From Frigoribacterium sp. PhB24 (GTDB taxonomy: Bacteria > Actinomycetota > Actinomycetes > Actinomycetales > Microbacteriaceae): a DNA stretch of 64,000 nucleotides. Positions 1-64,000 of this stretch are shown here, in pieces (positions within the stretch are counted from its first letter, which is position 1; each line of letters begins with the position of its first letter). The notes under the pieces were generated by a model, which saw only the letters and a program-made list of their open reading frames with translations, was not told the DNA's origin and ran no database searches. Location: assembly GCF_003755185.1 (NCBI RefSeq), contig NZ_RKIC01000009.1:62001-126000 (forward strand). Direction: 5' to 3'. Position numbers and translations under genes: made by a program.

Positions 1-544
1 GCCGCGCGATCCGCCCGAACCCGAGCAGCCCCAGCGTCGCGCCGTGCAGCTCGCGACCCACGAAGGAGGCGCGGGTCGGCCCGGCCCCGGGGCCGTCGCC
101 ACCCGGGTCCCCGGCCCCCGCGCCTCCGCCGCCCGACCACGCCGCCCCGAGTCCGCGCCGGGTCACCATCAGCAACGTCACCGCGAGCTCGGCCACCGAC
201 CGGCTGTTCGCGGCCGGGGTCGTGGTCACGGCGATGCCGAGCTCGGCCGCGGTGTCGACGTCGACGGTGTCGAGGCCGACGCCGTGCCGCGCGACGATGC
301 GCAGTCGCGGTGCCTCGCGCATCATCGCGCCGTCGACCCGGGCCGTGCGCAGCAGTACGCCCTCCACCTCGGTCGCGACGTCGGACCAGCCCGCGGCGTC
401 GACGCCCCAGCCGAGCCGCACGTCGGCCCAGTCGCGCAGGGACGCGACCACGTCGTCGTCGATCGGCCGCGGCACCCAGACGACGGGCGCGCGGCCCACC
501 GGGTTCGTCGAGCCCGTCGGGCCCGTCGAGCCCGGGTCAGTCAC
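1..544 (-). CDS. D-2-hydroxyacid dehydrogenase (partial, 3' end outside window)
   Basis: Reads leftwards from a GTG at 544-542 and leaves the window still open, so about 181 N-terminal codons are visible. The translation has the catalytic-domain pattern of the SerA/2-hydroxyacid dehydrogenase family: RIVARHGVGLDTVDV followed by a region starting NSRSVAELAVTLLM, then GLLGFGRIAR, the glycine-rich NAD-binding turn, at the very edge. The family reduces 2-oxoacids to D-2-hydroxyacids, or the reverse, in the cytoplasm. The GTG overlaps the stop of the RraA-like gene by a few bases, so the two are translationally coupled. The substrate cannot be read from the sequence; the neighbours suggest a carboxylic-acid pathway. 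Confidence 0.85.
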   Translation of the reverse strand, partial: MTDPGSTGPTGSTNPVGRAPVVWVPRPIDDDVVASLRDWADVRLGWGVDAAGWSDVATEVEGVLLRTARVDGAMMREAPRLRIVARHGVGLDTVDVDTAAELGIAVTTTPAANSRSVAELAVTLLMVTRRGLGAAWSGGGGAGAGDPGGDGPGAGPTRASFVGRELHGATLGLLGFGRIAR

Positions 545-1145
545 GCGGCACCAGCAGCCGGTTCGCCGCGCGGCGGTCGCCCTCTCCGCGCAGCAGCTCG
601 TGCGTGGCGGCCACGACCTCGTCGACCCGGGCCGCCGGCACGACCGCCACGCCGTCGTCGTCGCCGAGCACCCAGTCGCCCGGCGACACCGCCACGCCAC
701 CGACGGCGATCGTCTCGCCGGTCCGGAACGGCCCGGTCTTCCACGGCCCGGCCGGTGTCACGGAGCGCGCGAACACGGGCACGCCCACCCGTTCGAGCTC
801 GACCACGTCGCGCGCGGCGGCGTCGAGCACGATGCCGCCGACGCCGAGCGCCTTGGCCTTCTCGGCCACCAGCTCGCCGATCAGCGCGCGGGTCTCGTCG
901 GCGCCACCGTTGACCACGAGGATCTCGCCCCGCCGGATGCGTTCGAACGCGGCGTGCAGACCGGCGTTGTCGCCCGGCCGGGTCCACACGGTGAACGCCG
1001 GACCCGACAGCGCGGCGCCGCGCCAGAGCGGCCGGATGCCGTCCGCGACGCCGAAGCGCTCCATGGCGTCCGAGACGGTGGCGACGGGGAGCTCGCCAGG
1101 GGCAGGGAGGGACGGCGAGGCGGGCGAGGCGGAGGCGGTGCTCAT
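537..1145 (-). CDS. RraA-family aldolase/decarboxylase-like protein
   Basis: 202 residues. It matches the RraA/HMG-CHA aldolase fold: a GGADETRALIGELVA region, the DAAARD segment (Arg and Asp are the conserved catalytic/metal positions of the family) and the terminal GDDDGVAVVP signature. Enzymatic members are divalent-metal class II aldolases acting on 4-hydroxy-4-methyl-2-oxoglutarate-type acids and also decarboxylate oxaloacetate; other members regulate RNase E, which is unlikely in this context. An AGGAG Shine-Dalgarno lies 5 nt before the ATG. It is the middle gene of an IclR-RraA-dehydrogenase minus-strand operon opposite a tricarboxylate importer, which fits oxaloacetate or a branched hydroxy-oxoacid as substrate (inference). 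Confidence 0.85.
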   Translation of the reverse strand: MSTASASPASPSLPAPGELPVATVSDAMERFGVADGIRPLWRGAALSGPAFTVWTRPGDNAGLHAAFERIRRGEILVVNGGADETRALIGELVAEKAKALGVGGIVLDAAARDVVELERVGVPVFARSVTPAGPWKTGPFRTGETIAVGGVAVSPGDWVLGDDDGVAVVPAARVDEVVAATHELLRGEGDRRAANRLLVPRD

Positions 1146-1203
1146 GGTGCTCCTGTCGTTCGGGGGTGCGGGGTCTCTCGGTCGCCGGTGCGTGTGCGGG
1201 CGG

Positions 1204-2073
1204 TCAGTCGAGGGCGGGTGGCAGCCCGGTGCGGGCGAGGTCCGAGGAGGCGCGGCGCAGCTCGTCCGCGAACCGCGCCACCGCGTCGTCGGTGAAACGA
1301 CTCGTCGGCCCGCCCAGGGCGAGGGCGACGGGTCGGCCCGGCGGGCGTCCCGGGACGAGGACGGCGACGCCCGAGTTGCCGGGCTCCCGTGTGCCGTGCG
1401 ACACCGACCAGCCGTCGAGACGGGCCCGCTCGATCCGGGCCCGCACGGCGTCGCGGTCGACGGGCAGCGTCGGCGCCGCTGAGAACGGGGTGGTCGGGCT
1501 CGACACGGCCGTGCCCGGGTGCGCCGTGGCGTCGACGTCGTCGAGGGTCGCGTCGAGCACGTCGGCGGGCTCGCCGCTCAGCAGCACGGCCCCCGCGGCG
1601 CCGATCCACAGCGGCAGCTCGTCGCCCACCTGGACGACGTGACGCAGGCTGTGCGGACTGGGCGATTGCGCCACGACGACGCGGGCCACGCCACGGCGCA
1701 CGTAGAGGCTGACGGTCTCGCCCGTCTCCTCGGCGAGCGCGGCCATGCGGTCGGCGGTGGCGGTGGGCACGGCCCAGGCGCGGGCGGCGAAGGCCCCCCA
1801 GTGGATCATCCGTGTGCCGACGCCGACCCGCCCGTCGGGCCCGTGCTGCAGCATGCCCTCGGCGACGAGGGTGTCGACCAGACGCAGGACGGTCGTGCGG
1901 GGGAGGCCCGAGACGCGCACGAGTTCGGCGAGGGTCTGCGTGCTGCGATCGGGCGTGAAAGCCTGCAACACGGCGAGGGCCCGGCTGACGGCGCGGACGC
2001 CGCTCGTGTCGCCGCGGCCCGGTGTTGCGGGGGACAGGGCCGCGGGGGACGGTGTCGCGTCAGCTGGAGTCAT
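1204..2073 (-). CDS. IclR-family transcriptional regulator
   Basis: 289 residues from the ATG at 2073, which is preceded by GAGAGG; the open frame extends further upstream, but those codons lie in the divergent promoter region. The N-terminal winged helix-turn-helix (residues about 35-95: TLAELVRVSGLPRTTVLRL) is followed by an IclR effector domain. IclR proteins are usually one-effector repressors or activators of adjacent catabolic operons. The gene is divergent from tctC and upstream of the RraA-like gene, so it probably controls both arms. A copy of the GGAGGCGCGG word sits inside the 3' coding part (1246-1255). Confidence 0.9.
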   Translation of the reverse strand: MTPADATPSPAALSPATPGRGDTSGVRAVSRALAVLQAFTPDRSTQTLAELVRVSGLPRTTVLRLVDTLVAEGMLQHGPDGRVGVGTRMIHWGAFAARAWAVPTATADRMAALAEETGETVSLYVRRGVARVVVAQSPSPHSLRHVVQVGDELPLWIGAAGAVLLSGEPADVLDATLDDVDATAHPGTAVSSPTTPFSAAPTLPVDRDAVRARIERARLDGWSVSHGTREPGNSGVAVLVPGRPPGRPVALALGGPTSRFTDDAVARFADELRRASSDLARTGLPPALD

Positions 2074-2151
2074 CGTGTCGACCTCTCGCCGGGGAAGCGC
2101 GGGGCCCGGGTGGGGCCGCCCTTGCGGGGACTTCCACGGCGAAGCTACCAT

Positions 2152-2183
2152 CAGGCGGACACAGACATCCACCAGGCGGACAC
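2152..2183. promoter_or_regulatory. Paired direct repeat, probable IclR operator
   Basis: Two exact copies of CAGGCGGACAC, at 2152-2162 and 2173-2183, lie 21 bp apart (two helical turns) between the divergent IclR and tctC genes. A TANNNT hexamer (TACCAT, 2146-2151) on the plus strand touches the first copy. The pairing and location are what is expected of a regulator binding site; assigning it to the neighbouring IclR protein is inference. Confidence 0.5.
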
Positions 2184-2241
2184 CCTTCGGAGTGACACCC
2201 GCCGGTGCGAGCCGCTGCAACCATCACAAGGGAGTGATCGT

Positions 2242-3246
2242 GTGGGCAATCCGACCGACAGGAACAGGCGCAAGGTCGTCACGGGGGCCGTCGGCGTCGT
2301 CGCGACGGCGGTGCTCGTCGGCTTCGCGGCCGTCGACGCCGGCGACGGCACGGCGGGCGCCGACCCCCGGGCCAAGCTGACGATGATGGCGCCCGCCGCA
2401 CCCGGCGGCGGGTGGGACCTCGCGGCCCGTGAGTCGCAGCAGGCCCTGCGCGCGGCGTCGATCGTCAACAACGTGCAGGTGGTGAACGTGCCGGGTGCCG
2501 GCGGCACCATCGGCCTCAGCCAGTTCGTCGGCCTCGGTGCCGACCCCACGAACCTCATGATGACCGGCACGGTCATGGAGGGGGCGATCACGGTCAACGG
2601 GTCGGACGTCGACCTCTCGGACACGACGCCCATCGCCAAGCTGGCCGAGGACTACGAGGTCTTCATCGTCCCCGCGGACTCGCCCTACGAGACGATCGAC
2701 GACTTCGTCGCCGCCTGGAGCGAGGCGCCGCAGAGCCACCCGATCGGTGGCGGCGGGCTCGGCGGCACCGATCATTTGCTGGCCGGCCTGTTCGCTCGTG
2801 AGGTCGGCGTCGACCCGGGCGACATCAACTACGTCTCGTACGCGGGAGGCGGCGAGGTGCTGACCGCCCTGCTCTCGGGCACGGTCGAGATCGGCGTCAG
2901 CGGCTACAACGAGTTCAGCGACCAGATCGAGGCCGGTAACCTGCGGGCCCTCGCGCTCTCGGCCGAAGAACCGGTCGACGGCATCGACGCCCCGACCTTC
3001 ATCGAGCAGGGCATCGACGTGCACCTGCCGAACTGGCGCGGTCTCGTGGCCCCGAAGGGCATCACCGACGCCGAGCGTGACGAGCTCGTCGCCATCATCG
3101 ACGAGATGGTCGCCTCCGACGAATGGCAGGACACCCTGAGGCGCAACTCCTGGGCCCCGGCGGTGGTCACGGGCGAGGACTTCGCCGACTTCATCGCCGA
3201 GGACCAGGCCCGCGTGAACACGATCATCGAGGAGCTGGGCCTGTGA
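2242..3246 (+). CDS. tctC: Tripartite tricarboxylate transporter substrate-binding protein
   Basis: 334 residues from the GTG at 2242 (GGAG 7 nt upstream); the start is fixed by the signal sequence, RNRRKVVTG followed by a hydrophobic stretch to about residue 33. The mature part has the Bug/TctC pattern: APGGGWDLAAR near the N-terminus, then PGAGGTIGLSQF, GGGGLGGTDHLLAGLF and YVSYAGGGEVLTALLSG. It should be exported, bind a carboxylate ligand outside the membrane and deliver it to TctAB. There is no lipobox cysteine, so in a monoderm it may stay anchored by the uncleaved signal or be released. First gene of a tightly coupled five-gene operon. Confidence 0.88.
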   Translation: MGNPTDRNRRKVVTGAVGVVATAVLVGFAAVDAGDGTAGADPRAKLTMMAPAAPGGGWDLAARESQQALRAASIVNNVQVVNVPGAGGTIGLSQFVGLGADPTNLMMTGTVMEGAITVNGSDVDLSDTTPIAKLAEDYEVFIVPADSPYETIDDFVAAWSEAPQSHPIGGGGLGGTDHLLAGLFAREVGVDPGDINYVSYAGGGEVLTALLSGTVEIGVSGYNEFSDQIEAGNLRALALSAEEPVDGIDAPTFIEQGIDVHLPNWRGLVAPKGITDAERDELVAIIDEMVASDEWQDTLRRNSWAPAVVTGEDFADFIAEDQARVNTIIEELGL

Positions 3247-3833
3247 GCGGCGTCATCCGGACCGTCTCGGTCACCCGCCGGGCCGTCGTCGTCGCGGACG
3301 GGTTCTGGCGCCGACGCACCGGCCTGATCGTGCCGGGACTCATGCTCGTCATCGGCCTGGCCCTCGTCGTCGGCACGGTGACGATGCGCGTGCCCGACAC
3401 CGCCACCTCGCCCGGGCCCCAGGTCTTCCCGGCCATCGTGGCCGCCCTCGTGTTGATCGTGGCCGTGCTGCTCGCGGTCGACGTGCTGCGCAAGCCCGAG
3501 GCAGCCACGGTCGAGATCGCCCAGCCCGCCGCCCCCGGCGACGTCGACGACCTCGACCTCGACGGCGAACCCGTCGACCGCCGTCCGACCAGCAACCGCC
3601 GGGCCCTGCTCGGTGCCCTCGGCACGGTCGTCGTGTTCATCGCCGCCCTCACGCCGCTCGGCTGGCTGCTGGCCGGCGCCGTCCTGTTCTGGGGCATCGC
3701 GCGATCGCTCGGCAGTCGGCGTCCGGCCTTCGACGTCTTCCTGGCGCTGGCGATCTCGTCGATCGTGCAGCTCGCCTTCTCGGCCGGACTCGGCCTCAAC
3801 CTGCCTCCCGGCATCCTCGAGGGGATCTTCTGA
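3243..3833 (+). CDS. tctB: Tripartite tricarboxylate transporter small membrane subunit
   Basis: 196 residues. The GTG at 3243 overlaps the tctC stop (GTGA). It shows the four-helix pattern of TctB: one helix at about residues 22-45, one near 60-80, then a charged acidic loop (DVDDLDLDGEP) and two C-terminal helices. The small subunit partners TctA in the membrane; its exact role in transport is poorly defined. The next gene, tctA, begins at the last base of its stop codon, so the subunits are co-translated. Confidence 0.85.
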   Translation: MSGVIRTVSVTRRAVVVADGFWRRRTGLIVPGLMLVIGLALVVGTVTMRVPDTATSPGPQVFPAIVAALVLIVAVLLAVDVLRKPEAATVEIAQPAAPGDVDDLDLDGEPVDRRPTSNRRALLGALGTVVVFIAALTPLGWLLAGAVLFWGIARSLGSRRPAFDVFLALAISSIVQLAFSAGLGLNLPPGILEGIF

Positions 3834-5368
3834 TGGAATCGCTCGCCAACCTCGGGGACGGGTTCCTCACCGTCCTGACCCCGATCAACATGCTCTGGGT
3901 GCTGATCGGCGCCGTGCTCGGCACGGCCGTCGGCGTCCTGCCCGGCCTCGGCTCGGCCATGGCCGTCGCCCTGCTGTTGCCCGTCACCTTCTCGCTCGAT
4001 CCGATCGGCGCGTTCATCATGTTCGCGGGGGTGCTCTTCGGGGGCCTGTTCGGCGACTCGATCTCGGGCATCCTGATGAACACGCCGGGCAACAGCACGG
4101 CCATCGCAGGCACCATCGAGGGCCACAAGATGGCCACGAGCGGGCGGGCCGCCCAGGCTCTCGCGACCTCGGCCATCGGTGCCTTCATCGGCGGCATCAT
4201 CGCCTCGGTGCTCGTCGTGTTCTTCGCCCCACGCCTGGCGGAGCTCGCCACCCTGTTCGGCCCCGCCGAGTACCTCGCCCTGGCGGTGTTCGCCTTCGTG
4301 GCGATCTCGGCGGTCGTCACCGAGTCGGTGCTCCGCGGACTCGCCGCCCTCGGCATCGGCCTGGCCATCTCGGTCGTCGGCATCGACGGCATCTCGGGTG
4401 CCTCACGCTTCACGGCCGGCGTGCCCGAGCTCTTCGACGGCATCGACATCGTCGTCATCACCGTCGGCCTGCTGGCCCTCGGCGAGGTGTTCAGCGTCGC
4501 CGCCAAGCGCGGCACCCGCGACGAGACCGCTCTCGTGCCCTCGCGCGGTCGCCTGTGGCTGTCCCGTCGCGAGTTCCGGCTCGCGGCGCCGGCCTGGCTG
4601 CGCGGCACGGCGATCGGCATCCCGTTCGGCATCATCCCGGTGGGCGGTGCCGAAGTGCCGACCTTCCTCGCCTACGGCACCGAGCGTCGACTCGACGCCC
4701 GCCGCAAGGACTCGATGTTCGGCCGCGGCGCCATCCAGGGCGTCGCCGGTCCCGAGGCGGCGGGCAACGCCACGGCAGGCACGGCGATGGGCGCGCTGCT
4801 CGCCCTCGGCTTGCCGACCTCGGCCACGGCGGCGATCCTGCTCGCGGCGTTCCGCCAGTACGGCCTGCAGCCCGGGCCGCTGCTGTTCGAGCGCGCCCCG
4901 GACCTCGTCTGGGCCCTGCTCGCCAGCTTCTTCGTCGGCATGGTCGTGCTGCTGATCCTCAACCTGCCGTTCGCCCCGCTCTGGGCCAAGCTGCTCAAGG
5001 TGCCGCGTCATTACCTGTACGCGGGCATCTCGGTGTTCGCGATGCTCGGCGTCTACGCGACGAGCGCCAAGATCCTCGACCTCGTGCTCGTCACGGTGAT
5101 CGGGCTGATCGGGTTCCTCATGCGCCGCTACGGCCTGCCGGTCGCGCCGATGCTCATCGCGATCATCCTGGGCCCACTCGCCGAGACCGAGTTCCGCCGG
5201 GCGATGGCCGTCAGCGAGAGCGACCCCGCCGTCCTCGTGTCGAGCCCGATCTCGGTGACCCTCTACGTCGTGCTCCTGCTCGCCGTCGCGGGCGCCGCCT
5301 TCCAGAAGATCCGCAGCCGGAGGACCGTCGCCCAGGCGATCGCCGACCGGCAGAGAGAGACCGTGTGA
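3833..5368 (+). CDS. tctA: Tripartite tricarboxylate transporter large permease subunit
   Basis: 511 residues with about 11-12 hydrophobic segments. It carries the TctA (DUF112) signatures: [20 protein letters not shown] near residues 38-57, [20 protein letters not shown] around 70-90, and a mirrored C-terminal half with [21 protein letters not shown]. Family members are cation-coupled permeases for citrate, tricarballylate and related di/tricarboxylates when fed by a TctC protein. Length is normal for the family. The coupled downstream CoA-transferase and lyase genes make a citrate-like substrate the simplest reading (inference). Confidence 0.9.
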
Positions 5369-6627
5369 CCCAGCCCCACGACCCCGCCCCGCCCCACGAC
5401 CCCGCCCGGGCCCACGACCGGCCCCGACCCCTCGAGGGCGTCCGCGTCCTCGACATGACCAACGTCCTCGCCGGCCCGTACGCGGCGTACCAGCTCGCCC
5501 TGCTCGGGGCCGACGTGATCAAGGTCGAGACACCGCACGGGGGCGACCTCGCCCGCCAACTGGGGGCGTCCGCGGAACTGAACCAGCGCCTCCTCGGCAT
5601 CTCGTTCCTGGCGCAGAACGCCCAGAAGCGGTCTCTGACCGTGGACCTGAAGAAACCGGGCGGGGCCGAGGTGCTGCGGCGGGCGGTGGCCGAGGCCGAC
5701 GTGCTGCTCGAGAACTTCCGGCCCGGCGTGCTCGAGCGCCTCGGCTTCGGCTGGGACGTGCTGCGGGGGATCAACCCGCGCCTCGTCTACGCGGCGATCT
5801 CGGGGTTCGGGCAGACCGGCCCGTTGCGCGGCAAGCCCGCGTACGACCAGATCATCCAGGGCAGCTCGGGCATGATGAGCGTCACCGGCACGCCCGAGAC
5901 GGCCCCGCTGCGCGCCGGCTACCCGATCGCCGACACGCTCGGCGGACTGGCGGCGGCGTTCGCGATCTCGTCGGCGCTGCTCGGCCGCGAGCGGACCGGC
6001 CTGGGCTCGGTCATCGACGTGTCGATGCTCGAGACCGCGGCGACCGCGATGGGCTGGGTCGTCTCGAACCACCTCGTCGCGGGCACCGAGCCGCGTCCGC
6101 TCGGCAACGACAACGGCACGGCGGCCCCGTCGGGCACGTTCGCGACCGGCGACGGAGCCCTCAACATCGCGGCCAACAAGCAGGAGCAGTTCGAGTCGCT
6201 CTGCACCCTGATCGGTCGCGCCGACCTCGCCGTCGACCCGCGCTTCGCCGCCCGCGAGGACCGCAAGACCCACCGGGCCGCCCTCACGCGCGAGATCGAG
6301 CAGGCGTTGAGCGCGCGCGGCGCCGCCGAGTGGGAGGGGCTGCTGAGCGACGCCGGAGTACCCGCGGCGGCGGTGCTCACGGTGGCCGAGATGCTCGACA
6401 GCCCGCAGGTGCGCGACCGCGAACTCGTGCACGGGCTGCCCTTCCCGGGCGGTGCGGAGGGCGATGACCCGTTGCGGGTGATGGGACACGGCATCCGCGT
6501 CGACGGGGTACCCGGGACGCCGACCCTGCCGCCACCGCTGCTCGGACAGCACACCGACGAGATCCTCGCCGAGCTCGGCTTCGACGCCGACGAGATCCAC
6601 CACCTGAGAGAAGGAGGCGCGGTATGA
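5365..6627 (+). CDS. Class III (CaiB/BaiF family) CoA-transferase
   Basis: 420 residues from a GTG overlapping the tctA stop. After a Pro/His/Asp-rich lead of about 20 residues comes the family start LEGVRVLDMTNVLAGPYAA, then VIKVETPHGGD, LLENFRPGVLERLGFG and GKPAYDQIIQG. In this last motif Asp161 corresponds to the catalytic aspartate that forms the acyl anhydride. Class III enzymes move CoA between carboxylic acids. Placed between an importer and a citryl-CoA-lyase-like enzyme, it probably activates the imported acid to its CoA thioester. The CoA donor is unknown. Confidence 0.88.
   Translation: MTQPHDPAPPHDPARAHDRPRPLEGVRVLDMTNVLAGPYAAYQLALLGADVIKVETPHGGDLARQLGASAELNQRLLGISFLAQNAQKRSLTVDLKKPGGAEVLRRAVAEADVLLENFRPGVLERLGFGWDVLRGINPRLVYAAISGFGQTGPLRGKPAYDQIIQGSSGMMSVTGTPETAPLRAGYPIADTLGGLAAAFAISSALLGRERTGLGSVIDVSMLETAATAMGWVVSNHLVAGTEPRPLGNDNGTAAPSGTFATGDGALNIAANKQEQFESLCTLIGRADLAVDPRFAAREDRKTHRAALTREIEQALSARGAAEWEGLLSDAGVPAAAVLTVAEMLDSPQVRDRELVHGLPFPGGAEGDDPLRVMGHGIRVDGVPGTPTLPPPLLGQHTDEILAELGFDADEIHHLREGGAV
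6613..6622 (+). promoter_or_regulatory. Strong ribosome binding site that coincides with the interspersed word
   Basis: AAGGAGG at 6611-6617, six bases before the ATG at 6624, is a near-perfect Shine-Dalgarno for the lyase gene although the gene also overlaps the preceding stop. The site contains the full GGAGGCGCGG word, so this copy can be explained by translation initiation alone. Confidence 0.75.
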
Positions 6628-7493
6628 GCGCCGACGAGAGGGCCGACCTCGAGACCCGCCTCGCCGCCGCGCAGGCCGAGACCGCCCGGCTCGAGGCCCG
6701 GATCGCCTCGACCACGGCATGGTGGTCGACGGCAATCACGAAGATCGAGCCGGGCGTCATCGAACTGCGTGGCTACCCGGTGCAGCAGCTGATCGGCAAC
6801 CTCGGCTTCGTCGAGACCGTCTGGCTGATGACGCGCGGCGAACGGCCCGAGCCGGCGCAGGCCGCCCTGCTCGAGGCCGCGCTCGTCGCGAGCGTCGACC
6901 ACGGGCCGCAGGCACCCTCGATCGCGAGCGCCCGCATGGCGGTCACCTGCGGCGTCGGTCTGAACTCGGCCGTCGCCAACGGCGTCAACGTCCTGGGCGA
7001 CACCCACGGAGGCGCGGGCCAGCAATGCGTCCAACTGCTGAACCGTCTGGTCGCCGCGCACCGCGACACCGGTGCGTCGCTCGACGAGCTGGCCGCCGCC
7101 GAGGTCGCCTCCCACAAGGCCCGGGGCGAGTTCGTGCCCGGGTTCGGACACCGGTTCCACCCTCGTGATCCGCGCCGCGATCCGCTGCTGGCGCTCGTCG
7201 AGCGGGCTCGCGACCAGGGGGTGGTCGAGGGGCGTCACCTCGACATCGCCCTCGCGGTCGAGGGCGTGCTGGCGTCCCGGAACGTGCCGATGAACATCGA
7301 CGGCGTGTCGGCCGTGGTCTACGGCGAACTCGGCATCGAGCCCGAGCTCGCACGCGGGCTGTTCGTGCTGTCACGCTCGGTGGGCATCCTCGCCCACGCC
7401 TGGGAGGAGGGCGGCTCGGGCCAGCGCATCAAGGGCCCCCTGCCCAAGGGCTTCCTGGCCGACTACACCGGCCCCGCCACCCGCGACCTCTGA
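6624..7493 (+). CDS. Citryl-CoA-lyase-like protein (citrate synthase superfamily)
   Basis: 289 residues, far shorter than citrate synthase (about 430) and close to the lyase module of ATP-citrate lyase and stand-alone citryl-CoA lyases. The superfamily active-site residues are in place: His93 in VDHG, His128 in DTHGGAGQ, His176 in GFGHRFHPRDPR and Asp226 in NIDGVSA. These can perform retro-Claisen cleavage of citryl-CoA to acetyl-CoA and oxaloacetate. A helical charged lead (residues 1-32) precedes the domain. Last gene of the tct operon, ending at a strong hairpin. The true substrate could be a methylated or other citrate analogue. Confidence 0.8.
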   Translation: MSADERADLETRLAAAQAETARLEARIASTTAWWSTAITKIEPGVIELRGYPVQQLIGNLGFVETVWLMTRGERPEPAQAALLEAALVASVDHGPQAPSIASARMAVTCGVGLNSAVANGVNVLGDTHGGAGQQCVQLLNRLVAAHRDTGASLDELAAAEVASHKARGEFVPGFGHRFHPRDPRRDPLLALVERARDQGVVEGRHLDIALAVEGVLASRNVPMNIDGVSAVVYGELGIEPELARGLFVLSRSVGILAHAWEEGGSGQRIKGPLPKGFLADYTGPATRDL

Positions 7494-7530
7494 GGCGCGG
7501 CCGCGGGTACCTCCGCCTCACCCCGCGAGC

Positions 7531-7586
7531 CGAGTGGGCTGGAGATGTCCTTCTCCCGCGTGCGGAGGACATCTTCTGCCCACTCG
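7531..7586. terminator. Hairpin between convergent genes
   Basis: Inverted repeat with 21-bp arms (7531-7551 and 7566-7586; two mismatches) and a 14-nt loop, between the ends of the lyase gene and jetC. There is no T-tract, as is usual in high-GC actinobacteria. The symmetry would serve both directions. Confidence 0.65.
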
Positions 7587-7612
7587 ATCGACGTGGGACG
7601 GGGAGGCGCAGG

Positions 7613-10600
7613 TCAGGCGAGCGCGGCGGGGTCGAGGCCGTGCTGCTCGACCTGGATCGCCTGGCGGATCGTCAGCGGGTAGATGCGCGACAGCTCGGGG
7701 TTCGACGGGTCGCTCGAGATGTACGCGACGCTCTCGACGTGCTGCTCGAACGCGTTGACCTTGTCGCGCGGTGCCCCCACCACGAGCTGGAAGCCCAGGG
7801 AGGTCAGCGCCGCCAGGGCCCGGCCCGTGTACTCGGAGTCGGCCTTGACGAAGCCCTCGTCGAGCACGATCGGCGCATAGGTGGGCACCCGGTCGGTGCC
7901 ATCGCCCAGACGGAACCGCAGGGCGGCCCCGAGCACGAACGCGATGAGCTCCTGCCCCTCGCCGCCGGACTTGCCGGCCACACCCTCGTGCACGATCTGC
8001 GTGCCGTCGGCGCGGGTCTCGATCGCCCGGAACTGGTAGTGCTCGCGCGCGTCGAGCACCCGGCGGCGCCAGGCGTCACCGACCTTCGACTTCTCCTCGA
8101 GGTGTGCCAGGTCACGGCGCAGCCTCAGGAACCGGCGCTCGACCTCGGACGCGTCCCGCGCCTCCGGGGCAGGACCGCCGGAAGCGCCCTGGGCCCCGCC
8201 GGTGTGCTCCCGCAACGTGCGCTTGAACTCGAGCAGGTCGCCGTTCGACACGGGTCGCGGCTCGATGTCGAGCGTCGAGCCCTGCCGGAACTCGATCGAG
8301 CGCAACGCCTGCGAGATCGGTCGGACGCCGCGACGGATGACGTGGCCGTCCTCCTCGATCTGGACGAGCAGAGCCCGGAGGCTGTCGCCCACGTCGCTCC
8401 CGGCTTTCTCGAGCCAGCGCTGCTTCGCGTGCGGCAGGTCGTCCTCGACGAGCTGCCGGTGGATCGCCCGGACCGTCGGCAGGCTCTCGATCGTGGCGTC
8501 GATGCCCGCGGTCCGGTCGAGCTCGAGGTAGCGCTCGAAGACGACCACGAGCGTCGACTCGGCGTTCGCCCGGTCGCGGTCGTGCGCGTCGACCTGGGCC
8601 CGCAGCTGCGACGCGGCGTCCCGGTGGAGCCGCGCGACGTCGGTCGCCTCGCGCGGTGCGGCGAACGGCAGCGTTGCGAGGAGCGCCCGCTCGTCGTCGG
8701 TCAGCGGCTCGGCGTCGGCGGCGTCGGCGAACTCGTCCTCGATGTCGACGAGCGTCGCGTGCTTCTCGTCGAGCTGCGCGAGCGCCTGGTCGATCTCGGC
8801 CAGCCGACGGGTCGCGGCGGAACGGTCGTCGTCGTGCTGCGTGGCCTCGGCCTGCAACGTCGCGAGCTCGGGACGCTCCACCGCGATGCGCTCGAGCTGG
8901 GCGCGCAGGTCGTCGAGCCTGGCCCGGGCGGGGGCGGCGTCGAGCTCGTCCCAGGTGAACTCCTTCGCCCGGGCGACGGAGTCGGCGACCCGCCGGCGCT
9001 CGGCAGCCTCGGCCTCGATCGTGTCGTACTCGCCGCGGACCCGGGCCAACACGGCCTCGAGGTCGACGATCTCGTCACCGAGCTCGGCGATGCGGGTCGA
9101 GTTGTCGAGGCCGATCCATGAACGGATCGACCGGTCGTCCTTGACGACGCGGTCCCGCGAACCGGTGCGGAGGCCTCGTCGGGTGACCGCGCCGCGGGTG
9201 CCGGCCGGGCGGGGGTCGTCGAGGTCGTCGGGACCCTCGACACAGAGCACGCTGCGGTCCGCCACGAGCTCGTCGTGCAACCAGCCGCGGAACGGACTGG
9301 CCGGGTCGAGCCGCACCATCGCGGGCACGGTGTGGTCGACGGGTGTGAGGGACGGCTCGGCCCCGCCGGTCGCAGGCACGAGCGTCACGCGTCCGCGCAC
9401 GTCGTTCTCGTCCACCCAGCGGCGCACGGCGTCGAAGTGCGCTCGGTCGACGAGGAGGTGCGTGGCGAGATCGCCGAGCACCCGCTCGATCGCGACGGCC
9501 CAGCCGGCATGCTCGGGCGCGACCTCGAACAGCTCGCCGGCGTAGGGCAGGCTCGACACGGGCACGCCCGCCCCCTCGGCGATGCGTCGACGCCGCTCGA
9601 TCGCGTCGTCCGGCACGTTGCTGCGGCGCTGCTCGAACGACCGCTTCTGTCTCTCGAGGGCGGCCAGGGCCCGTTTGGTCTCGCCGATGCGGGCGGCGAG
9701 CTCGCTGCGCGCGTCGGCTGTCGCGGCCCGGGCCGCGGCGTCGTCGGCCGCGAGGCGGTCGGCGCGCTGCCCGAGTGCGACGAGCTGCTCGTCGTTCCGG
9801 GGGAGGGCTTCGCCGGTCCCGTCCAAGGCGGCGGAGAGGCGGCCGCGGGTGCGCTCGACGGCGGCGAGCTCGGCCTCGGCGGCGGCCACGTGCTCGCGGA
9901 GCGACTGCGTGGGATCGCCCCCGAGCTCGCTGATCCGCGCCAGGGCCTGTTCACGGGACCGGAACGCGAGCTGCTCGTCCGCCTGGGCGCGCCTCCGGCG
10001 TTCGCTCTGCTCGCGCTTCTCGGTCGTCACGCGATCGACCTCGCCGCTGACCCAGCTGCCGACGCGTTCGGCGAGCCAGACGCGGAGGCGGCTGGGCCCG
10101 TCGGCGTCCCCGAGCAGGCGACGCTTGGCGGAGCCGTCGCGACCGGCGAGCTCGTACCGGTCGGCGAGCGTCGGCACGGCCTCGAGCACGTCGAGCTTCT
10201 TGCGGGTCGTCTCGAACACGTCGTAGAGCGCGGACGCCTCGCGGTAGGTGGCGAGCGTGGTCTCCCACCGGCTGAGCGCCTGCGGCTGCACGAGCACGAA
10301 CTGCTTGAAGAGGTCGTCGATCGAGAACACGCCCTTCGACGCCTGCGCCCGGCGCAACAGGGTCAGGGCCTTGAGCTGCGACTCGTCGCTGCCGCCGATG
10401 CCGAGCTGGCCGCAGAGCCGCACCCGCAGCTCGGGCTGCGACGAGGTGGCGAGGTCGGCGGCGGGGTCGAGCAGCCGGGCGAGGGATCCGCGGGTCAGCG
10501 GGTTCTGGCTCGTGCCCTCGCGCGTCACCTCGGACAGCCGGCTGAGGTCGAAGCGGCCCTGCACGAGCAGGTAGACGCTCGCCTGGGTGACGTCGTCCTG

Positions 10601-11047
10601 GCTCGCGGTGTCCTCACCGATCCACGCGACGCGCACGGCCGTGACGGTCTGGCCGAGCTCGGTCGACCAGGTGATGGCGGCCCCGCTCGGGAACGCCTGG
10701 CCGAGCGGACGCAGGAAGCGCGTCGTCGTGCGGTCCGACGCGGCGTCGCGCACCTCGTCGGTCTTGCCGCGCGCGTAGCTGTAGACCGTGCGCTCGGACC
10801 GCTGCCGGCTGTCGTCGCGGGCGGCCCGGTTGAACTCCTGCGGGTTGGGCATGATGACGGCGGCCATCGCGTCGAGCACCGTCGACTTGCCGCGGCCGGT
10901 GGGGCCGAAGATGGCGATGCCACCGCGGCCGACGGGCATGCGGTGCAGACCGGCGTAGCTGCCCCAGTTGAGCAGCTGCACCTGCTCGATGCGGTACTGG
11001 CCCGAGTGGAACATGCCGAGGTCGGGCGGGGTGTCGGCGATGCTCAT
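7613..11047 (-). CDS. jetC: JetC/MksB-type SMC ATPase (Wadjet-like)
   Basis: 1144 residues. N-terminal Walker A FGPTGRGKST (residues 47-56) follows the QVQLLNWGSYAG start typical of MukB/MksB/JetC. The middle has two long heptad-rich arms (about 310-470 and 680-900) around a hinge-like segment. The C-terminus has the ABC signature SGGEGQELIAF and Walker B PIVLDEGF (about 1059-1066). JetC is the motor of the Wadjet complex that extrudes and, with JetD, cuts small circular DNA; MksB homologues also organise chromosomes. Its ATG overlaps the JetB stop. No jetD follows. Confidence 0.9.
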   Translation of the reverse strand: MSIADTPPDLGMFHSGQYRIEQVQLLNWGSYAGLHRMPVGRGGIAIFGPTGRGKSTVLDAMAAVIMPNPQEFNRAARDDSRQRSERTVYSYARGKTDEVRDAASDRTTTRFLRPLGQAFPSGAAITWSTELGQTVTAVRVAWIGEDTASQDDVTQASVYLLVQGRFDLSRLSEVTREGTSQNPLTRGSLARLLDPAADLATSSQPELRVRLCGQLGIGGSDESQLKALTLLRRAQASKGVFSIDDLFKQFVLVQPQALSRWETTLATYREASALYDVFETTRKKLDVLEAVPTLADRYELAGRDGSAKRRLLGDADGPSRLRVWLAERVGSWVSGEVDRVTTEKREQSERRRRAQADEQLAFRSREQALARISELGGDPTQSLREHVAAAEAELAAVERTRGRLSAALDGTGEALPRNDEQLVALGQRADRLAADDAAARAATADARSELAARIGETKRALAALERQKRSFEQRRSNVPDDAIERRRRIAEGAGVPVSSLPYAGELFEVAPEHAGWAVAIERVLGDLATHLLVDRAHFDAVRRWVDENDVRGRVTLVPATGGAEPSLTPVDHTVPAMVRLDPASPFRGWLHDELVADRSVLCVEGPDDLDDPRPAGTRGAVTRRGLRTGSRDRVVKDDRSIRSWIGLDNSTRIAELGDEIVDLEAVLARVRGEYDTIEAEAAERRRVADSVARAKEFTWDELDAAPARARLDDLRAQLERIAVERPELATLQAEATQHDDDRSAATRRLAEIDQALAQLDEKHATLVDIEDEFADAADAEPLTDDERALLATLPFAAPREATDVARLHRDAASQLRAQVDAHDRDRANAESTLVVVFERYLELDRTAGIDATIESLPTVRAIHRQLVEDDLPHAKQRWLEKAGSDVGDSLRALLVQIEEDGHVIRRGVRPISQALRSIEFRQGSTLDIEPRPVSNGDLLEFKRTLREHTGGAQGASGGPAPEARDASEVERRFLRLRRDLAHLEEKSKVGDAWRRRVLDAREHYQFRAIETRADGTQIVHEGVAGKSGGEGQELIAFVLGAALRFRLGDGTDRVPTYAPIVLDEGFVKADSEYTGRALAALTSLGFQLVVGAPRDKVNAFEQHVESVAYISSDPSNPELSRIYPLTIRQAIQVEQHGLDPAALA

Positions 11048-11913
11048 GCCTGGGGTGCTTCCGGATCGGTGTCGGTGTCGGCGTCGTGAGGGGGCTCGAG
11101 GTCGAGATCGAGGTCGAGCGGCACGGCGGTCGGGTCGGGTTCGACGACGGGGTCGGCGTCGGTGTCGGCGTCCGCGTCGGCGGGGCCGAGGGGGTCGACC
11201 TCGTCCTCGTCGGTCGCGTCTGCGTCGCCCTCGACCCCGGCCATGTCGAGGTACACCCGCTCGAGGTGCGCCAGCCGGTCCGCGGTCATCAGCGGCACGA
11301 TCGCGGGGGAGACGACGAACAGCTCGGCGTCGTCGGGTTCGGCCGTCAGCAGGTCTCGGGCGACGAGCGCCGCGATGGCGGCGTCGACCCGGCGACGGGC
11401 CCGCACCTCGTCGGAGTCCGAGTCGTCGTGGTACCGACCGAGGAACTCCGCGACGGCGTCCTTCGAGATCACGACCGCCTCGTCGCGTCCGTCCGTGAAG
11501 GCGTGCTCGCGGCGGGCGAAGACCATCAGCAGCGAGGCGTCACGCGACAGCGGCTTCTCGCGGCGCAGCAGCACGGGCACGTCGTCCCCGCCGCCCTGCC
11601 GCTTGAAGGCGACCTCGTGGTCGTGGTCGACGACCAGCACGAGGAACATCTCGTCGAGCCGCGCCCGGATCTCGGACTCGTACGCGAGCAGGCCGGCCCA
11701 GGCCTCCTGCTGCCGGGCCCGCGACACGAACCGGTGGGTCAGCAGCGTGACGAGCGCCTTGCGACCGGCCGGCGGCAGCGCGTCCGAGGCGGCGCTCGAC
11801 GCGACGTCGTCCGCGTCGCCGTCGTCGAAGGCGTCGCCGTCGTCGAGGGCGTCGTGGGAGGCGCGGGCCGAGTCGTCGACATGGGTATCGTGCGTGGGGA
11901 CTGCGGGGCTCAT
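11044..11913 (-). CDS. jetB: JetB/MksE-type subunit (DUF4194)
   Basis: 289 residues. The DUF4194-like core runs from about residue 45 to 215: KALVTLLTHRFVSRARQQEAW, then FLVLVVDHDHEVAFKRQ, LSRDASLLMVFARRE and a winged-helix-like C-terminal part. JetB/MksE bridges the kleisin (JetA) and the SMC arms. The C-terminal 70 residues are a strongly acidic Asp/Glu/Pro tail, and the N-terminus also has an Asp-rich stretch; both look like unstructured additions. It overlaps its neighbours on both sides (ATGA upstream and downstream), so A, B and C should be made in fixed proportion. Confidence 0.85.
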   Translation of the reverse strand: MSPAVPTHDTHVDDSARASHDALDDGDAFDDGDADDVASSAASDALPPAGRKALVTLLTHRFVSRARQQEAWAGLLAYESEIRARLDEMFLVLVVDHDHEVAFKRQGGGDDVPVLLRREKPLSRDASLLMVFARREHAFTDGRDEAVVISKDAVAEFLGRYHDDSDSDEVRARRRVDAAIAALVARDLLTAEPDDAELFVVSPAIVPLMTADRLAHLERVYLDMAGVEGDADATDEDEVDPLGPADADADTDADPVVEPDPTAVPLDLDLDLEPPHDADTDTDPEAPQA

Positions 11914-13583
11914 GCGAGGTCCTTCGTGCCGGTCGTGCTGGTCGTGCGGGAGGGGGTGGCGGGCTCGGCGCCGGGCGGCCCCGCGGGGTCGCGCCGGAAG
12001 ACGAGGCGGGGCAACGTGACCTGTCGACCCGCGCCTCCTGACGTCGTCGGGTCGGTCGGGTCGCCGGCCAGCTCGACGGTCTCGGTGTCGTCGCCGACGA
12101 CGCCGCGCTCGAGCGCCAGGTCGAGCATGCTGAGCACGAGCCCGAGACGGCGGAACCCGGGCTCGGTCGCGCGGTAGACGTCGGCGCTCGTGACCTCGTC
12201 GTGGTCGGCCAGCAGCCGGTCGATGGTCGCCGAGACCGCGGCCGTGCTCGTGCCCGAGGTGAGGCGCAGGGCGGCCCGGTCGGCCTCGGGCAGCGCCGCG
12301 TCGCCGACGGTCACCTGCACGTCGACGGTCGGCCGTGCACGGTCGGTGTGCATCTGCACCTGGCTGACGTCGCGGACGTCGAGCGCCCCGAGTCCCAGCC
12401 CGTCACCGTGCTCGGCCGGCAGCATCGCGTGGCCCGGCCGACGCTCGGCCCAGACGCCGCCGGCGTGCAACGCCCGGTCGGCGAGGGTGAGCAGGCGCTG
12501 CTGCTGGTCGGAGCCCGAGCGGCTGAGGAAGCGCCGCAGCGAGGACGTCCAGCGGCCGTACGTCTCTTGGACGGTCTGCTCTTCGGCGAGCAGCGACGAG
12601 ATGAGCGACTCGAGCTGCGCGCGCTGCCGCTCGGTGAGCTGCTCGGCCGCGTCGGGCTGCGCGAGGACCTTCTCGATGTCGGCCCGCATGACGTCGATGC
12701 CGCGGGACGACAGCATCTGGGCGAAGCCGCGGTAGGCGCGTCCCTCGGGGGTCTGCTCGAGCAGGTCGTTGTCCTGCAGGTACTGGTCGACGAGAGCGCC
12801 CTTGCCGACGTGTTCGGACGAGGCCCGCCGCGCGACCTCGCGGTGTCGCTGCTCGACCATGGCGCCGAGCTGCCGGAAGTCCTCGGGCAGCGACGCGGTG
12901 AGACGCACCACCTCGCGCACCTGCCGGCGCAGCACGTCGGGGGCGGTGGGCTCGGTGCCGTGCCGCTCGATCTCGACCTTGCGTCGCTCGAGTTCGGCGA
13001 TCTGCTCGTCGAGGCGTGCGAGCTGCGACTCGCGGCTGGGGTCGGCGAGACCGGCGAGCTGCCCGACGGCGTGCGCGATGCTGCCGAGGCGCGCCTCGCT
13101 GACGGCGTTGTCGCGCTCGACGAGGTCGCGCACGAGACGCAGCGCCTTGAGTGCATGCGGCGAGAGGCGGTACTCGGCCCGGGCGTCCGGTCCGGAGGCG
13201 CGGGTCCGGACCAGCCAGCGGCTCTCGACCCAGCTACGGCAGTACTCGGCCGGGGTGGTCTTCTGCTCGGCAGAGGCCGGTGACGCGACGGACGTGTGGG
13301 ACGCGGGACGCGCCTCCTCGGGGCCGACCGACGCGGCCCGCTCGGATGCGGCCTGCTCGGACGCGACCTGCTCGGCGGCGTTCTCGTCGAGGGCCTCGGC
13401 GACCCGGCGGTGGAACCAGTCGGCCGAGACCGGACCCCCGGCGTGCTCGAGGTGGCGGGAGAAGAGCGGCAGCATCCAGCGGGCGTTGTAGCCGCGGAGC
13501 AGGGCCCAGGTGGGGTCGTCTTCGTACGCCGCGCGCACGTCGTCGCGGCTCAGGGCGTCGTCGTGCCCCGACGGGTGGTTCAC
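11910..13583 (-). CDS. jetA: JetA/MksF-type kleisin subunit (DUF3375)
   Basis: 557 residues from a GTG at 13583, chosen because GGAGG lies 9 nt upstream and because the family start (RDDVRAAYEDDPTWALLRGY) follows directly; a TTG one codon earlier is equally near. The open frame runs 224 codons further upstream but there it is antisense to a lipoprotein gene. The kleisin-like pattern includes WMLPLFSRHLEHAG, SRWLVRTRASGPDARAEYRL and long helical segments (about 170-330). JetA links the SMC heads. An Ala/Ser/Glu repeat (EQVASEQAASERAASV) near residues 70-90 looks like a linker. First gene of the jetABC operon. Confidence 0.85.
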   Translation of the reverse strand: MNHPSGHDDALSRDDVRAAYEDDPTWALLRGYNARWMLPLFSRHLEHAGGPVSADWFHRRVAEALDENAAEQVASEQAASERAASVGPEEARPASHTSVASPASAEQKTTPAEYCRSWVESRWLVRTRASGPDARAEYRLSPHALKALRLVRDLVERDNAVSEARLGSIAHAVGQLAGLADPSRESQLARLDEQIAELERRKVEIERHGTEPTAPDVLRRQVREVVRLTASLPEDFRQLGAMVEQRHREVARRASSEHVGKGALVDQYLQDNDLLEQTPEGRAYRGFAQMLSSRGIDVMRADIEKVLAQPDAAEQLTERQRAQLESLISSLLAEEQTVQETYGRWTSSLRRFLSRSGSDQQQRLLTLADRALHAGGVWAERRPGHAMLPAEHGDGLGLGALDVRDVSQVQMHTDRARPTVDVQVTVGDAALPEADRAALRLTSGTSTAAVSATIDRLLADHDEVTSADVYRATEPGFRRLGLVLSMLDLALERGVVGDDTETVELAGDPTDPTTSGGAGRQVTLPRLVFRRDPAGPPGAEPATPSRTTSTTGTKDLA

Positions 13584-13678
13584 CAAGCAAGACCTCCGGC
13601 AGTCGTCGCACGACGATACCAACTGGCGGCGCTCCGCCCCGCGACGGTGTCGCTCGTCGTCCCAAGCGGCCAAGATGT
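13584..13678. promoter_or_regulatory. Divergent promoter region between jetA and a lipoprotein gene
   Basis: About 95 bp separate jetA (minus) from the lipoprotein gene (plus). The GGAGG of jetA lies at 13593-13597 on the minus strand. No clear -35/-10 pair stands out; the only operator-like feature is the adjoining hexamer repeat. Confidence 0.4.
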
Positions 13679-13702
13679 GGGGATGGGGATGGGGATGGGG
13701 AT
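13679..13702 (+). repeat. Hexanucleotide tandem repeat (GGGGAT)4 at a start codon
   Basis: Four perfect GGGGAT units place in-frame ATGs at 13683, 13689, 13695 and 13701. Each unit adds two codons (Met-Gly), so copy-number change would not shift the frame. It would alter the purine-rich stretch that acts as the ribosome binding site and the number of alternative starts. Confidence 0.8.
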
Positions 13703-15167
13703 GTTGTCGAGGCGGGGCGTCATGGGGACCGTCGTCGTGGCCGTCCTCGTGCTCGGTGCCGGATGCGCCAGTTCTCGTGAGCTGACCCAGGAGTTCGAAT
13801 CGCTGATGGAGGGTGTCGACGGCGTCGTCGAGATCGAGACGGCCGGGGGCGACTACCCACTCGGCAGCGCGACGGCCCAGGCGACCGTCGTCGTCGAGGA
13901 CGACCTCTCCGACGACGACCTCGCCGCCGTGGCGGAGCACGTCAGGCCGTTCGTGGCCCGCAACGTGGGCGACTCGTTCGGCTGGCAGTTCGTGGACGTC
14001 AAGCGAGGTGCCGTCTCGTTCGAGGTGCTCGCCGACGAGGACGACACGGCGGCCCAGCTCGCGCTCGCCCGCCGCGTCGCGGACGACCCGGCCTTCGCCG
14101 AGGTGTCCCTCGGCACGCACGAGTTCGGCGACGAGACCGCGAGCGGCTCCGGCTCGCCCCGGCAGGGGTCCGGCATCACGGTGGTGCCTTCGGGGTCGTC
14201 GGACGTCGTCTCGGCCTGGCAGCGGGCTCGATCCCTCCGGGACGCCGCAGCACACCTGGCCGACGTCGACGTGACGGCGTGGAGCCCGGACTCCCGACGA
14301 TTCATCACCGAGAACGTGACCGGGTTCCCCTCCGTCCTCGACGATCCCGCGACGTCCCGCGTCGTCCTCGACGCCGCCGACCAGGCTCGTCTGCTCGACG
14401 CCGTCGGGGCCGCCGATCTCGGGGGCGGGCGGGTCGATGCTCTGCCCGAGGGCATCAGGGTCGACCTCGACGAACCGACGACCACCGGGTACTCGTCGGT
14501 GGCGGAGGTGGCGGAGGCATCCCCGAGAGCGTCGCGGATCGCCGGTGTCCTCGTCGCGATGTCGGAGGCGTCCGGCACCTCGATCGGTCTCGTCTCGTCA
14601 CCGGGCGAGCTCCGAGAGCTCGACGGCGACCTGTCCGCCGCCGAATCCTTGGTCGACGCCGTGGCGCCGGACACGGTCAGCTCCTCCGAGATCAGCGCCC
14701 GCTCGGTCGAGGTGCGGACGACGGCGCTGGCAGGCGTCGTGCCCGCGGTGCAGGCCATCGGCGCCTCCGAGGGCGTGTCGGCGATGGACGAGATCCGCGT
14801 CTCGTCGATCGGGTCCGATCATCGAGGTCTCGCCTTCTCGGCCCGGCCCGAGTCGCTCGCCCTGCTCACCACGGTGGCAGCCGCGATCGTGGCCTCGCCC
14901 CGAGTCGAGGACGTGACCGCGGCCGTCACGGAGGGCCGAGTGCGCATCGAACTCGGCGATGCCGTCACCGACGCGTCCCTGGCGGACGTCGTCGGAGCCG
15001 TGAAGACGGCACCGGCCGGGACCCTCGTGACGTTCCGGCGAGACGTCCGGGGGGCGGCCGACGTCGCCGGCGAGACGGTCGGCCAGGGGGCGACGAGCGA
15101 CTGCTCGATGCTCGAGGCCGACGATCGGCCCCTGTGCGCGACCGTCCGCTCCGTCTGGGGCCCCTGA
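13701..15167 (+). CDS. Lipoprotein of unknown function
   Basis: 488 residues if the last of four in-frame ATGs is used (13683, 13689 and 13695 are alternatives). The signal peptide MLSRRGVMGTVVVAVLVLGAGC ends in a lipobox cysteine. The mature part is rich in Asp, Glu, Val and Ala and seems to contain repeated alpha/beta units: segments resembling DDDLAAVAEHVRPFVARN and LAVVAAIVASPRV recur at about residues 60, 330 and 410. No enzyme motif was recognised. It is divergent from jetABC and followed by another lipoprotein gene. The role is unknown. Confidence 0.75.
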   Translation: MLSRRGVMGTVVVAVLVLGAGCASSRELTQEFESLMEGVDGVVEIETAGGDYPLGSATAQATVVVEDDLSDDDLAAVAEHVRPFVARNVGDSFGWQFVDVKRGAVSFEVLADEDDTAAQLALARRVADDPAFAEVSLGTHEFGDETASGSGSPRQGSGITVVPSGSSDVVSAWQRARSLRDAAAHLADVDVTAWSPDSRRFITENVTGFPSVLDDPATSRVVLDAADQARLLDAVGAADLGGGRVDALPEGIRVDLDEPTTTGYSSVAEVAEASPRASRIAGVLVAMSEASGTSIGLVSSPGELRELDGDLSAAESLVDAVAPDTVSSSEISARSVEVRTTALAGVVPAVQAIGASEGVSAMDEIRVSSIGSDHRGLAFSARPESLALLTTVAAAIVASPRVEDVTAAVTEGRVRIELGDAVTDASLADVVGAVKTAPAGTLVTFRRDVRGAADVAGETVGQGATSDCSMLEADDRPLCATVRSVWGP

Positions 15168-15259
15168 TCGCCGGGGCGGTGGTGACCGATCATGACCCGG
15201 GAGAACCGGACGACCCGGCGTGTGATGAAGGGGTGCATCGAGAAGGGGCAGGGCGTCTG

Positions 15260-15673
15260 ATGCGTCGATCCCTCGGCGTGAGACGCAGCGCCCTGGCCGT
15301 GGCGGCCGTGGCCGTGTCCTTCTCGATGTCACTGGCCGTGACGGGGTGCGCGGGTGGGGGCGGACGCGACAGGGACGACCACCTGACCGTGGACGACGCC
15401 AAGTCCGAGACCATGACGATCGAGAGGTCGGTCGTGGCCTCGTTCCCGGAGGCCGAGGTGGTCTCGGTCGACCAGGCACCCACCGGCGTGCTGCTGAGCT
15501 GCTCGGACGACACGTACCAGTGGACCGGCCGCGTCACGGTGCAGCTGGACGGTACCTCGGAGCGGGCGGCCTTCGTGGGTCGGTTCGACGAGGCCTCGCA
15601 CCTGGTCACCCCCGCCTCGGCGTCCCGGTGCTTCGCGCTGCGCGAGGGCGAGAACTCGTACGACAGGTATTGA
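15260..15673 (+). CDS. Small lipoprotein of unknown function
   Basis: 137 residues. The signal MRRSLGVRRSALAVAAVAVSF continues to a VTGC lipobox (Cys about 32), so a surface-anchored lipoprotein of about 105 mature residues is predicted. The mature part has two cysteines (LLSCSDDTYQWTG and SRCFALREG) that could form a disulphide. It resembles small actinobacterial LppA-like lipoproteins in length and in the CSDDTYQW pattern, but no family is assigned with confidence. It is 92 nt after the preceding lipoprotein gene, probably co-transcribed. Confidence 0.75.
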   Translation: MRRSLGVRRSALAVAAVAVSFSMSLAVTGCAGGGGRDRDDHLTVDDAKSETMTIERSVVASFPEAEVVSVDQAPTGVLLSCSDDTYQWTGRVTVQLDGTSERAAFVGRFDEASHLVTPASASRCFALREGENSYDRY

Positions 15674-15708
15674 TCGTCGTGTTCGGCCTGATGGTGCACG
15701 ATCGGACG

Positions 15709-16665
15709 ATGACCTCCACGATCGACCACGCCGACCCGACACCCGTCGTACACGTGCTGCACGACAACGCCGAGTGGCTGCCCCCGCTCGTCGCCGCGCT
15801 CGACGCCGCGGGGGTGCCCCACCGCGAGCACCTGCTCGACGGGACGTCCTTCGACCTCGCGGCCGCGCCTCCTGAAGGGGTGTTCTGGTCGCGCCTGAGC
15901 GGTTCGGCCCACACCCGAGGCCGGGGGACCGCCAAGGAGGTCGCGCGAGCGACCCTGCGCTGGGCCGAGCGACACGGTCGCCGGACGATCAACGGCAGCG
16001 GTGTCGTCGAGCTCGAGGTGAGCAAGGTCGCGCAGTACCTGGCGCTGGCGTCCGCCGGGTTCGACGTCCCGGCGACGACCGCCGTGTTCGGGACCGCCGA
16101 CCTCAAGGCACGGGCGCGCGAGCAGACGCTGCCGTTCATCACGAAGCACAACCAGGGCGGCAAGGGCCTCGGCGTGCGTCGCTTCGACGACCTCGACGCG
16201 TTCGACTCGTACGTCGACGGGCCCGACTTCGAGGTGCCGGTCGACGGGATCACCCTGCTGCAGGAGTTCTTACAGGCCGAGGAACCCTTCAACACGCGCG
16301 TCGAGTTCGTCGGAGGGCGGTTCGTCTACGCGGTGCGGGTCGACACCTCCGCCGGCAGCTTCGAGTTGTGCCCGGCCGATGCGTGCGTGGTGCCCGACGG
16401 TGCGGACCCGGCCACCTTCGCCCCGTTCGCGGTGCGGCCGTCGGTGACCGCCGAGCACCCCCTCGTGACGCGGCTCGAGGCCTTCGTCGCCGAGCAGGGC
16501 ATCGAGGTCGCGGGCATCGAGTTCATCGAGACCGTCGACGGCCGCCTCGTGCCCTACGACGTCAACACGAACACCAACTACAACCCCGACGTCGAGCGAT
16601 CGTCGTCGGTGTCGGCCGCCGCGACCCTCGCCGCGTGGCTGGGCGAGGTGCTCGCGGCGGAGTAG
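15709..16665 (+). CDS. RimK-like ATP-grasp ligase
   Basis: 318 residues from the ATG at 15709 (15691 is an in-frame alternative). ATP-grasp features: the nucleotide-binding lysine and glycine-rich loop ITKHNQGGKGLGVRRF (residues about 143-158), LLQEFLQAEEPFNTRVEFVGG, and the metal-binding end IEFIETVDGRLVPYDVNTNTNYNPD. The N-terminal VWSRLSGSAHTRG / TINGSGVVELEVSKV pattern resembles RimK/LysX-type carboxylate-amine ligases. The reaction would be ATP-dependent ligation of an amino group to a carboxylate; the acceptor is unknown. It follows two lipoprotein genes with a short gap. Confidence 0.75.
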   Translation: MTSTIDHADPTPVVHVLHDNAEWLPPLVAALDAAGVPHREHLLDGTSFDLAAAPPEGVFWSRLSGSAHTRGRGTAKEVARATLRWAERHGRRTINGSGVVELEVSKVAQYLALASAGFDVPATTAVFGTADLKARAREQTLPFITKHNQGGKGLGVRRFDDLDAFDSYVDGPDFEVPVDGITLLQEFLQAEEPFNTRVEFVGGRFVYAVRVDTSAGSFELCPADACVVPDGADPATFAPFAVRPSVTAEHPLVTRLEAFVAEQGIEVAGIEFIETVDGRLVPYDVNTNTNYNPDVERSSSVSAAATLAAWLGEVLAAE

Positions 16666-16691
16666 GCCGTGACACCCGCCTGACGCGATGG

Positions 16692-17018
16692 TCAGCCGGT
16701 CGTGTCGACGCCCGACACCGAGTCGTACCGGGTGGTCTGACCGAAGGTCGATCCCGTCATCTCGACGGCGAACCGACTGCGGGTCGCATCCGTCGAGTAC
16801 GACAGCTGTGCGGTGACGGGTAGGGAGACGAGCCGAACACCATCCGCCGTGGTGACGATCACCGGGCTCGACTCGAGCAGGAACAACTGCTCGGGCCACG
16901 GACCGGTCCGGCCCGACGACTGCTGCAGCGCGAAGACGAGGGTGCCCGTCGCCCGGCTGAGTTCGGCACGTTCTTCGGACGCGGTCGCAGGCCCTCGATC
17001 AGGCACGGGGACCGACAC
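16692..17018 (-). CDS. Small pilin-like or secreted-protein fragment
   Basis: 108 codons from a GTG at 17018, lying in the same frame as the LuxR-type gene and following its TGA without another stop. The reading frame is open for about 129 codons after that TGA. The peptide has a helical start (EERAELSRATGTLVFALQQSS) and a beta-rich end (GPWPEQLFLL, TRYDSVSGVDTTG) reminiscent of the C-terminal domain of type IV pilin-like proteins, but no N-terminal membrane helix is present. It could be a genuine short gene, a remnant, or a readthrough extension. Only the ORF itself is seen; the rest is interpretation. Confidence 0.4.
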   Translation of the reverse strand: MSVPVPDRGPATASEERAELSRATGTLVFALQQSSGRTGPWPEQLFLLESSPVIVTTADGVRLVSLPVTAQLSYSTDATRSRFAVEMTGSTFGQTTRYDSVSGVDTTG

Positions 17019-17075
17019 CGGAGGTGCCGCGACGAGCGAAGGCGATTCGGTGGCGATCGGGTCCGACTCGTGGCG

Positions 17076-17702
17076 TCAGCGCAGGATGCCGCGCTGTCGG
17101 GCCGCCGACACCGCAGCCGTGCGCGACGTGACGTCGAGTTTCGAGTAGATGTGCGCGAGGTGCGACTTGACCGTCGGCTCGGAGACGAACAATTGCCGGG
17201 CGATCTCGGTGTTCGAGCCGCCTGCCGCGACCGCCTCGAGCACGTCGAGCTCGCGCGGGCTGAGACTGACCTGCGGCGACCGCATGCGGGTCAGCAACCG
17301 TGTCGCGATGACCGGAGCGAGGGCGCTCTCACCCGCGGCCGCGGCACGCACCGCCGCGATGAGTTCGTGCGGTGGTGCGTCCTTCAGCAGGTAGCCGCTG
17401 GCCCCCGCCTCGACCGCTCCGAGGATGTCGGCGTCCGAGTCGTAGTTCGTCAGGACCAGGACGTAAGGAGGCGCGGGCAGGGCCCGGATGCGCCGTGTCG
17501 CGTCCGCCCCGGTATCGGCCTCGCGAGCGCCGAACTGCAGGTCCATCAGGACGACGTCGGGGTTCTCCCGGTCCGCCGCCGCGACGGCTTCGTCGGGCGT
17601 CGCGGCCTCGGCCACCACCTCGAGGTCGGGCTCCCCGCCGACGAGGGCGACGAGGCCTGCCCGCACGATCGGATGGTCGTCGGCGATCACGAGGCGGATC
17701 AC
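17076..17702 (-). CDS. NarL/LuxR-type response regulator
   Basis: 208 residues from a GTG at 17702 with AAGGAG 5 nt upstream. Receiver domain: acidic pocket IADDH (residues 7-10), phospho-acceptor Asp54 in VVLMDLQF, Thr in LVLTNYD and Lys in YLLKDAPP. LuxR helix-turn-helix: LSPRELDVLEAVAAGGSNTEIA and SEPTVKSHLAHIYSKL. It should bind DNA after phosphorylation by the overlapping upstream kinase. The target is probably local; the MacB-like ABC transporter divergent from the kinase is a plausible regulon member. Confidence 0.92.
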   Translation of the reverse strand: MIRLVIADDHPIVRAGLVALVGGEPDLEVVAEAATPDEAVAAADRENPDVVLMDLQFGAREADTGADATRRIRALPAPPYVLVLTNYDSDADILGAVEAGASGYLLKDAPPHELIAAVRAAAAGESALAPVIATRLLTRMRSPQVSLSPRELDVLEAVAAGGSNTEIARQLFVSEPTVKSHLAHIYSKLDVTSRTAAVSAARQRGILR

Positions 17703-18967
17703 GTTGGCTCCTTCGTCGGGCGTCGCTCTGCGGGCGAGGGCCCGGGGCCCGGTTCGGCACGATCGGCAGGAGACGACGGGTGATCGAGCGCCAGTCCGCC
17801 GGTTCCCGGAGGATCGAGAGCGAGTTCGACGGTCAGGATCGTGCCCCGCCCCGGGGACGATCGGAGGGAGAGGGCCCCGCCGAGCTGCTCCACACGCTCG
17901 CGGGTGGCCCGCAGGCCGAACGAGTCGCTCGTGCCGCCGTCCGGTACGGATTCCGAGGAGTCGGCGTCGAACCCGCGGCCGTCGTCGGCGACGGTGAACC
18001 GTACCGACCGCGAGGCGACGACCAGCTCGATCGTGGCCGTCGACGCTCCGGCGTGTTGCCGGATGTTCGCCATGGCCCCCTGGGCGATCCGCAGCAGGGC
18101 CGTCTGCAGGTGCATGGGCAGGACGGGGGAGTCGCCGACCCGGACGATCACTCTCAGCCCGTCGCCCGCCCACTCGGTGTCGGCCATCCGTCGTAAGGCT
18201 CCACCGAGCCCGCGTTCGTCGAGTGCGGGCGGGGTCAGATCCCGGATGAACTGGCGCGTGTCGGCCAGGTTCGCCGCCGCCGTCTCGCGAGCGAGCCGAA
18301 GGTGCTCGATGCCGGGCCGATCGGGGTCGGCCCGTTCGGCCGCGTGCAGCAGCAACTGGATGCTCGACAAGCCCTGTGCCACCGTGTCGTGGATCTCGCG
18401 CGCGAGACGTCCACGCTCGGCCAGAACCCCCGACTCCCGTTCGCTGGCGGCGAGCTGGTCGCGCGTCGCGATCAGTTCGGCCACGAGGCGCTCGCGGTCT
18501 ACGGCCTCGCGGGAGAGCGCCTGGTAACCCATCCCGATCATCACGGCGACACCCGCTCCGACGACGGGGCCGATCACGCCGCCGACCGTCCAGCCACCGT
18601 GAACGCCGAGCGCCACCACGGCGACGGCGGTCGCGAGACCGACCGCGATCGTGCCGCCCTGACGACCCAGCAGATGCAGGTACAGGAAGAACAACGGGAA
18701 GACCAGGTACGACGCCTCGGGCGTCAACCAGACGAGCACGATCCACTCGACGGAGACCGCGACGAGCCACATGCCGGTGGACGTCCGGGCCAGGGCACCG
18801 AGGGCGTACGTCGCGAGGAACACGAGGGCGAGCACGACCACGACCACGGTGGCGTCGCCGGGAACGAGTGCCGCGCGGCCGATCACGAGGGCGACCAACG
18901 AGACCACGAGAACGTGCAGCCCGGTGCGCAGGCCCACGAAGACGGGGGTGAGCGCGGTATGGGCCAT
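17699..18967 (-). CDS. NarL-type sensor histidine kinase
   Basis: 422 residues from the ATG at 18967. The N-terminal half has about six membrane helices (residues 10-150) with almost no external domain, as in DesK/LiaS-type kinases that sense membrane stress or drugs. The HisKA_3 box REIHDTVAQGLSSIQLLLH and the HATPase motifs VADDGRGFD and GLRATRERVEQLGG follow. The C-terminal 40 residues are Pro/Glu-rich. It overlaps the response regulator (GTGA). The direction and the neighbouring ABC exporter genes resemble antibiotic- or envelope-stress modules. Confidence 0.9.
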   Translation of the reverse strand: MAHTALTPVFVGLRTGLHVLVVSLVALVIGRAALVPGDATVVVVVLALVFLATYALGALARTSTGMWLVAVSVEWIVLVWLTPEASYLVFPLFFLYLHLLGRQGGTIAVGLATAVAVVALGVHGGWTVGGVIGPVVGAGVAVMIGMGYQALSREAVDRERLVAELIATRDQLAASERESGVLAERGRLAREIHDTVAQGLSSIQLLLHAAERADPDRPGIEHLRLARETAAANLADTRQFIRDLTPPALDERGLGGALRRMADTEWAGDGLRVIVRVGDSPVLPMHLQTALLRIAQGAMANIRQHAGASTATIELVVASRSVRFTVADDGRGFDADSSESVPDGGTSDSFGLRATRERVEQLGGALSLRSSPGRGTILTVELALDPPGTGGLALDHPSSPADRAEPGPGPSPAERRPTKEPT

Positions 18968-19014
18968 GACCGAAAAGCCTACGCCGGTGCCGTGACGCGA
19001 CCATCGTCCGAAAG

Positions 19015-19030
19015 GACGACCCGCGCCTCC
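19015..19030 (-). repeat. Interspersed word copy in a divergent promoter
   Basis: GACGACCCGCGCCTCC on the plus strand, i.e. the extended word in reverse orientation, lies in the gap between the histidine kinase and the ABC permease. It is identical over 16 bp to one arm of the hairpin at 40681-40730. Confidence 0.7.
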
Positions 19031-19135
19031 ATCGTTCTCCACCGACGCCTGTGCCGATGGCCGACGCGACCGGGCACGGCCCACGGCGAGAGTGGACGAG
19101 GTCGCCCGGACGGGCGATCGGAAAGGACCCCCACC

Positions 19136-20215
19136 ATGTTCGTCGCCCTGCGCGACCTGCGCTTCGCTCGGGGCCGCTTCGCCCTGATCAGCGGGGTCGT
19201 GGCCCTCATCACCCTGCTCGTCGGGTTCCTCAGCGGCTTGACCGGCGGCCTCGCCCTGCAGAACGTCTCGGCCGTGCTCGCCCTGCCCGCGGACCGGCTC
19301 GTCTTCTCGTCTCCGTCGGACGGGGCGAGCACGGCGAGCTTCACCGACTCGGCCGTCACGGCCGAGCAGATCGACGCCTGGTCGTCGGCAGAGGGCGTCG
19401 ACTCGGCCCAGCCCCTCGGCATCAGCCAGGGACGTGCCGAGAACGGCTCGAAGCGTGCCGCCGTGGCCGTGTTCGGTGTGCCGGTCGGCTTCGACGATGC
19501 CGCCCCCGCGCGATCCGGTCTCGTGACGCTGTCCGAGGGCGCCGCCGACGAACTGGGTGCCGTCGCGGGCGACACCGTGAGCGTAGGAGGCGCGGCCTAC
19601 CAGGTCGATCGCGTCACCCCCGATGCCTGGTACAGCCACACGCCCGTGGTCACCGTGACCCTCGACGACTGGCAGGCCCAGACCACCGCCCCGGGTGCCG
19701 GGGCGGGCGTCACCGCCACCGCCACCGTGCTCGCCGTGACGGGCGACCCGGACTGGACCGCCGTCGCCCGGACGACCGGGACCGTCTCGGAGTCGACGCT
19801 CGGCTCGGTGCGCGCCATCGGGTCCTTCACCTCGGAGATCGGCTCGTTGCTGATGATGGTCGCGATGCTCTTCGGCATCTCGGCTCTCGTGATCGGCGCG
19901 TTCTTCACCGTCTGGACCATGCAGCGCCAGGGTGACGTCGCCGTGCTCAAGGCGCTCGGCGCGAGCACGCGGTCGCTCGTCCGTGACTCGCTCGGCCAGG
20001 CCCTCGTCGTACTCGTCATCGGCATCGGGGTGGGCATCGGGCTCGTCTCGGTCCTCGGGGCCCTCGCCGGCTCGGCCCTGCCGTTCGTGCTCAGCCCGCT
20101 CACCACCGTCCTGCCGGGGGTCGTGATGATCGCCCTCGGCCTCGCCGGGGCCGCCGTGGCCTTGCGCGCCGTCACCTCTGCGGACCCCCTCACCGCCCTC
20201 GGAGGCAACCGATGA
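19136..20215 (+). CDS. MacB/FtsX-type ABC transporter permease
   Basis: 359 residues. One N-terminal membrane helix (about 16-38), an extracytoplasmic domain of about 200 residues, then three helices (about 240-350) including TVWTMQRQGDVAVLKALGAS, the cytoplasmic coupling segment of FtsX-family permeases. The C-terminus is ADPLTALGGNR, as in many members. GAAAGGA precedes the ATG. It pairs with the overlapping ATPase gene. Members export drugs, peptides or lipoproteins or act as mechanotransducers. Confidence 0.87.
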   Translation: MFVALRDLRFARGRFALISGVVALITLLVGFLSGLTGGLALQNVSAVLALPADRLVFSSPSDGASTASFTDSAVTAEQIDAWSSAEGVDSAQPLGISQGRAENGSKRAAVAVFGVPVGFDDAAPARSGLVTLSEGAADELGAVAGDTVSVGGAAYQVDRVTPDAWYSHTPVVTVTLDDWQAQTTAPGAGAGVTATATVLAVTGDPDWTAVARTTGTVSESTLGSVRAIGSFTSEIGSLLMMVAMLFGISALVIGAFFTVWTMQRQGDVAVLKALGASTRSLVRDSLGQALVVLVIGIGVGIGLVSVLGALAGSALPFVLSPLTTVLPGVVMIALGLAGAAVALRAVTSADPLTALGGNR

Positions 20216-20964
20216 TCCGACTCGACGACATCACCCTCACGTTCGCCGACGGCGACAGCCGCGTCACGGCCGTCGACCATGTCTCGCTCACCGCCCACCC
20301 GGGCACCGTCACGGGCATCACGGGTCCGAGCGGCTCGGGCAAGTCGAGTCTGCTGGCGGTCGCCGCCACCCTGATCAGGCCGGACTCGGGCCGAGTGTTG
20401 ATCGACGACGTCGACGCCACGACGCTCTCGCGTGCCGAGGCGTCCGATCTCCGCCGGGATCGCGTCGGCATCGTGTTCCAGCAGCCGAACCTGATCCCGT
20501 CACTGACGGCCCGTGAGCAGCTCGAGGTGATGAACGAACTGGGAGCCCGACACTCGAGGGCGCGCCGACGGTCGGCCGCCGCCCGAGCCGACGACCTGCT
20601 CGACGCCGTCGGTCTCGGAGACCACCGTGACAAGCGGCCCCACCAGCTCTCGGGCGGTCAACGGCAGCGGGTCAACATCGCCCGGGCGCTCATGAACGAC
20701 CCGAGCGCCCTGCTGGTCGACGAACCGACCAGCGCGCTCGATCAGCGGCGGGGCGCCGCGATCATCGACCTGATCGTCCGCCTGACGGGCGAGCTCGATA
20801 CTTCGACGCTGCTCGTCACCCACGATCTCGTGCACCTGCCACGTCTGCACACGACGGTGACGCTCGTGGACGGGGCCCTCGTCGTTGACGGCGACGATCC
20901 CTCGGACGCCGTGGCGGCGCACCCGGCGACCGGCGCCTGCATCCGGTCCGCCGCCTCCGCCTGA
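20212..20964 (+). CDS. ABC transporter ATP-binding protein
   Basis: 250 residues. Walker A GPSGSGKSS (about 39-47), Q-loop FQQPNLIP, signature LSGGQRQRVNIARAL, Walker B ALLVDEPTSALD and switch histidine LLVTHD. It is the LolD/MacB type, partner of the preceding permease, and its ATG overlaps that stop codon (ATGA). A short positively charged insert (ARHSRARRRSAAARA) before the signature is less usual. Confidence 0.93.
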   Translation: MIRLDDITLTFADGDSRVTAVDHVSLTAHPGTVTGITGPSGSGKSSLLAVAATLIRPDSGRVLIDDVDATTLSRAEASDLRRDRVGIVFQQPNLIPSLTAREQLEVMNELGARHSRARRRSAAARADDLLDAVGLGDHRDKRPHQLSGGQRQRVNIARALMNDPSALLVDEPTSALDQRRGAAIIDLIVRLTGELDTSTLLVTHDLVHLPRLHTTVTLVDGALVVDGDDPSDAVAAHPATGACIRSAASA

Positions 20965-20973
20965 GTCACGGGA

Positions 20974-21390
20974 CTAGCGGCGGGTAGGAGGCGCGGGCGG
21001 CGCCGGCGAGGTCGCGAACGCCCCGGCCGCGAGGGCCGTCAGCACGGCCGCACCGATCGTCACGGGCGCGAGCGGCCCGGCGAACGCCGCGGCGAGCCCG
21101 AGCGTCGTGCCGAGACCGACGACGAGCTGGCCGATCAGCAGCAGCCCCAGGCCGAAGCCGGAGCCGAGCAGGCTCACCCTGGCCAGGTCGCGCAGTCGTC
21201 GGGCGTCGTCGGCGAGGCGGCGCGTGCTCGGCGTTCCTGGCAGGCCGGCCGAGAGCCGACGTCTCATCCGCACGAAGAGCACCAGCGCGACGACGGTCAG
21301 GAGCAGCGGGATCGCACTGCCGATCGTGAGCGCGGTCTGCACGACGCCGAACAGGGCGTCGGTGCCGCCGGGGGAGGGCTGGGTGCTCAT
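20974..21390 (-). CDS. Small membrane protein of unknown function
   Basis: 138 residues from the ATG at 21390 (GGAG 5 nt upstream). Two to three hydrophobic segments: about 17-41, 73-95 and 100-125, with a basic cytoplasmic loop (RMRRRLSAGL) between the first two. It ends in a Pro/Ala tail encoded partly by an interspersed-word copy (20987-20997). No family was recognised. It is convergent with the ABC ATPase, 9 nt apart. Confidence 0.6.
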   Translation of the reverse strand: MSTQPSPGGTDALFGVVQTALTIGSAIPLLLTVVALVLFVRMRRRLSAGLPGTPSTRRLADDARRLRDLARVSLLGSGFGLGLLLIGQLVVGLGTTLGLAAAFAGPLAPVTIGAAVLTALAAGAFATSPAPPAPPTRR

Positions 21391-21421
21391 CGGACTCCGA
21401 TCGACTGGGGTGGTTGGGACA

Positions 21422-21479
21422 CGGGCGAGTTCGTCGCCGACGGGCGCCTCCGACGGCCCGGGGACCACGAACTCGCCCG
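21422..21479. promoter_or_regulatory. Inverted repeat upstream of the small membrane protein gene
   Basis: Perfect 13-bp arms CGGGCGAGTTCGT (21422-21434) and its complement (21467-21479), separated by 32 bp. It lies 5' of the gene starting at 21390, so it may be an operator or leader hairpin for that gene rather than a terminator of the helicase, which has its own hairpin next to it. Confidence 0.45.
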
Positions 21480-21517
21480 CCCGCGACCCTCACGTGCCGA
21501 CACACCCGCCGGACACG

Positions 21518-21554
21518 ACGACGCCGACCAGGCGGGAGGCGAGGTCGGCGTCGT
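21518..21554 (-). terminator. Terminator-like hairpin after the DEAD-box helicase gene
   Basis: Perfect 12-bp arms (21518-21529 ACGACGCCGACC and 21543-21554) with a 13-nt loop, 19 bp beyond the helicase stop on the minus strand. No T-tract. Confidence 0.65.
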
Positions 21555-21572
21555 GGCCGTGCGGCCGGGTGT

Positions 21573-23366
21573 CTAGTAGCGGGGCTTGCGGGCGGGCCGC
21601 TCGCCACCCTGTGACCGGTCGGGGCGGTCGTCGCGGCGGGGCGCGCCTCCTCGGCGGTCGGGCTTGATCTCGATGAGCTTGCCGCTGATGCGGGTGTCGC
21701 TCAGACGGTCCAGCATGTCGCTCGACACGTCGGACGCGAGCTCGACGACCGAGAAGTCGGGACGGATCTGGATCGCCCCGAAGTCGTCGCGGCTGAGGCC
21801 GCCCTCGTTCGCCAGGGCGCCCACGATCTGTCGCGGCTCGACGCGGTGGCGACGACCCACCTCGATGCGGTACGCCGTCATCGGCTTCGACGTGCGGGGG
21901 CCGCGCTCACGGCGCTCGCCCCGGTCGTCGTCGCGGCCACCGCGCGGGGCACGGTCGTCGCGCTCGCGCAGCGGACGCTCGTCGCGCTGCGGTCGCTCGT
22001 CCTTCGGGTCGAGCAGCAGGGGCGTGTCGCCCTGGGCGACCACGGCGAGGGCCGCGGCCACGTCGGCCTCGGGAACGTCGTGGTGCTCGACGTAGTGGCT
22101 GATGATGTCGCGGAACGCCGAGATGCGGCCGTCCTGCGAGAGGGCCTCGGTGATCGCGTCGTCGAAGCGGGTGAGTCGGGTGCTGTTGACGTCCTCGACG
22201 GTCGGCAACTGCATCTGCGTGAGCGGCTGGCGAGTGGCCTTCTCGATCGCGCCCAGCAGGCGGCGCTCGCGCGGCGTGACGAAGCTGATCGCGGCACCGC
22301 TGCGGCCGGCACGGCCGGTGCGACCGATGCGGTGGACGTACGACTCGGTGTCGATCGGGATGTCGTAGTTGACGACGTGGCTGATGCGGTCGACGTCGAG
22401 TCCGCGGGCGGCGACGTCGGTCGCGACCAGGATGTCGAGCTTGCCGCTCTTCAGCTGGTTGACCGTGCGCTCGCGCTGCGCCTGGGCGACGTCACCGCTG
22501 ATCGCGGCGGCCGAGTACCCCCGGGCGCGCAGCTTCTCGGCCAGGGTCTCGGTCTCGCTCTTGGTGCGGACGAAGATGATCATGCCCTCGAAGTTCTCGA
22601 CCTCGAGGATGCGCGTCAGGGCGTCGACCTTCTGCGGGTACGACACCATCAGGTACCGCTGGGTCGTGTTGACCGAGGTGGTGGTCTTGGCCTTGACCGT
22701 GATCTCTTCGGCGTCGTTCAGGTACTGCTTCGAGATGCGACGGATCTGCGGCGGCATGGTGGCCGAGAACAGCGCCACCTGCTTGTCTTCGGGGGTGTCG
22801 GCGAGGATCGTCTCGACGTCCTCGGCGAAGCCCATCTTGAGCATCTCGTCGGCCTCGTCGAGCACGAGGTACTTGAGCTCGCTGAGGTCGAGGGTGCCCT
22901 TGGCGAGGTGGTCCATGATGCGACCGGGCGTGCCGACGACGACGTGGACGCCGCGGCGCAGGGCGCTCAGCTGGACACCGTAGGCCTGGCCGCCGTAGAC
23001 CGGCAGGACGTGGACGCCGCGCATGCCGGAGGCGAACTGCTCGAACGCCTCGCAGACCTGCAACGCGAGCTCGCGCGTCGGGGACAGCACGAGGGCCTGC
23101 GGCTTCTTGGCCGAGACGTCGAGGCGGGACAGGATGGGCAGGGCGAAGGCCGCGGTCTTGCCGGTGCCGGTCTGCGCGAGGCCGACGACGTCGCGGCCGT
23201 CGAGCAGGGTGGGGATCGTGGCGGCCTGGATGGCCGAAGGGGTCTCGTAGCCGATGTCGCGGATGGCCTTGAGGACCTGGTCGCTCAAGCCCAGATCGGC
23301 GAACGTCGGCGTCGTGTCGGCTTGCTCTGTGGCGTCGCTCGGGGCTTGCTCGGTGGTGTCACTCAT
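21573..23366 (-). CDS. DEAD-box ATP-dependent RNA helicase (DeaD/CsdA type)
   Basis: 597 residues. Motifs in order: Q motif FADLGLSDQVLKAI, motif I AQTGTGKTAAF, motif II VLDEADEML, motif III SATMP, motif V ATDVAARGLDVD, motif VI HRIGRTGRAGRSG. A C-terminal DbpA-like RNA-binding domain (MTAYRIEVGRRHRVEPRQIVGAL) is flanked by Arg/Gly/Asp-rich linkers. It should remodel structured RNA in ribosome assembly, mRNA decay or cold growth. A leaderless-type signal, TACCGT 6 nt before the ATG, is present (minus strand, 23373-23378). Monocistronic. Confidence 0.95.
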   Translation of the reverse strand: MSDTTEQAPSDATEQADTTPTFADLGLSDQVLKAIRDIGYETPSAIQAATIPTLLDGRDVVGLAQTGTGKTAAFALPILSRLDVSAKKPQALVLSPTRELALQVCEAFEQFASGMRGVHVLPVYGGQAYGVQLSALRRGVHVVVGTPGRIMDHLAKGTLDLSELKYLVLDEADEMLKMGFAEDVETILADTPEDKQVALFSATMPPQIRRISKQYLNDAEEITVKAKTTTSVNTTQRYLMVSYPQKVDALTRILEVENFEGMIIFVRTKSETETLAEKLRARGYSAAAISGDVAQAQRERTVNQLKSGKLDILVATDVAARGLDVDRISHVVNYDIPIDTESYVHRIGRTGRAGRSGAAISFVTPRERRLLGAIEKATRQPLTQMQLPTVEDVNSTRLTRFDDAITEALSQDGRISAFRDIISHYVEHHDVPEADVAAALAVVAQGDTPLLLDPKDERPQRDERPLRERDDRAPRGGRDDDRGERRERGPRTSKPMTAYRIEVGRRHRVEPRQIVGALANEGGLSRDDFGAIQIRPDFSVVELASDVSSDMLDRLSDTRISGKLIEIKPDRRGGAPRRDDRPDRSQGGERPARKPRY

Positions 23367-23530
23367 GGTGCAACGGTAGCTTGTCCGAGGCCCCCGTCGC
23401 TGCTCCGCCCACCTCGCCCGTGTCGTCGTGTGCTCCCACGGGGCCGGACGCCCGTGGCCGGCATCGATGTCGGCGGCCCGAAGTAGTCTTCTCGACGACC
23501 GATCCCGCCCAGCGACACCCGAAGGACGAC

Positions 23531-24355
23531 GTGCAACCGACGTACCGCACCGCCAGCGGTCGGCTCTTCCAGGCCGATTGCCTCGAGGTCCTCGCCGAAC
23601 TCGACGACGAGTCGGTCGACCTCGTGTTCGCCGATCCGCCGTTCAATCTGGGCAAGGTCTACGGCGCCGGCATCGACGACTCCCTCGACGACGACGCCTA
23701 CCTCGCCTGGTGTCGTCGATGGATCGCCGAGTGCGTCCGGGTGCTGCGGCCGGGTGGTTCGTTCTACCTCTTCAACCTCCCTCGCTGGAACATCGAACTC
23801 GGCCACGTCCTCAACGGCGAGGGCATGACCTTCCGGCACTGGGTCGCCGTCGACATCAAGTACGGCCTGCCGATCCCCAACAAGCTCTACCCGTCGCACT
23901 ACTCGCTGCTCTACTACAGCAAGGGCAAGCCGTCGCGTTTCGTTCGGCCCCGCCTGCCGATCCAGGTCTGCCGGCACTGCGGCCGCGACATCAAGGACTA
24001 CGGCGGCCACCGCGGCAAGCTCCACCCCGACGGCATCAACCTGACCGACGTCTGGCTCGACATCCCGCCGGTGCGACACCGGGCGACGAAGACCCGGGGG
24101 GCGAACGAGCTCAGCGAGAAGCTCCTCGAGCGCGTGCTGACCATCAGCTCCGAGCCCGGCGACCTCGTCCTCGACCCCTTCGGCGGCTCGGGCACCACGT
24201 ACGCCGTCGCCGAGAAGATGCACCGTCACTGGATCGGCGCCGAGATCGGTGACGTCCAGCCGATCATCCGGCGGCTCGAGGGCGAGGACGCCCAGGTCGA
24301 GTTGCCGGGGCGCGGAGACACCGGGCGTGGGGTGGCTGCCGCCGCCGAGCACTAG
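23531..24355 (+). CDS. Orphan site-specific DNA methyltransferase (N6/N4 type)
   Basis: 274 residues from the GTG at 23531, preceded by GAAGGA. Order of motifs: catalytic DPPFNLGK (about 35-42) first, SAM-binding DPFGGSGTTYAVAEK (about 215-229) last, i.e. the beta-group arrangement of adenine-N6/cytosine-N4 enzymes. A small CRHCGRDIK element with nearby histidines (about 147-165) resembles a zinc knuckle and probably sits in the target-recognition region. No restriction endonuclease lies next to it, so it is likely a solitary methyltransferase. Its target site cannot be deduced. It shares a CTAG stop with the next gene. Confidence 0.88.
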   Translation: MQPTYRTASGRLFQADCLEVLAELDDESVDLVFADPPFNLGKVYGAGIDDSLDDDAYLAWCRRWIAECVRVLRPGGSFYLFNLPRWNIELGHVLNGEGMTFRHWVAVDIKYGLPIPNKLYPSHYSLLYYSKGKPSRFVRPRLPIQVCRHCGRDIKDYGGHRGKLHPDGINLTDVWLDIPPVRHRATKTRGANELSEKLLERVLTISSEPGDLVLDPFGGSGTTYAVAEKMHRHWIGAEIGDVQPIIRRLEGEDAQVELPGRGDTGRGVAAAAEH

Positions 24356-26097
24356 CCGTTCGCGGTGGTGGTGCTCGTCGGCGGCGCGTCGGCGCGGACG
24401 GGCGTCGACAGGGCGACCCCCGGCAGTCGTGGTGTGTCGCGGTCTGAGAGACGCGGTCGAGCGGACTCCGCCGGTGCCGACACCACGGGGATCGGCGCGG
24501 TGGCCCGCGACCACTCGGCAGCGGGCTCGGGGTCGGCCACCGGCTCGGGCTCGGCCGCCGGTCGGACGGTCGTGGGTTCCGCGGCCGCGGTCGGCGGCAC
24601 GATCACGCTGATCGGCGTCGTGTCGGTGTGGACCGATTGCACCCGCACGCGCTTCGCGCGGCGCAGCCAGCGGCGCGCCCCCGGGGTCGCGAGCAGGCTG
24701 CCGAGCACGAGTCCCGCGCCGATCGCCAGCGTCGTCAGCATCGAGAAGACGAAGTCGACCTCGGCCCCGTCGTTGCCGGCCATGAAGTTCAGCAGCGACG
24801 ACGCGACCGCGAGCGACGGCAGCAGCGACCCGCAGAACGCCGGCACGGCGATGACCGTGGCCGCCGTCCGCAGGCGCGCCGCGGCCACGGTCGAGAGGGC
24901 GCCCAACAGGGTCGCGGCGACGAACGTCGCCCCCATCAGGGGCAGCCCGAGATGGCGCAGCGTGAAGAGCGAGAGGTTGCCGACCAGGGCGACGCCGATC
25001 GTGATCGGGATCATGCGCGCGGTCGACCCCTGGGCGATCGAGTTGGCCGACGCCGCGGCGAAACTCGAGATCAGCGAGAGCCAGAGCGGCAGCGCCTGCA
25101 GCGTGATGTTCGTGGGATCGACCTCGATGTCCACGAACCGCGCCGTGACCGCGAGCCCCGCCGGGATGCCGCAGACCACTCCCGCGACGATCAGCCCGAT
25201 CACCAGCGCGCGGCCGACCGCCATCGATCGGAAGCCCGAGATCGCGTCCTGGGCCCAGGTGACGATCGTGGGGTGCGGCAGGACGAGGACGACCACGGCC
25301 GCGACCATCGCCGCCGCGCCTCCCGGGGTCAGCAGCCCCGCCCAGATGCCGAGCGTGCCGAGCGTCGCGGTCGACGCGGCCTGCAGGCCGATCACGAAGA
25401 ACTGCGGGATGCCCCTCGCGGTCAGCCCACGACCCGACGCCATGATGCCGATCATCACGACGAAGGCGCCGACGGCGGCCTGCCAGGTGCCCCCGGCCTG
25501 CAGGGTCACCGAGACACCGAGCAGGCCCATCGCCAGGTCGGTCAGCCACGACGGCCACCGGGGTGGTGACTTGAGCACCTCGACGAGGCCGGCCACGGCC
25601 TCGGTCATGTCACGGTCGTCGTGCAGCAGGTCGTCGACGATCTGGTAGACCCGCGAGAGCCGGTGCAGGTTCGACCCCTCGGCGTAGATGACCCGGGTCT
25701 TCACGAGCGGGTTGTGCCCGGCGGGGGCGTACTGGATGGTGATCGCCGTGCCCGTGATGTCGAGCTCGAGCGGGGCGAGGTTCCACTTGGTGCTGACGGC
25801 CACGACCGCGACCTCGGTGCTGCGGACGTCGGCCCCCGACGACAACATGACGTCGCCCAGGTCGAGGCAGAAGTCGACGATCTGGCGAGGCGAGTAGAGG
25901 TCGCCGCCGATGCCGTGTTCCGGCGTCGTCCCTTCGTAGATCGTGCCGCGCAGCCGAGCGCGGACGTCCCGTAGTTCGTGCTGGTTGACCAGTCGCGACT
26001 GCGCCGGGCCCCGGGGCTTGCCCTTCGGCGCCTTGGGCACTCGCGGCGGGCGGGGCCTCACCGGGTTGGGGCGCTCAGGGCGCCTCGCGTCTGACAC
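24352..26097 (-). CDS. ThrE-type threonine/serine exporter family protein
   Basis: 581 residues from a GTG at 26097 (AAGAGG 5 nt upstream); an in-frame GTG at 26163 is the alternative. The N-terminal soluble domain (about 55-200) has the DUF1212 pattern CLDLGDVMLSSGADVRSTE and VKTRVIYAEGSNLHRLSRV. About ten membrane helices (210-490) follow, then a Pro/Glu/Arg-rich cytoplasmic tail of about 90 residues. Corynebacterial ThrE exports threonine and serine; the length and long tail agree. Convergent with the methyltransferase gene. Confidence 0.88.
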   Translation of the reverse strand: MSDARRPERPNPVRPRPPRVPKAPKGKPRGPAQSRLVNQHELRDVRARLRGTIYEGTTPEHGIGGDLYSPRQIVDFCLDLGDVMLSSGADVRSTEVAVVAVSTKWNLAPLELDITGTAITIQYAPAGHNPLVKTRVIYAEGSNLHRLSRVYQIVDDLLHDDRDMTEAVAGLVEVLKSPPRWPSWLTDLAMGLLGVSVTLQAGGTWQAAVGAFVVMIGIMASGRGLTARGIPQFFVIGLQAASTATLGTLGIWAGLLTPGGAAAMVAAVVVLVLPHPTIVTWAQDAISGFRSMAVGRALVIGLIVAGVVCGIPAGLAVTARFVDIEVDPTNITLQALPLWLSLISSFAAASANSIAQGSTARMIPITIGVALVGNLSLFTLRHLGLPLMGATFVAATLLGALSTVAAARLRTAATVIAVPAFCGSLLPSLAVASSLLNFMAGNDGAEVDFVFSMLTTLAIGAGLVLGSLLATPGARRWLRRAKRVRVQSVHTDTTPISVIVPPTAAAEPTTVRPAAEPEPVADPEPAAEWSRATAPIPVVSAPAESARPRLSDRDTPRLPGVALSTPVRADAPPTSTTTANG

Positions 26098-26177
26098 GCT
26101 GACCTCTTCCTCACTCACGACCGGCCGGTCCGGGTCGCCGCCGAGGCGGTCCCGGGCGGACACGTCCGTCGAGTCTA

Positions 26178-26187
26178 GGAGGCGCGG
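26178..26187 (+). repeat. Interspersed word copy, intergenic
   Basis: GGAGGCGCGG in the 132-bp gap between the exporter start and the end of the next gene. No hairpin partner was noticed nearby. Confidence 0.6.
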
Positions 26188-26229
26188 CGTCGGACGTCCG
26201 GGGCAGTCGCGGCGAGCGACCCGGCGGCG

Positions 26230-26679
26230 CTACGAGGCGTGGTCGGAGTCGTCGTCGTCGCTGCGGTCGACCCGGGGGTCACCGGCCTCGCCGCGGTCCC
26301 GTCCGGCGTCGGCCATGTCGTCGCGCCCGCCCGCGAACGGCGACTGCGTCTGCGATTGCGTCTGCGCCACGATGGCCTGCGAGGTCGAACCCAGGATGAC
26401 CGCGGGGTCGATGCCCTTCTCGTGGGCGAGAGCAGCCGTCAGGCCCGCCGCCAGGCTGCCGCCCGCCGTGCCGAGCGTCGCGACGACGTCCTCCTGCCGA
26501 GCGGTGAACGGCTGATCGGTCAACTCGGCGACCACCTCGCGGAGGTTCTCGTCACTGGCCTCGACGGCCTCGGGGTCGCCCTGCGTGATGGCCGCGGCCT
26601 GCGACACGACGGCGAGGGCGAGTGCCGCCGCCTCTTCTTCGGGAGTCCGGTCCGTGGGCTCGTGCGTGTCGTGATCCAT
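26230..26679 (-). CDS. Acidic protein of unknown function
   Basis: 149 residues from the ATG at 26679, which has TACGGT 6 nt upstream (leaderless type). Helical, Ala/Glu-rich N-terminal two thirds (EEEAAALALAVVSQAAAIT, ENLREVVAELTDQPFTARQEDV), a Gln/Thr/Ser repeat (QTQSQTQSP) and an Asp/Arg-rich tail. No signal peptide, membrane segment or known domain was recognised. It is probably co-oriented with, but separately transcribed from, the exporter. Confidence 0.65.
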   Translation of the reverse strand: MDHDTHEPTDRTPEEEAAALALAVVSQAAAITQGDPEAVEASDENLREVVAELTDQPFTARQEDVVATLGTAGGSLAAGLTAALAHEKGIDPAVILGSTSQAIVAQTQSQTQSPFAGGRDDMADAGRDRGEAGDPRVDRSDDDDSDHAS

Positions 26680-26791
26680 GGGGCGACCGTACGCTCGGCC
26701 CGTCCGGCGGCCTGTCAGGTGTCGTGGCCCGGGGTACGGGCCGGTCCGCCGTCGCGGGAATGCGAGGAGGCGCGCGCGGCTTGGACCACGG

Positions 26792-27916
26792 ATGAGCACC
26801 ACCGAGACGCCCCAGACCGACAGCACCCAGCCCGCCGCCGGCGGCGACACCCCCGGCACCGCCCTCGTGGTGGGTGCCAGCGGCATCACCGGCACCGCCC
26901 TCGTCGAGCAGTTGACGCGCGACGGGTGGGACGTCCTCGCCCTCTCGCGCCGCGCCTCCTCGTCCGACCGGGTGACGGGCATCGCGGCCGACCTGACGAG
27001 CGCCGAGAGCCTGCGGACCGCCCTGGCCGACGCGAAGCCGACGCACGTGTTCTTCGCCGCCTGGCAGAAGCGCGACACCGAGGCCGAGAACATCGCGGTG
27101 AACGGCGCCATGGTCCGTGACCTGTTGGCCGCCCTCGACCACGCGCCGGTGCGGCACGTGTCGCTCGTCACCGGGCTGAAGCACTACCTGGGCCCGTTCG
27201 AGGCCTACGGCACGGGGAACATGCCCGACACCCCGTTCCACGAGGACGAGGAGCGCCTGCCCTACCCGAACTTCTACTACGCGCAAGAGGACGAGCTGTT
27301 CGCGGCCGCCGAGCGCCAGGGCTTCACCTGGTCGGTGCACCGCTCGCACACCGTCATCGGGTTCGCCGTCGGCAACGCCATGAACATGGGGTTGACCATC
27401 GCCGTGCAGGCCGCGCTGAGCAAGCGCCTCGGCCGCCCGTTCGTCTTCCCCGGCAGCGAGACGCAGTGGAACTCGCTCGTCGACGTCACCGACGCCGGCG
27501 TCCTCGCCGAGCAGATGATCTGGGCCGCGACCGACCCGGCCGGTGCCGACGAGCCGTTCAACATCGTGAACGGCGACGTCTTCCGTTGGCGCTGGCTGTG
27601 GCCCCGCCTGGCCGGGCACCTCGGCATCGACCCGGAGCTCGTCGAGGGCTTCGAGGGCGAGCCGCGGCCGCTCGAGCAGCAGATGGCGGGTCTCGAGCAG
27701 GAGTGGCGCGACCTCGTCGCCGAGCACGGTCTCGCCGAGCCCGAGCTGTCGCGCGTCGCCTCGTGGTGGCACACCGACGGCGACCTCGGCCGCGACATCG
27801 AGGTCGTCACCGACATGGGCAAGGCCCGTGACGCCGGGTTCACCCGGTACCGCCGCACCGAGCAGGCGTTCGTCGACCTCTTCGAGCGTTACCGCGCCGA
27901 GCGCCTCATCCCCTAG
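26792..27916 (+). CDS. PRISE-type NAD(P)-dependent reductase (extended SDR)
   Basis: 374 residues. Rossmann start ALVVGASGITGTALVEQL (about 24-41). The rest follows the progesterone 5-beta-reductase/iridoid synthase-like subfamily: HVFFAAWQKRDTEAENIAVN, LVTGLKHYLGPFEAYG, LPYPNFYYAQEDELF (catalytic Tyr in the NFYY context) and TWSVHRSHTVIGF. Such enzymes reduce activated C=C bonds of enones; bacterial substrates are mostly unknown. An interspersed-word copy (26950-26959) encodes RRASS in a surface segment. Another near-match lies just upstream of the start. Confidence 0.85.
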   Translation: MSTTETPQTDSTQPAAGGDTPGTALVVGASGITGTALVEQLTRDGWDVLALSRRASSSDRVTGIAADLTSAESLRTALADAKPTHVFFAAWQKRDTEAENIAVNGAMVRDLLAALDHAPVRHVSLVTGLKHYLGPFEAYGTGNMPDTPFHEDEERLPYPNFYYAQEDELFAAAERQGFTWSVHRSHTVIGFAVGNAMNMGLTIAVQAALSKRLGRPFVFPGSETQWNSLVDVTDAGVLAEQMIWAATDPAGADEPFNIVNGDVFRWRWLWPRLAGHLGIDPELVEGFEGEPRPLEQQMAGLEQEWRDLVAEHGLAEPELSRVASWWHTDGDLGRDIEVVTDMGKARDAGFTRYRRTEQAFVDLFERYRAERLIP

Positions 27917-27920
27917 GCAC

Positions 27921-27937
27921 GAGGAGGCGCGGGTCGG
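27921..27937 (+). repeat. Interspersed word copy just after a stop codon
   Basis: GAGGAGGCGCGGGTCGG begins 5 nt beyond the reductase stop. It is the inverted partner of the copy at 28061-28075; the two share 15 complementary bases, 125 bp apart. Confidence 0.7.
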
Positions 27938-28011
27938 CGGCCGAGGAGGCCCGCGGCGGTCGCACGGGCGATGCACAGGGGATGGCCAGGGCCGCACGTC
28001 CCGGGCGCCGG

Positions 28012-28017
28012 TACGGT
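28012..28017 (+). promoter_or_regulatory. Possible -10 element for the leader ORF/GH13 transcript
   Basis: TACGGT, matching the TANNNT form seen before several genes in this window, 34 bp upstream of the leader ORF at 28051. No convincing -35 was seen. Confidence 0.35.
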
Positions 28018-28050
28018 CGGCGAAAGCGACCCACCCGAGACGGAGCCGAC

Positions 28051-28134
28051 ATGACCCGCCCGACCCGCGCCTCCTGCGCCGCCCGCTCCACCGCCTCCCG
28101 CCGCCCGGCGACGACGACCGGTGCGACCCGATGA
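28051..28134 (+). CDS. Possible 27-codon leader peptide upstream of the GH13 gene
   Basis: ATG at 28051 with GGAG 6 nt upstream; 27 codons rich in Thr, Arg, Ala and Ser (starts MTRPTRASCAARSTAS). Its TGA overlaps the GH13 start as ATGA, and the GH13 start has no good Shine-Dalgarno of its own, so translational coupling is plausible. An interspersed-word copy (28061-28075) lies inside it. Existence as a translated peptide is inference. Confidence 0.35.
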   Translation: MTRPTRASCAARSTASRRPATTTGATR

Positions 28135-29792
28135 GGGTCACCGACACGAGCGACCTGTGGTGGAAGACCGCGGTCTTCTACAACCTCGACGTCGAGACCT
28201 ACCTCGACTGGAACGACGACGGGGTCGGCGACCTCGAGGGGCTCGCCCACCGCCTCGACCACCTGGCCGAACTCGGTGTGACCTGCCTCTGGCTCGCGCC
28301 CTTCTACCCGTCGCCTCAGCAGGACAACGGGTACGACATCTCGGACTACTACGGCGTCGATCCGCGCTACGGCCACCTCGGCGACTTCGTCGAGGTCGTC
28401 CGCACGGCGAAGGACCGTGGCATGCGCGTGATCGTCGACCTCGTCGTCAACCACACGAGCGACCAGCACCCGTGGTTCCAGGCCGCGCGCCGCGACCGCG
28501 GCAGCAGGTTCCGCGACTACTACCAGTGGCGCGACGACGTGCCCGACGACCAGCCCCAGAACATGTTCCCCGACGTCGAGGACGGCGTGTGGTCGTTCGA
28601 CGAGGCGGCCGGCCAGTACTACCGGCACTCGTTCTACTCGCACCAGCCCGACCTCGCGACGGACCGGCAGGCGGTGCGCGACGAGATCGCCAAGGTGATC
28701 GGCTTCTGGCTGCAGCTCGGCATCGACGGGTTCCGCGTCGACGCCGTGCCCCATCTCATCGACACCGAGGCCGGAGCCGAGCACGAGTTCTTGCAGGCAT
28801 TGCGCGGCTACGTCTCACGGCGCAGCGGCAGCGGAATGATGCTCGGTGAGGTCAACCTGCCGTACGACGAGATGGTCGCGTTCTTCGGCGAGGACGACGG
28901 CGACGAGCTGACCATGCAGTTCGACTTCGTCGCGAACCAGGCCCTCTACCTCGCCCTCGCGCGGCAGGACGCCTCCCCGCTCGCGGCCGCGCTCGCGGAC
29001 CGGCCCGCCCTGGCCCGAGGCAACCAGTGGGGCAACTTCGTCCGCAACCACGACGAGCTGACCCTCGACCAGTTGAGCGAGTCCGAGCGAGCCGAGGTCT
29101 TCGAGGCGTTCGCCCCGCTCGAGTCGCAGCGCATCCACGGTCGCGGCATCGTGCGCCGGCTGCCCCCGATGCTGGACGGCGACCCCCGCCGGGTCCGCAT
29201 GGTCTACAGCCTGATGTTCTCGACGCCCGGGGCGCCCGTCCTGTTCTACGGCGAGGAGATCGGCATGGGCGAGAACCCGGCCGTGTCGGGGCGCGGCGCG
29301 GTGCGCACGCCCATGCAGTGGACCGACGAGCCGGGTGGCGGGTTCTCGCGCGCCGACAGCGACGACCTGGTCGCGCCCGTCGGGGCCGAGGGATGGGCGC
29401 CCGAGCACGTCAACGTCTCGCGGCAGCGCCATGAGCCCGACTCGATGCTGCGCTTCGTCCAGAACCTCATCAGGCACTACCGGGCCTCGCCCGAGATCGG
29501 GTGGGGCGAGCTGACCCTGCTCGACTCGGGGCACAGCTGTGTGCTGGCCCACGCCGTCGCCGGCAGCACGGGAACGCTCGTCGCGGTGCACAACTTCGCT
29601 CCCGACGGCCGCTCGGTCGATCTCGACCTCGGGGCCCTCGGTCTCGACGACACGGTACGGACCGTCGACCTGCTCGCCGACCTGGCGACGCCCGAGCCGG
29701 TGGCCGCCGACGGCCACCTGCGCGTCGAGCTCGAGGGCTACGGGTTCCGCTGGCTCCGCGTGCTGCGGTCGGGCGAGAAGCGGCTCGTCTAG
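28131..29792 (+). CDS. GH13 alpha-amylase-family enzyme, trehalose-synthase-like
   Basis: 553 residues. Catalytic triad visible: nucleophile Asp204 in DGFRVDAVPHL, acid/base Glu240 in MLGEVNLPY and Asp308 in FVRNHDELTLD. The opening WWKTAVFYNLDVETYLDWN / DGVGDLEGLAHRLDHLAELG and DLVVNHTSDQHPWFQ resemble trehalose synthase (TreS) and related GH13_16 enzymes, which interconvert maltose and trehalose. It could also be an oligosaccharide hydrolase. No signal peptide, hence cytoplasmic. The C-terminal beta domain is short. It shares a CTAG stop with the convergent permease gene. Confidence 0.88.
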   Translation: MRVTDTSDLWWKTAVFYNLDVETYLDWNDDGVGDLEGLAHRLDHLAELGVTCLWLAPFYPSPQQDNGYDISDYYGVDPRYGHLGDFVEVVRTAKDRGMRVIVDLVVNHTSDQHPWFQAARRDRGSRFRDYYQWRDDVPDDQPQNMFPDVEDGVWSFDEAAGQYYRHSFYSHQPDLATDRQAVRDEIAKVIGFWLQLGIDGFRVDAVPHLIDTEAGAEHEFLQALRGYVSRRSGSGMMLGEVNLPYDEMVAFFGEDDGDELTMQFDFVANQALYLALARQDASPLAAALADRPALARGNQWGNFVRNHDELTLDQLSESERAEVFEAFAPLESQRIHGRGIVRRLPPMLDGDPRRVRMVYSLMFSTPGAPVLFYGEEIGMGENPAVSGRGAVRTPMQWTDEPGGGFSRADSDDLVAPVGAEGWAPEHVNVSRQRHEPDSMLRFVQNLIRHYRASPEIGWGELTLLDSGHSCVLAHAVAGSTGTLVAVHNFAPDGRSVDLDLGALGLDDTVRTVDLLADLATPEPVAADGHLRVELEGYGFRWLRVLRSGEKRLV

Positions 29793-31261
29793 GCGCCCGG
29801 GTCGCTCCGCTCGGCTTCGGCGACCGCGTCACTCGGCACCGGCTTCCCGCGTCGTGACAGGAACGTCACGAGCCAGAGGACGATGCCGATCGCGAGCAGG
29901 CCGCCGGCGATCGTGTACTGCTCGGCGCCGCGACCGGAGGACACCGGCAGCACGAGCCAGAGGCACGCCACGACGCCGACGATCGGCAGCACCGTGCCCG
30001 CTCGGAAGTGCCGGTGCGACACCGTGTCGCGGCGCAGCACGAGGACGACGACGTTCACCAGCGCGAACACCGTCAACAGCAGCAGCGAGGTCGTGCCACC
30101 GAGCACGGCCACGATCGGCGACTCGGGCGAGAGCGAGACGTAGCCGATCAGCACGAGGCTGAGTGCGGTCGTGAAGACGATCGACGCCCAGGGGGTCCGG
30201 CGCTTCGGGTGCACCCGGCCGAGGAAGCCCGGCAGCACACCCTGCTTGCTCATGCCGTAGAGCAGCCGGCTGGCCATCATCATGTTGATCAGGGCGCTGT
30301 TGGCGACGGCGAACATCGAGATGTACGGCAGCAGCTGCCCGATCGGGAAGTCCGGGGCGGCCGTGTTCACCACCGTCACCAGCGGCGTCTCGTTGTCGGC
30401 CAGCTCGCCGATCGGGACGATCGCCACCGCGCAGATCGAGACGAGCACGTAGATCACCGCGGTGATGCCGAGGCCGGTCAGCATGACCTTCGGGAAGATC
30501 CGGCTCGGGTCCTTGGTCTCCTCCGCCATGTTGACCGAGTCCTCGAAGCCGACCATCGCGAAGAACGCGAGTGACGTCGCCGTGCTGACGCTCAGCAGCA
30601 GCGACTTGTCGCCCGGTGTCTCGAACAGCACGACCTGCCCCCAGTCGGCGTTCCCGCCGGCGATGAACCAGAATCCGATCAGGATCACCATGACGAGGCC
30701 CGAGAGCTCGATCAGGGTGAGGACCACGTTCGCCTTGACGCTCTCGCTCACGCCGCGGAAGTTGACGGCCATCACGAGCAGCATGAAGGCCATCGCGATC
30801 AGCATCACGACCGAGTTCGACAACTCGACGCCGAGGCCAGCCGCCAGGTTGGCGGCGAACGCCCGCGACGCCGTCGACGCGCTCGTGATGCCCGAGCACA
30901 TCACCACGAAACAGACGATGAACGTCACGAAGTGGATGCCGAACGCCTTGTGCACGTAGAGCGCCGCGCCCGCGGTCTGCGGGTACTTCGTCACGAGCTC
31001 GAGGTACGAGAACGCCGTCACCAGCGCCACGGCGAACGCGATGAGGAACGGCAGCCAGGCCGCGCCGCCGACCTCGGCCGCGACCTGCCCGGTGAGGGCG
31101 TAGACGCCTGTGCCCAGGATGTCGCCGACGATGAAGAGCAGCAGCAGCTTCGGGCCGATTGCCCGCTTCAGCTCGGTGGGACTCTCGCCCGTGTCGGTCG
31201 TGGGCGGTTGCGCCTGGTTCGCGGACCGCGGGTTCGGGGGCTGCTGGTTCGTCGTCGACAT
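29789..31261 (-). CDS. APC-superfamily amino acid permease
   Basis: 490 residues from the ATG at 31261 (GGAGG 7 nt upstream). About 12 membrane helices. Helix 1 has the unwound GDILGTGVYALTGQVA motif that holds the substrate alpha-amino and carboxyl groups; other family marks are FAMVGFEDSVNMAEETKDPSRIFPK and RLLYGMSKQGVLPGFLGRVHPKRRTPW. The charged N-terminal 40 residues are Gln/Pro-rich. The substrate among amino acids or polyamines is not predictable. Convergent with the GH13 gene. Confidence 0.9.
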   Translation of the reverse strand: MSTTNQQPPNPRSANQAQPPTTDTGESPTELKRAIGPKLLLLFIVGDILGTGVYALTGQVAAEVGGAAWLPFLIAFAVALVTAFSYLELVTKYPQTAGAALYVHKAFGIHFVTFIVCFVVMCSGITSASTASRAFAANLAAGLGVELSNSVVMLIAMAFMLLVMAVNFRGVSESVKANVVLTLIELSGLVMVILIGFWFIAGGNADWGQVVLFETPGDKSLLLSVSTATSLAFFAMVGFEDSVNMAEETKDPSRIFPKVMLTGLGITAVIYVLVSICAVAIVPIGELADNETPLVTVVNTAAPDFPIGQLLPYISMFAVANSALINMMMASRLLYGMSKQGVLPGFLGRVHPKRRTPWASIVFTTALSLVLIGYVSLSPESPIVAVLGGTTSLLLLTVFALVNVVVLVLRRDTVSHRHFRAGTVLPIVGVVACLWLVLPVSSGRGAEQYTIAGGLLAIGIVLWLVTFLSRRGKPVPSDAVAEAERSDPGA

Positions 31262-31389
31262 GCTGACCTCCGGGGCGCATCGGTGTGTCTCGGGCGTTCC
31301 GGTCATCTTGCTCCGGTCGTCGCGGCGACGGAAGAGGCGGCCGGACATCGTCACGACCCCGAAACGTGGACGGGCGTCCGCCCGACGGC

Positions 31390-31402
31390 GAGGAGGCGCG
31401 GG
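31390..31402 (+). repeat. Interspersed word copy between divergent genes
   Basis: GAGGAGGCGCGGG-type copy (core 31392-31402) in the 194-bp gap between the permease and the sulfite-oxidase-like gene, 42 bp upstream of the predicted -10 of the latter. Confidence 0.6.
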
Positions 31403-31455
31403 CCGGCACCCGAGGACGCAGGCGGTTCCCGGGCCACGAGACGTACCCTGAGTCC

Positions 31456-33111
31456 ATGTCGGTCCGCCTGTCCCCGCCCGAGTCGTCGACGCCCGGCCCC
31501 GCCCCGACGCCCGCCCCCACCGACCCGATGACCCCCCGCGCCGCCGGCCTCTGGTCCACGCTCGCCGGCGTCGTGTCCATGGCCGCGTTCCTCGCCGCCG
31601 CCGAGATCGTCGCGCTCGCGACCGGCCCGACCGGCAGCCCCCTCTTCGCCGTCGGCTCGGCCGTCATCGACCTCGCCCCTGCCGGCGTCAAGGACGCGAT
31701 GGTCTCGCTGTTCGGCACCGGCGACAAGGTCGCGCTCTTCGTGCTGATGGGCGTGCTGCTCGTCGTCATCACCGGAGCGGCCGGATACGGCGAGTACCGC
31801 CGCCAGCCGATCGGCAAGATCGCCTTCGTCGCGGGTGGGGCGCTCGCCGTGGTCGCGGTCCTGACCCGTGCGGACGCCGGCCAGGTGGACGCCATCCCGA
31901 GCCTCGTCGGCACCTTCGTGGCCGTGCTGCTGGTGGACAAACTGGCCTCGCGCCTCCGTCGTTGGGTCCGCTCGACGTCACCGGGGTGGGCCGAGCAGGC
32001 GCAACCGGTGCCGCCGCTGCGCGGGCCGGGCCTCGAGCGTCGGTCCTTCCTGACCTACACGGTGGTCGCCGGCGTGGCCGCGGTCGTGGTCGGCACGGGG
32101 GCGCGCGTGGTGAACGCGGGCCGCGCGAACGCGGCGGCCCTGCGGCGTGCCCTGACGTTGCCGCGCGCGAGCGTGACCGAGGCCGCGGTACCGGCGGGCG
32201 CCTCCTTGGACGTCGAGGGCCTCACTCCCTACGTCACACCCGACGCCGACTTCTACCGCATCGACACCGCCCTGCAGGTGCCGTCGATCGATCCGGCCGA
32301 ATGGAGCCTGCGCATCCACGGCCTGGTCGACCGCGAGGTGTCGATCTCGTTCGACGAGCTGCTGGCCCTGCCCCTCGAAGAGCACATGGCCACCCTCAGC
32401 TGCGTCTCGAACGACGTCGGCGGCGACCTGATCGGCAACGCGCTCTGGCTCGGCTACCCGATCCGCTCATTGCTCGAGCGCGCGGGCCCGAACGGCGGCG
32501 CCGACATGGTGTTGTCGCGCAGCATCGACGGCTTCTCGGCCGGCACGCCACTCGACGTGTTGCAGGACGACGGCACCGACGCGCTGCTCGCGGTCGGCAT
32601 GAACGGCCGGCCGCTGCCGATCGAGCACGGCTTCCCGGTGCGGATGGTCGTGCCGGGCCTCTTCGGCTACGTCTCGGCGACGAAGTGGGTCGTCGAGATG
32701 GAGGTCACGCGCTTCGCCGACGCCGAGGGCTACTGGACGCCTCGCGGCTGGGACGCTCTCGGACCGGTCAAGCTCGAGTCTCGTATCGACGTTCCCCGCG
32801 ACGGGGGATCGGTGGACGCCGGGACGGTCTCGATCGCCGGGGTGGCCTGGCAGCCGCACACCGGGGTCGAGGCGGTCCAGGTGCGGATCGACGGGGGCTC
32901 GTGGCTCGACGCGACGCTCGCCGACTCGGTCTCGGCCGACACCTGGCGGCAGTGGGTCTACCGCTGGGACGCAGCGGCGGCCGGGTCGGGGTCGCACACC
33001 ATCGACGTCCGGGCCCAGGGCGCGGACGGCACCTGGCAACGCGAGGAGTACGTCCAGCCCGCTCCGAACGGGGCCGAGGGGTGGCACCGCGTGACGGTCG
33101 ACGTCGCCTGA
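31456..33111 (+). CDS. Membrane-anchored molybdopterin oxidoreductase (sulfite oxidase fold)
   Basis: 551 residues. Four to five membrane helices in the first 215 residues, with an RRSFLTYTVVAG segment at 195-206 like an internal Tat signal, then the sulfite-oxidase molybdopterin domain (about 255-430). The molybdenum-ligand cysteine is Cys316 in TLSCVSNDVGGD, and NALWLGYPIRSLL, GFPVRMVVPGLFG and ATKWVVEMEV follow. A dimerisation domain ends the protein. There is no cytochrome b5 domain, so electrons must leave by another partner. The likely substrate is sulfite or another oxyanion. TACCCT sits 6 nt before the ATG. Confidence 0.88.
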   Translation: MSVRLSPPESSTPGPAPTPAPTDPMTPRAAGLWSTLAGVVSMAAFLAAAEIVALATGPTGSPLFAVGSAVIDLAPAGVKDAMVSLFGTGDKVALFVLMGVLLVVITGAAGYGEYRRQPIGKIAFVAGGALAVVAVLTRADAGQVDAIPSLVGTFVAVLLVDKLASRLRRWVRSTSPGWAEQAQPVPPLRGPGLERRSFLTYTVVAGVAAVVVGTGARVVNAGRANAAALRRALTLPRASVTEAAVPAGASLDVEGLTPYVTPDADFYRIDTALQVPSIDPAEWSLRIHGLVDREVSISFDELLALPLEEHMATLSCVSNDVGGDLIGNALWLGYPIRSLLERAGPNGGADMVLSRSIDGFSAGTPLDVLQDDGTDALLAVGMNGRPLPIEHGFPVRMVVPGLFGYVSATKWVVEMEVTRFADAEGYWTPRGWDALGPVKLESRIDVPRDGGSVDAGTVSIAGVAWQPHTGVEAVQVRIDGGSWLDATLADSVSADTWRQWVYRWDAAAAGSGSHTIDVRAQGADGTWQREEYVQPAPNGAEGWHRVTVDVA

Positions 33112-33121
33112 CCCGGCGGAC

Positions 33122-33134
33122 GAGGAGGCGCGGG
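33122..33134 (+). repeat. Interspersed word copy after a stop codon
   Basis: GAGGAGGCGCGGG-type copy (core 33124-33134) 12 nt beyond the sulfite-oxidase-like stop, in the 98-bp gap before the monooxygenase gene. Confidence 0.6.
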
Positions 33135-33209
33135 TGCCAGGGTGGGAGGTCGCGGCCCGTCCGCCGCGCGGCCCGCTCCCGGGGCCGCCGCCCGATCGAA
33201 GGAACCCCC

Positions 33210-33509
33210 ATGTCGACCACCGTCCACCTCGAACTGCACGTCGACCCCGCCCGGCTCGACCTCGCTCACGAGATCGCCCGCGAGACCCTCGTCGCCACCC
33301 GCGCCTGGCCCGGCTGCGAGGGGCTCGAGGTGCTGATCGACGACGCCGACCCGTCGGTCATGATCGTCGTCGAGACCTGGGCCTCGTCGGCCGACCACGA
33401 CGCCTACGTCGCCTGGCGGGCCACGCCCGACGGGGTCAACCGCCTGCCCGAGGTGCTGCTCGCCCCGCCGACCACCCGCACCTTCGCCGAGACGGTCTCG
33501 CTGAGCTGA
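33210..33509 (+). CDS. Antibiotic-biosynthesis-monooxygenase-fold (ABM) protein
   Basis: 99 residues, GAAGGA 7 nt upstream. Single ABM dimeric alpha/beta-barrel domain: HVDPARLDLAHEIARETL, WPGCEGLEVLIDDADP, MIVVETWASSADHDAYVAWR. Members are cofactor-free quinol monooxygenases or heme-degrading enzymes; the heme-ligand pattern of IsdG is not evident. It follows the sulfite-oxidase-like gene and may be co-transcribed. Confidence 0.8.
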   Translation: MSTTVHLELHVDPARLDLAHEIARETLVATRAWPGCEGLEVLIDDADPSVMIVVETWASSADHDAYVAWRATPDGVNRLPEVLLAPPTTRTFAETVSLS

Positions 33510-33527
33510 GGCCCGGCCCGGCCCGGC

Positions 33528-36500
33528 TCAGGCGTCGAGCAGGCCCCGGATGTCGTCGGCCGTGAGCGCGGCGCTGAAGACGGCGTCGTCGTCCATGACG
33601 GCGTCGAAGAGTCGTGACTTCTGTGCCTGCAGGGCCAGGACCTTCTCCTCGATGGTGTCGTTGGCGATCATCCGGTAGACCATGACGTTGTCGGTCTGGC
33701 CGATGCGGTGCGTTCGGTCGACGGCTTGTGCCTCGGTGGCCGGATTCCACCACGGATCGAGGATGAACACGTAGTCGGCTTCGGTGAGGTTGAGCCCGAA
33801 TCCGCCGGCCTTCAGGCTGATGAGGAACGCCGGCGCGTCGCCCGTCTTGAACCGTTCGATGACCTCGCCTCGTCGCCTGGTCGACCCGTCGAGGTACTCG
33901 TAGGCGACGCCGCGCCGTTCGAGCCGGGCGGCGACCTTGTGCAGGAACGTCGTGAACTGGCTGAAGACGAGGGCTCGGTGCCCCTCGGCGACGACGTCGT
34001 CGAGTTCGTCGAGCAGCTGGTCGAGCTTGGCCGACGGGACGTCGGCGTAGGCCTCGTCGACGAGCGAGGCGTCGAGCGAGAGCAGTCGCAGCAGGGTGAG
34101 CGACCGGAACACGATGAACCGGTTGCGGTCGAGATCGTCCATGAGGCCCAGGAGTTTCTGTCGTTCACGCTGCAGGAAGGCGTCGTAGAGGTCGCGGTGC
34201 GCGGGGTCGAGGTCGACGCGCAGCAGCTGCTCCTGCTTGGCCGGCAGGTCGGAGGCGACCTGTTCTTTCGTGCGGCGCATCATCACCGGTCGGATGCGCT
34301 TCCGCAGCTTCTGCAGCAGGTCGGGCGCCTCTCCCGTGGCGATCGGCTTGACGTAGTCGTCGGCGAACCGGACGCTGCTGCCGAGCAGCCCGGGCGCCAC
34401 CACGTGCAGCAGCGACCACAGGTCGGTGAGGCTGTTCTCGAGTGGTGTGCCGGTGATCGCGAGCTTGAACGGAACGTCGAGATCGACCGCGCAACGGTGC
34501 GCCTGCGATGCGCGGTTCTTGACGAACTGCGCCTCGTCGAGGATCAGCCCGGCCCAGCGTTCGGCCTGGTACGCGGCGAAGTCGAGGCGGAAGAGCGCGT
34601 ACGAGGTGACGACGACGTCGGCTCCCTGGGCGAGGTCGTGCACCGAGCCGCGCCCACCCTTCGCCTGGGTGGCGGTCACGGCGCGGACGGTCAGGCCCGG
34701 GGTGAACCGCGAGGCCTCGGCCACCCAGTTCGAGACGACCGACGTCGGGGCGACGACGAGGAACGGCGCGGGACGGGTGCTCGGCCCCTCCGACCCGGCA
34801 AGGGCCGCGGCCGTGCGGGCACCGGCCCGGGCGGGGTCGTCACCCACGCGGGACCGTTCGACCTCGCGCACGTGCGCCACCAGCGCCAGCGTCTGCAGCG
34901 TCTTGCCGAGCCCCATGTCGTCCGCGAGGACGCCACCGAGCCCGTGCTCGTGCAGGAAGGCCAGCCAGGCGAACCCCTCGTGCTGGTACGGGCGGAGGGT
35001 CGCGTCGACCGTGGCCGGCACCGGGGTCGCGGTGGCGGCCTCGAGTCCGCCCGAGTCGGCGAGGGCCAGGAGCCCGCCGACGGCCTGCTGCCACGCGGCC
35101 GAGGGGATGGTCTCGTCGGCGAGGTCGTCGAGCTCGGACCACAGGCTCGCCTGGTAGCGGTTGATGCGGGGGGCGACCTGCCATTCGTCGAGAGCCGACG
35201 CCTCGTCGATGAGCCTCTTGAGCTCGTCGAAGGCCGGGTGGTCGAGGGACAGGTAGGAGTGGTCGACGAGCAGCAGTTTCTTGCGCCCCTTCGCGAGGGC
35301 GGCGATGAGGGGCGTGAAGGGGACCGTGCGCCCCTCGACCGTCACGAACACGCCGAGGTCGAACCAGTCGCGCTTGTCGGTCGGCATCGTGGTGATGGTC
35401 AGTCGGGGCTCGTCGGTCAGCTCGCGGTAGTCGGGTCGCGTGCCGACGAGGTCGACCCGCAGATCGGGTCGCGCCTCGAGGGTCGGGAGCGTCCCGGTCG
35501 CGAACTCGGCCGCCGTCACCCCCGTCAGCACCTGGTCGCGGGGGACGACGTCGAGGTCGCCCAGGTCGGGGAGGGGCGAATGCGCCGTGAGCGGCCGCTT
35601 CGCCCCGTCGATCGTCCACCCCCAGGACAGACGGATCGTCTGCCCCTTCTCGAATCCGACCGTCAGCGTCAGCACGGGGGGCACGGTCGTCGGGAACTCG
35701 ATCGACGCGTCCGAGCTGACGACGTCGACGCGTCGGCGCAACGTCGGGTAGTAGTCGCGCAAGAACTCGTCGGAGTCGGCTGCCGGGACGACCACCTCGG
35801 GTGTGACGGTCACCAGCCGCCGCTGTTCGTCGTCGAGTGGGGCCACGGTCGGCGCGAGGGTGAACGTCAGCACAGGTTCGCGGGCGATGCACCACACGCC
35901 GTGGTCGGCGATCACGCCGGTCGACTCGGCCCGACGGGCCACGCCGTCGACGGTGACCCCCGCGGTCAAGACCACCGAGCCGTCGTCACCGCGGACGGCG
36001 TCGACCGTGACGCGGGCCTCGTCGCCGACGACGACGTCGGTCGAGCGCTTGCCCGTCACGAGCGAGATGCCGAGGCGCTCGGCCTCGGCCAGCAGCGGCC
36101 AGAGGAGCGGGCTGGCGAAGTCGTCGACGATGAGCCAGTCGGCGTCGCCGGGCGTGTAGGTCGAGACCGCGGACCGGTGCAGGGCCGCGAACTGGCCGAA
36201 CCACGCGTGCTGTTCGGGCTCGATGGCGAGCCGGTTGAGCTGGTACGGCAGCGACGACCAGGTCAGGTTGCCCCGCACCCAGTTGCCCGTGCCGCTGAGG
36301 GTGACCGGCCGTACCCCCAGCCGCTGCACGGTCGGTCCGCCCTGCCGTCGGGCGGAGGGCGCGACCGCTCGCCCCCGGGTCGAGTGCGCCCGGTCGCGCA
36401 GGTCGAACAGCAGGCCCATGCGTGTCGTCCGGGCCGAGGAGGTGCGGCTCGGCCGCCCGATCGCCCCCACCGTCGACCGCCAGTCGCCCCCGCCCGTGCC

Positions 36501-36977
36501 GGGTCGTGCAGCGCCCAGCGCGGTCACGCCCCCGGTCCGCAGGTCGTCGGCGGAGGGAGAGGGCGCGCTGCGGTCTGCCACGGCCCGGGAATTGCTCTGC
36601 AGCAGCGTCGCCGCGACGTGCTTGCAGTCTGCGCCGATCGGGCAGCTGCACCGGCTGGCGACGGGCCTGCTGTATTCGCCGCGGGTCGCGCGCAGGTCGA
36701 CGACGACCTGGTAGGGCGTCGCCTCGGCGCCCTGGACGGTGCCCTCGAGGCGTTCGTCCGCCGGGTGCCACACGGTGCCGAGCACGGCGCCGTCGCGGAC
36801 GTACTCTTTCGCCCGGTTGAAGGCGCGGGGCCCGACGAGCCGGATGACGTCGACGGCGTCGACGAGGGGTACGAGGGTGGTGTGGACGGGGCCGTCGGCG
36901 TCGCGCGCCGCCGTGCCGCCATCGGGGACGAGTCCACCGTGCACGTCGAACTCGTCGCCCAGGTCCATGTCGCCCAT
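33528..36977 (-). CDS. SWIM zinc-finger SNF2-family helicase
   Basis: 1149 residues from the ATG at 36977 (36968 is equally possible). The SWIM motif CSCPIGADCKH (residues about 108-118) precedes a long middle region. The SNF2 ATPase follows: GVLADDMGLGKTLQTLAL, LILDEAQFVKN, AITGTPLENSLTDLWSLL, then LVFSQFTTFL, LKAGGFGLNLTEADYV and DRTHRIGQTDNVMVYRM. These proteins translocate on duplex DNA; bacterial members associate with stalled transcription or repair. Length is normal for the actinobacterial SWIM-SNF2 group. Convergent with the ABM gene, 18 bp away. Confidence 0.93.
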   Translation of the reverse strand: MGDMDLGDEFDVHGGLVPDGGTAARDADGPVHTTLVPLVDAVDVIRLVGPRAFNRAKEYVRDGAVLGTVWHPADERLEGTVQGAEATPYQVVVDLRATRGEYSRPVASRCSCPIGADCKHVAATLLQSNSRAVADRSAPSPSADDLRTGGVTALGAARPGTGGGDWRSTVGAIGRPSRTSSARTTRMGLLFDLRDRAHSTRGRAVAPSARRQGGPTVQRLGVRPVTLSGTGNWVRGNLTWSSLPYQLNRLAIEPEQHAWFGQFAALHRSAVSTYTPGDADWLIVDDFASPLLWPLLAEAERLGISLVTGKRSTDVVVGDEARVTVDAVRGDDGSVVLTAGVTVDGVARRAESTGVIADHGVWCIAREPVLTFTLAPTVAPLDDEQRRLVTVTPEVVVPAADSDEFLRDYYPTLRRRVDVVSSDASIEFPTTVPPVLTLTVGFEKGQTIRLSWGWTIDGAKRPLTAHSPLPDLGDLDVVPRDQVLTGVTAAEFATGTLPTLEARPDLRVDLVGTRPDYRELTDEPRLTITTMPTDKRDWFDLGVFVTVEGRTVPFTPLIAALAKGRKKLLLVDHSYLSLDHPAFDELKRLIDEASALDEWQVAPRINRYQASLWSELDDLADETIPSAAWQQAVGGLLALADSGGLEAATATPVPATVDATLRPYQHEGFAWLAFLHEHGLGGVLADDMGLGKTLQTLALVAHVREVERSRVGDDPARAGARTAAALAGSEGPSTRPAPFLVVAPTSVVSNWVAEASRFTPGLTVRAVTATQAKGGRGSVHDLAQGADVVVTSYALFRLDFAAYQAERWAGLILDEAQFVKNRASQAHRCAVDLDVPFKLAITGTPLENSLTDLWSLLHVVAPGLLGSSVRFADDYVKPIATGEAPDLLQKLRKRIRPVMMRRTKEQVASDLPAKQEQLLRVDLDPAHRDLYDAFLQRERQKLLGLMDDLDRNRFIVFRSLTLLRLLSLDASLVDEAYADVPSAKLDQLLDELDDVVAEGHRALVFSQFTTFLHKVAARLERRGVAYEYLDGSTRRRGEVIERFKTGDAPAFLISLKAGGFGLNLTEADYVFILDPWWNPATEAQAVDRTHRIGQTDNVMVYRMIANDTIEEKVLALQAQKSRLFDAVMDDDAVFSAALTADDIRGLLDA

Positions 36978-37311
36978 GATGTCAGCCACCACCGACAGCT
37001 CGAGCACCGTCCACAGGCGGTGCCACCGTCCCCAGGAGCGGACGACACGTCCGGGGCCTCGTCCCCAGGCCACCCGCCGTCCACACCCCGATCGCGTGGC
37101 TAGGTGTGCGGGCGGAGCGGTGCCACACTTGACCCGTGCGGTTCACCCCGCACCACACTCGTCGGCGCAGCAGCTGGCTCGCACCACCCCCGCCCGTCCC
37201 GTCGCCCCGCCCCATCGCCTTGCCCCGCAACGTTCCCGCCTCACCGGCATCGGGCCGTCGTCGCCCCGGTGCCGCTCACCCTGCCCCCACGCTCGAAGGG
37301 ATCGGCACCCC
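36978..37311. promoter_or_regulatory. 334-bp divergent intergenic region with four related 10-mers
   Basis: Between the SNF2 helicase and the phosphoglucomutase gene. Four copies of CGTCC(A/C)CA(G/C)(G/C) lie at 37008, 37027, 37060 and 37078, all on the plus strand; two contain GTCCACA, the core of DnaA boxes, but lack the leading TT. A TTGACC (37129-37134) with CACACT 19 bp downstream could be a sigma-A promoter for the sugar operon. The rest is C-rich and featureless. Confidence 0.4.
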
Positions 37312-38154
37312 GTGTCCTCCACCACGCCCCGCGACGCCTCGCGACTCGCCCACCTCGACGCCCTCCTGTTCGACCTCGACGGCGTCCTGACGCCGACCGC
37401 CGAGGTCCACATGCGTGCCTGGTCCCGCCTCTTCGGCGAGTACTTCGCCGCGCACGACCTCGCGCCCTACACCAAGGACGACTACTTCGAGCACGTCGAC
37501 GGCCGCCCCCGCTACGACGGCGTCCGCGCGATGCTCGCCGCCCGCGACGTTGTGCTGCCCGAGGGCTCTCCGGACGACGGCCCCGACGCCGACACCGTCT
37601 GCGGCCTCGGCAACCGCAAGAACGCGGCCTTCGCCGCCGAGCTCGCCGAGAACGGAGTCACGCCGTACCCGGGGTCGGTGGCCTTCCTCGACCGGGCCAT
37701 CGCCGAGGGCGTCCGCGTCGCCGTGGTCTCCAGTTCGCGCAACGCCGTGCCGGTGCTCGAAGCCGCCGGCCTCCGCGACCGGTTCGACGTCATCGTCGAC
37801 GGTGTGGTCGCGGCGGCCGAGGGCATCGTCGGCAAGCCCGCGCCCGACACGTACCTCGAGGGCGCTCGCCGACTCGGCCTCACCGCGGACGACTGCGTCG
37901 TCGTCGAAGACGCCCAGTCCGGCGTCGAGGCCGGTCGCCGGGGTGCCTTCGGTCTCGTGCTGGGCGTCGACCGCGGCACGGGCGCGCAGACCCTGCTCGA
38001 CTTCGGCGCCGACCTCGTGGTCGACGACCTCGGCACGTTGGTCGAGGCGCTCGACCGAACCCGCGCCTCCTCGGCTCCGAACCCCGGCCAGGCGACACCG
38101 GACACCCCCTCGACCAGCAGCAGCACCACCGGCACCACGGAGGCACAGTCGTGA
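37312..38154 (+). CDS. Beta-phosphoglucomutase-family HAD hydrolase
   Basis: 280 residues from the GTG at 37312. HAD motif I LLFDLDGVLTPT (nucleophile Asp at about residue 18), motif II VAVVSSSRNA, Lys in VGKPAPDTY and acidic motif IV VVEDAQSGVEAG. The cap region LGNRKNAAFAAEL and HVDGRPRYDGV match beta-phosphoglucomutases (PgmB type), which convert beta-glucose-1-phosphate to glucose-6-phosphate. It is coupled by a GTGA overlap to a GH65 phosphorylase, whose product is exactly that phosphate. The last 40 residues are a Thr/Ser/Pro tail containing an interspersed-word copy (38061-38070). Confidence 0.9.
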   Translation: MSSTTPRDASRLAHLDALLFDLDGVLTPTAEVHMRAWSRLFGEYFAAHDLAPYTKDDYFEHVDGRPRYDGVRAMLAARDVVLPEGSPDDGPDADTVCGLGNRKNAAFAAELAENGVTPYPGSVAFLDRAIAEGVRVAVVSSSRNAVPVLEAAGLRDRFDVIVDGVVAAAEGIVGKPAPDTYLEGARRLGLTADDCVVVEDAQSGVEAGRRGAFGLVLGVDRGTGAQTLLDFGADLVVDDLGTLVEALDRTRASSAPNPGQATPDTPSTSSSTTGTTEAQS

Positions 38155-40658
38155 ACCACATCACGTCCGACCCGCTCGACCGCTCGCGGTTCCCCGTCGA
38201 CGAGTGGGCGTTCGTCGAGGACGAGTACATCCAGGGCGACGAGGGCCTCACCGAGACCGTGTTCGCGGTCGGCAACGGTTACCTCGGGCTGCGCGGCAAC
38301 CCCGACGAGGGTCGTGGCGGGCACTCGTTCGGCACCTTCGTCAACGGGTTCCACGAGACCTGGCCCATCCGCCACGCCGAAGAAGCCTTCGGCTTCGCCC
38401 GGGTCGGCCAGACGATCGTCAACGTGCCCGACGCGAAGGTGATCCGCCTCTACGTCGACGACGAGCCCTTCGTGCTGTTCGAGGCCGACATCCTGCGCCA
38501 CACCCGACGCCTCGACTTCCGCGACGGCGTCCTCATCCGCGAGATCGACTGGCGCACGCCCTCGGGCAAGCGGGTCCTCGTGACGAGCCGTCGCCTGGTC
38601 AGCTTCGAGGACCGTCACCTCGTCGTCATCGAGTACGAGGTCACGATGCTCGACTCGTCGGCGTCGTTGCTGATCTCGAGCCAGATCCTCAACCGCCAAG
38701 ACCTGGGCGACCAGTACCACGCCGGCATGCGCGCCGCGGCCGAGGCGTTCGACCCCCGCAAGGCGGAGTCGTTCGACGACCGCGTCCTGCAGCCCGTGCT
38801 GAAGCGCAACGGTGGCACGCGGGCCGTGCTCGGCTACCGCACGACGAACTCGGGCATGACCATCGCGGTCGGCGCCGAGCACCGCATCGAGACCGACGCC
38901 GAGTGGGACCAGTCCTCGCAGATCGACGACGACATCGCCAAGCACGTCTACCGGGTCAAGGCGCAGGCGGGCCAGAAGGTCCGCCTGGTCAAGACCGTCA
39001 GCTACCACACGAGCCGCGGCGTGCCCCCGCGCGAGCTGGCCGACCGCTGCGACCGCACCCTCGACCGGGCGGCCGAGACGCCGACGGCCGAGATCTTCGA
39101 CCACCAGCGCGCCTGGCTCGACGACTTCTGGCAGCGCAGCGACGTGCAGGTCGCCGGGCAGCCCGAGATCCAGCAGGCCGTCCGCTGGAACCTCTTCCAG
39201 CTCGCGCAGGCCACCGCACGCACCGACGGCCAGGGTGTGGCGGCCAAGGGCGTGACGGGGTCGGGCTACGGCGGGCACTACTTCTGGGACACCGAGATCT
39301 ACGTCCTGCCTTTCCTCACGTACACGTCGCCGAACGTCGCACGCAACGCCCTGCGCTTCCGGCTCGGCATGCTCGACGCCGCCCGCGACCGCGCCGTCGA
39401 GCTGAACCAGCGAGGCGCCCTCTTCCCATGGCGCACCATCAACGGGCTCGAGTCGAGCGCCTACTACGCGGCAGGCACGGCGCAGTACCACATCGACGCC
39501 GACATCAGCCATGCGCTCAGCCAGTACGTCCAGGCGACGGGCGACGAGGACTTCCTGCAGCGCGGTGGCGTCGACATCCTCGTCGAGACCGCCCGTCTCT
39601 GGGCCGACCTCGGTTTCTGGCGCTCGAACGGCGACCAACGGTTCCACATCGACGGGGTCACCGGGCCCGACGAGTACACGACCGTCGTCGACGACAACCT
39701 CTACACGAACGTCATGGCACGGGCGAACCTGCGGGCGGCCGTCCGGGCGGTCACCCGCCTGAAGGACGACTCACCGGTCGCGTTCGACCGCATGGTGGCC
39801 CGCCTCGGTCTCGAGGAGCACGAGATCACGGGCTGGCAGCTCGCCGCCGAGGCCATGCACATCCCGTACGACGACCACCGCGGCATCCACCCGCAGGACG
39901 CCCAGTTCCTCGACAAAGAGCTCTGGGACCTCGAGGCCACCCCGGCGAACAAGCGTCCGCTGCTGTTGCACTACCACCCGCTGGTGATCTACCGGTTCCA
40001 GGTGCTCAAGCAGGCCGACGTCGTGCTCGCGCTGTACCTGCAGGGCGACGAGTTCACGCCCGAGCAGAAGCTGCGCAACTTCGAGTACTACGACGCGCTG
40101 ACCACGGGCGACTCCACCCTGTCCGGCGTCGTGCAGTCGATCATCGCGGCCGAGGTGGGCCACCACCAGCTGTCGCAGCAGTACTTCCTGTCGTCTCTGT
40201 ACGTCGACCTGGCCGACCTGCACAAGAACACGTCCGACGGCGTGCACGTCGCGTCGACCGGTGGCATCTGGAGCGCGCTCGTCAACGGCTACGGCGGCAT
40301 GCGGGACTGGCTCGGTTCGATCACCTTCGACCCGCGCCTGCCGGCCGACTGGGACGAGCTCTCGTTCCGCGTCTCCGTCAAGGGCAGCCGCCTGCGGGTC
40401 GACCTCGCCCAGCACGAGATCGTCTTCACGATCGAGACGGGCGACACGGTGACGGTGTCCGTCCGCGGTGACGAGGTCCGGGTGACTCCCGACGCGCCGG
40501 TACGGGTCGCCCTCGACGGTCAGGGCCCGCGCATCACGACGCGCGTCCCGACGACGAGCGACCTGCGGGGCCTCATGCGCGCCGACGGCTCGGTCATCAC
40601 GGCGTCGATCCCGACGATCAGCGTCGACCGCTACGACGAGGACGAAGCCGCGTCCTGA
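38151..40658 (+). CDS. GH65 alpha-glucoside phosphorylase (maltose/kojibiose/trehalose type)
   Basis: 835 residues from a GTG overlapping the HAD gene stop, with GGAGG 8 nt upstream. GH65 marks: ETVFAVGNGYLGLRGNPDEG at the N-terminus, GHYFWDTEIYVLPFLTY in the (alpha/alpha)6 barrel, and VTGPDEYTTVVDDNLYTN, whose Glu (about residue 508) is the catalytic acid; HYHPLVIYRFQVLKQADVVLAL lies near the phosphate site. It phosphorolyses an alpha-linked glucose disaccharide to beta-glucose-1-phosphate and glucose. Disaccharide specificity is not decided by the sequence as read. Confidence 0.92.
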   Translation: MNHITSDPLDRSRFPVDEWAFVEDEYIQGDEGLTETVFAVGNGYLGLRGNPDEGRGGHSFGTFVNGFHETWPIRHAEEAFGFARVGQTIVNVPDAKVIRLYVDDEPFVLFEADILRHTRRLDFRDGVLIREIDWRTPSGKRVLVTSRRLVSFEDRHLVVIEYEVTMLDSSASLLISSQILNRQDLGDQYHAGMRAAAEAFDPRKAESFDDRVLQPVLKRNGGTRAVLGYRTTNSGMTIAVGAEHRIETDAEWDQSSQIDDDIAKHVYRVKAQAGQKVRLVKTVSYHTSRGVPPRELADRCDRTLDRAAETPTAEIFDHQRAWLDDFWQRSDVQVAGQPEIQQAVRWNLFQLAQATARTDGQGVAAKGVTGSGYGGHYFWDTEIYVLPFLTYTSPNVARNALRFRLGMLDAARDRAVELNQRGALFPWRTINGLESSAYYAAGTAQYHIDADISHALSQYVQATGDEDFLQRGGVDILVETARLWADLGFWRSNGDQRFHIDGVTGPDEYTTVVDDNLYTNVMARANLRAAVRAVTRLKDDSPVAFDRMVARLGLEEHEITGWQLAAEAMHIPYDDHRGIHPQDAQFLDKELWDLEATPANKRPLLLHYHPLVIYRFQVLKQADVVLALYLQGDEFTPEQKLRNFEYYDALTTGDSTLSGVVQSIIAAEVGHHQLSQQYFLSSLYVDLADLHKNTSDGVHVASTGGIWSALVNGYGGMRDWLGSITFDPRLPADWDELSFRVSVKGSRLRVDLAQHEIVFTIETGDTVTVSVRGDEVRVTPDAPVRVALDGQGPRITTRVPTTSDLRGLMRADGSVITASIPTISVDRYDEDEAAS

Positions 40659-40680
40659 CCGACGCGACGCCCGTCACCCG

Positions 40681-40730
40681 GACGACCCGCGCCTCCCCGG
40701 CCCCGAGGGGCTGAGGAGGCGCGGGTCGTC
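40681..40730. terminator. Bidirectional hairpin made of two inverted interspersed-word copies
   Basis: Perfect 16-bp arms, GACGACCCGCGCCTCC at 40681-40696 and its complement at 40715-40730, around an 18-nt loop that itself contains CCCC/GGGG. It lies between the convergent GH65 and MFS genes. Both arms are full copies of the dispersed word, so here the word is the terminator stem. Confidence 0.85.
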
Positions 40731-40747
40731 TGTGCGAGGGGGTCGCG

Positions 40748-42280
40748 TCAGTGCACCGGAACCGGCGCGTCGACGGCGGGCGAGGCCGCGGCGTCCACGT
40801 CGTCGGACCGCGGCACCCGGCGGCGGAAGAGCAGGGCCGCCACGACCGCGCCGACGGCGAAGAACCCGGCTCCCCACCAGTAGGCCGTCGCGTAGCCGGT
40901 GACGGCGGCCTCGGCCGCGACGGCTCCGGTCGCGGGCAGGTGGTCGGCGACGTAGTTCGCGGCGGCCGTCGCCGCCAGCGTGTTCAGCAGAGCCGTGCCG
41001 ATCGATCCGCCGACCTGCTGGCTCGTGTTGACCATGGCCGAGGCGACGCCCGCATGACCACGGTCGACGCCGCGCGTGGCGGTCTGGATCGACGCGGGCA
41101 TGATCGAGCCCATGCCGAAGCCGAGCACCATCAGGGCCGGCAGCACGGTGGCGGCGTACGTGCTCTCGAGGTCGAGTCGGGTGAGCAGCAGCATGCCGAT
41201 CACGCCCAGGGTCATGCCGAACGGCACCATGATCTTGGGCCCGAAGCGCGGCACGAAGACGTTCGTCGACAGCTGGGCCGCGAGCACGAGCATCGCGATC
41301 ATCGGCAGGAAGGCCAGGCCGGTCTTCGTCGGCGTGTAGCCGAGCGAGGTCTGCAGGTAGTAGGTCACGAACAGGAAGATGCCGAACATGCCGGCGCCCG
41401 CGATCGTCACGGACGTGTAGGCGGCCCCACGGTTGCGGTCGAGCACGATGGACAGGGGCAGCAGCGGGTGTTCGGCACGGCGCTGCCACGCGACGAACGA
41501 GGTGAGCAGCACGACGGCTGCTGCCAGGAACCCCCAGGTCAGGGGCGAGTCCCACCCCTGGGTCTCGGCGTTCGAGAACCCGTAGACGAGTGAGAACAGG
41601 GCGCCGGAGACGAGCAGCGTCCCGGGCACGTCGAGCTTCGGGCGGGCGCCGGTGCGTGTGACGTGCGACACGAAGATCGCGGCTCCGACGATCGCGACGG
41701 CGGCGATGACGACGTTGATGTAGAGGTTCCAGCGCCACGAGGCGTACTGGGTCAGGAATCCGCCGAGCAGCAGGCCGATGGCCCCGCCCGCCCCGGCGAT
41801 CGCACCGAAGACGCCGAACGCGCGGGCGCGCTCCTTCGGGACGGTGAAGGTCGTCGTCAGCACGGCCAGGGCGGTCGGGGCCAGCAGCGCGCCGAACGCC
41901 CCCTGCAGGGCGCGGGCGAAGACGAGCAGCCCGAAGGTGCCGGCCGCGCCGCCCAGGGCCGAGGCCAACGCGAAGCCGACCAGGCCGATGATGAACGTGC
42001 GCTTGCGGCCGATCAGCTCGCTGACTCGGCCGCCGACGAGCAGCAGGCTGCCGAAGGCGAGTGAGTACGCGGTGATGATCCACTGCCGGTCGCCGTCCGA
42101 GAACCCGAGGTCGGTCTGTGCGGCGGGCAGCGCGATGTTCACGACGGTCGAGTCGAGGACGACCATCAGCTGGGCGAGGGCGACGGTGGTGAGGGTCCAC
42201 CAGCGCCGTGACGACGCCGGGGTGGGGGAGGACGAGGAGGCGCGGGTCGCGCCGTCAGGGGAGGTGGAGGCCTGAGACAT
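40748..42280 (-). CDS. MFS multidrug exporter, DHA2 (14-helix) family
   Basis: 510 residues from the ATG at 42280; an ATG at 42292 is in frame but would overlap the putative -10. Fourteen membrane helices. Family motifs: VVLDSTVVNIALPAAQTDLGF in helix 1, LLVGGRVSELIGRKRTFIIGL (motif A), ALQGAFGALLAPTALAVL (motif C-like) and WRWNLYINVVIA. Proton-driven efflux of drugs or small molecules is expected. It is divergent from a TetR gene that probably represses it. The N-terminal TRASSSS run is encoded by an interspersed-word copy (42236-42246). Confidence 0.92.
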   Translation of the reverse strand: MSQASTSPDGATRASSSSPTPASSRRWWTLTTVALAQLMVVLDSTVVNIALPAAQTDLGFSDGDRQWIITAYSLAFGSLLLVGGRVSELIGRKRTFIIGLVGFALASALGGAAGTFGLLVFARALQGAFGALLAPTALAVLTTTFTVPKERARAFGVFGAIAGAGGAIGLLLGGFLTQYASWRWNLYINVVIAAVAIVGAAIFVSHVTRTGARPKLDVPGTLLVSGALFSLVYGFSNAETQGWDSPLTWGFLAAAVVLLTSFVAWQRRAEHPLLPLSIVLDRNRGAAYTSVTIAGAGMFGIFLFVTYYLQTSLGYTPTKTGLAFLPMIAMLVLAAQLSTNVFVPRFGPKIMVPFGMTLGVIGMLLLTRLDLESTYAATVLPALMVLGFGMGSIMPASIQTATRGVDRGHAGVASAMVNTSQQVGGSIGTALLNTLAATAAANYVADHLPATGAVAAEAAVTGYATAYWWGAGFFAVGAVVAALLFRRRVPRSDDVDAAASPAVDAPVPVH

Positions 42281-42287
42281 GGGCGCG

Positions 42288-42348
42288 AGCATATACGAGT
42301 CTCGTCAGTTTCGGATACAGGCAGTTTCGTAAACATCCGATGTAGAGT
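42288..42348. promoter_or_regulatory. Divergent promoter/operator of the MFS-tetR pair
   Basis: Unusually AT-rich for this window. A minus-strand TATGCT (42288-42293) is 7 nt from the MFS ATG and a plus-strand TAGAGT (42343-42348) is 6 nt from the tetR ATG, so both transcripts look leaderless. Between them lie the palindrome ACGAGTCTCGT (42295-42305), a direct repeat CAGTTTCG (42306 and 42322) and CGGAT...ATCCG (42313-42339), candidate TetR sites. Confidence 0.6.
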
Positions 42349-42354
42349 CACCCC

Positions 42355-43011
42355 ATGACCGACAGGGAAGGCGTGGCGACGACGCCCGCCGAGACCGTCC
42401 TCGCGGCACCCCGGCGACCGGGTCGCAAGCGCGACCACAGCCGCGACCCCGAGATCCTCCGCTGCACCATCGACGTGCTCGCCGAGACCGGCTTCGAGGG
42501 CATGACCATCGAGATGGTCGCCGCCCGTGCCAAGGCGGGCAAGGCCACGCTCTACCGCCGCTGGGCCTCGAAGGGCGAGCTCGTGGTCGACGCGGTGGCC
42601 TGCCTCAAGCAGGGCGCCGTCGACCTCGACGGTCTGCCCGACACCGGGACGCTGCGCGGCGACCTCGTGGCGATGATCAAACCGCACAGCATCGACGACG
42701 CCGAGAAGAAGATGCGGGTCATGGCGGGTGTCGTCACGATGCTCTCGACGACTCCCGAGCTGGCCGAGGCCGTCGACGCCGCGATCGTCCAGCCCCGCGC
42801 CGAGGCCAACCGGTTGCTGCTGCGCCGGGCCCTCGAGCGAGGCGAGATCGCGGCCGACACCGACATCGAGGCGCTCGCCCTGGTCACCCCGTCGATGGTG
42901 TCCTACCGCGTGCTCGTCCTGCGCAAGCCGGTCGATCGCGACTACCTCGTCGGGCTGATCGACGGCGTGCTGCTGCCCGCCGCGGGGGTGCGCCAGACCG
43001 CTCGGGCATGA
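42355..43011 (+). CDS. TetR-family transcriptional regulator
   Basis: 218 residues. N-terminal helix-turn-helix: ILRCTIDVLAETGFEGMTIEMVAARAKAGKATLYRRWASKGEL (about 38-80), where the last part is the recognition helix. The C-terminal ligand domain (TetR_C pattern with VDAAIVQPRAEANRLLLRRALERGEI) follows. A basic RRPGRKRDHSRD lead precedes the DNA-binding domain. Expected to repress the divergent exporter and itself, released by an exported compound. Confidence 0.92.
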   Translation: MTDREGVATTPAETVLAAPRRPGRKRDHSRDPEILRCTIDVLAETGFEGMTIEMVAARAKAGKATLYRRWASKGELVVDAVACLKQGAVDLDGLPDTGTLRGDLVAMIKPHSIDDAEKKMRVMAGVVTMLSTTPELAEAVDAAIVQPRAEANRLLLRRALERGEIAADTDIEALALVTPSMVSYRVLVLRKPVDRDYLVGLIDGVLLPAAGVRQTARA

Positions 43012-43029
43012 CTCCGGTGCGGACCGGCG

Positions 43030-43041
43030 CCGCGCCTCCTC
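43030..43041 (-). repeat. Interspersed word copy after the tetR gene
   Basis: CCGCGCCTCCTC in reverse orientation, 18 nt beyond the tetR stop, in the 98-bp gap before the ligase fusion gene. Confidence 0.6.
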
Positions 43042-43109
43042 GTGTTCCGATCGTGTGAATTCCTCATGAAGCGGGTGGTGTGACCCGGGCTCGCCCGTAC
43101 TGTGCAGGC

Positions 43110-45731
43110 ATGAGCGCAGAGCTGACGCTGGGGGCGGAAGAAGAGCTCCACCTGATCGACCTCGGGACGAAGCGCCTGTCGGCCCGGGCGCCCCACCTGC
43201 TGGCCCGGCTGCCCGCCGACCGCTACGGTGCCGAACTGCAGCGCACGACGGTCGAGACCAACGTCCCGGTCGTGACCACGCTCGACGACCTGCGCCGCGA
43301 GATCTTGACGCTGCGACGCGACCTGGTCGAGGTGGCCACGGCCGAGGGGCTCGCGATCGGCGCGGTCGGCACGGCCCCGCGCAGCGAGTTCGCCGATTTC
43401 GAGCTGACCACGACGGGTCGCTACGGCCGCATGCACGAGCAGTACCGGCTGCTCGTCGACGAGCAGCTCATCTGCGGCCTGCAGATCCACGTGGGTGTCT
43501 CCGACCGCGATCTCGCCGTGCGGATCGCCGGCCGCATCGCCCCCGTGCTGCCGGCCCTGCTCGCGCTGAGTGCCAGCTCGCCGTACTGGAACGGGCAGGA
43601 CACCGGCTACGCGAGCATCCGTTCGATCATCTGGCAGCGATGGCCGAGCGCCGGGGCGACCGGGCCGATGGCCGACGCCGCCGAGTACGACCGACTGCTC
43701 GCCGATCTGATCGACACGGGGGTGATCGCCGACAGCAAGATGGCCTACTTCGACGTCCGACCGTCCAGCCACGCGCCCACCCTCGAGCTGCGTACCTGCG
43801 ACGCCTGCCCGCTGGTGGACGACGCCGTGCTGATCGCCGGGCTCTACCGCGCCGCCGTGCGTCGGGCCGAGACGGACATCGAGGCCGGCCGCCCCGCCGA
43901 GCACCGGGCCGCTCCGCTGCACCGTGCCGCGATGTGGCAGGCGGCGCGCGGCGGGCTCGGCGGCGAGCTGCTCGACCTCGAGCAGCACCCCTCGCGGCTG
44001 CCCGCGGCCGAGGCCGTCCGTCAGCTCGTGGCCCGGCTACGCCCTCAGCTCGAGGAGTTCGGCGACTGGCAGACCGTGAACGACCTCGCCGAGGCCACGC
44101 TCGCCCGAGGCAACTCGGCCGATCGGCAGCGCGCCGCCTTCGCCGAACGGGGTCGACTCGACGACGTGGTCGACCTCGTCGTCCGCGAGACCCACGGCCC
44201 CGCCGCCGGGCCGGACGCGTCGTCGCCGACCCTCGTGGGGTACCGGTTCCGCGCCGGCGACGAAGCGATCGGCCCCGGCCTGAACCCCCGGTCGGCCTAC
44301 CGCGAGATCGCCGGGTTCTTCCGACAGCTCGACGCGACCGAGGCCCATGCCCGGGGCGACGCCCGAGACGCCTGGTGCGAACGGGACGGACCGGGGTTCG
44401 GCGTGGACGGTGACCACCGGGCCTTCCGGTGCGACCTCGTGCCTCGCATCGTGACACACCACGAGTGGAGCCTGCTCGCGGCAGGGCTCACGCAGCGGGC
44501 CCGGGCCGTCGAGTCGTTCCTCCGCGACGCGTACGGCGGGCGCCGCATCGTCGCGGACGGAGTGCTCGGTCACGAGCAGGTCGTCGGCGCGGCGGGCTGG
44601 CGGGACGAGGCCACGCGACTGCCGGCGGACGCGGTGCGGGCCGCGGTGCAGGGTTTCGACCTGGTGCGCGACGAGCTGGGTGGCTGGCGCGTGCTCGAGG
44701 ACAACGTGAGGTCACCCAGTGGTGCCGCGTTCTCGATCGCGGCACGGCGGGTGCTCGACGAGGTGGTGCCGGACGCTCCGCGGCCGGCGGGGCTGCTCGA
44801 CCCGACGAGCGTGTTCGCGGTGCTGCGGGCGACCGTGTTGGCCCACGCCGCGCCTCCTCGGGTCGGCGAGGACGCGGCGCGCGAGCCCGTCGGCGCGGTC
44901 CTCAGCGAGGGCCCGACGAGCTCGGCCTGGTACGAGCACCGCACGCTGGCCGAGGGTGCCGGGCTCTCGCTGCTGCAGGCCGACGACGTCGAGGTGCGGG
45001 AGGCGCGGGTCGTCGACCGCAGGACCGGCGCCGTCGTCGACGCCCTCTACCTGCGCCTCGACCGCGAGGTGGTCGACGTGCACGCGCCGCACGACCCGTT
45101 GCTCGGCGAGCACCTGATGGACGTGGCGGCGGCGGGCGGTGTCGTGCTGGTCAATGCCCCCGGGAACGGGCTCGCCGACGACAAGGCGATGTACTGCGCG
45201 GTGCCCGACCTGATCTGGTACTACCTGGGCGAGCGCCCGTTGCTCGAGTCGGTGCCGACCTATCGGCCGGGCGATCCGGCCGAACGGCTCGCGGTGCTCG
45301 ACCGGGTGGGCGAGCTCGTCACGAAGCCGGTGGGCGGCGAGGGCGGTCGGGGTGTGCTGATCGGACCCTCGGCGAGCGCCGCGGTCGTGGCCGAGCGGCG
45401 GGCCGAGATCGCCCGCGACCCGGCCGGCTGGGTCGCGCAGGAGGTGGTGACGTTGTCGTCGCACCCGACCCTGACCTCGAGCGGGCTGCAGCCGCGGCAC
45501 GTCGACCTGCGCTGCTTCGTCTACCTGACCGGCACGGGCGAGGGCGAGAGCGTGCTGGCCGACCTCGGCCTGACCCGCGTGGCGCCCGAGGGCAGCCTGA
45601 TCGTCAACTCGTCGCAGGGTGGGGGCGCGAAGGACACCTGGATCGTCGGCGAGGCGTCCGAGCCGCCCGACCCATCCGCCGCCGCGGCACCCGCGGACGG
45701 CACCGCGTCTCGTGCACGACACCGCGACTAG
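43110..45731 (+). CDS. Fusion of GCS2-type carboxylate-amine ligase and circularly permuted ATP-grasp
   Basis: 873 residues from the ATG at 43110 (TACTGT 6 nt upstream). Residues about 1-365 are a YbdK/GCS2 glutamate-cysteine-ligase-like domain: LGAEEELHLIDLGTKRLS, ICGLQIHVGVSD, SSPYWNGQDTGYASIRSIIWQRWP and THAPTLELRTCDACP-like end. Residues about 400-840 are a circularly permuted type 2 ATP-grasp: LVPRIVTHHEWSLLAAGL, VLEDNVRSPSGAAFSIA, VTKPVGGEGGRGVLIGP, RHVDLRCFVYL. Both halves should ligate amines to carboxylates with ATP, suggesting two-step synthesis of a small peptide-like product. The product is unknown. Confidence 0.85.
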   Translation: MSAELTLGAEEELHLIDLGTKRLSARAPHLLARLPADRYGAELQRTTVETNVPVVTTLDDLRREILTLRRDLVEVATAEGLAIGAVGTAPRSEFADFELTTTGRYGRMHEQYRLLVDEQLICGLQIHVGVSDRDLAVRIAGRIAPVLPALLALSASSPYWNGQDTGYASIRSIIWQRWPSAGATGPMADAAEYDRLLADLIDTGVIADSKMAYFDVRPSSHAPTLELRTCDACPLVDDAVLIAGLYRAAVRRAETDIEAGRPAEHRAAPLHRAAMWQAARGGLGGELLDLEQHPSRLPAAEAVRQLVARLRPQLEEFGDWQTVNDLAEATLARGNSADRQRAAFAERGRLDDVVDLVVRETHGPAAGPDASSPTLVGYRFRAGDEAIGPGLNPRSAYREIAGFFRQLDATEAHARGDARDAWCERDGPGFGVDGDHRAFRCDLVPRIVTHHEWSLLAAGLTQRARAVESFLRDAYGGRRIVADGVLGHEQVVGAAGWRDEATRLPADAVRAAVQGFDLVRDELGGWRVLEDNVRSPSGAAFSIAARRVLDEVVPDAPRPAGLLDPTSVFAVLRATVLAHAAPPRVGEDAAREPVGAVLSEGPTSSAWYEHRTLAEGAGLSLLQADDVEVREARVVDRRTGAVVDALYLRLDREVVDVHAPHDPLLGEHLMDVAAAGGVVLVNAPGNGLADDKAMYCAVPDLIWYYLGERPLLESVPTYRPGDPAERLAVLDRVGELVTKPVGGEGGRGVLIGPSASAAVVAERRAEIARDPAGWVAQEVVTLSSHPTLTSSGLQPRHVDLRCFVYLTGTGEGESVLADLGLTRVAPEGSLIVNSSQGGGAKDTWIVGEASEPPDPSAAAAPADGTASRARHRD

Positions 45732-45769
45732 TCCCGGTGCGGCGCCCGACACGCGGTGCGACGGGGGCC

Positions 45770-45779
45770 GGAGGCGCGG
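45770..45779 (+). repeat. Interspersed word copy between convergent genes
   Basis: GGAGGCGCGG in the 60-bp gap between the ligase fusion and the convergent small gene. Confidence 0.55.
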
Positions 45780-45791
45780 TGACGGCGTCGG

Positions 45792-46148
45792 TCAGAAGGG
45801 CCCGGCCGCCTTCGCGACGGCCTCGAACAGAGCGGTCGTGTCGTCGTCGCGGCGCTTGACCGACGTGCCGATCGTGCCAGCGGGGGAGTGGATCTCGGCC
45901 GAGACGCGGCTGCCCTTGTCGGACGCGGCGAAGTCCAGCCGGACGGCGTCCGCGTCGCTCGCCGAGGCCGAGCGACGCAGCAGCGTGGCACCCGTCTCGT
46001 CGGCGTCGCTCAGCGAGAACGTGGGGCTCGCCTGCAGCGCTCGGCGCACGAGGCCGGGCAGCATGGCCACCGGCAGCTTGAGCTCGAGCGTCGCCCGGGT
46101 CACCTCGGGGTCGCCTCGGACGATCTGGGGTCCCTGCGTGTCGGCCAT
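45792..46148 (-). CDS. Small soluble protein of unknown function
   Basis: 118 residues from the ATG at 46148, with TACGCT exactly 6 nt upstream. Predicted as one alpha/beta domain: TRATLELKLPVAMLPGLVRRAL, DADAVRLDFAASDKGSRVSAEI, DDTTALFEAVAKAAGPF. No signal peptide or membrane segment. The pattern is like small START/polyketide-cyclase-type or tip-associated proteins, but the match is too weak to name. Divergent from a membrane protein gene with the same promoter hexamer. Confidence 0.65.
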   Translation of the reverse strand: MADTQGPQIVRGDPEVTRATLELKLPVAMLPGLVRRALQASPTFSLSDADETGATLLRRSASASDADAVRLDFAASDKGSRVSAEIHSPAGTIGTSVKRRDDDTTALFEAVAKAAGPF

Positions 46149-46154
46149 GGTCGG

Positions 46155-46240
46155 AGCGTAGTGCCGACGGGAGGCGCCGTCGATCCGTAGGCGGCTCCGC
46201 CATGAGGATATCTCGCCGAAGCTCGTCGTTCCCCTACGCT
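46155..46240. promoter_or_regulatory. Back-to-back leaderless promoters with identical -10 hexamers
   Basis: TACGCT on the minus strand (46160-46155) is 6 nt from the ATG at 46148, and TACGCT on the plus strand (46235-46240) is 6 nt from the ATG at 46247. The spacing puts transcription start at or next to the A of each ATG. Confidence 0.6.
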
Positions 46241-46246
46241 GGCACC

Positions 46247-47449
46247 ATGAGTGAACCGACCCCTCTGCCTGCTTCGGGCGCGCCCCTCCTCCCTCCGCCT
46301 CCTTCCGCCGACGAGATGCGGGCGACGAGCGAGCGCATCGACGAGCTGACCCGGGTGTCCGAACTCCGGGGCATCGACGACACCGACGCCCAGGCCGACC
46401 TCTGGGACGCGCTCTTCGCCCTCGACCGCTGGTGGTTCATCGCGCGCGGCGAGCTGCCCGACGTCCAGCCACTGGTGGCCGACGTCGACGGACGTCCGAT
46501 GGTCCTGGCCTTCACGTCGCCCGCGCGGGCACACGAGCACGCCGTCGCCAGAGGGCTGTCCGAAGAGGACGCCGGGCGCCTCCTGGCCCTTCCCTCGCGC
46601 GGGTTCGTCGAGGGGGCGGCGGACACCGAACGGACGGGTGTCTTCGGCGTCCTCTTCGACGTCGAGGGCCGGGGGCCGTACGCCCCCCTCGGCGCGCTCG
46701 ACGCGATGCGCAGCTTCGGCCTCGACCGGCAGGCGCGACGGTCGACCGCAACCGACGCACCCGCGCCCGCGCCCACCCCCTCGGACCGCTTCGCCCGGCC
46801 GACCGACGCACCGGTGCTCGTCGTCGCCCACGACGGGCGACGGCTCCGACGGCAGCTCGTCGGTTCGGGGATCGGCGTCCTCCTCGCGCTCGCCCTGCTC
46901 GCCGCGCTCGTGACCTGGGCGATCACCAGCACGGCGCTGCTCTGGATCGTGGTCGCCCTCTGGGTCCTGCCGACGCTGTTGCCGATCGCGACGTTCGCCG
47001 AGTACGTCGGAGCCGCCCGTCGCCGTGGCCGGCCGTCCCTGTCGGTCCACGCGTCGGCGATCGTCGTCGACGACAGCGTCGTCGTGCCGTGGGACTCGAT
47101 CACACGGGTGAGCTGGGTCGACGGGCCGGCCGGCAACCTCGCCGGTGCCGCAGGGCGGCCGATGCGACGACTCTCGATCATCGCCCGCCTGTTCGCGATC
47201 GGCGACGGCAAGCGGCTCGTCAACTTCCACCTGCGCGACCACGACGAGGTGCGTCGGCACGCCGGCGACGCCGGGACGACCCGTCTGGTCGACCCGACCC
47301 TCGCGACGCCCTCGCTGCCGGCGGATGCCGCGCACGCCTACGTCGTCCTCACCGACGCCCTCGGGTCGAAGGACTTCACCGCCATGACCGTGGTGCTGCA
47401 CCGCCTGGTCGAGGCCCGCGGGCTCGGCTGGTCCCGCGCCGCCGAGTAG
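46247..47449 (+). CDS. Membrane protein with SseB-like N-terminal region
   Basis: 400 residues from the ATG at 46247. Residues about 45-165 (LWDALFALDRWWFIARGE, VDGRPMVLAFTSPARAHEHAVARGL) are clearly related to the C-terminal part of the next gene and resemble SseB-type domains. Two adjacent membrane helices follow (about 205-250), then a PH-like beta segment (HASAIVVDDSVVVPWDSITRVSWVDG) and a helical end. The function is not known. Confidence 0.7.
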   Translation: MSEPTPLPASGAPLLPPPPSADEMRATSERIDELTRVSELRGIDDTDAQADLWDALFALDRWWFIARGELPDVQPLVADVDGRPMVLAFTSPARAHEHAVARGLSEEDAGRLLALPSRGFVEGAADTERTGVFGVLFDVEGRGPYAPLGALDAMRSFGLDRQARRSTATDAPAPAPTPSDRFARPTDAPVLVVAHDGRRLRRQLVGSGIGVLLALALLAALVTWAITSTALLWIVVALWVLPTLLPIATFAEYVGAARRRGRPSLSVHASAIVVDDSVVVPWDSITRVSWVDGPAGNLAGAAGRPMRRLSIIARLFAIGDGKRLVNFHLRDHDEVRRHAGDAGTTRLVDPTLATPSLPADAAHAYVVLTDALGSKDFTAMTVVLHRLVEARGLGWSRAAE

Positions 47450-47526
47450 GCCGCAGACCACCAGGTGGACAGGGCGGGGTGAGGTCGGGCGCCCCCGCTA
47501 CCCGGACGAGGCCGGGTGGGTCGCCC

Positions 47527-47532
47527 TACGCT
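47527..47532 (+). promoter_or_regulatory. -10 hexamer of a leaderless promoter
   Basis: TACGCT, 6 nt before the ATG at 47539; the eight bases around it repeat those before the preceding paralogue (CCTACGCTGG in both). Confidence 0.6.
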
Positions 47533-47538
47533 GGGGCG

Positions 47539-48306
47539 ATGCCGAGCACCGCCCCCTCCGACCCCCGCCGCCCGTCGAGCCCTCGCGGCCCGTCCGGCAC
47601 CGCCGCGCTCACCTGGGGCGTCGTGTTGCTCGCGATCGCCGTGGTCGGGTCGCCGATCGGTGCGTCGGTGCTACTCGTGGGGCTCGTGGCTCCCGGGCGT
47701 CAGTCGTCCGTGGACGTCGTGGTCTCCCTGGCGGTGGTCGCCGTGCTCGTCGCCGGTGGTGTGCTGCTCGTCCGCGTCGGGCTGGTCCGGCGGAGGCGCT
47801 CCCGGCTCGAGAAGGTCGTCGACCGGGCCGCCTCGCCGGGGGGAGGGACGCCCTCGACCCCGCCCGCGCCTCCTCGGGTCGCTCCCGGGCCCGCGGCGCC
47901 GATCGTCGTGACGCCGCCTCCGGTCGACGCGACGCCGGTGCGGACCACGGCCGTCGTGGTGGACGACCCGGTCGCCCAGTGGCGCTCGGCCTTCCGACTC
48001 GAGGCCTGGTGGTTCGTCGACCGCGGCACGGCAGGGGCCTCGAAGCCCTTCGCCGTCGTCGACGAGGGCACGCCGACCCTGCTCGCCTTCACGTCACCCG
48101 AACGCGCCCGGGACGCCGCCCTCGCCCGCGGCCTCGACGCGTCCTCCGCCGACCGGCTGGTCTGGCGCGCACCCGCCGACTTCGTGGCCGACGTCGGCAC
48201 CTACACGCGCGCCGGGCTGAGGCGCCTGGCGCTCGACCCCGACCAGCACGGGGCCTCGGGCGCCCTCGCGGCGCTGCCCGAGATCGCGCGGCTCGTCCGC
48301 CGCTGA
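47539..48306 (+). CDS. Membrane protein paralogous to its upstream neighbour
   Basis: 255 residues. Two N-terminal membrane helices (about 22-45 and 52-75), a basic stretch, a Pro/Val-rich linker (about 95-135, including a segment encoded by an interspersed-word copy at 47864) and a C-terminal SseB-like domain: RLEAWWFVDRGT, TLLAFTSPERARDAALARGLD, FVADVGTYTRAG. The same WWF-RG-LAFTSP-RA-ARGL series occurs in the upstream protein, but with domain order reversed relative to the membrane helices. Function unknown. Confidence 0.7.
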   Translation: MPSTAPSDPRRPSSPRGPSGTAALTWGVVLLAIAVVGSPIGASVLLVGLVAPGRQSSVDVVVSLAVVAVLVAGGVLLVRVGLVRRRRSRLEKVVDRAASPGGGTPSTPPAPPRVAPGPAAPIVVTPPPVDATPVRTTAVVVDDPVAQWRSAFRLEAWWFVDRGTAGASKPFAVVDEGTPTLLAFTSPERARDAALARGLDASSADRLVWRAPADFVADVGTYTRAGLRRLALDPDQHGASGALAALPEIARLVRR

Positions 48307-48321
48307 GGGCGTCCGCTCGGG

Positions 48322-49035
48322 TCAGTTCCAGCGGTAGCCGTGCTCGGGTCGCCCCGGGCTGCCGTAGCGGGGTTCGCGGGTCGCCGCACCCGTGTCGGCG
48401 AGGTGCTCGAGGTACCGGCGAGCGGTCACCCGCGACACCCCGGCGGCGTCGGACACCTCGCCCGCGGACGGAGATCCGCCCCGGCGCAGCACCGCGACGA
48501 CCTGCTCGAGCGTGGCCGGGGCCAGGCCCTTCGCCAGCCGCGGCGCCGGCGCCCGACGCAGGGTGGCGAAGCCCGAGTCGACCTCGGACTGGGTCACCTG
48601 CCCCTGCCCGGCGGCGAGCGACTCGCGGAACGACCGGTAGGCCCCGAGGCGGTCGGCGAAGGTCGCGAACGTGAACGGCTTGATCAGGTACTGGACGATG
48701 CCGAGCGACACCGCCGTCCGCACGACCGAGGCGTCGCGCACGGCCGTGATCGCGATGACGTCCACGGTCGAACCCGCCGCACGCAGGGCCCGACAGAGTT
48801 GCAGGCCGTGCGTGTCGGGCAGGTTCATGTCGAGCAGCACGAGGTCGAGGCCCGCTCCGTCGGGACCGCCCGCCGCCCGGACCGCGTCGAGCGTCTCGCG
48901 TCCGTCGCGGGCCCGACCGACCACCTCGAAGCCGTTCAACCGCTCGAGGTAGGCGACGTGCGCCTCCGCGGTCAGGGGCTCGTCCTCGACGACGAGCACG
49001 CGGACCCGGTCGTCGGACGAGGAGGCGCGGGTCAC
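48322..49035 (-). CDS. CitB/DcuR-type response regulator
   Basis: 237 residues from a GTG overlapping the kinase stop (GTGA). Receiver: acidic pair in VVEDEP, Asp69 in LVLLDMNLPD, Thr in AITAV, Lys in YLIKPFTF. The C-terminal part (about 165-237) is a helix-turn-helix of the CitB/DpiA type (GEVSDAAGVSRVTARRYLEHL). These regulators activate transport and metabolism of citrate or C4-dicarboxylates, fitting the DctA gene divergent from the kinase. The first codons (TRASSS) are encoded by an interspersed-word copy at 49021-49031. Confidence 0.92.
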   Translation of the reverse strand: MTRASSSDDRVRVLVVEDEPLTAEAHVAYLERLNGFEVVGRARDGRETLDAVRAAGGPDGAGLDLVLLDMNLPDTHGLQLCRALRAAGSTVDVIAITAVRDASVVRTAVSLGIVQYLIKPFTFATFADRLGAYRSFRESLAAGQGQVTQSEVDSGFATLRRAPAPRLAKGLAPATLEQVVAVLRRGGSPSAGEVSDAAGVSRVTARRYLEHLADTGAATREPRYGSPGRPEHGYRWN

Positions 49036-50795
49036 GACCGCACCTCGCCCCGACGCCGCGTGAGGGGGGCGGCGTCGTCCGGCCCCCGGTCGGGCAGCAG
49101 CACCGAGAAGGTGGTCCCGTCCGGCCCCGTGACGACGTCGAGCCGGCCCCCGACCCGACCCACGGCCTGACGCACGAGCGCGAGGCCGATGCCGCGCCCA
49201 CCCGCCCCCGCCGGCTTCGTGCTGAACCCCCGGCGGAAGGCCAGCTCGACGTCGTCGAGCCCCGGACCGTCGTCCTCGACGTCGAGCTGGACTCCGTCCT
49301 CGACCCGGGCCACGGTCACCTCGACCCGGGGCGGTCGCGCCGGGGGAGCGGCGGGGTCGAGGGTCGGCGCGACCGCGTCGAAGGCGTTGTCGACCAGGTT
49401 GCCCACGATCGTCACGAGGTCCCCGGGCTCGAGGTCGATCGGGCCGATGCCGGGCTCGACGTCGACACGCAGCTCGATCGACCGTTCGCGGGCCTGGGCC
49501 GCCTTGCCGAGCAACAGGGCGGCCAGCGTCGGTTCGTCGATCGAGGTGACGACCCGGTCGGCGAAGCGCTGACCGAGATCGAGCTCGTCGGCCGCGAACC
49601 GCAGCGCCTCGTCGCCACGACCGAGCTCGATCAACGACACGATGGTGTGCAACCGGTTCGAGAACTCATGGGTCTGCGACCGCAGCGCGTCCGACAGCGT
49701 GCGCATGGTCTCGACCTCGCCCGAGAGATGGGTGAGCTCGGTGTGGTCGCGCAGGGTCGTCACCGTCCCGAGCGTGCGCCGGGCACGAGGGCGGGCCGCG
49801 CCGGTGGCCGCCGCCGCGCCTCCCACCGGCGCCGCGCCTCCCACCGGCGCCGCGCCTCCTCGTCCGATCGCCGGCGCCGTGCGCGACGGGCCGCCGGTGG
49901 GCTCGGTGGCCTCCTGGTTGACGACGAGCACGCGCTCGTCGGTCACGTGCACCTCGTCGGAGGCGCGGCGCCCCGAGGCCAGCAGCTCGCGCAGGGAGGC
50001 GGGCAGCCGCAGCTCGGACAACGGGACGGGCGCCGCGATGCCCCCCGTCGGCAGGTCGAGCAGCTCGGCCGCCTGGTCGTTGTAGAGCGTCAGGCGCCCC
50101 CGCTCGTCGACGAGCACGAGCCCCTCGCGCACCGAGTGCAGGACCCCCTCGTAGTACGCGAACATCCGAGCGAGCTCTTCGGGGCCACGGCCCCAGGTCA
50201 CCCGGCGCAGGTACCGGCTGAGCAGCCACGAGACGCCGCCGCCGAGCAGCACGGTCGCCCCCGCGGCGGCGAACACGAGCGGAAGGCGCTCGCCGACCGA
50301 CTGCGTGATGTTGTCGACCGTGACCCCGGCCGAGACGAGGGCGACCACCTCGCCGTCGCTCTCGATCGGCACGACCGCCCGCACGGACGGACCGAGCGTG
50401 CCGGCGTAGGTCTCGGTGAACGACTCCCCGCCGAGCGCCGGGGCGATCGTGCCGACGAACGGGCGCCCGATCTCGTCGGGGTCGGGGTGCGTCAGGCGGG
50501 TGCGATCGGGGCGCATGATGGTGACGAAGTCGGTCGACGTGTCGCTCATCAGGGCGACCGCGTAGGGCTGCAGCAGGGCGCTCGGGTCGGACGAGCCGAG
50601 GGCTCCGACGACGTAGGGGTTGTCGGCGATCGAGGTGGCGAGGGCCAGGCAGGCCCGTGCGGCCGAGCGGTCGGCGTCGTCGCGCGCCGAGCGGACGGTC
50701 CAGGCCGTCGCGAGCACGGTCACGGCGACGACGAAGACCACGAGCAGCGCGAACAGCCGGGTGGCGATGCTCCACCTGGTGGGATCGACGGTCAT
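49032..50795 (-). CDS. CitA/DcuS-type sensor histidine kinase
   Basis: 587 residues from the ATG at 50795. Membrane helix at about 12-33, external PAS-like sensor to about 165 (TDFVTIMRPDRTRLTHPDPDEIGRPF with the family Arg/His ligand-binding type residues), second helix at about 170-195, cytoplasmic PAS, then the H-box SQTHEFSNRLHTIVSLIELG and HATPase VGNLVDNAFDA and GRGIGLALVRQAVGRVGG. Di/tricarboxylate sensing is expected. The linker between PAS and H-box carries a repeated GGAAPV insert (see 49814-49859). Confidence 0.92.
   Translation of the reverse strand: MTVDPTRWSIATRLFALLVVFVVAVTVLATAWTVRSARDDADRSAARACLALATSIADNPYVVGALGSSDPSALLQPYAVALMSDTSTDFVTIMRPDRTRLTHPDPDEIGRPFVGTIAPALGGESFTETYAGTLGPSVRAVVPIESDGEVVALVSAGVTVDNITQSVGERLPLVFAAAGATVLLGGGVSWLLSRYLRRVTWGRGPEELARMFAYYEGVLHSVREGLVLVDERGRLTLYNDQAAELLDLPTGGIAAPVPLSELRLPASLRELLASGRRASDEVHVTDERVLVVNQEATEPTGGPSRTAPAIGRGGAAPVGGAAPVGGAAAATGAARPRARRTLGTVTTLRDHTELTHLSGEVETMRTLSDALRSQTHEFSNRLHTIVSLIELGRGDEALRFAADELDLGQRFADRVVTSIDEPTLAALLLGKAAQARERSIELRVDVEPGIGPIDLEPGDLVTIVGNLVDNAFDAVAPTLDPAAPPARPPRVEVTVARVEDGVQLDVEDDGPGLDDVELAFRRGFSTKPAGAGGRGIGLALVRQAVGRVGGRLDVVTGPDGTTFSVLLPDRGPDDAAPLTRRRGEVRS
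49814..49859 (-). repeat. Three 18-bp tandem copies of the interspersed word inside a kinase gene
   Basis: CCGCGCCTCC occurs at 49814, 49832 and 49850, exactly 18 bp apart, encoding a GGAAPV repeat in the linker of the DcuS-type kinase. Copies are identical over the unit except at the ends, so the expansion looks recent. A further forward copy lies at 49959. Confidence 0.85.
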
Positions 50796-50968
50796 CTCGG
50801 ACGTGCTCCTCGCTGCGCTGCGGCCGGGGTCCATCATGACGCACGACCGGCGCGACCAGTATGACCACAACGTCGACGCCCGGCGGGCGACCGGCCAGAG
50901 TCGCCGCAACGAACCCCGCACGACCGTCGACGACGACGCCGCCGGTCACGAGCTCGAGGAAGACCCCC
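50796..50968. promoter_or_regulatory. Divergent region between the DcuS-type kinase and dctA
   Basis: 173 bp holding both promoters. No clear palindrome or direct repeat was seen for the CitB-type regulator. The dctA ribosome site GAGGA (50956-50960) is at its right end. Confidence 0.4.
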
Positions 50969-52597
50969 ATGGCAAAGACGCACAAGGGCCGGCAGACCCC
51001 CACCCCCGGCGGAACGACGATGACGAACGGCGTCCGCGCCCGGCGTCGCATCGACCGCTCCCACTGGCTCTACATCGCGGTGATCGTCGCCGTCGCGGCC
51101 GGCATCGTCGTCGGCCTCACGGCGCCCGAGGTCGCGGTGCAGCTGAAACCGATCGGCACCGCCTTCGTGTCGCTCATCTCGATGATGATCGCGCCGGTCA
51201 TCTTCTGCACGATCGTGCTCGGTGTCGGATCGATCGCGAAGGCCGCGACCGTCGGCAAGGTCGGCGGGCTCGCGCTCGGCTACTTCATCGCGATGTCGAC
51301 CTTCGCCCTGGCGATCGGCCTGGTCGTCGGCAACCTGATCCACCCCGGCGAGGGCCTCATGGTGGGCTCGACCGGCTACGAGGCACCCGCCGCCGAGGAG
51401 GCCGGTGGCACGGCGGCGTTCCTCCTCGGGATCATCCCCGAGACGCTCGTGTCGTCGCTGACCAGCGGCTCGATCCTGCAGACCCTGTTCGTCGCCCTGC
51501 TCGTCGGCTTCGCCCTGCAGCGCATGGGCGACCGCGGCAAGACGATCCTCGAGGGGGTCCGCAACCTGCAGCTGCTCGTGTTCCGCATCCTCGCGATGAT
51601 CATGTGGGTCGCCCCGATCGGCGCGTTCGGCGCCATCGCCGCGGTCGTCGGCGAGACCGGCGTCGCCGCCATCGTCGCGCTCGGCACCCTGATGGTCGCC
51701 TTCTACATCACCTGCATCCTGTTCGTCGCCGTGGTGCTCGGCACCATCCTCAAGCTCGTGACGGGCGTCAACATCTTCCGGGTGATGAGGTACCTCGGTC
51801 GGGAGTACCTGCTGATCGTCTCGACCTCGTCGAGCGAGGTCGCGCTGCCCCGCCTGATCGCGAAGATGGAGCACCTCGGCGTCTCGAAGCCCGTCGTCGG
51901 CATCACGGTGCCCACCGGCTACTCGTTCAACCTCGACGGCACGGCCATCTACCTGACCATGGCGTCGCTCTTCATCGCCAACGCCATGGGCACGCCGCTC
52001 AGCGTCGGCGAGCAGGTGTCGTTGCTGCTGTTCATGATGATCGCGTCCAAGGGCGCCGCAGGCGTCACCGGTGCCGGCATCGCGACCCTGGCCGGTGGCC
52101 TGCAGGCCCATCGCCCCGACCTCGTGGACGGCGTCGGCGTCATCGTCGGCATCGACCGCTTCATGTCCGAGGCCCGCGCCCTGACGAACTTCACCGGCAA
52201 CGCCGTCGCCACGATCCTCGTCGGCACCTGGACCAAGCAGATCGACAAGGACCGCGTCGAGACCGTGCTCTCGGGTCGCGCGCCGTTCGACGAGGCGACC
52301 ATGAACGCGGACGGTCACGGCGCCTCCTCGGGCTCCGGCACGGCCGGCCCGCTGGCCGCCGCCTCGCACGAGGACGAGGCCGCCCTGACGACCGACGACG
52401 CCGGCCGACCCAGCGGCACCCGCCTGCTCGACGGCCGCACGGGCGGGTTGGGTTCGCTCGAGGGCACCTCGCCGGACCGCATCTCGACGGGCTCGCTGCA
52501 CGCCATGGTCGGCACCGACGGTCGTCGCGCCGACGAGCACCTGGCCGACGCGTCCGCCGGCGACGCACGCCCCGAGGACGAGCCCCGCGTGAGGTAG
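50969..52597 (+). CDS. dctA: DctA-type C4-dicarboxylate/proton (or sodium) symporter
   Basis: 542 residues from the ATG at 50969, GAGGA 8 nt upstream; an in-frame start exists at 50861 but lacks such a site. Glutamate-carrier-fold motifs: STSSSEVALPRLIAKME (hairpin 1), PTGYSFNLDGTAIYLTMA (the binding/cation site), and ASKGAAGVTGAGIATLA (hairpin 2). Eight helices plus hairpins occupy residues about 25-435. A hydrophilic tail of about 100 residues (Gly/Ser/Asp/Thr) is longer than in typical DctA. Control by the divergent CitB/DcuS pair is likely. Confidence 0.93.
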   Translation: MAKTHKGRQTPTPGGTTMTNGVRARRRIDRSHWLYIAVIVAVAAGIVVGLTAPEVAVQLKPIGTAFVSLISMMIAPVIFCTIVLGVGSIAKAATVGKVGGLALGYFIAMSTFALAIGLVVGNLIHPGEGLMVGSTGYEAPAAEEAGGTAAFLLGIIPETLVSSLTSGSILQTLFVALLVGFALQRMGDRGKTILEGVRNLQLLVFRILAMIMWVAPIGAFGAIAAVVGETGVAAIVALGTLMVAFYITCILFVAVVLGTILKLVTGVNIFRVMRYLGREYLLIVSTSSSEVALPRLIAKMEHLGVSKPVVGITVPTGYSFNLDGTAIYLTMASLFIANAMGTPLSVGEQVSLLLFMMIASKGAAGVTGAGIATLAGGLQAHRPDLVDGVGVIVGIDRFMSEARALTNFTGNAVATILVGTWTKQIDKDRVETVLSGRAPFDEATMNADGHGASSGSGTAGPLAAASHEDEAALTTDDAGRPSGTRLLDGRTGGLGSLEGTSPDRISTGSLHAMVGTDGRRADEHLADASAGDARPEDEPRVR

Positions 52598-52626
52598 GTC
52601 TTCCCCAGGCCCCGGGAAGTCGCCGA

Positions 52627-52650
52627 GACACCCCTGCGCGCGGGGGTGTC
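52627..52650 (+). terminator. Hairpin after dctA
   Basis: 8-bp perfect arms GACACCCC (52627-52634) and GGGGTGTC (52643-52650) with an 8-nt GC loop, 30 bp beyond the dctA stop. No T-tract. Confidence 0.65.
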
Positions 52651-52788
52651 CCGGAGACTCCCGGGGTCTTGCCGTGTCCGGGCGGTGCAGCGTGCAACAT
52701 CGGCGTCGACGGCGTACCGTCGCATCAGATGTGCGGTCACGCCCCGCGGTCAGAGCCGACCGACCGGGCCCCGCAGGACGGAGCCATC

Positions 52789-53790
52789 ATGCTCGCCGGA
52801 CGCCTCGACGTCAGCACCCGCCGCTTCTCGGTCACCGAGGTGCCCACCCCCGACGCCGGCCCGGGTGAGGTCCGCATCGCCGTCGCCGCGGCCGGGGTGT
52901 GCCTGAGCGACGTGCACCTCATCCAGGGCTCGCTCACGCCGCTGCACCTGCCGGGAGACTCCGTCACCCTCGGCCACGAGGTCGCGGGCACGATCGATCA
53001 GGTCGGCGAGGGCGTCACACGCCTCGCCGTCGGCGACCGCGTGCTGCTGCAGGCCGGCGAGGAGCGCGACGGCCAGGTCCTCACCCGGGGCGTCGACTAC
53101 GACGGCGGTTGGGCCGAGCACGCCGTGGCCCGGGCCGACACGGTCGTGCCGATCCCCGACTCGCTGCCGTTCGAGCAGGCCTGCTTCATCCCCGACGCGG
53201 TGTCGACACCGTGGGCGGCGCTCACCACGACGGCCGACGTCCGACCCGGCACGGCGGTCGGCGTCTGGGGGGTCGGCGGTCTGGGCGCGCACGCCGTGCA
53301 GCTGCTCGCGCTGCTCGGAGCCGCGCCGATCGTCGCGGTCGACCCGTTGCCCCGGGCTCGCGAGCGGGCGCTCGAGTTCGGTGCCGATCTGGCCCTCGAC
53401 CCCGCCGATCCGGACTTCGCCACGGCGTTCGGTCGGGCCACCGGCGGGCGCGGACTCGCTCGGGCGTTCGACTTCGCCGGCGTGCCCGCCGTACGCGAGC
53501 AGGCGATCGCCTGCCTCGGGTACCGCGGCCGTCTCACGCTCGTCGGCCTGTCGGACAAGCCGATCACGATCACCGACGGGACGAGGTTCAGCTACCTGCA
53601 GCAGCAGGTCCTCGGCCACTACGGCTCCGAGCCCGCCGACGTCACCACGCTCGTCGACCTGACGGCGCGGGGCAGGCTCGAGTTCTCGAAGTCGGTCAGC
53701 GCGACCGTTCCGCTGGCCGAGGCCGAGCGGGCGGTCGGGATGCTCGAACGCAAGGAAGGCGACCCGATCCGGATCGTGCTCGTCCCGTGA
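52789..53790 (+). CDS. Zinc-type medium-chain alcohol dehydrogenase lacking the structural zinc loop
   Basis: 333 residues, GGAG before the ATG. Catalytic zinc ligands: Cys in AGVCLSDVHL (about 38) and His in LGHEVAG (about 64). Rossmann motif VWGVGGLGAHAVQLL (about 163-177). The four-cysteine structural zinc lobe is replaced by QAGEERDGQVLTRGVDYDGG, so only one zinc is expected. NAD(P)-dependent oxidation of an alcohol; its substrate is unknown. The overlapping downstream monooxygenase gene suggests an alcohol-ketone-ester sequence. Confidence 0.87.
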   Translation: MLAGRLDVSTRRFSVTEVPTPDAGPGEVRIAVAAAGVCLSDVHLIQGSLTPLHLPGDSVTLGHEVAGTIDQVGEGVTRLAVGDRVLLQAGEERDGQVLTRGVDYDGGWAEHAVARADTVVPIPDSLPFEQACFIPDAVSTPWAALTTTADVRPGTAVGVWGVGGLGAHAVQLLALLGAAPIVAVDPLPRARERALEFGADLALDPADPDFATAFGRATGGRGLARAFDFAGVPAVREQAIACLGYRGRLTLVGLSDKPITITDGTRFSYLQQQVLGHYGSEPADVTTLVDLTARGRLEFSKSVSATVPLAEAERAVGMLERKEGDPIRIVLVP

Positions 53791-55385
53791 GCGACACGAC
53801 CCGCCCCTCCTCGGCTCCCGGCGACGGCGATGCCCACGCCACCCGTCGTGACGTCGAGCACGTCGACCTGCTCGTCGTCGGTGCCGGCCTCTCGGGCGTC
53901 GGCGTGGCCGCGCAGCTTCACCGGGACTTCCCGGGCCGCAGCCTCGCGGTCGTCGAGTCACGCGACGCGATCGGTGGCACCTGGGACCTCTTCCGGTACC
54001 CGGGCGTCCGCTCGGACAGCGACATGTTCACCCTCGGTTACGGGTTCCGGCCCTGGCGGGACCGCCGGGCGATCGCCCCGGGGGCGGCGATCCGCGACTA
54101 CGTGCGCGAGACGGCCGCCGAGACGGGCATCGCCTCGCTGATCCGGTTCGGGCACCGCGTGGTCGCCGCCGACTGGTCGTCGGCCGACGCCCGGTGGACC
54201 GTGACGATCGAGGTCGCGACCGCGGCCGGGCCGGGCGGGTCGGCCGGTGCCGCCGACGCGTCGAGCGAAGGAGGCGCGGGTGCCGCCCCGGCGTCCCGTC
54301 GCGTCACGATCACGTGCTCGTTCTTGTTCGTCTGTTCGGGGTACTACCGATACGACGAGGGGTGGTCGCCCGCGTTCCCGGGGCAGGAGTCGTTCGCCGG
54401 CCGCGTGGTGCACCCCCAGCACTGGCCGGAAGACCTCGACGTGACCGGTAAGCGGGTCGTGGTGATCGGGTCGGGCGCGACGGCGGTGACGCTCGTGCCC
54501 GCCCTCGCCGAGACCGCCGAGCAGGTCACGATGCTGCAGCGGTCGCCGACCTACGTGCTGTCGCTGCCCTCGCGCCGGAAGGAGCCTTGGGCCTGGCGGC
54601 GTCTGCTGCCCCGGAGCGTCGACGACCGGCTCATCCGGTGGCGGAGCATCGCCATGGCCCTGCTCAGCTTCCAGACGAGTCGGCGCTCGCCCGAGAAGAT
54701 GAAGGCGTTCCTCCGCGCTCAGGTCGCGCGCCGCCTGCCCGACGACTTCGACGTCGACCGACATTTCCAGCCGAGTTACGACCCGTGGGACCAGCGCCTC
54801 TGCATCACTCCGGACGGTGCCCTGTTCCGGGCGCTGCGCTCGGGTTCGGCGTCTGTCGTGACCGACGACATCGACTCGTTCACGCCGGCCGGCGTCCGGG
54901 TCGCCGGTCGCGACGGCCAGCGGACGGAGGAGCTGGCGGCCGACGTCGTCGTGACGGCCACCGGGCTCAACCTGCTGCTGTTCGGCGGAATCCGGTTGTC
55001 GGTCGACGGGGTCGAGGTCGACCCGGCGACACGACTGACCTACAAGGGTTTCATGCTCTCGGGCGTGCCCAACCTGGCGTTCGCGATCGGGTACACGAAC
55101 GCGTCGTGGACGCTGAAGATCGACCTCGTCGTGCACTACGTCACGCGGCTGCTGCGTCACGCCGATCGCCACGGGTACCGGTCGGTCGTCCCGGTCGCGC
55201 CGACGCGACCGGGGCCGACGAGCCCGCTGATCGACCTGACCAGCGGGTACGTGTCGCGCGGGGTGCACCTGATGCCGAGGCAGGGGGCACGGTCGCCCTG
55301 GCGGATGCACCAGAACTACCCGCGGGACGTCTGGCTGATGCGGCACAGCACCCTGACCCGGGACGGCATGCGGTTCGAGCGCTGA
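53787..55385 (+). CDS. Flavin-dependent monooxygenase, Baeyer-Villiger type
   Basis: 532 residues from a GTG overlapping the dehydrogenase stop. FAD motif LLVVGAGLSGVGVAAQL (about 29-45), GGTWDLFRYPGVRSDSD, the Baeyer-Villiger fingerprint FAGRVVHPQHWPE, and the NADPH motif VVVIGSGATAVTLVPAL; then SYDPWDQRLCI and VVTATGLNLLLFGG. It closely follows the EthA-like group of class B monooxygenases. Ketone to ester or sulfoxidation chemistry is expected. A surface Ala/Gly insert (SSEGGAGAAP) at about 160-175 is partly encoded by an interspersed-word copy (54271-54281). Confidence 0.9.
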   Translation: MSDTTRPSSAPGDGDAHATRRDVEHVDLLVVGAGLSGVGVAAQLHRDFPGRSLAVVESRDAIGGTWDLFRYPGVRSDSDMFTLGYGFRPWRDRRAIAPGAAIRDYVRETAAETGIASLIRFGHRVVAADWSSADARWTVTIEVATAAGPGGSAGAADASSEGGAGAAPASRRVTITCSFLFVCSGYYRYDEGWSPAFPGQESFAGRVVHPQHWPEDLDVTGKRVVVIGSGATAVTLVPALAETAEQVTMLQRSPTYVLSLPSRRKEPWAWRRLLPRSVDDRLIRWRSIAMALLSFQTSRRSPEKMKAFLRAQVARRLPDDFDVDRHFQPSYDPWDQRLCITPDGALFRALRSGSASVVTDDIDSFTPAGVRVAGRDGQRTEELAADVVVTATGLNLLLFGGIRLSVDGVEVDPATRLTYKGFMLSGVPNLAFAIGYTNASWTLKIDLVVHYVTRLLRHADRHGYRSVVPVAPTRPGPTSPLIDLTSGYVSRGVHLMPRQGARSPWRMHQNYPRDVWLMRHSTLTRDGMRFER

Positions 55386-55390
55386 ACGGC

Positions 55391-57514
55391 TCAGCCGACC
55401 ATCGCCAGGGCGAACGGCAGGACCGTCGGGGCGCCGGCGCGGCGCAGTTCGCGACCGGCGACGGTGAGGGTCCACCGGCTGTCGACCAGGTCGTCGACGA
55501 GCAGCACCGGCCCGGACACGTCGGCGAGGGCCGCGGCGAGCTCGGGGCCGACCTCGAACGACTGCCACACGTCGGCCAACCGGTAGACGCTGTTGCCCCC
55601 CTGGCCGCGGCCGGTCGACGGGCGGGCGCTGCCGAGCGTACCCAGCAGCGGCAGACGCCCGACGGTGCTGATGGCCTCGGCGAGCGACCCGACGAGCTGG
55701 GGGCGTGACGTCGACGGCATCGCCACCACGCCCACGGGACGTTCGGCCCACGGCCACTCTTTCAGGACGCGCACCACCCCGTCGAGCAGATGCGTCGACA
55801 GGGGAGCGTCGGGTGCGTTCGCCGCGAAGACCTCGCGCAGGGTGTTGCCCCACCCGAGGTCGGTCAGTCGGGCGAGCGCCCGACCCGGCTCGACCCGTTC
55901 GCCCTCGGGGATCTTGCCCTTGACGGCGACCCCGGCCCGGTCGGCGCCCGTGGGCCACTGGGCGCGGGGGTCGATCTCGACGCCGACCCGGTCGAGCGTG
56001 CTGGCTGCCGAGGTGGCCGCCTCGCCGGCGATGTCGGTCGGGTACCAAGCCCCTGCGCAGACGTCGCACCGCCCGCAGGGTTCGGCGGCCGGGTCGTCGA
56101 GGTCGAGCTGCAGCATCTGCATGCGGCAGGTCTCGCCGCGTTCGAAGGTGAGCATGGATTCTTGTTCGGCGACCCGGGCGGTGGCGATGCGCTCGTAGCG
56201 TTCGGCGTCGTAGACCCAGGGCTGCCCGGTGCTGACCCAGCCGCCCTGCACGCGGCGGACGGCGCCGTCGACGTCGAGCACCTTCAGCATGAGCTCGAGC
56301 GGGGTGCGCTTGACGTCGACCCGGGCCTCGAGTGCGGGGGTCGAGAGGGGCGTCTCGCCCAGCTCGGCGAGCACGGCCGAGGCCCGCGCCTCGGACGGCA
56401 TCGACGCCGTGGCGAAGTACTGCCAGATCTCGGCGTCCTCGGTGCCGGGCAGGAGCAGCACGTCGGCGTTGTCGGTGGCCCGGCCGGCGCGGCCGATCTG
56501 CTGGTAGTACGCCACGGGTGACGACGGGGCGCCGAGGTGGATCACGAAGCCGAGGTCGGGTTTGTCGAAACCCATGCCGAGGGCGCTCGTGGCGACGAGG
56601 GCCTTGAGGTCGTTGTCTTTCAGGCGCTGCTCGAGCTGTTCGCGTTCTTCGGGGTCGGTGCGGCCCGAGTACGACCGGACGTCGTGCCCGGCCTCGCGCA
56701 GCAGTCGGGCGGTGTCGTCGGCCGCCGAGATCGTGAGCGTGTAGATGATGCCGCTGCCGGGCAGGTCGGTCAGATGGCTGAGCAGCCAGCCGAGACGATC
56801 GCGCGAGGTCGGCAGCTGCAGCACGCCGAGGCGGAGGGAGGCGCGCGCGAGCGACCCGCGGATCGTCAGCACCTCGTCGCCCGGCCCCACGGCCAGTTGC
56901 TCGGCGACGTCGGCCACGACGCGGGCGTTGGCCGTGGCGGTGGTGGCGAGGACGGGCACGCCCGAGGGCAGGGTGCGGATGAGGTCGGCCAGGCGTCGGT
57001 AGTCGGGTCGGAAGTCGTGGCCCCAGTCGGAGATGCAGTGCGCCTCGTCGACGACGAGCATGCCGAGGCGGGCGATGAGGACGGGCAGCTGCTCGTCGCG
57101 GAACCGAGGGTTGTTGAGTCGCTCGGGCGAGACGAGCAGCACGTCGATCTCGTCGTCGACGAGCTGCTGCTGGACGTCGGACCACTCGTGGGCGTTCGCC
57201 GAGTTGACCGCGACGGCGCGCACGCCGGCGCGAGCGGCGGCGGCGACCTGGTCGCGCATCAGGGCGAGCAGGGGTGACACGAGCAGGGTCGGGCCGGTGC
57301 CGCGTCGGCGCAGCAGCAGGGTGGCGATGAAGTACACCGCGGACTTGCCCCACCCGGTGCGCTGCACGACGAGGGCTCGTCGACGGTCGGCGACGAGCGC
57401 CCGGATGGCCTCGAGCTGCCCCTCGTGGAAGACGGCGTCGTCGCGGCCGGTCAGAGCACGCAGCAGCTCGAGGGCCTCGGCGTCGATGTCGGTCGCGGTG
57501 CTCGTCGGTGTCAT
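55391..57514 (-). CDS. RecQ-type DNA helicase fused to a phosphoribosyltransferase-like domain
   Basis: 707 residues from the ATG at 57514. RecQ core: VVQRTGWGKSAVYF (Walker A), VVDEAHCISDWGHDFRPDYRRL (DEAH box and aromatic-rich loop), ATTATA, ALVATSALGMGFDKPDL, YYQQIGRAGR, and a zinc-binding CRM...CGRCDVC region. After about residue 490 there is no HRDC domain; instead the C-terminus has GPVLLVDDLVDSRWTLTVAG (about 665-685), the PRPP-binding loop of type I phosphoribosyltransferases, as in ComF. The combination occurs in actinobacteria. The role of the C-terminal domain is unclear. Confidence 0.88.
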   Translation of the reverse strand: MTPTSTATDIDAEALELLRALTGRDDAVFHEGQLEAIRALVADRRRALVVQRTGWGKSAVYFIATLLLRRRGTGPTLLVSPLLALMRDQVAAAARAGVRAVAVNSANAHEWSDVQQQLVDDEIDVLLVSPERLNNPRFRDEQLPVLIARLGMLVVDEAHCISDWGHDFRPDYRRLADLIRTLPSGVPVLATTATANARVVADVAEQLAVGPGDEVLTIRGSLARASLRLGVLQLPTSRDRLGWLLSHLTDLPGSGIIYTLTISAADDTARLLREAGHDVRSYSGRTDPEEREQLEQRLKDNDLKALVATSALGMGFDKPDLGFVIHLGAPSSPVAYYQQIGRAGRATDNADVLLLPGTEDAEIWQYFATASMPSEARASAVLAELGETPLSTPALEARVDVKRTPLELMLKVLDVDGAVRRVQGGWVSTGQPWVYDAERYERIATARVAEQESMLTFERGETCRMQMLQLDLDDPAAEPCGRCDVCAGAWYPTDIAGEAATSAASTLDRVGVEIDPRAQWPTGADRAGVAVKGKIPEGERVEPGRALARLTDLGWGNTLREVFAANAPDAPLSTHLLDGVVRVLKEWPWAERPVGVVAMPSTSRPQLVGSLAEAISTVGRLPLLGTLGSARPSTGRGQGGNSVYRLADVWQSFEVGPELAAALADVSGPVLLVDDLVDSRWTLTVAGRELRRAGAPTVLPFALAMVG

Positions 57515-57558
57515 GGGCCCATGGTCGCAGAGGCCACCGTCACCCGGCTGACGGACGG

Positions 57559-57594
57559 AGGGCGCGACCACCCGTCGCCGGGTGGTCGCGCCCT
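57559..57594 (-). terminator. Strong hairpin downstream of the DoxX gene
   Basis: Perfect 16-bp arms (57559-57574 and 57579-57594) with a 4-nt TCGC loop, 22 bp past the DoxX stop on the minus strand and upstream of the RecQ-type gene. The most stable hairpin noticed in the window. Confidence 0.8.
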
Positions 57595-57616
57595 GGGGAC
57601 GAGACGAGGAGGCGGG

Positions 57617-58138
57617 TCAGTCCGCCGGGGAGTCCGAGCCCGGTTCGGCCGGTGGCGTCGCGCGCTTGCCCAGTTCGACCGCGACGAACGACGCGACGAC
57701 ACCCGCCACCAGTGCGAAGACCGTTCCGCCGGCCCCCCACGACTTCTTGCCGAAGAGCTGGTCGACCGAGGGGCCACCGGGACCGGAGGCCACGGCCGCG
57801 GCCGCCGCGATCAGGACGGCGTTGTACTCGTAGCCGCCCTCGGTGTTCCACGGGCCCTTGGCGAGGTGGACCTTGCGCACGGCGGTGACCATCGTGCCGA
57901 CGAGGCCGGCGGCGGCGAGCGGGGTCGCCGCGCCGAGGGCCAGGGCGGCGCCGCCGGCGGTCTCGGTGACGGCGACCAGGCGGGCGTTCCGGGCTGCGGG
58001 GTGCATGCCGGTGCCGGCCATCATCTGCTCGGTGCCGGCGAGGCCCGGCCCGTCGAAGGCGCCGGTCAGCTTCTGGAGTCCGTGGCCGACGAAGAAACCG
58101 CCGACGGTCATGCGGAGGAGGGTGGATGCGAGGCTCAT
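57617..58138 (-). CDS. DoxX-family membrane protein
   Basis: 173 residues. Four membrane helices: about 5-25, 50-75, 75-95 and 130-150. DoxX marks include VGGFFVGHGLQKLTGAFDG at the start and VHLAKGPWNTEGGYEYN in the loop before the third helix. Members associate with thiosulfate oxidation, oxidative-stress complexes or unknown functions. Single gene, ended by a strong hairpin. The C-terminal Pro/Glu/Ser tail is short. Confidence 0.85.
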   Translation of the reverse strand: MSLASTLLRMTVGGFFVGHGLQKLTGAFDGPGLAGTEQMMAGTGMHPAARNARLVAVTETAGGAALALGAATPLAAAGLVGTMVTAVRKVHLAKGPWNTEGGYEYNAVLIAAAAAVASGPGGPSVDQLFGKKSWGAGGTVFALVAGVVASFVAVELGKRATPPAEPGSDSPAD

Positions 58139-58217
58139 GCACCGTTCCTACCCGCTGCAGGTCCTCGCCGGCCGGTGGGGGAGCGTCCGGCCCGCCGGCT
58201 CGTGTCAGTATCGAGGG

Positions 58218-59249
58218 ATGCGCGCCGTTCAGTACGACCAGTTCGGGTCGGTTCCGTCCATCGTCGACCTCCCCGCACCCGTGCCTCCTGCTCACGGCGT
58301 CGTGGTCCGCGTCGCGGCCACGGGGGTGTGCCGGAGCGACTGGCACGCCTGGAAGGGCCACGACGACTCGGTGCGTCTTCCCCACGTGCCGGGCCACGAG
58401 TTCGCGGGCGTGGTGACGGCCGTCGGCGCGGACGTCGCCCGGGTCGTCGTGGGGAGCCGCGTGACGGCCCCCTTCGTCTTCGCGTGCGGCACGTGCGACC
58501 AGTGCCGTGCCGGTGCCACCCAGGTGTGCTCCCGCCAGCAGCAGCCGGGCTTCACCCTTGCCGGGTCGTACGCCGAGTCCCTGGTCGTCCCGCACGCCGA
58601 CGTGAACGTCATCGCCCTGCCCGACGAGGTCGGCTTCGTCGAGGCGGCGGCGCTCGGCTGCCGATTCGGCACGGCCTACCATGCGCTCCACGCCCGGGCC
58701 CGGGTCGAGGCGGGGGAGTGGGTCGCCGTCTTCGGCTGCGGTGGGGTGGGTCTCTCCGCGGTCGCCGTGGCGGTCGCCGCCGGTGCCCGTGTCGTGGCGT
58801 CGGACATCTCCCACGCTGCGCTCGAGCGGGCCGCCGCACTGGGCGCCGAGGCCGTTCCCATGGACGACCTCGCCGTCGACCGGGTGCGCGCCGTCACCGG
58901 CGGAGGGGCCGACGTGGCCCTCGACGCCTTCGGCAGCCGGGTCACGTCGGCGGCGTCCGTCGCGTCCCTTCGGCCGAGGGGCCGGCACGTCCAGGTGGGC
59001 CTGCTGCTCGACGACGAGGCCGCCCCGGTGATCCCGATGGGCCGCGTGATCGCCGACGAGCTCGAACTGCTGGGCAGCCACGGCATCTCGGTCGGCGAGT
59101 ACGCCGCGATGATCGACGACGTCGTCGCGGGCCGACTGCGACCACAGGAGTCCCTCGGCCGCACGATCGCCTTCGACGACCTGCCCGACGCCTTGGCCGC
59201 CATGGATCGACCGGCGGTCACGGCCGGTATGACGGTGGCCGTGTTCTGA
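58218..59249 (+). CDS. Zinc-dependent alcohol dehydrogenase (two-zinc type)
   Basis: 343 residues from the ATG at 58218 (CAGTAT 6 nt upstream). Catalytic zinc: Cys38-type in TGVCRSDWHAW and His-Glu in PGHEFAG. Structural zinc: CGTCDQCRAGATQVC, complete. NAD motif VFGCGGVGLSAVAVA (about 170-184). The Cys-Arg-Ser-Asp/Trp-His pattern is like alcohol dehydrogenases acting on medium-chain or aromatic alcohols. Monocistronic, followed by a cupin gene in the same direction. Confidence 0.9.
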   Translation: MRAVQYDQFGSVPSIVDLPAPVPPAHGVVVRVAATGVCRSDWHAWKGHDDSVRLPHVPGHEFAGVVTAVGADVARVVVGSRVTAPFVFACGTCDQCRAGATQVCSRQQQPGFTLAGSYAESLVVPHADVNVIALPDEVGFVEAAALGCRFGTAYHALHARARVEAGEWVAVFGCGGVGLSAVAVAVAAGARVVASDISHAALERAAALGAEAVPMDDLAVDRVRAVTGGGADVALDAFGSRVTSAASVASLRPRGRHVQVGLLLDDEAAPVIPMGRVIADELELLGSHGISVGEYAAMIDDVVAGRLRPQESLGRTIAFDDLPDALAAMDRPAVTAGMTVAVF

Positions 59250-59296
59250 CGGGCACCGGTGGCCCTCCCGGCCGGCCGTGCGGGGAGAATGGCTTC

Positions 59297-59680
59297 ATGA
59301 CTGCTCTCCAGGGAATCGACGTCGCGGCCGAACTCCGACAGGTGACCGACCATTGGACGCCTCGGGTCGTCGGGCAGGTCAACGACCAGTACGTGAAGGT
59401 CGCGAAGCTGCTCGGCGAACTCGTCTGGCACGCCCACGACGCCGAGGACGAGATGTTCCTCGTCGTGTCGGGCACCCTGCGCATCCAGTTGCCCGACGAC
59501 GTCGAGGTGGTTCTCACCCCCGGCCAGTTCCACGTCGTGCCCCGGGGCGTGCAGCACAACCCCGTCGCCGACGACGAGGTCGAGATCGTCCTGATCGAGA
59601 CGACGACGACGTCCCACACGGGTGACGTCGTCGTCGAGCGCACCGTGCCCGTCGACCGTCAGGTCGGCGACTTCCGCTGA
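59297..59680 (+). CDS. Cupin-domain protein
   Basis: 127 residues. Single small beta-barrel: metal-ligand motif VWHAHDAEDEMFLVVSGTLRIQL (His, His, Glu) and the second motif PGQFHVVPRGVQHNPVADDEVEIVLIE (His). Possible metal enzyme or binding protein for small molecules; no substrate can be inferred. GAGAAT lies 6 nt before the ATG, consistent with the leaderless pattern in this window. It meets the convergent quinone-reductase-like gene end to end. Confidence 0.85.
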   Translation: MTALQGIDVAAELRQVTDHWTPRVVGQVNDQYVKVAKLLGELVWHAHDAEDEMFLVVSGTLRIQLPDDVEVVLTPGQFHVVPRGVQHNPVADDEVEIVLIETTTTSHTGDVVVERTVPVDRQVGDFR

Positions 59681-60295
59681 CTACGAGGCCGAGGAGGCGC
59701 GGGGCGCGTTCCCGAGGACGGCGCGGGCCACCGTGGCGACGGCGTCCTCGACGAGCGCGCCTCGGGTTGCGGCGTCGTCCCGCTCGGATTCGTGCAGGAC
59801 GACCGTCGTGCCGCGCCGCGCGCCGACGTAGTCGACGATGCCGTGTTCGATCTGCGTCCGCATCGCTGTCTCGTAGCCGTGCCGTTCGTACGTGCCGGCC
59901 GAGTCGCCGGCCACAGCGAGGAGGTGAACGGTCAACCGTCCGAGTTTGCGGTTCGTGCCACCCTCGGGGTCGATCTCGAACGCCCACCCGTTGACGAAGA
60001 CCCGGTCGATCCACCCCTTCATCAGGGCGGGCATCGACCACCAGTAGACGGGGAACACCAGGACGAGGTGCTCGGCTCGGTCGATCCGCTCCTGTTCGCG
60101 TAGGACCTCGGCGGGAGCTTCTCCGTCACCACGGTAGGCCTCACGGTCCGCGGTGCCGAAGCGCGGGTCGAAACCCTCCGCCGTCAGATCGGCCACCTCG
60201 ACCGAGTCCGGCGGCAGGGCCTGCTCCAGTCGTCGGGCGATGCCGACGGTCAGTGACTCGTGATCGGGGTGGGTGGTGACGATGAGCGTGTTCAC
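59681..60295 (-). CDS. NAD(P)H:quinone oxidoreductase-like flavoprotein
   Basis: 204 residues from a GTG at 60295, chosen because the flavodoxin-like fold begins there (VNTLIVTTHPDHESLT); an ATG at 60331 is the alternative. Motifs of the KefF/MdaB/NQO1-like family: LVFPVYWWSMPALMKGWIDRVFVNGWAF binds FMN or FAD, and LAVAGDSAGTYERHGY follows. It should reduce quinones or related electrophiles by two electrons. The last residues (RASSAS) are encoded by an interspersed-word copy at 59693-59703. Confidence 0.87.
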   Translation of the reverse strand: MNTLIVTTHPDHESLTVGIARRLEQALPPDSVEVADLTAEGFDPRFGTADREAYRGDGEAPAEVLREQERIDRAEHLVLVFPVYWWSMPALMKGWIDRVFVNGWAFEIDPEGGTNRKLGRLTVHLLAVAGDSAGTYERHGYETAMRTQIEHGIVDYVGARRGTTVVLHESERDDAATRGALVEDAVATVARAVLGNAPRASSAS

Positions 60296-60373
60296 GGCAC
60301 CCAGCCAAGCGGCTCCCGCTGGGCGATCCATCCGTTCGACACCGACGTGGCGTCACGAGGGGGACGCGCCTGG

Positions 60374-60994
60374 CTACGACACGTCGGTGCTCGAGCGCCA
60401 GGCGTCGACCATGCCGTCGATCCGGGTCCTGACACCGGTGGCCCGGCCGTGCAGAAGCAGCCCTACGCCGAACGCGAGTACCGCGAGCGGCACGACGACG
60501 TAGGCCCGTGCCAGGCCCAGGGCGAGCTGTTCGTCGAGCAGCGGGGCCACGCTCGCGACGGCGAACACGACGCGGAGGCCCACGACGGCGACCAGCGACC
60601 ACGCCGCCCCGCGGTCGAGGAGGCGCCTCCGCACGACGAGGACGGCGGCGACCAGACCACCGGCGAGCCCCATGACCTGCACGGCGAACAGGACGGGCCC
60701 GAGCACTGCGAGCTGGTCCAGGCCTCGGACCATCGCCAGGGACAGCCCCGAGACGAGATCACAGACCGGCAGCAGCACGAGCGCCAGGGCAGCGGCCGGG
60801 GACGCGCGGAAGAGCCCGGGCCGCGATCGCCGACCGACGACCAGGAGCGCGATGCCCACGAGCAAAGCGAGACGTGTCGCGAGGAGCGCCGCGGTCGAGG
60901 CCCCGGCGAGTTGCCACAGGCCCGCCAGACCGGCCGCGATGACGAACGCCCCGGCTACCAGCGTCACCGCACTCGACACCGTCGTCCTCGACAT
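60374..60994 (-). CDS. Integral membrane protein of unknown function
   Basis: 206 residues. Five to six hydrophobic helices: about 9-30, 34-55, 65-90, 98-120, 130-152 and 160-180, with a short cytoplasmic tail (RATGVRTRIDGMVDAWRS). No domain recognised. GGGGG precedes the ATG by 6-7 nt. It lies between the quinone-reductase-like gene and the hydrolase gene, all on the minus strand. Confidence 0.7.
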   Translation of the reverse strand: MSRTTVSSAVTLVAGAFVIAAGLAGLWQLAGASTAALLATRLALLVGIALLVVGRRSRPGLFRASPAAALALVLLPVCDLVSGLSLAMVRGLDQLAVLGPVLFAVQVMGLAGGLVAAVLVVRRRLLDRGAAWSLVAVVGLRVVFAVASVAPLLDEQLALGLARAYVVVPLAVLAFGVGLLLHGRATGVRTRIDGMVDAWRSSTDVS

Positions 60995-61021
60995 CGGATA
61001 CCCCCGTCCCTCGACGGCAGG

Positions 61022-61867
61022 CTATCCGTCGCGAGTCCACTCCGCGACGAGCGAGACCGCGTGGGCGTACTCGGGCAGCCGGGGCCGGTCCAAGAAGGCG
61101 TGGCGGGTGTCCGGCAGGACGTGGTGCCGCACGTCCACCCCCGCCTCGACGAGCTCGGCGGCGAACAGGTCGCCCGAGGCGCGCATGTTGTCGCGCTCGG
61201 CGTTCACCACGAGGGTCCGGGGGAATCCCGAGAGGCCGTGCCCGCCGGGGAACGCGAGCCGGTCGGCCAGCGCGCTCCGCGTGCCGGCGTAGTTGCGGTT
61301 CATCACGTCGAGCGCTCGTCTCGCGTGGCTGAGGCCGCGGTGGCCCCGTGACCGATGGCGCGCGTCGGCCACCCGGGGGTGCGCGGCGTGGAAGAAGCCG
61401 TAGGCGAAGACGGCGCCGACAGGAGGGCGACCCTCGTCGATCGTGCGGAGGGTGGCCGCCGCGGCCAGGCAGGCCCCCGCGCTCGCGCCTCCCAGGACGA
61501 CGCCCGCGGGCGACCGGTCGGACACGTCGCCGTACGCCGCGACCACGTCGTCGAGCGCCAGCGGGTACCGCCCGCGGGACGGCATCAGCCGGTTGGCGGC
61601 GAGATGCAGACCCGGGGGAGGCGCGAGGCGGTAGTCCACCGTGACGACCGTCACCCCGCGTGCCGCGAGCGACCGCGCGACGTCGTGCGCCTCCGGCTGG
61701 TCGAGCCCTCCGCGGAAGAACCCGCCACCGTGCAGCCAGAGCAGTGTCGGTCCATGGGCCTCCGCCGACCCCGGCCACGCCTCGTACCACCGGACCGGCA
61801 CGGCGGAGCCGACCGGCACGGCGCCTCGGGCGGGCACGGCGCCACGGGCGGGAACGGGGCCGCTCAC
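61022..61867 (-). CDS. Alpha/beta hydrolase, hormone-sensitive-lipase-like
   Basis: 281 residues from a GTG overlapping the TetR stop (GTGA). Oxyanion motif WLHGGGFFRGG (about 45-55), nucleophile Ser129 in GGASAGA, acid Asp in VNAERDNMR and His in DTRHAFLD. This is the HSL/esterase family of carboxyl-ester hydrolases. The first 26 residues are a low-complexity repeat (VPARGA VPARGA VPVGSA), possibly a recent tandem duplication. Co-transcribed with the TetR gene and probably regulated by it. Confidence 0.87.
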   Translation of the reverse strand: MSGPVPARGAVPARGAVPVGSAVPVRWYEAWPGSAEAHGPTLLWLHGGGFFRGGLDQPEAHDVARSLAARGVTVVTVDYRLAPPPGLHLAANRLMPSRGRYPLALDDVVAAYGDVSDRSPAGVVLGGASAGACLAAAATLRTIDEGRPPVGAVFAYGFFHAAHPRVADARHRSRGHRGLSHARRALDVMNRNYAGTRSALADRLAFPGGHGLSGFPRTLVVNAERDNMRASGDLFAAELVEAGVDVRHHVLPDTRHAFLDRPRLPEYAHAVSLVAEWTRDG

Positions 61868-62535
61868 GCCCGGTCGGCCGGTTCGTCGGGCAGGATCACC
61901 AGCTCGAGGTAGTCGCGCAACTGCTGCACCACGTCGATGCGCCCGGGGTCGAGCAGCCACTGCAGCTGGATGCCGTCCCACAGGGCCACGAGCCCCGACG
62001 CCGCGCGGTCGGGATCGACCCCGGAGCGCAACCGGCCCCGCGCCTCCAGGGCTCGCAAGGCGTCACCGTACTCGACCCGCAGGTTCTCGAAGCGCTCGCG
62101 GACGTACCCGCTGCCGGGGTTGTCGGCGGTGACCGCTTCGCCGGCCAACACGGCGTACAGCGCGATGAGCCCGGGCACCGACTCGTTGTGCCGCGCCTGT
62201 CCGAGGACCGTCTCGACCAGACCCCCGCAGTCCGGAGGTGCGGCGGAGCGATCCGAGACCGCGTCACGTCGCTCGAGGACGGCGAGCAGCAGCGCGCTCT
62301 TCGACGGGAAATAGTGCAACAAGCTCGTCTGGCTCATGCCGACGACCTCTGCCACGTCGCGGAGCGACCCGCCGACGTAGCCCTTCGTCGAGAACACCTC
62401 GAAGGCCGCGTCGATGATCGACACGCGCCGTTCGGCCGACTTCGCGTACGGCCCGCGACGCGCCGGACGACCGGGAGCGGCAGAGTCCGCAGGCCCTCGG
62501 TCGGGGTCGCTCGTCGTCGAGTCGGTCGTCGTCAT
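61864..62535 (-). CDS. TetR-family transcriptional regulator
   Basis: 223 residues. Helix-turn-helix at about 37-80 (FEVFSTKGYVGGSLRDVAEVVGMSQTSLLHYFPSKSALL), then a ligand domain with the TetR_C_6-like pattern. Asp/Pro/Arg-rich lead of about 25 residues. Divergent from the ABC importer gene and upstream of a hydrolase gene, so it probably controls uptake and breakdown of one substrate. TAGAGT is 8 nt upstream of the ATG. Confidence 0.9.
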   Translation of the reverse strand: MTTTDSTTSDPDRGPADSAAPGRPARRGPYAKSAERRVSIIDAAFEVFSTKGYVGGSLRDVAEVVGMSQTSLLHYFPSKSALLLAVLERRDAVSDRSAAPPDCGGLVETVLGQARHNESVPGLIALYAVLAGEAVTADNPGSGYVRERFENLRVEYGDALRALEARGRLRSGVDPDRAASGLVALWDGIQLQWLLDPGRIDVVQQLRDYLELVILPDEPADRA

Positions 62536-62572
62536 GATCGGTCACTCTACGACCTCCCGGACACCCCGGCGG

Positions 62573-62608
62573 TGAAAATCGAACGACCACTCGAATTTGT
62601 GTTAGCGT
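62573..62608. promoter_or_regulatory. Likely operator and promoter of the ABC importer operon
   Basis: AT-rich imperfect palindrome AAATCGA...TCGAATTT (62573-62595), followed by TAGCGT (62603-62608), a TANNNT -10, 32 nt before the solute-binding-protein ATG. The palindrome lies between divergent genes and is the best TetR site candidate in the gap. Confidence 0.5.
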
Positions 62609-62639
62609 CACTCACGCCACGGCCCCACGACGAAGTGAG

Positions 62640-63983
62640 ATGAACATGAGCCCGATGTCCCGACGGCAGTTGCTCGGCCTGGGGGTGACCGCCGGCGCCA
62701 CCGCGATGCTCGCCGGCTGCGCCACACCCGGGACGGCCTCGGTCAACACCCTGCCGACCATCCCTCCGGCCGACGGCCCCGTCAAGCTCCAGTACTGGGC
62801 CTGGCTCAAGGGCCTCGACCAGGTCACCGCCCTCTACAACAAGACCCAGTCCCGCGTACAGGTCGAGACGGTCTTCATCCCCGGCGGCAACGCGGGCGGC
62901 TACCAGAAGCTGTACTCGGCGCTCGCCGCGGGGGCCGGGCCCGACATCGCCCAGGTCGAGCTGCGCTCGCTGCCCGAGTTCCTGCTGGCCAACGGCGTCG
63001 TCGACCTCAAGCGCTACGGCGCCGAGCAGTACGCCGACCTCTACGACCCCACGCTCTGGAACCAGGTCAGCTACACCGACGGCATCTACGCGATCCCCCA
63101 GGACAGCGGCCCGATGGGCATGTTCTACCAGCCCGCCGTCTTCGACACGGTCGGCGCCGCCGTCCCCACCACCTGGGACGAGTGGGCCGCCGTCGGCGCC
63201 GAGCTGAAGGGGGCCGGCGTGTTGATGGACTCGTTCCCGCTCGCCGACGCCTCGCTCTTCGCCGCCTACGCCACCCAGGCCGGCGCCTCGTGGCTGCGTG
63301 CCGAGGACGACGGCTGGGTCATCGACATGACCGACGAGGCGACCCTCACGGTCGCCCGCTTCTTCGACAAGGCGATCGACGACGGCATCGTGACGACCGC
63401 CTACGGCGCCTACACGCCGGCCTGGTTCTCGGCCGCCAGCGCGGGCACGATCGCCTCCGTCGCGACCGGCTCGTGGGGTGACGCCCTGATCGAGGGCGTC
63501 AGCGGCGCCGAGGGCAAGTGGAAGTGCGCGCCGTTGCCGACCTGGCAGACCGGCTACGCCTCGAGCTTCCTCGGCGGTTCGACCGCGGCCATCCTCGCGA
63601 ACAGCCAGCACCCGAAGGAGGCGCTCGACTTCGCCGTCTGGATGACCACGACGCCCGAGGGCATCAACGCCCTGATCGAGTTCTGCGGCATCGGCTGGTC
63701 GCCGGCCCGCGACGTCGTCGGCACGTTGCGCGAGCAGCCCAGCCCGTTCTTCAGCGGCCAGAACTACAACCAGGAGGTCTTCGTGCCCGCGACGAAGGAG
63801 TCCTCGCAGAACCAGGACTGGAGCTGGTGGCCCATCACCCAGCAGTCCTTCAACATCTTGAGCGACGGCTTCCGCGGCAAAGCGTCGGGCGGCACGCTCG
63901 TCGACGCCGTGGCCCAGGCCGAGAAGGACATCATGGCCGTCTTCCAGAACAAGGGCCTCACGATCCGGAAGGCGAACGCATGA
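62640..63983 (+). CDS. ABC importer solute-binding lipoprotein (sugar type)
   Basis: 447 residues. The signal has twin arginines (SRRQLLGLG) and ends in the lipobox LAGC (Cys27), so Tat-exported and lipid-anchored. The mature part is the extracellular family 1 (MalE-like) fold: LQYWAWLKGLDQVTALYNK, AGAGPDIAQVELRSLPEFL, YAIPQDSGPMGMFYQPAVF, TWDEWAAVGAELK, FLGGSTAAILANSQHPKEALDFAVWM. Carbohydrates are the usual ligands. The next gene overlaps its stop, as in ABC operons. The ligand is unknown. Confidence 0.92.
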   Translation: MNMSPMSRRQLLGLGVTAGATAMLAGCATPGTASVNTLPTIPPADGPVKLQYWAWLKGLDQVTALYNKTQSRVQVETVFIPGGNAGGYQKLYSALAAGAGPDIAQVELRSLPEFLLANGVVDLKRYGAEQYADLYDPTLWNQVSYTDGIYAIPQDSGPMGMFYQPAVFDTVGAAVPTTWDEWAAVGAELKGAGVLMDSFPLADASLFAAYATQAGASWLRAEDDGWVIDMTDEATLTVARFFDKAIDDGIVTTAYGAYTPAWFSAASAGTIASVATGSWGDALIEGVSGAEGKWKCAPLPTWQTGYASSFLGGSTAAILANSQHPKEALDFAVWMTTTPEGINALIEFCGIGWSPARDVVGTLREQPSPFFSGQNYNQEVFVPATKESSQNQDWSWWPITQQSFNILSDGFRGKASGGTLVDAVAQAEKDIMAVFQNKGLTIRKANA

Positions 63984-64000
63984 GCGCCGCGACCGACACG
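63980..64000 (+). CDS. Start of the next gene, probably an ABC permease (truncated by the window)
   Basis: The ATG at 63980 overlaps the binding-protein stop (ATGA); only seven codons (MSAATDT) are visible. The permease assignment rests entirely on operon position. Confidence 0.4.

Follow-up and report, generated by a model that had tools for sequence, protein, structure and literature searches.

A dispersed ten-base word in Frigoribacterium: a putative DUS-like tag for DNA import, with possible dialects across the Microbacteriaceae

What might a single ten-base word, repeated exactly, in both orientations, inside and between genes, be doing in the Frigoribacterium chromosome? In the window (the whole stretch of DNA analysed here, 64 kb), the 10-mer GGAGGCGCGG, which begins GGAGG, is nine-tenths G+C and is non-palindromic, has 38 exact copies, 21 forward and 17 reverse. 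The initial annotation had counted 34 copies by eye and described the word as dispersed and saturating the window; this is confirmed and was, if anything, understated. All 34 sites exist, one of them a base from where it was placed, and four copies had been missed, at 11857 and 13194 on the forward strand and at 118 and 8156 on the reverse. The estimate of about ten copies outside genes agrees with the 10 of 38 that are intergenic by our gene calls, which come from our own codon-score caller and use no annotation. No Rfam families or tRNAs were found in the 64-kb window. The copies are as follows.

65..74 (+): word copy in gene 2-499(-); loose inverted pair with 118
118..127 (-): word copy missed by eye, in gene 2-499(-)
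1246..1255 (+): word copy in gene 1204-1971(-)
6613..6622 (+): word copy at the end of gene 5365-6627(+), just upstream of the start of 6624-7493(+)
7008..7017 (+): word copy in gene 6624-7493(+), citrate synthase C-terminal domain (PF00285)
8156..8165 (-): word copy missed by eye, in gene 7613-11047(-); exact in 1/1 aligned relative
11857..11866 (+): word copy missed by eye, in gene 11044-11913(-)
12029..12038 (-): word copy in gene 11910-13583(-); exact in 6/8 aligned relatives
13194..13203 (+): word copy missed by eye, in gene 11910-13583(-); exact in 9/11 aligned relatives
15863..15872 (-): word copy in gene 15679-16665(+)
17467..17476 (+): word copy in gene 17076-17702(-)
19021..19030 (-): word copy, intergenic
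19586..19595 (+): word copy in gene 19136-20215(+)
20987..20996 (+): word copy in gene 20974-21390(-)
25314..25323 (-): word copy in gene 24352-26040(-); exact in 9/15 aligned relatives
26178..26187 (+): word copy, intergenic; exact in 6/6 aligned relatives
26950..26959 (-): word copy in gene 26792-27916(+); exact in 13/13 aligned relatives
27923..27932 (+): word copy, intergenic
28065..28074 (-): word copy, intergenic; exact in 4/4 aligned relatives
31392..31401 (+): word copy, intergenic
33124..33133 (+): word copy, intergenic; exact in 4/4 aligned relatives
38061..38070 (-): word copy in gene 37312-38154(+); exact in 4/4 aligned relatives
40687..40696 (-): left arm of inverted pair, between convergent genes; stem-loop -56 kcal/mol, z -6.1
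40715..40724 (+): right arm of inverted pair with 40687, between convergent genes
42236..42245 (+): word copy in gene 40748-42292(-)
43030..43039 (-): word copy, intergenic
44848..44857 (-): word copy in gene 43110-45731(+)
44999..45008 (+): word copy in gene 43110-45731(+)
45770..45779 (+): word copy, intergenic
47864..47873 (-): word copy in gene 47539-48306(+)
49021..49030 (+): word copy in gene 48322-49035(-)
49814..49823 (-): first of three copies at 18-base spacing, sensor-kinase gene 49032-50795(-); gapped in 2/2 aligned relatives
49832..49841 (-): second of the three spaced copies, sensor-kinase gene 49032-50795(-)
49850..49859 (-): third of the three spaced copies, sensor-kinase gene 49032-50795(-)
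49959..49968 (+): word copy in gene 49032-50795(-)
54270..54279 (+): word copy in gene 53787-55385(+); given as 54271 by eye
59693..59702 (+): word copy in gene 59681-60295(-)
62038..62047 (-): word copy in gene 61864-62424(-)

Abundance and conservation of the word

The word is the commonest 10-mer of the window, the best unrelated 10-mer reaching 21 or 22 copies; 10-mers of the same composition (n=360) average 1.2, the next after the word being its own shifted form (26), followed by another overlapping form (9) and one with 8. Across the 3.46-Mb Frigoribacterium genome there are 1,494 copies, 749 and 745 on the two strands, compared with 52 (24 and 28) for the reversed word. It is also the commonest 10-mer in a 464-kb sample, which, with the window, was the scope of the exhaustive 10-mer ranking; the 198 copies in that sample compare with 3.2 expected under a fourth-order Markov model with the words masked, and with an average of 6.4 for 10-mers of the same composition. 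Within the genes of the sample, 126 copies stand against 12.0 (maximum 20) in 100 synonymous-codon permutations, an excess of about 10-fold. All 16 genus genomes examined carry the word, at 842 to 1,725 copies.

The GGAGG start and the high G+C content might suggest that the word simply follows from codon use or base composition, or that it marks extended Shine-Dalgarno sites. The codon permutations and the same-composition 10-mers, both proposed in the initial annotation as checks, rule out the former, no unrelated 10-mer being as frequent in the window or the 464-kb sample. An extension of the Shine-Dalgarno sequence is ruled out by the finding that only 5 of the 198 sampled copies lie at a called start codon. 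The copy at 6613, previously read as a ribosome site, does lie just before such a codon, but few sampled copies are so placed. The probability of this explanation as a whole is negligible.

The word is also conserved between species. At orthologous sites it is exact in 96 of 123 pairwise comparisons, where about 33 would be expected, although these comparisons are not independent because the pooled relatives share sites. Exact matches number 71 of 91 in genes and 25 of 32 between genes, composition-matched 10-mers giving expectations of 24.3 and 8.5, respectively. Aligned words came from 15 of the 18 relatives compared, covering 27 of the 38 window sites, and the other three had none; a smaller set of 12 relatives gives 68/83 in genes and 25/32 between genes, and the six relatives outside that set give three exact comparisons of eight.

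Shape, placement and orientation

The strict part of the word is GGAGGCGC, preceded by A and followed by GG and then mostly by GTC or TGC. The 17-mer earlier put forward as an extended form occurs 60 and 53 times on the two strands of the genome (0 and 0 for its control); as the unit, however, it was not borne out and is rejected, only GGAGGCGC being strict and its flanks looser. Forms with a single mismatch show no enrichment at most of core positions 1-8 and, in genes, fall below the permuted level; relative to the masked Markov model they range from 0.7 to 2.4 of expectation at positions 1-8 (6/8 at <=1.3), and reach 5.1 and 10.8 at positions 9 and 10.

In the 464-kb sample the word is 4.7-fold denser between genes (1.44/kb) than within them (0.30/kb), and eight inverted close pairs are found among the 198 copies, one of which was folded (-56 kcal/mol). 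Both observations would suit a transcription terminator or a REP-like short repeat spreading mainly between genes. Against this, 126 of the 198 copies are genic, eight inverted pairs are few for so many copies, and convergent gaps (12 copies in 11.8 kb) are no denser than divergent ones (12 in 11.7 kb), tandem gaps being densest (43 in 24.7 kb). Such an origin is disfavoured for Frigoribacterium, and as a general account is quite improbable; a terminator role would concern just a part of the copies.

Other frequent short genomic words are known, none of which fits GGAGGCGCGG. REP elements are longer inverted repeats, mainly between genes, a class to which the low number of inverted pairs and the many genic copies do not correspond; HIP1 is a palindromic octamer, and is excluded since GGAGGCGCGG is non-palindromic. 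Chi and KOPS are polar. An oriented recombination or segregation signal of the Chi or KOPS type would share with the word its shortness, lack of palindromy, over-representation and lineage specificity, but the polarity suggested as a check in the initial annotation did not appear: the strand splits on five sampled contigs are 47/35, 26/20, 15/14, 10/13 and 9/9 (all p >0.2), with no polarity at contig level. This alternative is accordingly very improbable.

Two islands are nearly free of the word. A prophage of about 38 kb, with limits that we drew from gene order, has one copy where about 16 would be expected, and a 20-kb polysaccharide cluster has none, the adjoining 10-kb stretches having seven and eight. 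The associated Poisson values (1.5e-6 and 2e-4) are post hoc, because both islands were chosen for zero counts among 21 stretches, and take no account of their lower G+C content. In the genes of one Microbacterium phage (n=1), CGGATGC, a related word considered below, occurs 18 times, compared with 9.0 (maximum 15) after permutation, an approximately 2-fold excess that makes the phage ambiguous as a control.

Related words across the Microbacteriaceae

Most sampled genera of the Microbacteriaceae lack GGAGGCGCGG but have CGGATGC. Of 150 genomes of the family, 89 have this word at 3-fold or more over the reversed word, as do 55 of 85 genera by mean. In genes it exceeds codon permutation (20 each) by 2.4 to 3.5-fold in seven sampled groups. 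Its forward fraction, which is not itself a replichore test, is 0.46 to 0.55 genome-wide. CGGATGC shows no consistent gain in density between genes: Salinibacterium has 0.63/kb there versus 0.94/kb in genes, and in Leifsonia the intergenic excess of CGGATGC (3.3-fold) does not surpass that of the reversed word used as control (3.4-fold). A third form, GCAGGATC, is high in genomes G047 (genus g47) and G087 (g5), with a modest rise in G004 (g5), where CGGATGC is near 1-fold.

GGAGGC forms are those of Frigoribacterium and Curtobacterium, and one Leifsonia-like genome may have reached such a form separately. In Curtobacterium they are enriched between genes only, with flanks conserved over a long stretch; these copies look more like an intergenic repeat, and the terminator or REP-like explanation may hold there. 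The dialects are not cleanly exclusive, since residual CGGATGC is seen in both Curtobacterium genomes (1.9-fold), G055 (1.8-fold) and G125 (2.9-fold). Apart from GGA and a C close to the end, the dialect cores have little in common.

CGGATGC is near or below 1.5-fold in genera g11, g31 and g59. De novo searches in genera where the word is scarce, over 40 to 60 kb per genus, gave nothing clear in g11, g15 and g51, and dominant repeats unrelated to the core in g17, g45 and g50. Possible further dialect forms from searches of the same size are GGATGCGCT in g14 (6 versus 0.5) and GGATCC forms in g35 (about 3 to 6-fold). The family tree used rests on one protein, LeuS (identity confirmed), and a quick method, 9 of 91 loci being without a usable row.

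We give slightly less than an even chance to a broader reading, in which the family has an uptake language of three or more core dialects (GGATGC, GGAGGC and GGATC) read by a Tad/Flp-pilus or ComEA receptor, GGAGGC perhaps having arisen twice. Island avoidance and dialects would suit any mark of self and non-self, including a modification signal or a site promoting recombination after entry; for such a mark no dedicated gene was identified, and we regard it as improbable.

A putative DNA-import tag and its known counterparts

Competence genes, another suggested check, are present in the Frigoribacterium genome: there is a leuS-comEA-comEC-holA neighbourhood, and a Tad/Flp pilus cluster with TadA, T2SSF, DUF4244, TadE and Rv3654c-like genes. 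ComEC-like matches occur in 150/150 family genomes (five over the curated cut-off) and TadA-like matches in 149/150 (104 over it), word or no word; such presence is non-discriminating because it is near-universal, and covariation of the word with either gene is uninformative.

That no tie was found between words and these near-universal genes can be taken to favour a different proposal, in which the word is a chromosome-wide site for a cytoplasmic DNA-binding protein (nucleoid-associated, condensin-loading or repair), with shifts in specificity generating dialects. Exact conservation, few near-misses, island avoidance and dialects are all compatible with it. However, a genome would have to bear between about 1,500 and 6,000 such sites, many of them in coding DNA, which would be a heavy load, and we know of no comparable non-palindromic, high-copy protein-site system with genus dialects. 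Genera g11, g31 and g59 have a chromosome yet are low in CGGATGC, an argument that is weak because the small genomes G005, G027 and G065 retain that word. Overall, the protein-site proposal appears unlikely.

The preferred reading is that GGAGGCGCGG is a DUS-like tag, spread in either orientation across the core chromosome, DNA bearing it being preferentially taken up or recombined on import from kin, with a probability that we put at roughly 0.58. The Tad/Flp pilus, its small TadE-type pilins, or ComEA would catch extracellular DNA, a receptor would read a core of the form GGA(T/G)(G/C)C, and DNA in the local dialect would pass in through ComEC. Repeated import of word-bearing alleles would keep the words and convert near-misses, and changes in the receptor would lead to dialects and so to exchange biased to within the genus.

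If this is correct, uptake words would extend beyond the two Gram-negative families, Neisseriaceae and Pasteurellaceae, in which the cited papers describe them (PMC3630211, PMC1939737), into a large Gram-positive family. Dialects would act as a barrier against gene exchange between genera, and a third, unrelated family, rich in genera and dialects, would offer a replicate test in the dispute over molecular drive versus selection for kin DNA. The words could aid transformation of plant and soil bacteria, and a receptor could be sought by its co-variation with dialect. In the open-licence literature (subscription journals being outside this scope) no paper linking uptake words to Microbacteriaceae was found, which does not prove novelty.

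The likeness to DUS and USS, already raised in the initial annotation, is the best-supported reading, and holds in part. High copy number, equal orientations (at contig level), genic and intergenic copies, some inverted pairs and the uptake genes, weak evidence given their near-universality, all agree with it. So do the sister-genus dialects, with overlap in G055, G125 and Curtobacterium. As to scarcity in recently acquired DNA, the two islands, themselves picked for zero counts, would fit, and the Microbacterium phage does not clearly do so. Greater density between genes is found in Frigoribacterium, not in Curtobacterium, and inconsistently for CGGATGC. The mismatch forms do not agree: over-representation of such forms, reported for Haemophilus and Neisseria (PMC1939737) and not treated here as defining, is mostly not seen in the core. 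We say DUS-like, and claim no class membership, because uptake preference, the functional definition, is putative here.

Among actinobacteria, Micrococcus luteus likewise has comEA, comEC and a Tad/Flp pilus, and is reported to be transformed via Flp pili, in passages that mention no uptake word (PMC6370729). Rhodoluna lacicola and Aurantimicrobium photophilum are closer, belonging to the same family; natural transformation has been shown for both, and both have comEC (PMC11577799). These two have small genomes, and one 22-kb locus of another species, Aurantimicrobium minutum, has no over-represented word. The Pasteurellaceae USS resemble the Frigoribacterium word in having a core with less conserved flanks and a high copy number, and differ in that core mismatches are mostly not enriched in Frigoribacterium. 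The Neisseriaceae DUS are 10-mers found within and between genes, with inverted pairs linked to terminators and with several dialects (PMC3630211). By contrast with these, the Frigoribacterium word has another sequence, in another phylum, and is accompanied by Tad/Flp genes rather than by type IV pili with ComP; like them, it is a strongly over-represented short word, genic and intergenic, with inverted pairs and with dialects within one family.

Abundance and organization of the word

In the window, the exact 10-mer GGAGGCGCGG occurs 21 times in forward and 17 times in reverse orientation. All 34 sites (34/34) listed in the initial annotation are real, though its total of about 34 overlooked four copies, the true count being 38; its claim that about ten lie outside genes also holds (10/38). 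The word is the most frequent 10-mer both in the window and in a 464-kb sample comprising the window and 20 stretches of 20 kb from the same genome (198 copies); the average over all 360 equal-composition 10-mers is 1.2 and 6.4 copies, respectively. The excess is not a by-product of codon use or base composition: 126 genic sample copies compare with a mean of 12.0 (maximum 20) in 100 trials of within-gene synonymous-codon permutation, and the 198 copies with 3.2 predicted by a fourth-order Markov model with words masked. In the whole genome (3,457,365 bases, 17 contigs) there are 749 + 745 copies versus 24 + 28 for the word in reversed letter order, and 60 + 53 of a 17-mer extended form versus 0 for its reversed control. 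The 72 intergenic sample copies fall within the 10.75% of bases between genes, a density of 1.44/kb versus 0.30/kb in genes.

The overall layout is A, then GGAGGCGC, then GG, then chiefly GTC (51/198) or TGC (27/198). Of the 70 intergenic copies, 81% have A as the preceding base, as do 56% of the 126 genic ones. Single substitutions at word positions 1-8 occur at 0.7 to 2.4 of expectation under the masked Markov model (≤1.3 at 6/8 positions), genic forms of this type being rarer than under codon permutation. By contrast, substitutions at positions 9 and 10 reach 5.1 and 10.8 times expectation, so the core is nearly all-or-none.

The sample contains 13 close word pairs, 8 of them inverted. One inverted pair, at 40687/40715 between convergent genes, has a predicted fold of -56 kcal/mol versus -36.3 for shuffles, and its two arms are exact in both relatives aligned there. 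A sensor histidine kinase gene contains three copies at exact 18-base spacing (window 49808-49868).

No orientation bias was detected on any of five contigs tested (47/35, 26/20, 15/14, 10/13, and 9/9), so the strand polarity suggested as a sign of a Chi- or KOPS-like role is not apparent at the contig level. Only 5/198 sample copies lie at a called start codon, and intergenic copies in the sample are not concentrated between convergent genes.

Zero words were found in 2/21 sampled stretches, one in a prophage and the other a polysaccharide cluster; the test of these regions is post hoc, both having been chosen for their zero counts. The prophage (~38 kb, limits by gene order; tape measure, portal, terminase, major head, DnaB-like helicase, and integrase genes) has 1 word versus ~16 expected, in a region picked for emptiness. 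The polysaccharide cluster (Wzz, Polysacc_synt_2, DegT, LytR), likewise picked, has 0 words in 20 kb versus 7 and 8 in the flanking 10-kb stretches. The prophage is of the tailed-phage type, lies at ~443,700-481,800 of contig C2 of genome G000 (loci L180, L021, L181), and ends on the right with a tyrosine integrase gene.

Conservation and distribution in Microbacteriaceae

All 16/16 Frigoribacterium genomes examined carry the word, at 842 to 1,725 copies each. The words of the window were checked in 18 relatives across the region around one orthologous gene; 15/18 gave aligned words, covering 27/38 window sites. Exact copies are kept between species (96/123 pooled versus ~33 expected), i.e. 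in 71/91 genic and 25/32 intergenic comparisons versus 24.3 and 8.5 predicted from composition-matched 10-mers in the same aligned regions (all 18 relatives), the comparisons not being independent because sites are common to several relatives. Individually, relatives G158 and G155 have 21/24 and 21/25 exact words (control exactness 0.30 to 0.35), and the more distant G035, G110, and G160 have 1/4, 1/3, and 3/5.

Among 150 family genomes (85 genera), a strong excess of GGAGGCGCGG is confined to Frigoribacterium and Curtobacterium (g32; 353+335 and 333+340 in its two genomes). The word is weakly raised in genus g55 (G055, 189+210 versus control 63+79; G125, 63+70 versus 57+41), and elsewhere is approximately at or under the reversed control, with small-number exceptions, e.g. 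G051 (17 versus 5). It is clearly raised in none of 184 genomes from other families of the order.

A search for the own words of other family genera gave CGGATGC, which is ≥3-fold over its reversed control in 89/150 genomes (55/85 genera by mean) and ≥6-fold in 37/150; its forward fraction is 0.46 to 0.55 across the 89. Genic excess over codon permutation in samples is 3.2-fold in Cryobacterium, 2.5 in Agromyces, 3.5 in Salinibacterium, 3.0 in Leifsonia, 2.4 in Lacisediminihabitans, 3.0 in Galbitalea, and 3.4 in Microbacterium, and 1.1 in Frigoribacterium, 1.4 in Curtobacterium, and 1.2 in g55. Intergenic excess in the first seven groups is 1.9 to 5.6-fold, but in two of them, Cryobacterium (2.7) and Leifsonia (3.4), the reversed control is in excess between genes as well; a higher intergenic than genic density is not consistent across groups. 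CGGATGC is avoided, beyond mere absence, in G096 (g15) and in G051 and G121 (g51), at 0.3 to 0.43 of the reversed control. Beyond the family it ranges from ~0.3 to 3.5-fold, the maximum (up to ~3.5-fold) being in families f4 and f7 (e.g. G283, G328).

Dialects and their history

In genera with CGGATGC near 1-fold, a third form, GCAGGATC, is found: 777+782 in G047 (g47), and 1072+1063 in G087 and 447+472 in G004 (g5). The other 147 family genomes reach at most 327+359 (many near 100 to 250 per strand), so G004 is only modestly raised; the reversed control, which holds the rare CTAG, was left unused. A clear replacement word was not found in other low-word genera, with hints in g14 and g35: in 40-kb samples, GGATGCGCT is raised in g14 (G013; L167, L168) and GGATCC forms in g35 (G034; L171, L172), and these are possible further dialect forms. 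A frequent repeat around TCTCGATACGCC occurs in genus g45 (G045; L047, L163, L164).

The dialects overlap: residual CGGATGC stands at 1.9-fold in each of the two Curtobacterium genomes, at 1.8-fold in G055, and at 2.9-fold in G125. In a LeuS tree, Frigoribacterium groups with Curtobacterium and Frondihabitans at an SH-aLRT support of 97, the Frondihabitans branch being long and less certain. G055, G125, and three Leifsonia loci form a five-row clade (support 100), these loci having CGGATGC at 3.4 to 3.5-fold in two and 1.7-fold in L. aquatica. The tree suggests, mainly on G055, that a GGAGGC form may have arisen a second time. Enrichment of Curtobacterium GGAGGC forms is intergenic only. There, 33 distinct copies of GGAGGC(G/A)CGG (L126, L127, L130, L150, and others) have a longer conserved flank, ~CGGnC(G/T) 5' and (T/A)(G/T)C 3', and are possibly a separate intergenic repeat on the same core.

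Uptake machinery and comparison with known uptake words

A type I Wadjet anti-plasmid system is represented on the reverse strand at window 7613-13583 by JetA-, JetB-, and JetC-like genes (best PADLOC E-values 0, 5e-141, and 1e-222); no adjacent JetD gene was found, and the called gene that follows on that side is citrate-synthase-like.

The search for competence genes proposed in the initial annotation was positive: in Frigoribacterium sp. PhB24, comEA and comEC adjoin leuS and holA, and a Tad/Flp cluster encodes TadA, a T2SSF protein, a TadE-type minor pilin, an Rv3654c-like protein, and a DUF4244 protein, a type we take to be Flp-like pilins. Among named relatives of the ComEC protein, the three loci that match best are from Frigoribacterium sp. 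Leaf8, F. faeni, and Frigoribacterium sp. Leaf263, which assigns the genome to Frigoribacterium. ComEC-like and TadA-like matches are near-universal in the family (150/150 and 149/150 genomes) and so cannot tell word-bearing from word-free genera. Natural transformation is reported in the Microbacteriaceae Rhodoluna lacicola and Aurantimicrobium photophilum (PMC11577799), and transformation of Micrococcus luteus requires Flp pili (PMC6370729).

The main rival explanation is that the word is the site of a chromosome-binding protein. Taking the analyses together, we consider it somewhat better than an even chance (about 0.58) that the word works like a DUS. In classical DUS/USS, mismatched forms are reported to be over-represented (PMC1939737), whereas in the Frigoribacterium word core they are not; in this respect the likeness to DUS/USS initially proposed does not extend. 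Since DUS are functionally defined by preferential uptake, and the core lacks this mismatch trait, the word is called DUS-like rather than filed as a DUS member. Other features resemble those of DUS/USS words: abundance, orientation neutrality, conservation, dialects, and the preference for gaps in Frigoribacterium (cf. PMC3630211). The scarcity of words in two acquired islands, both picked for emptiness, would also fit.
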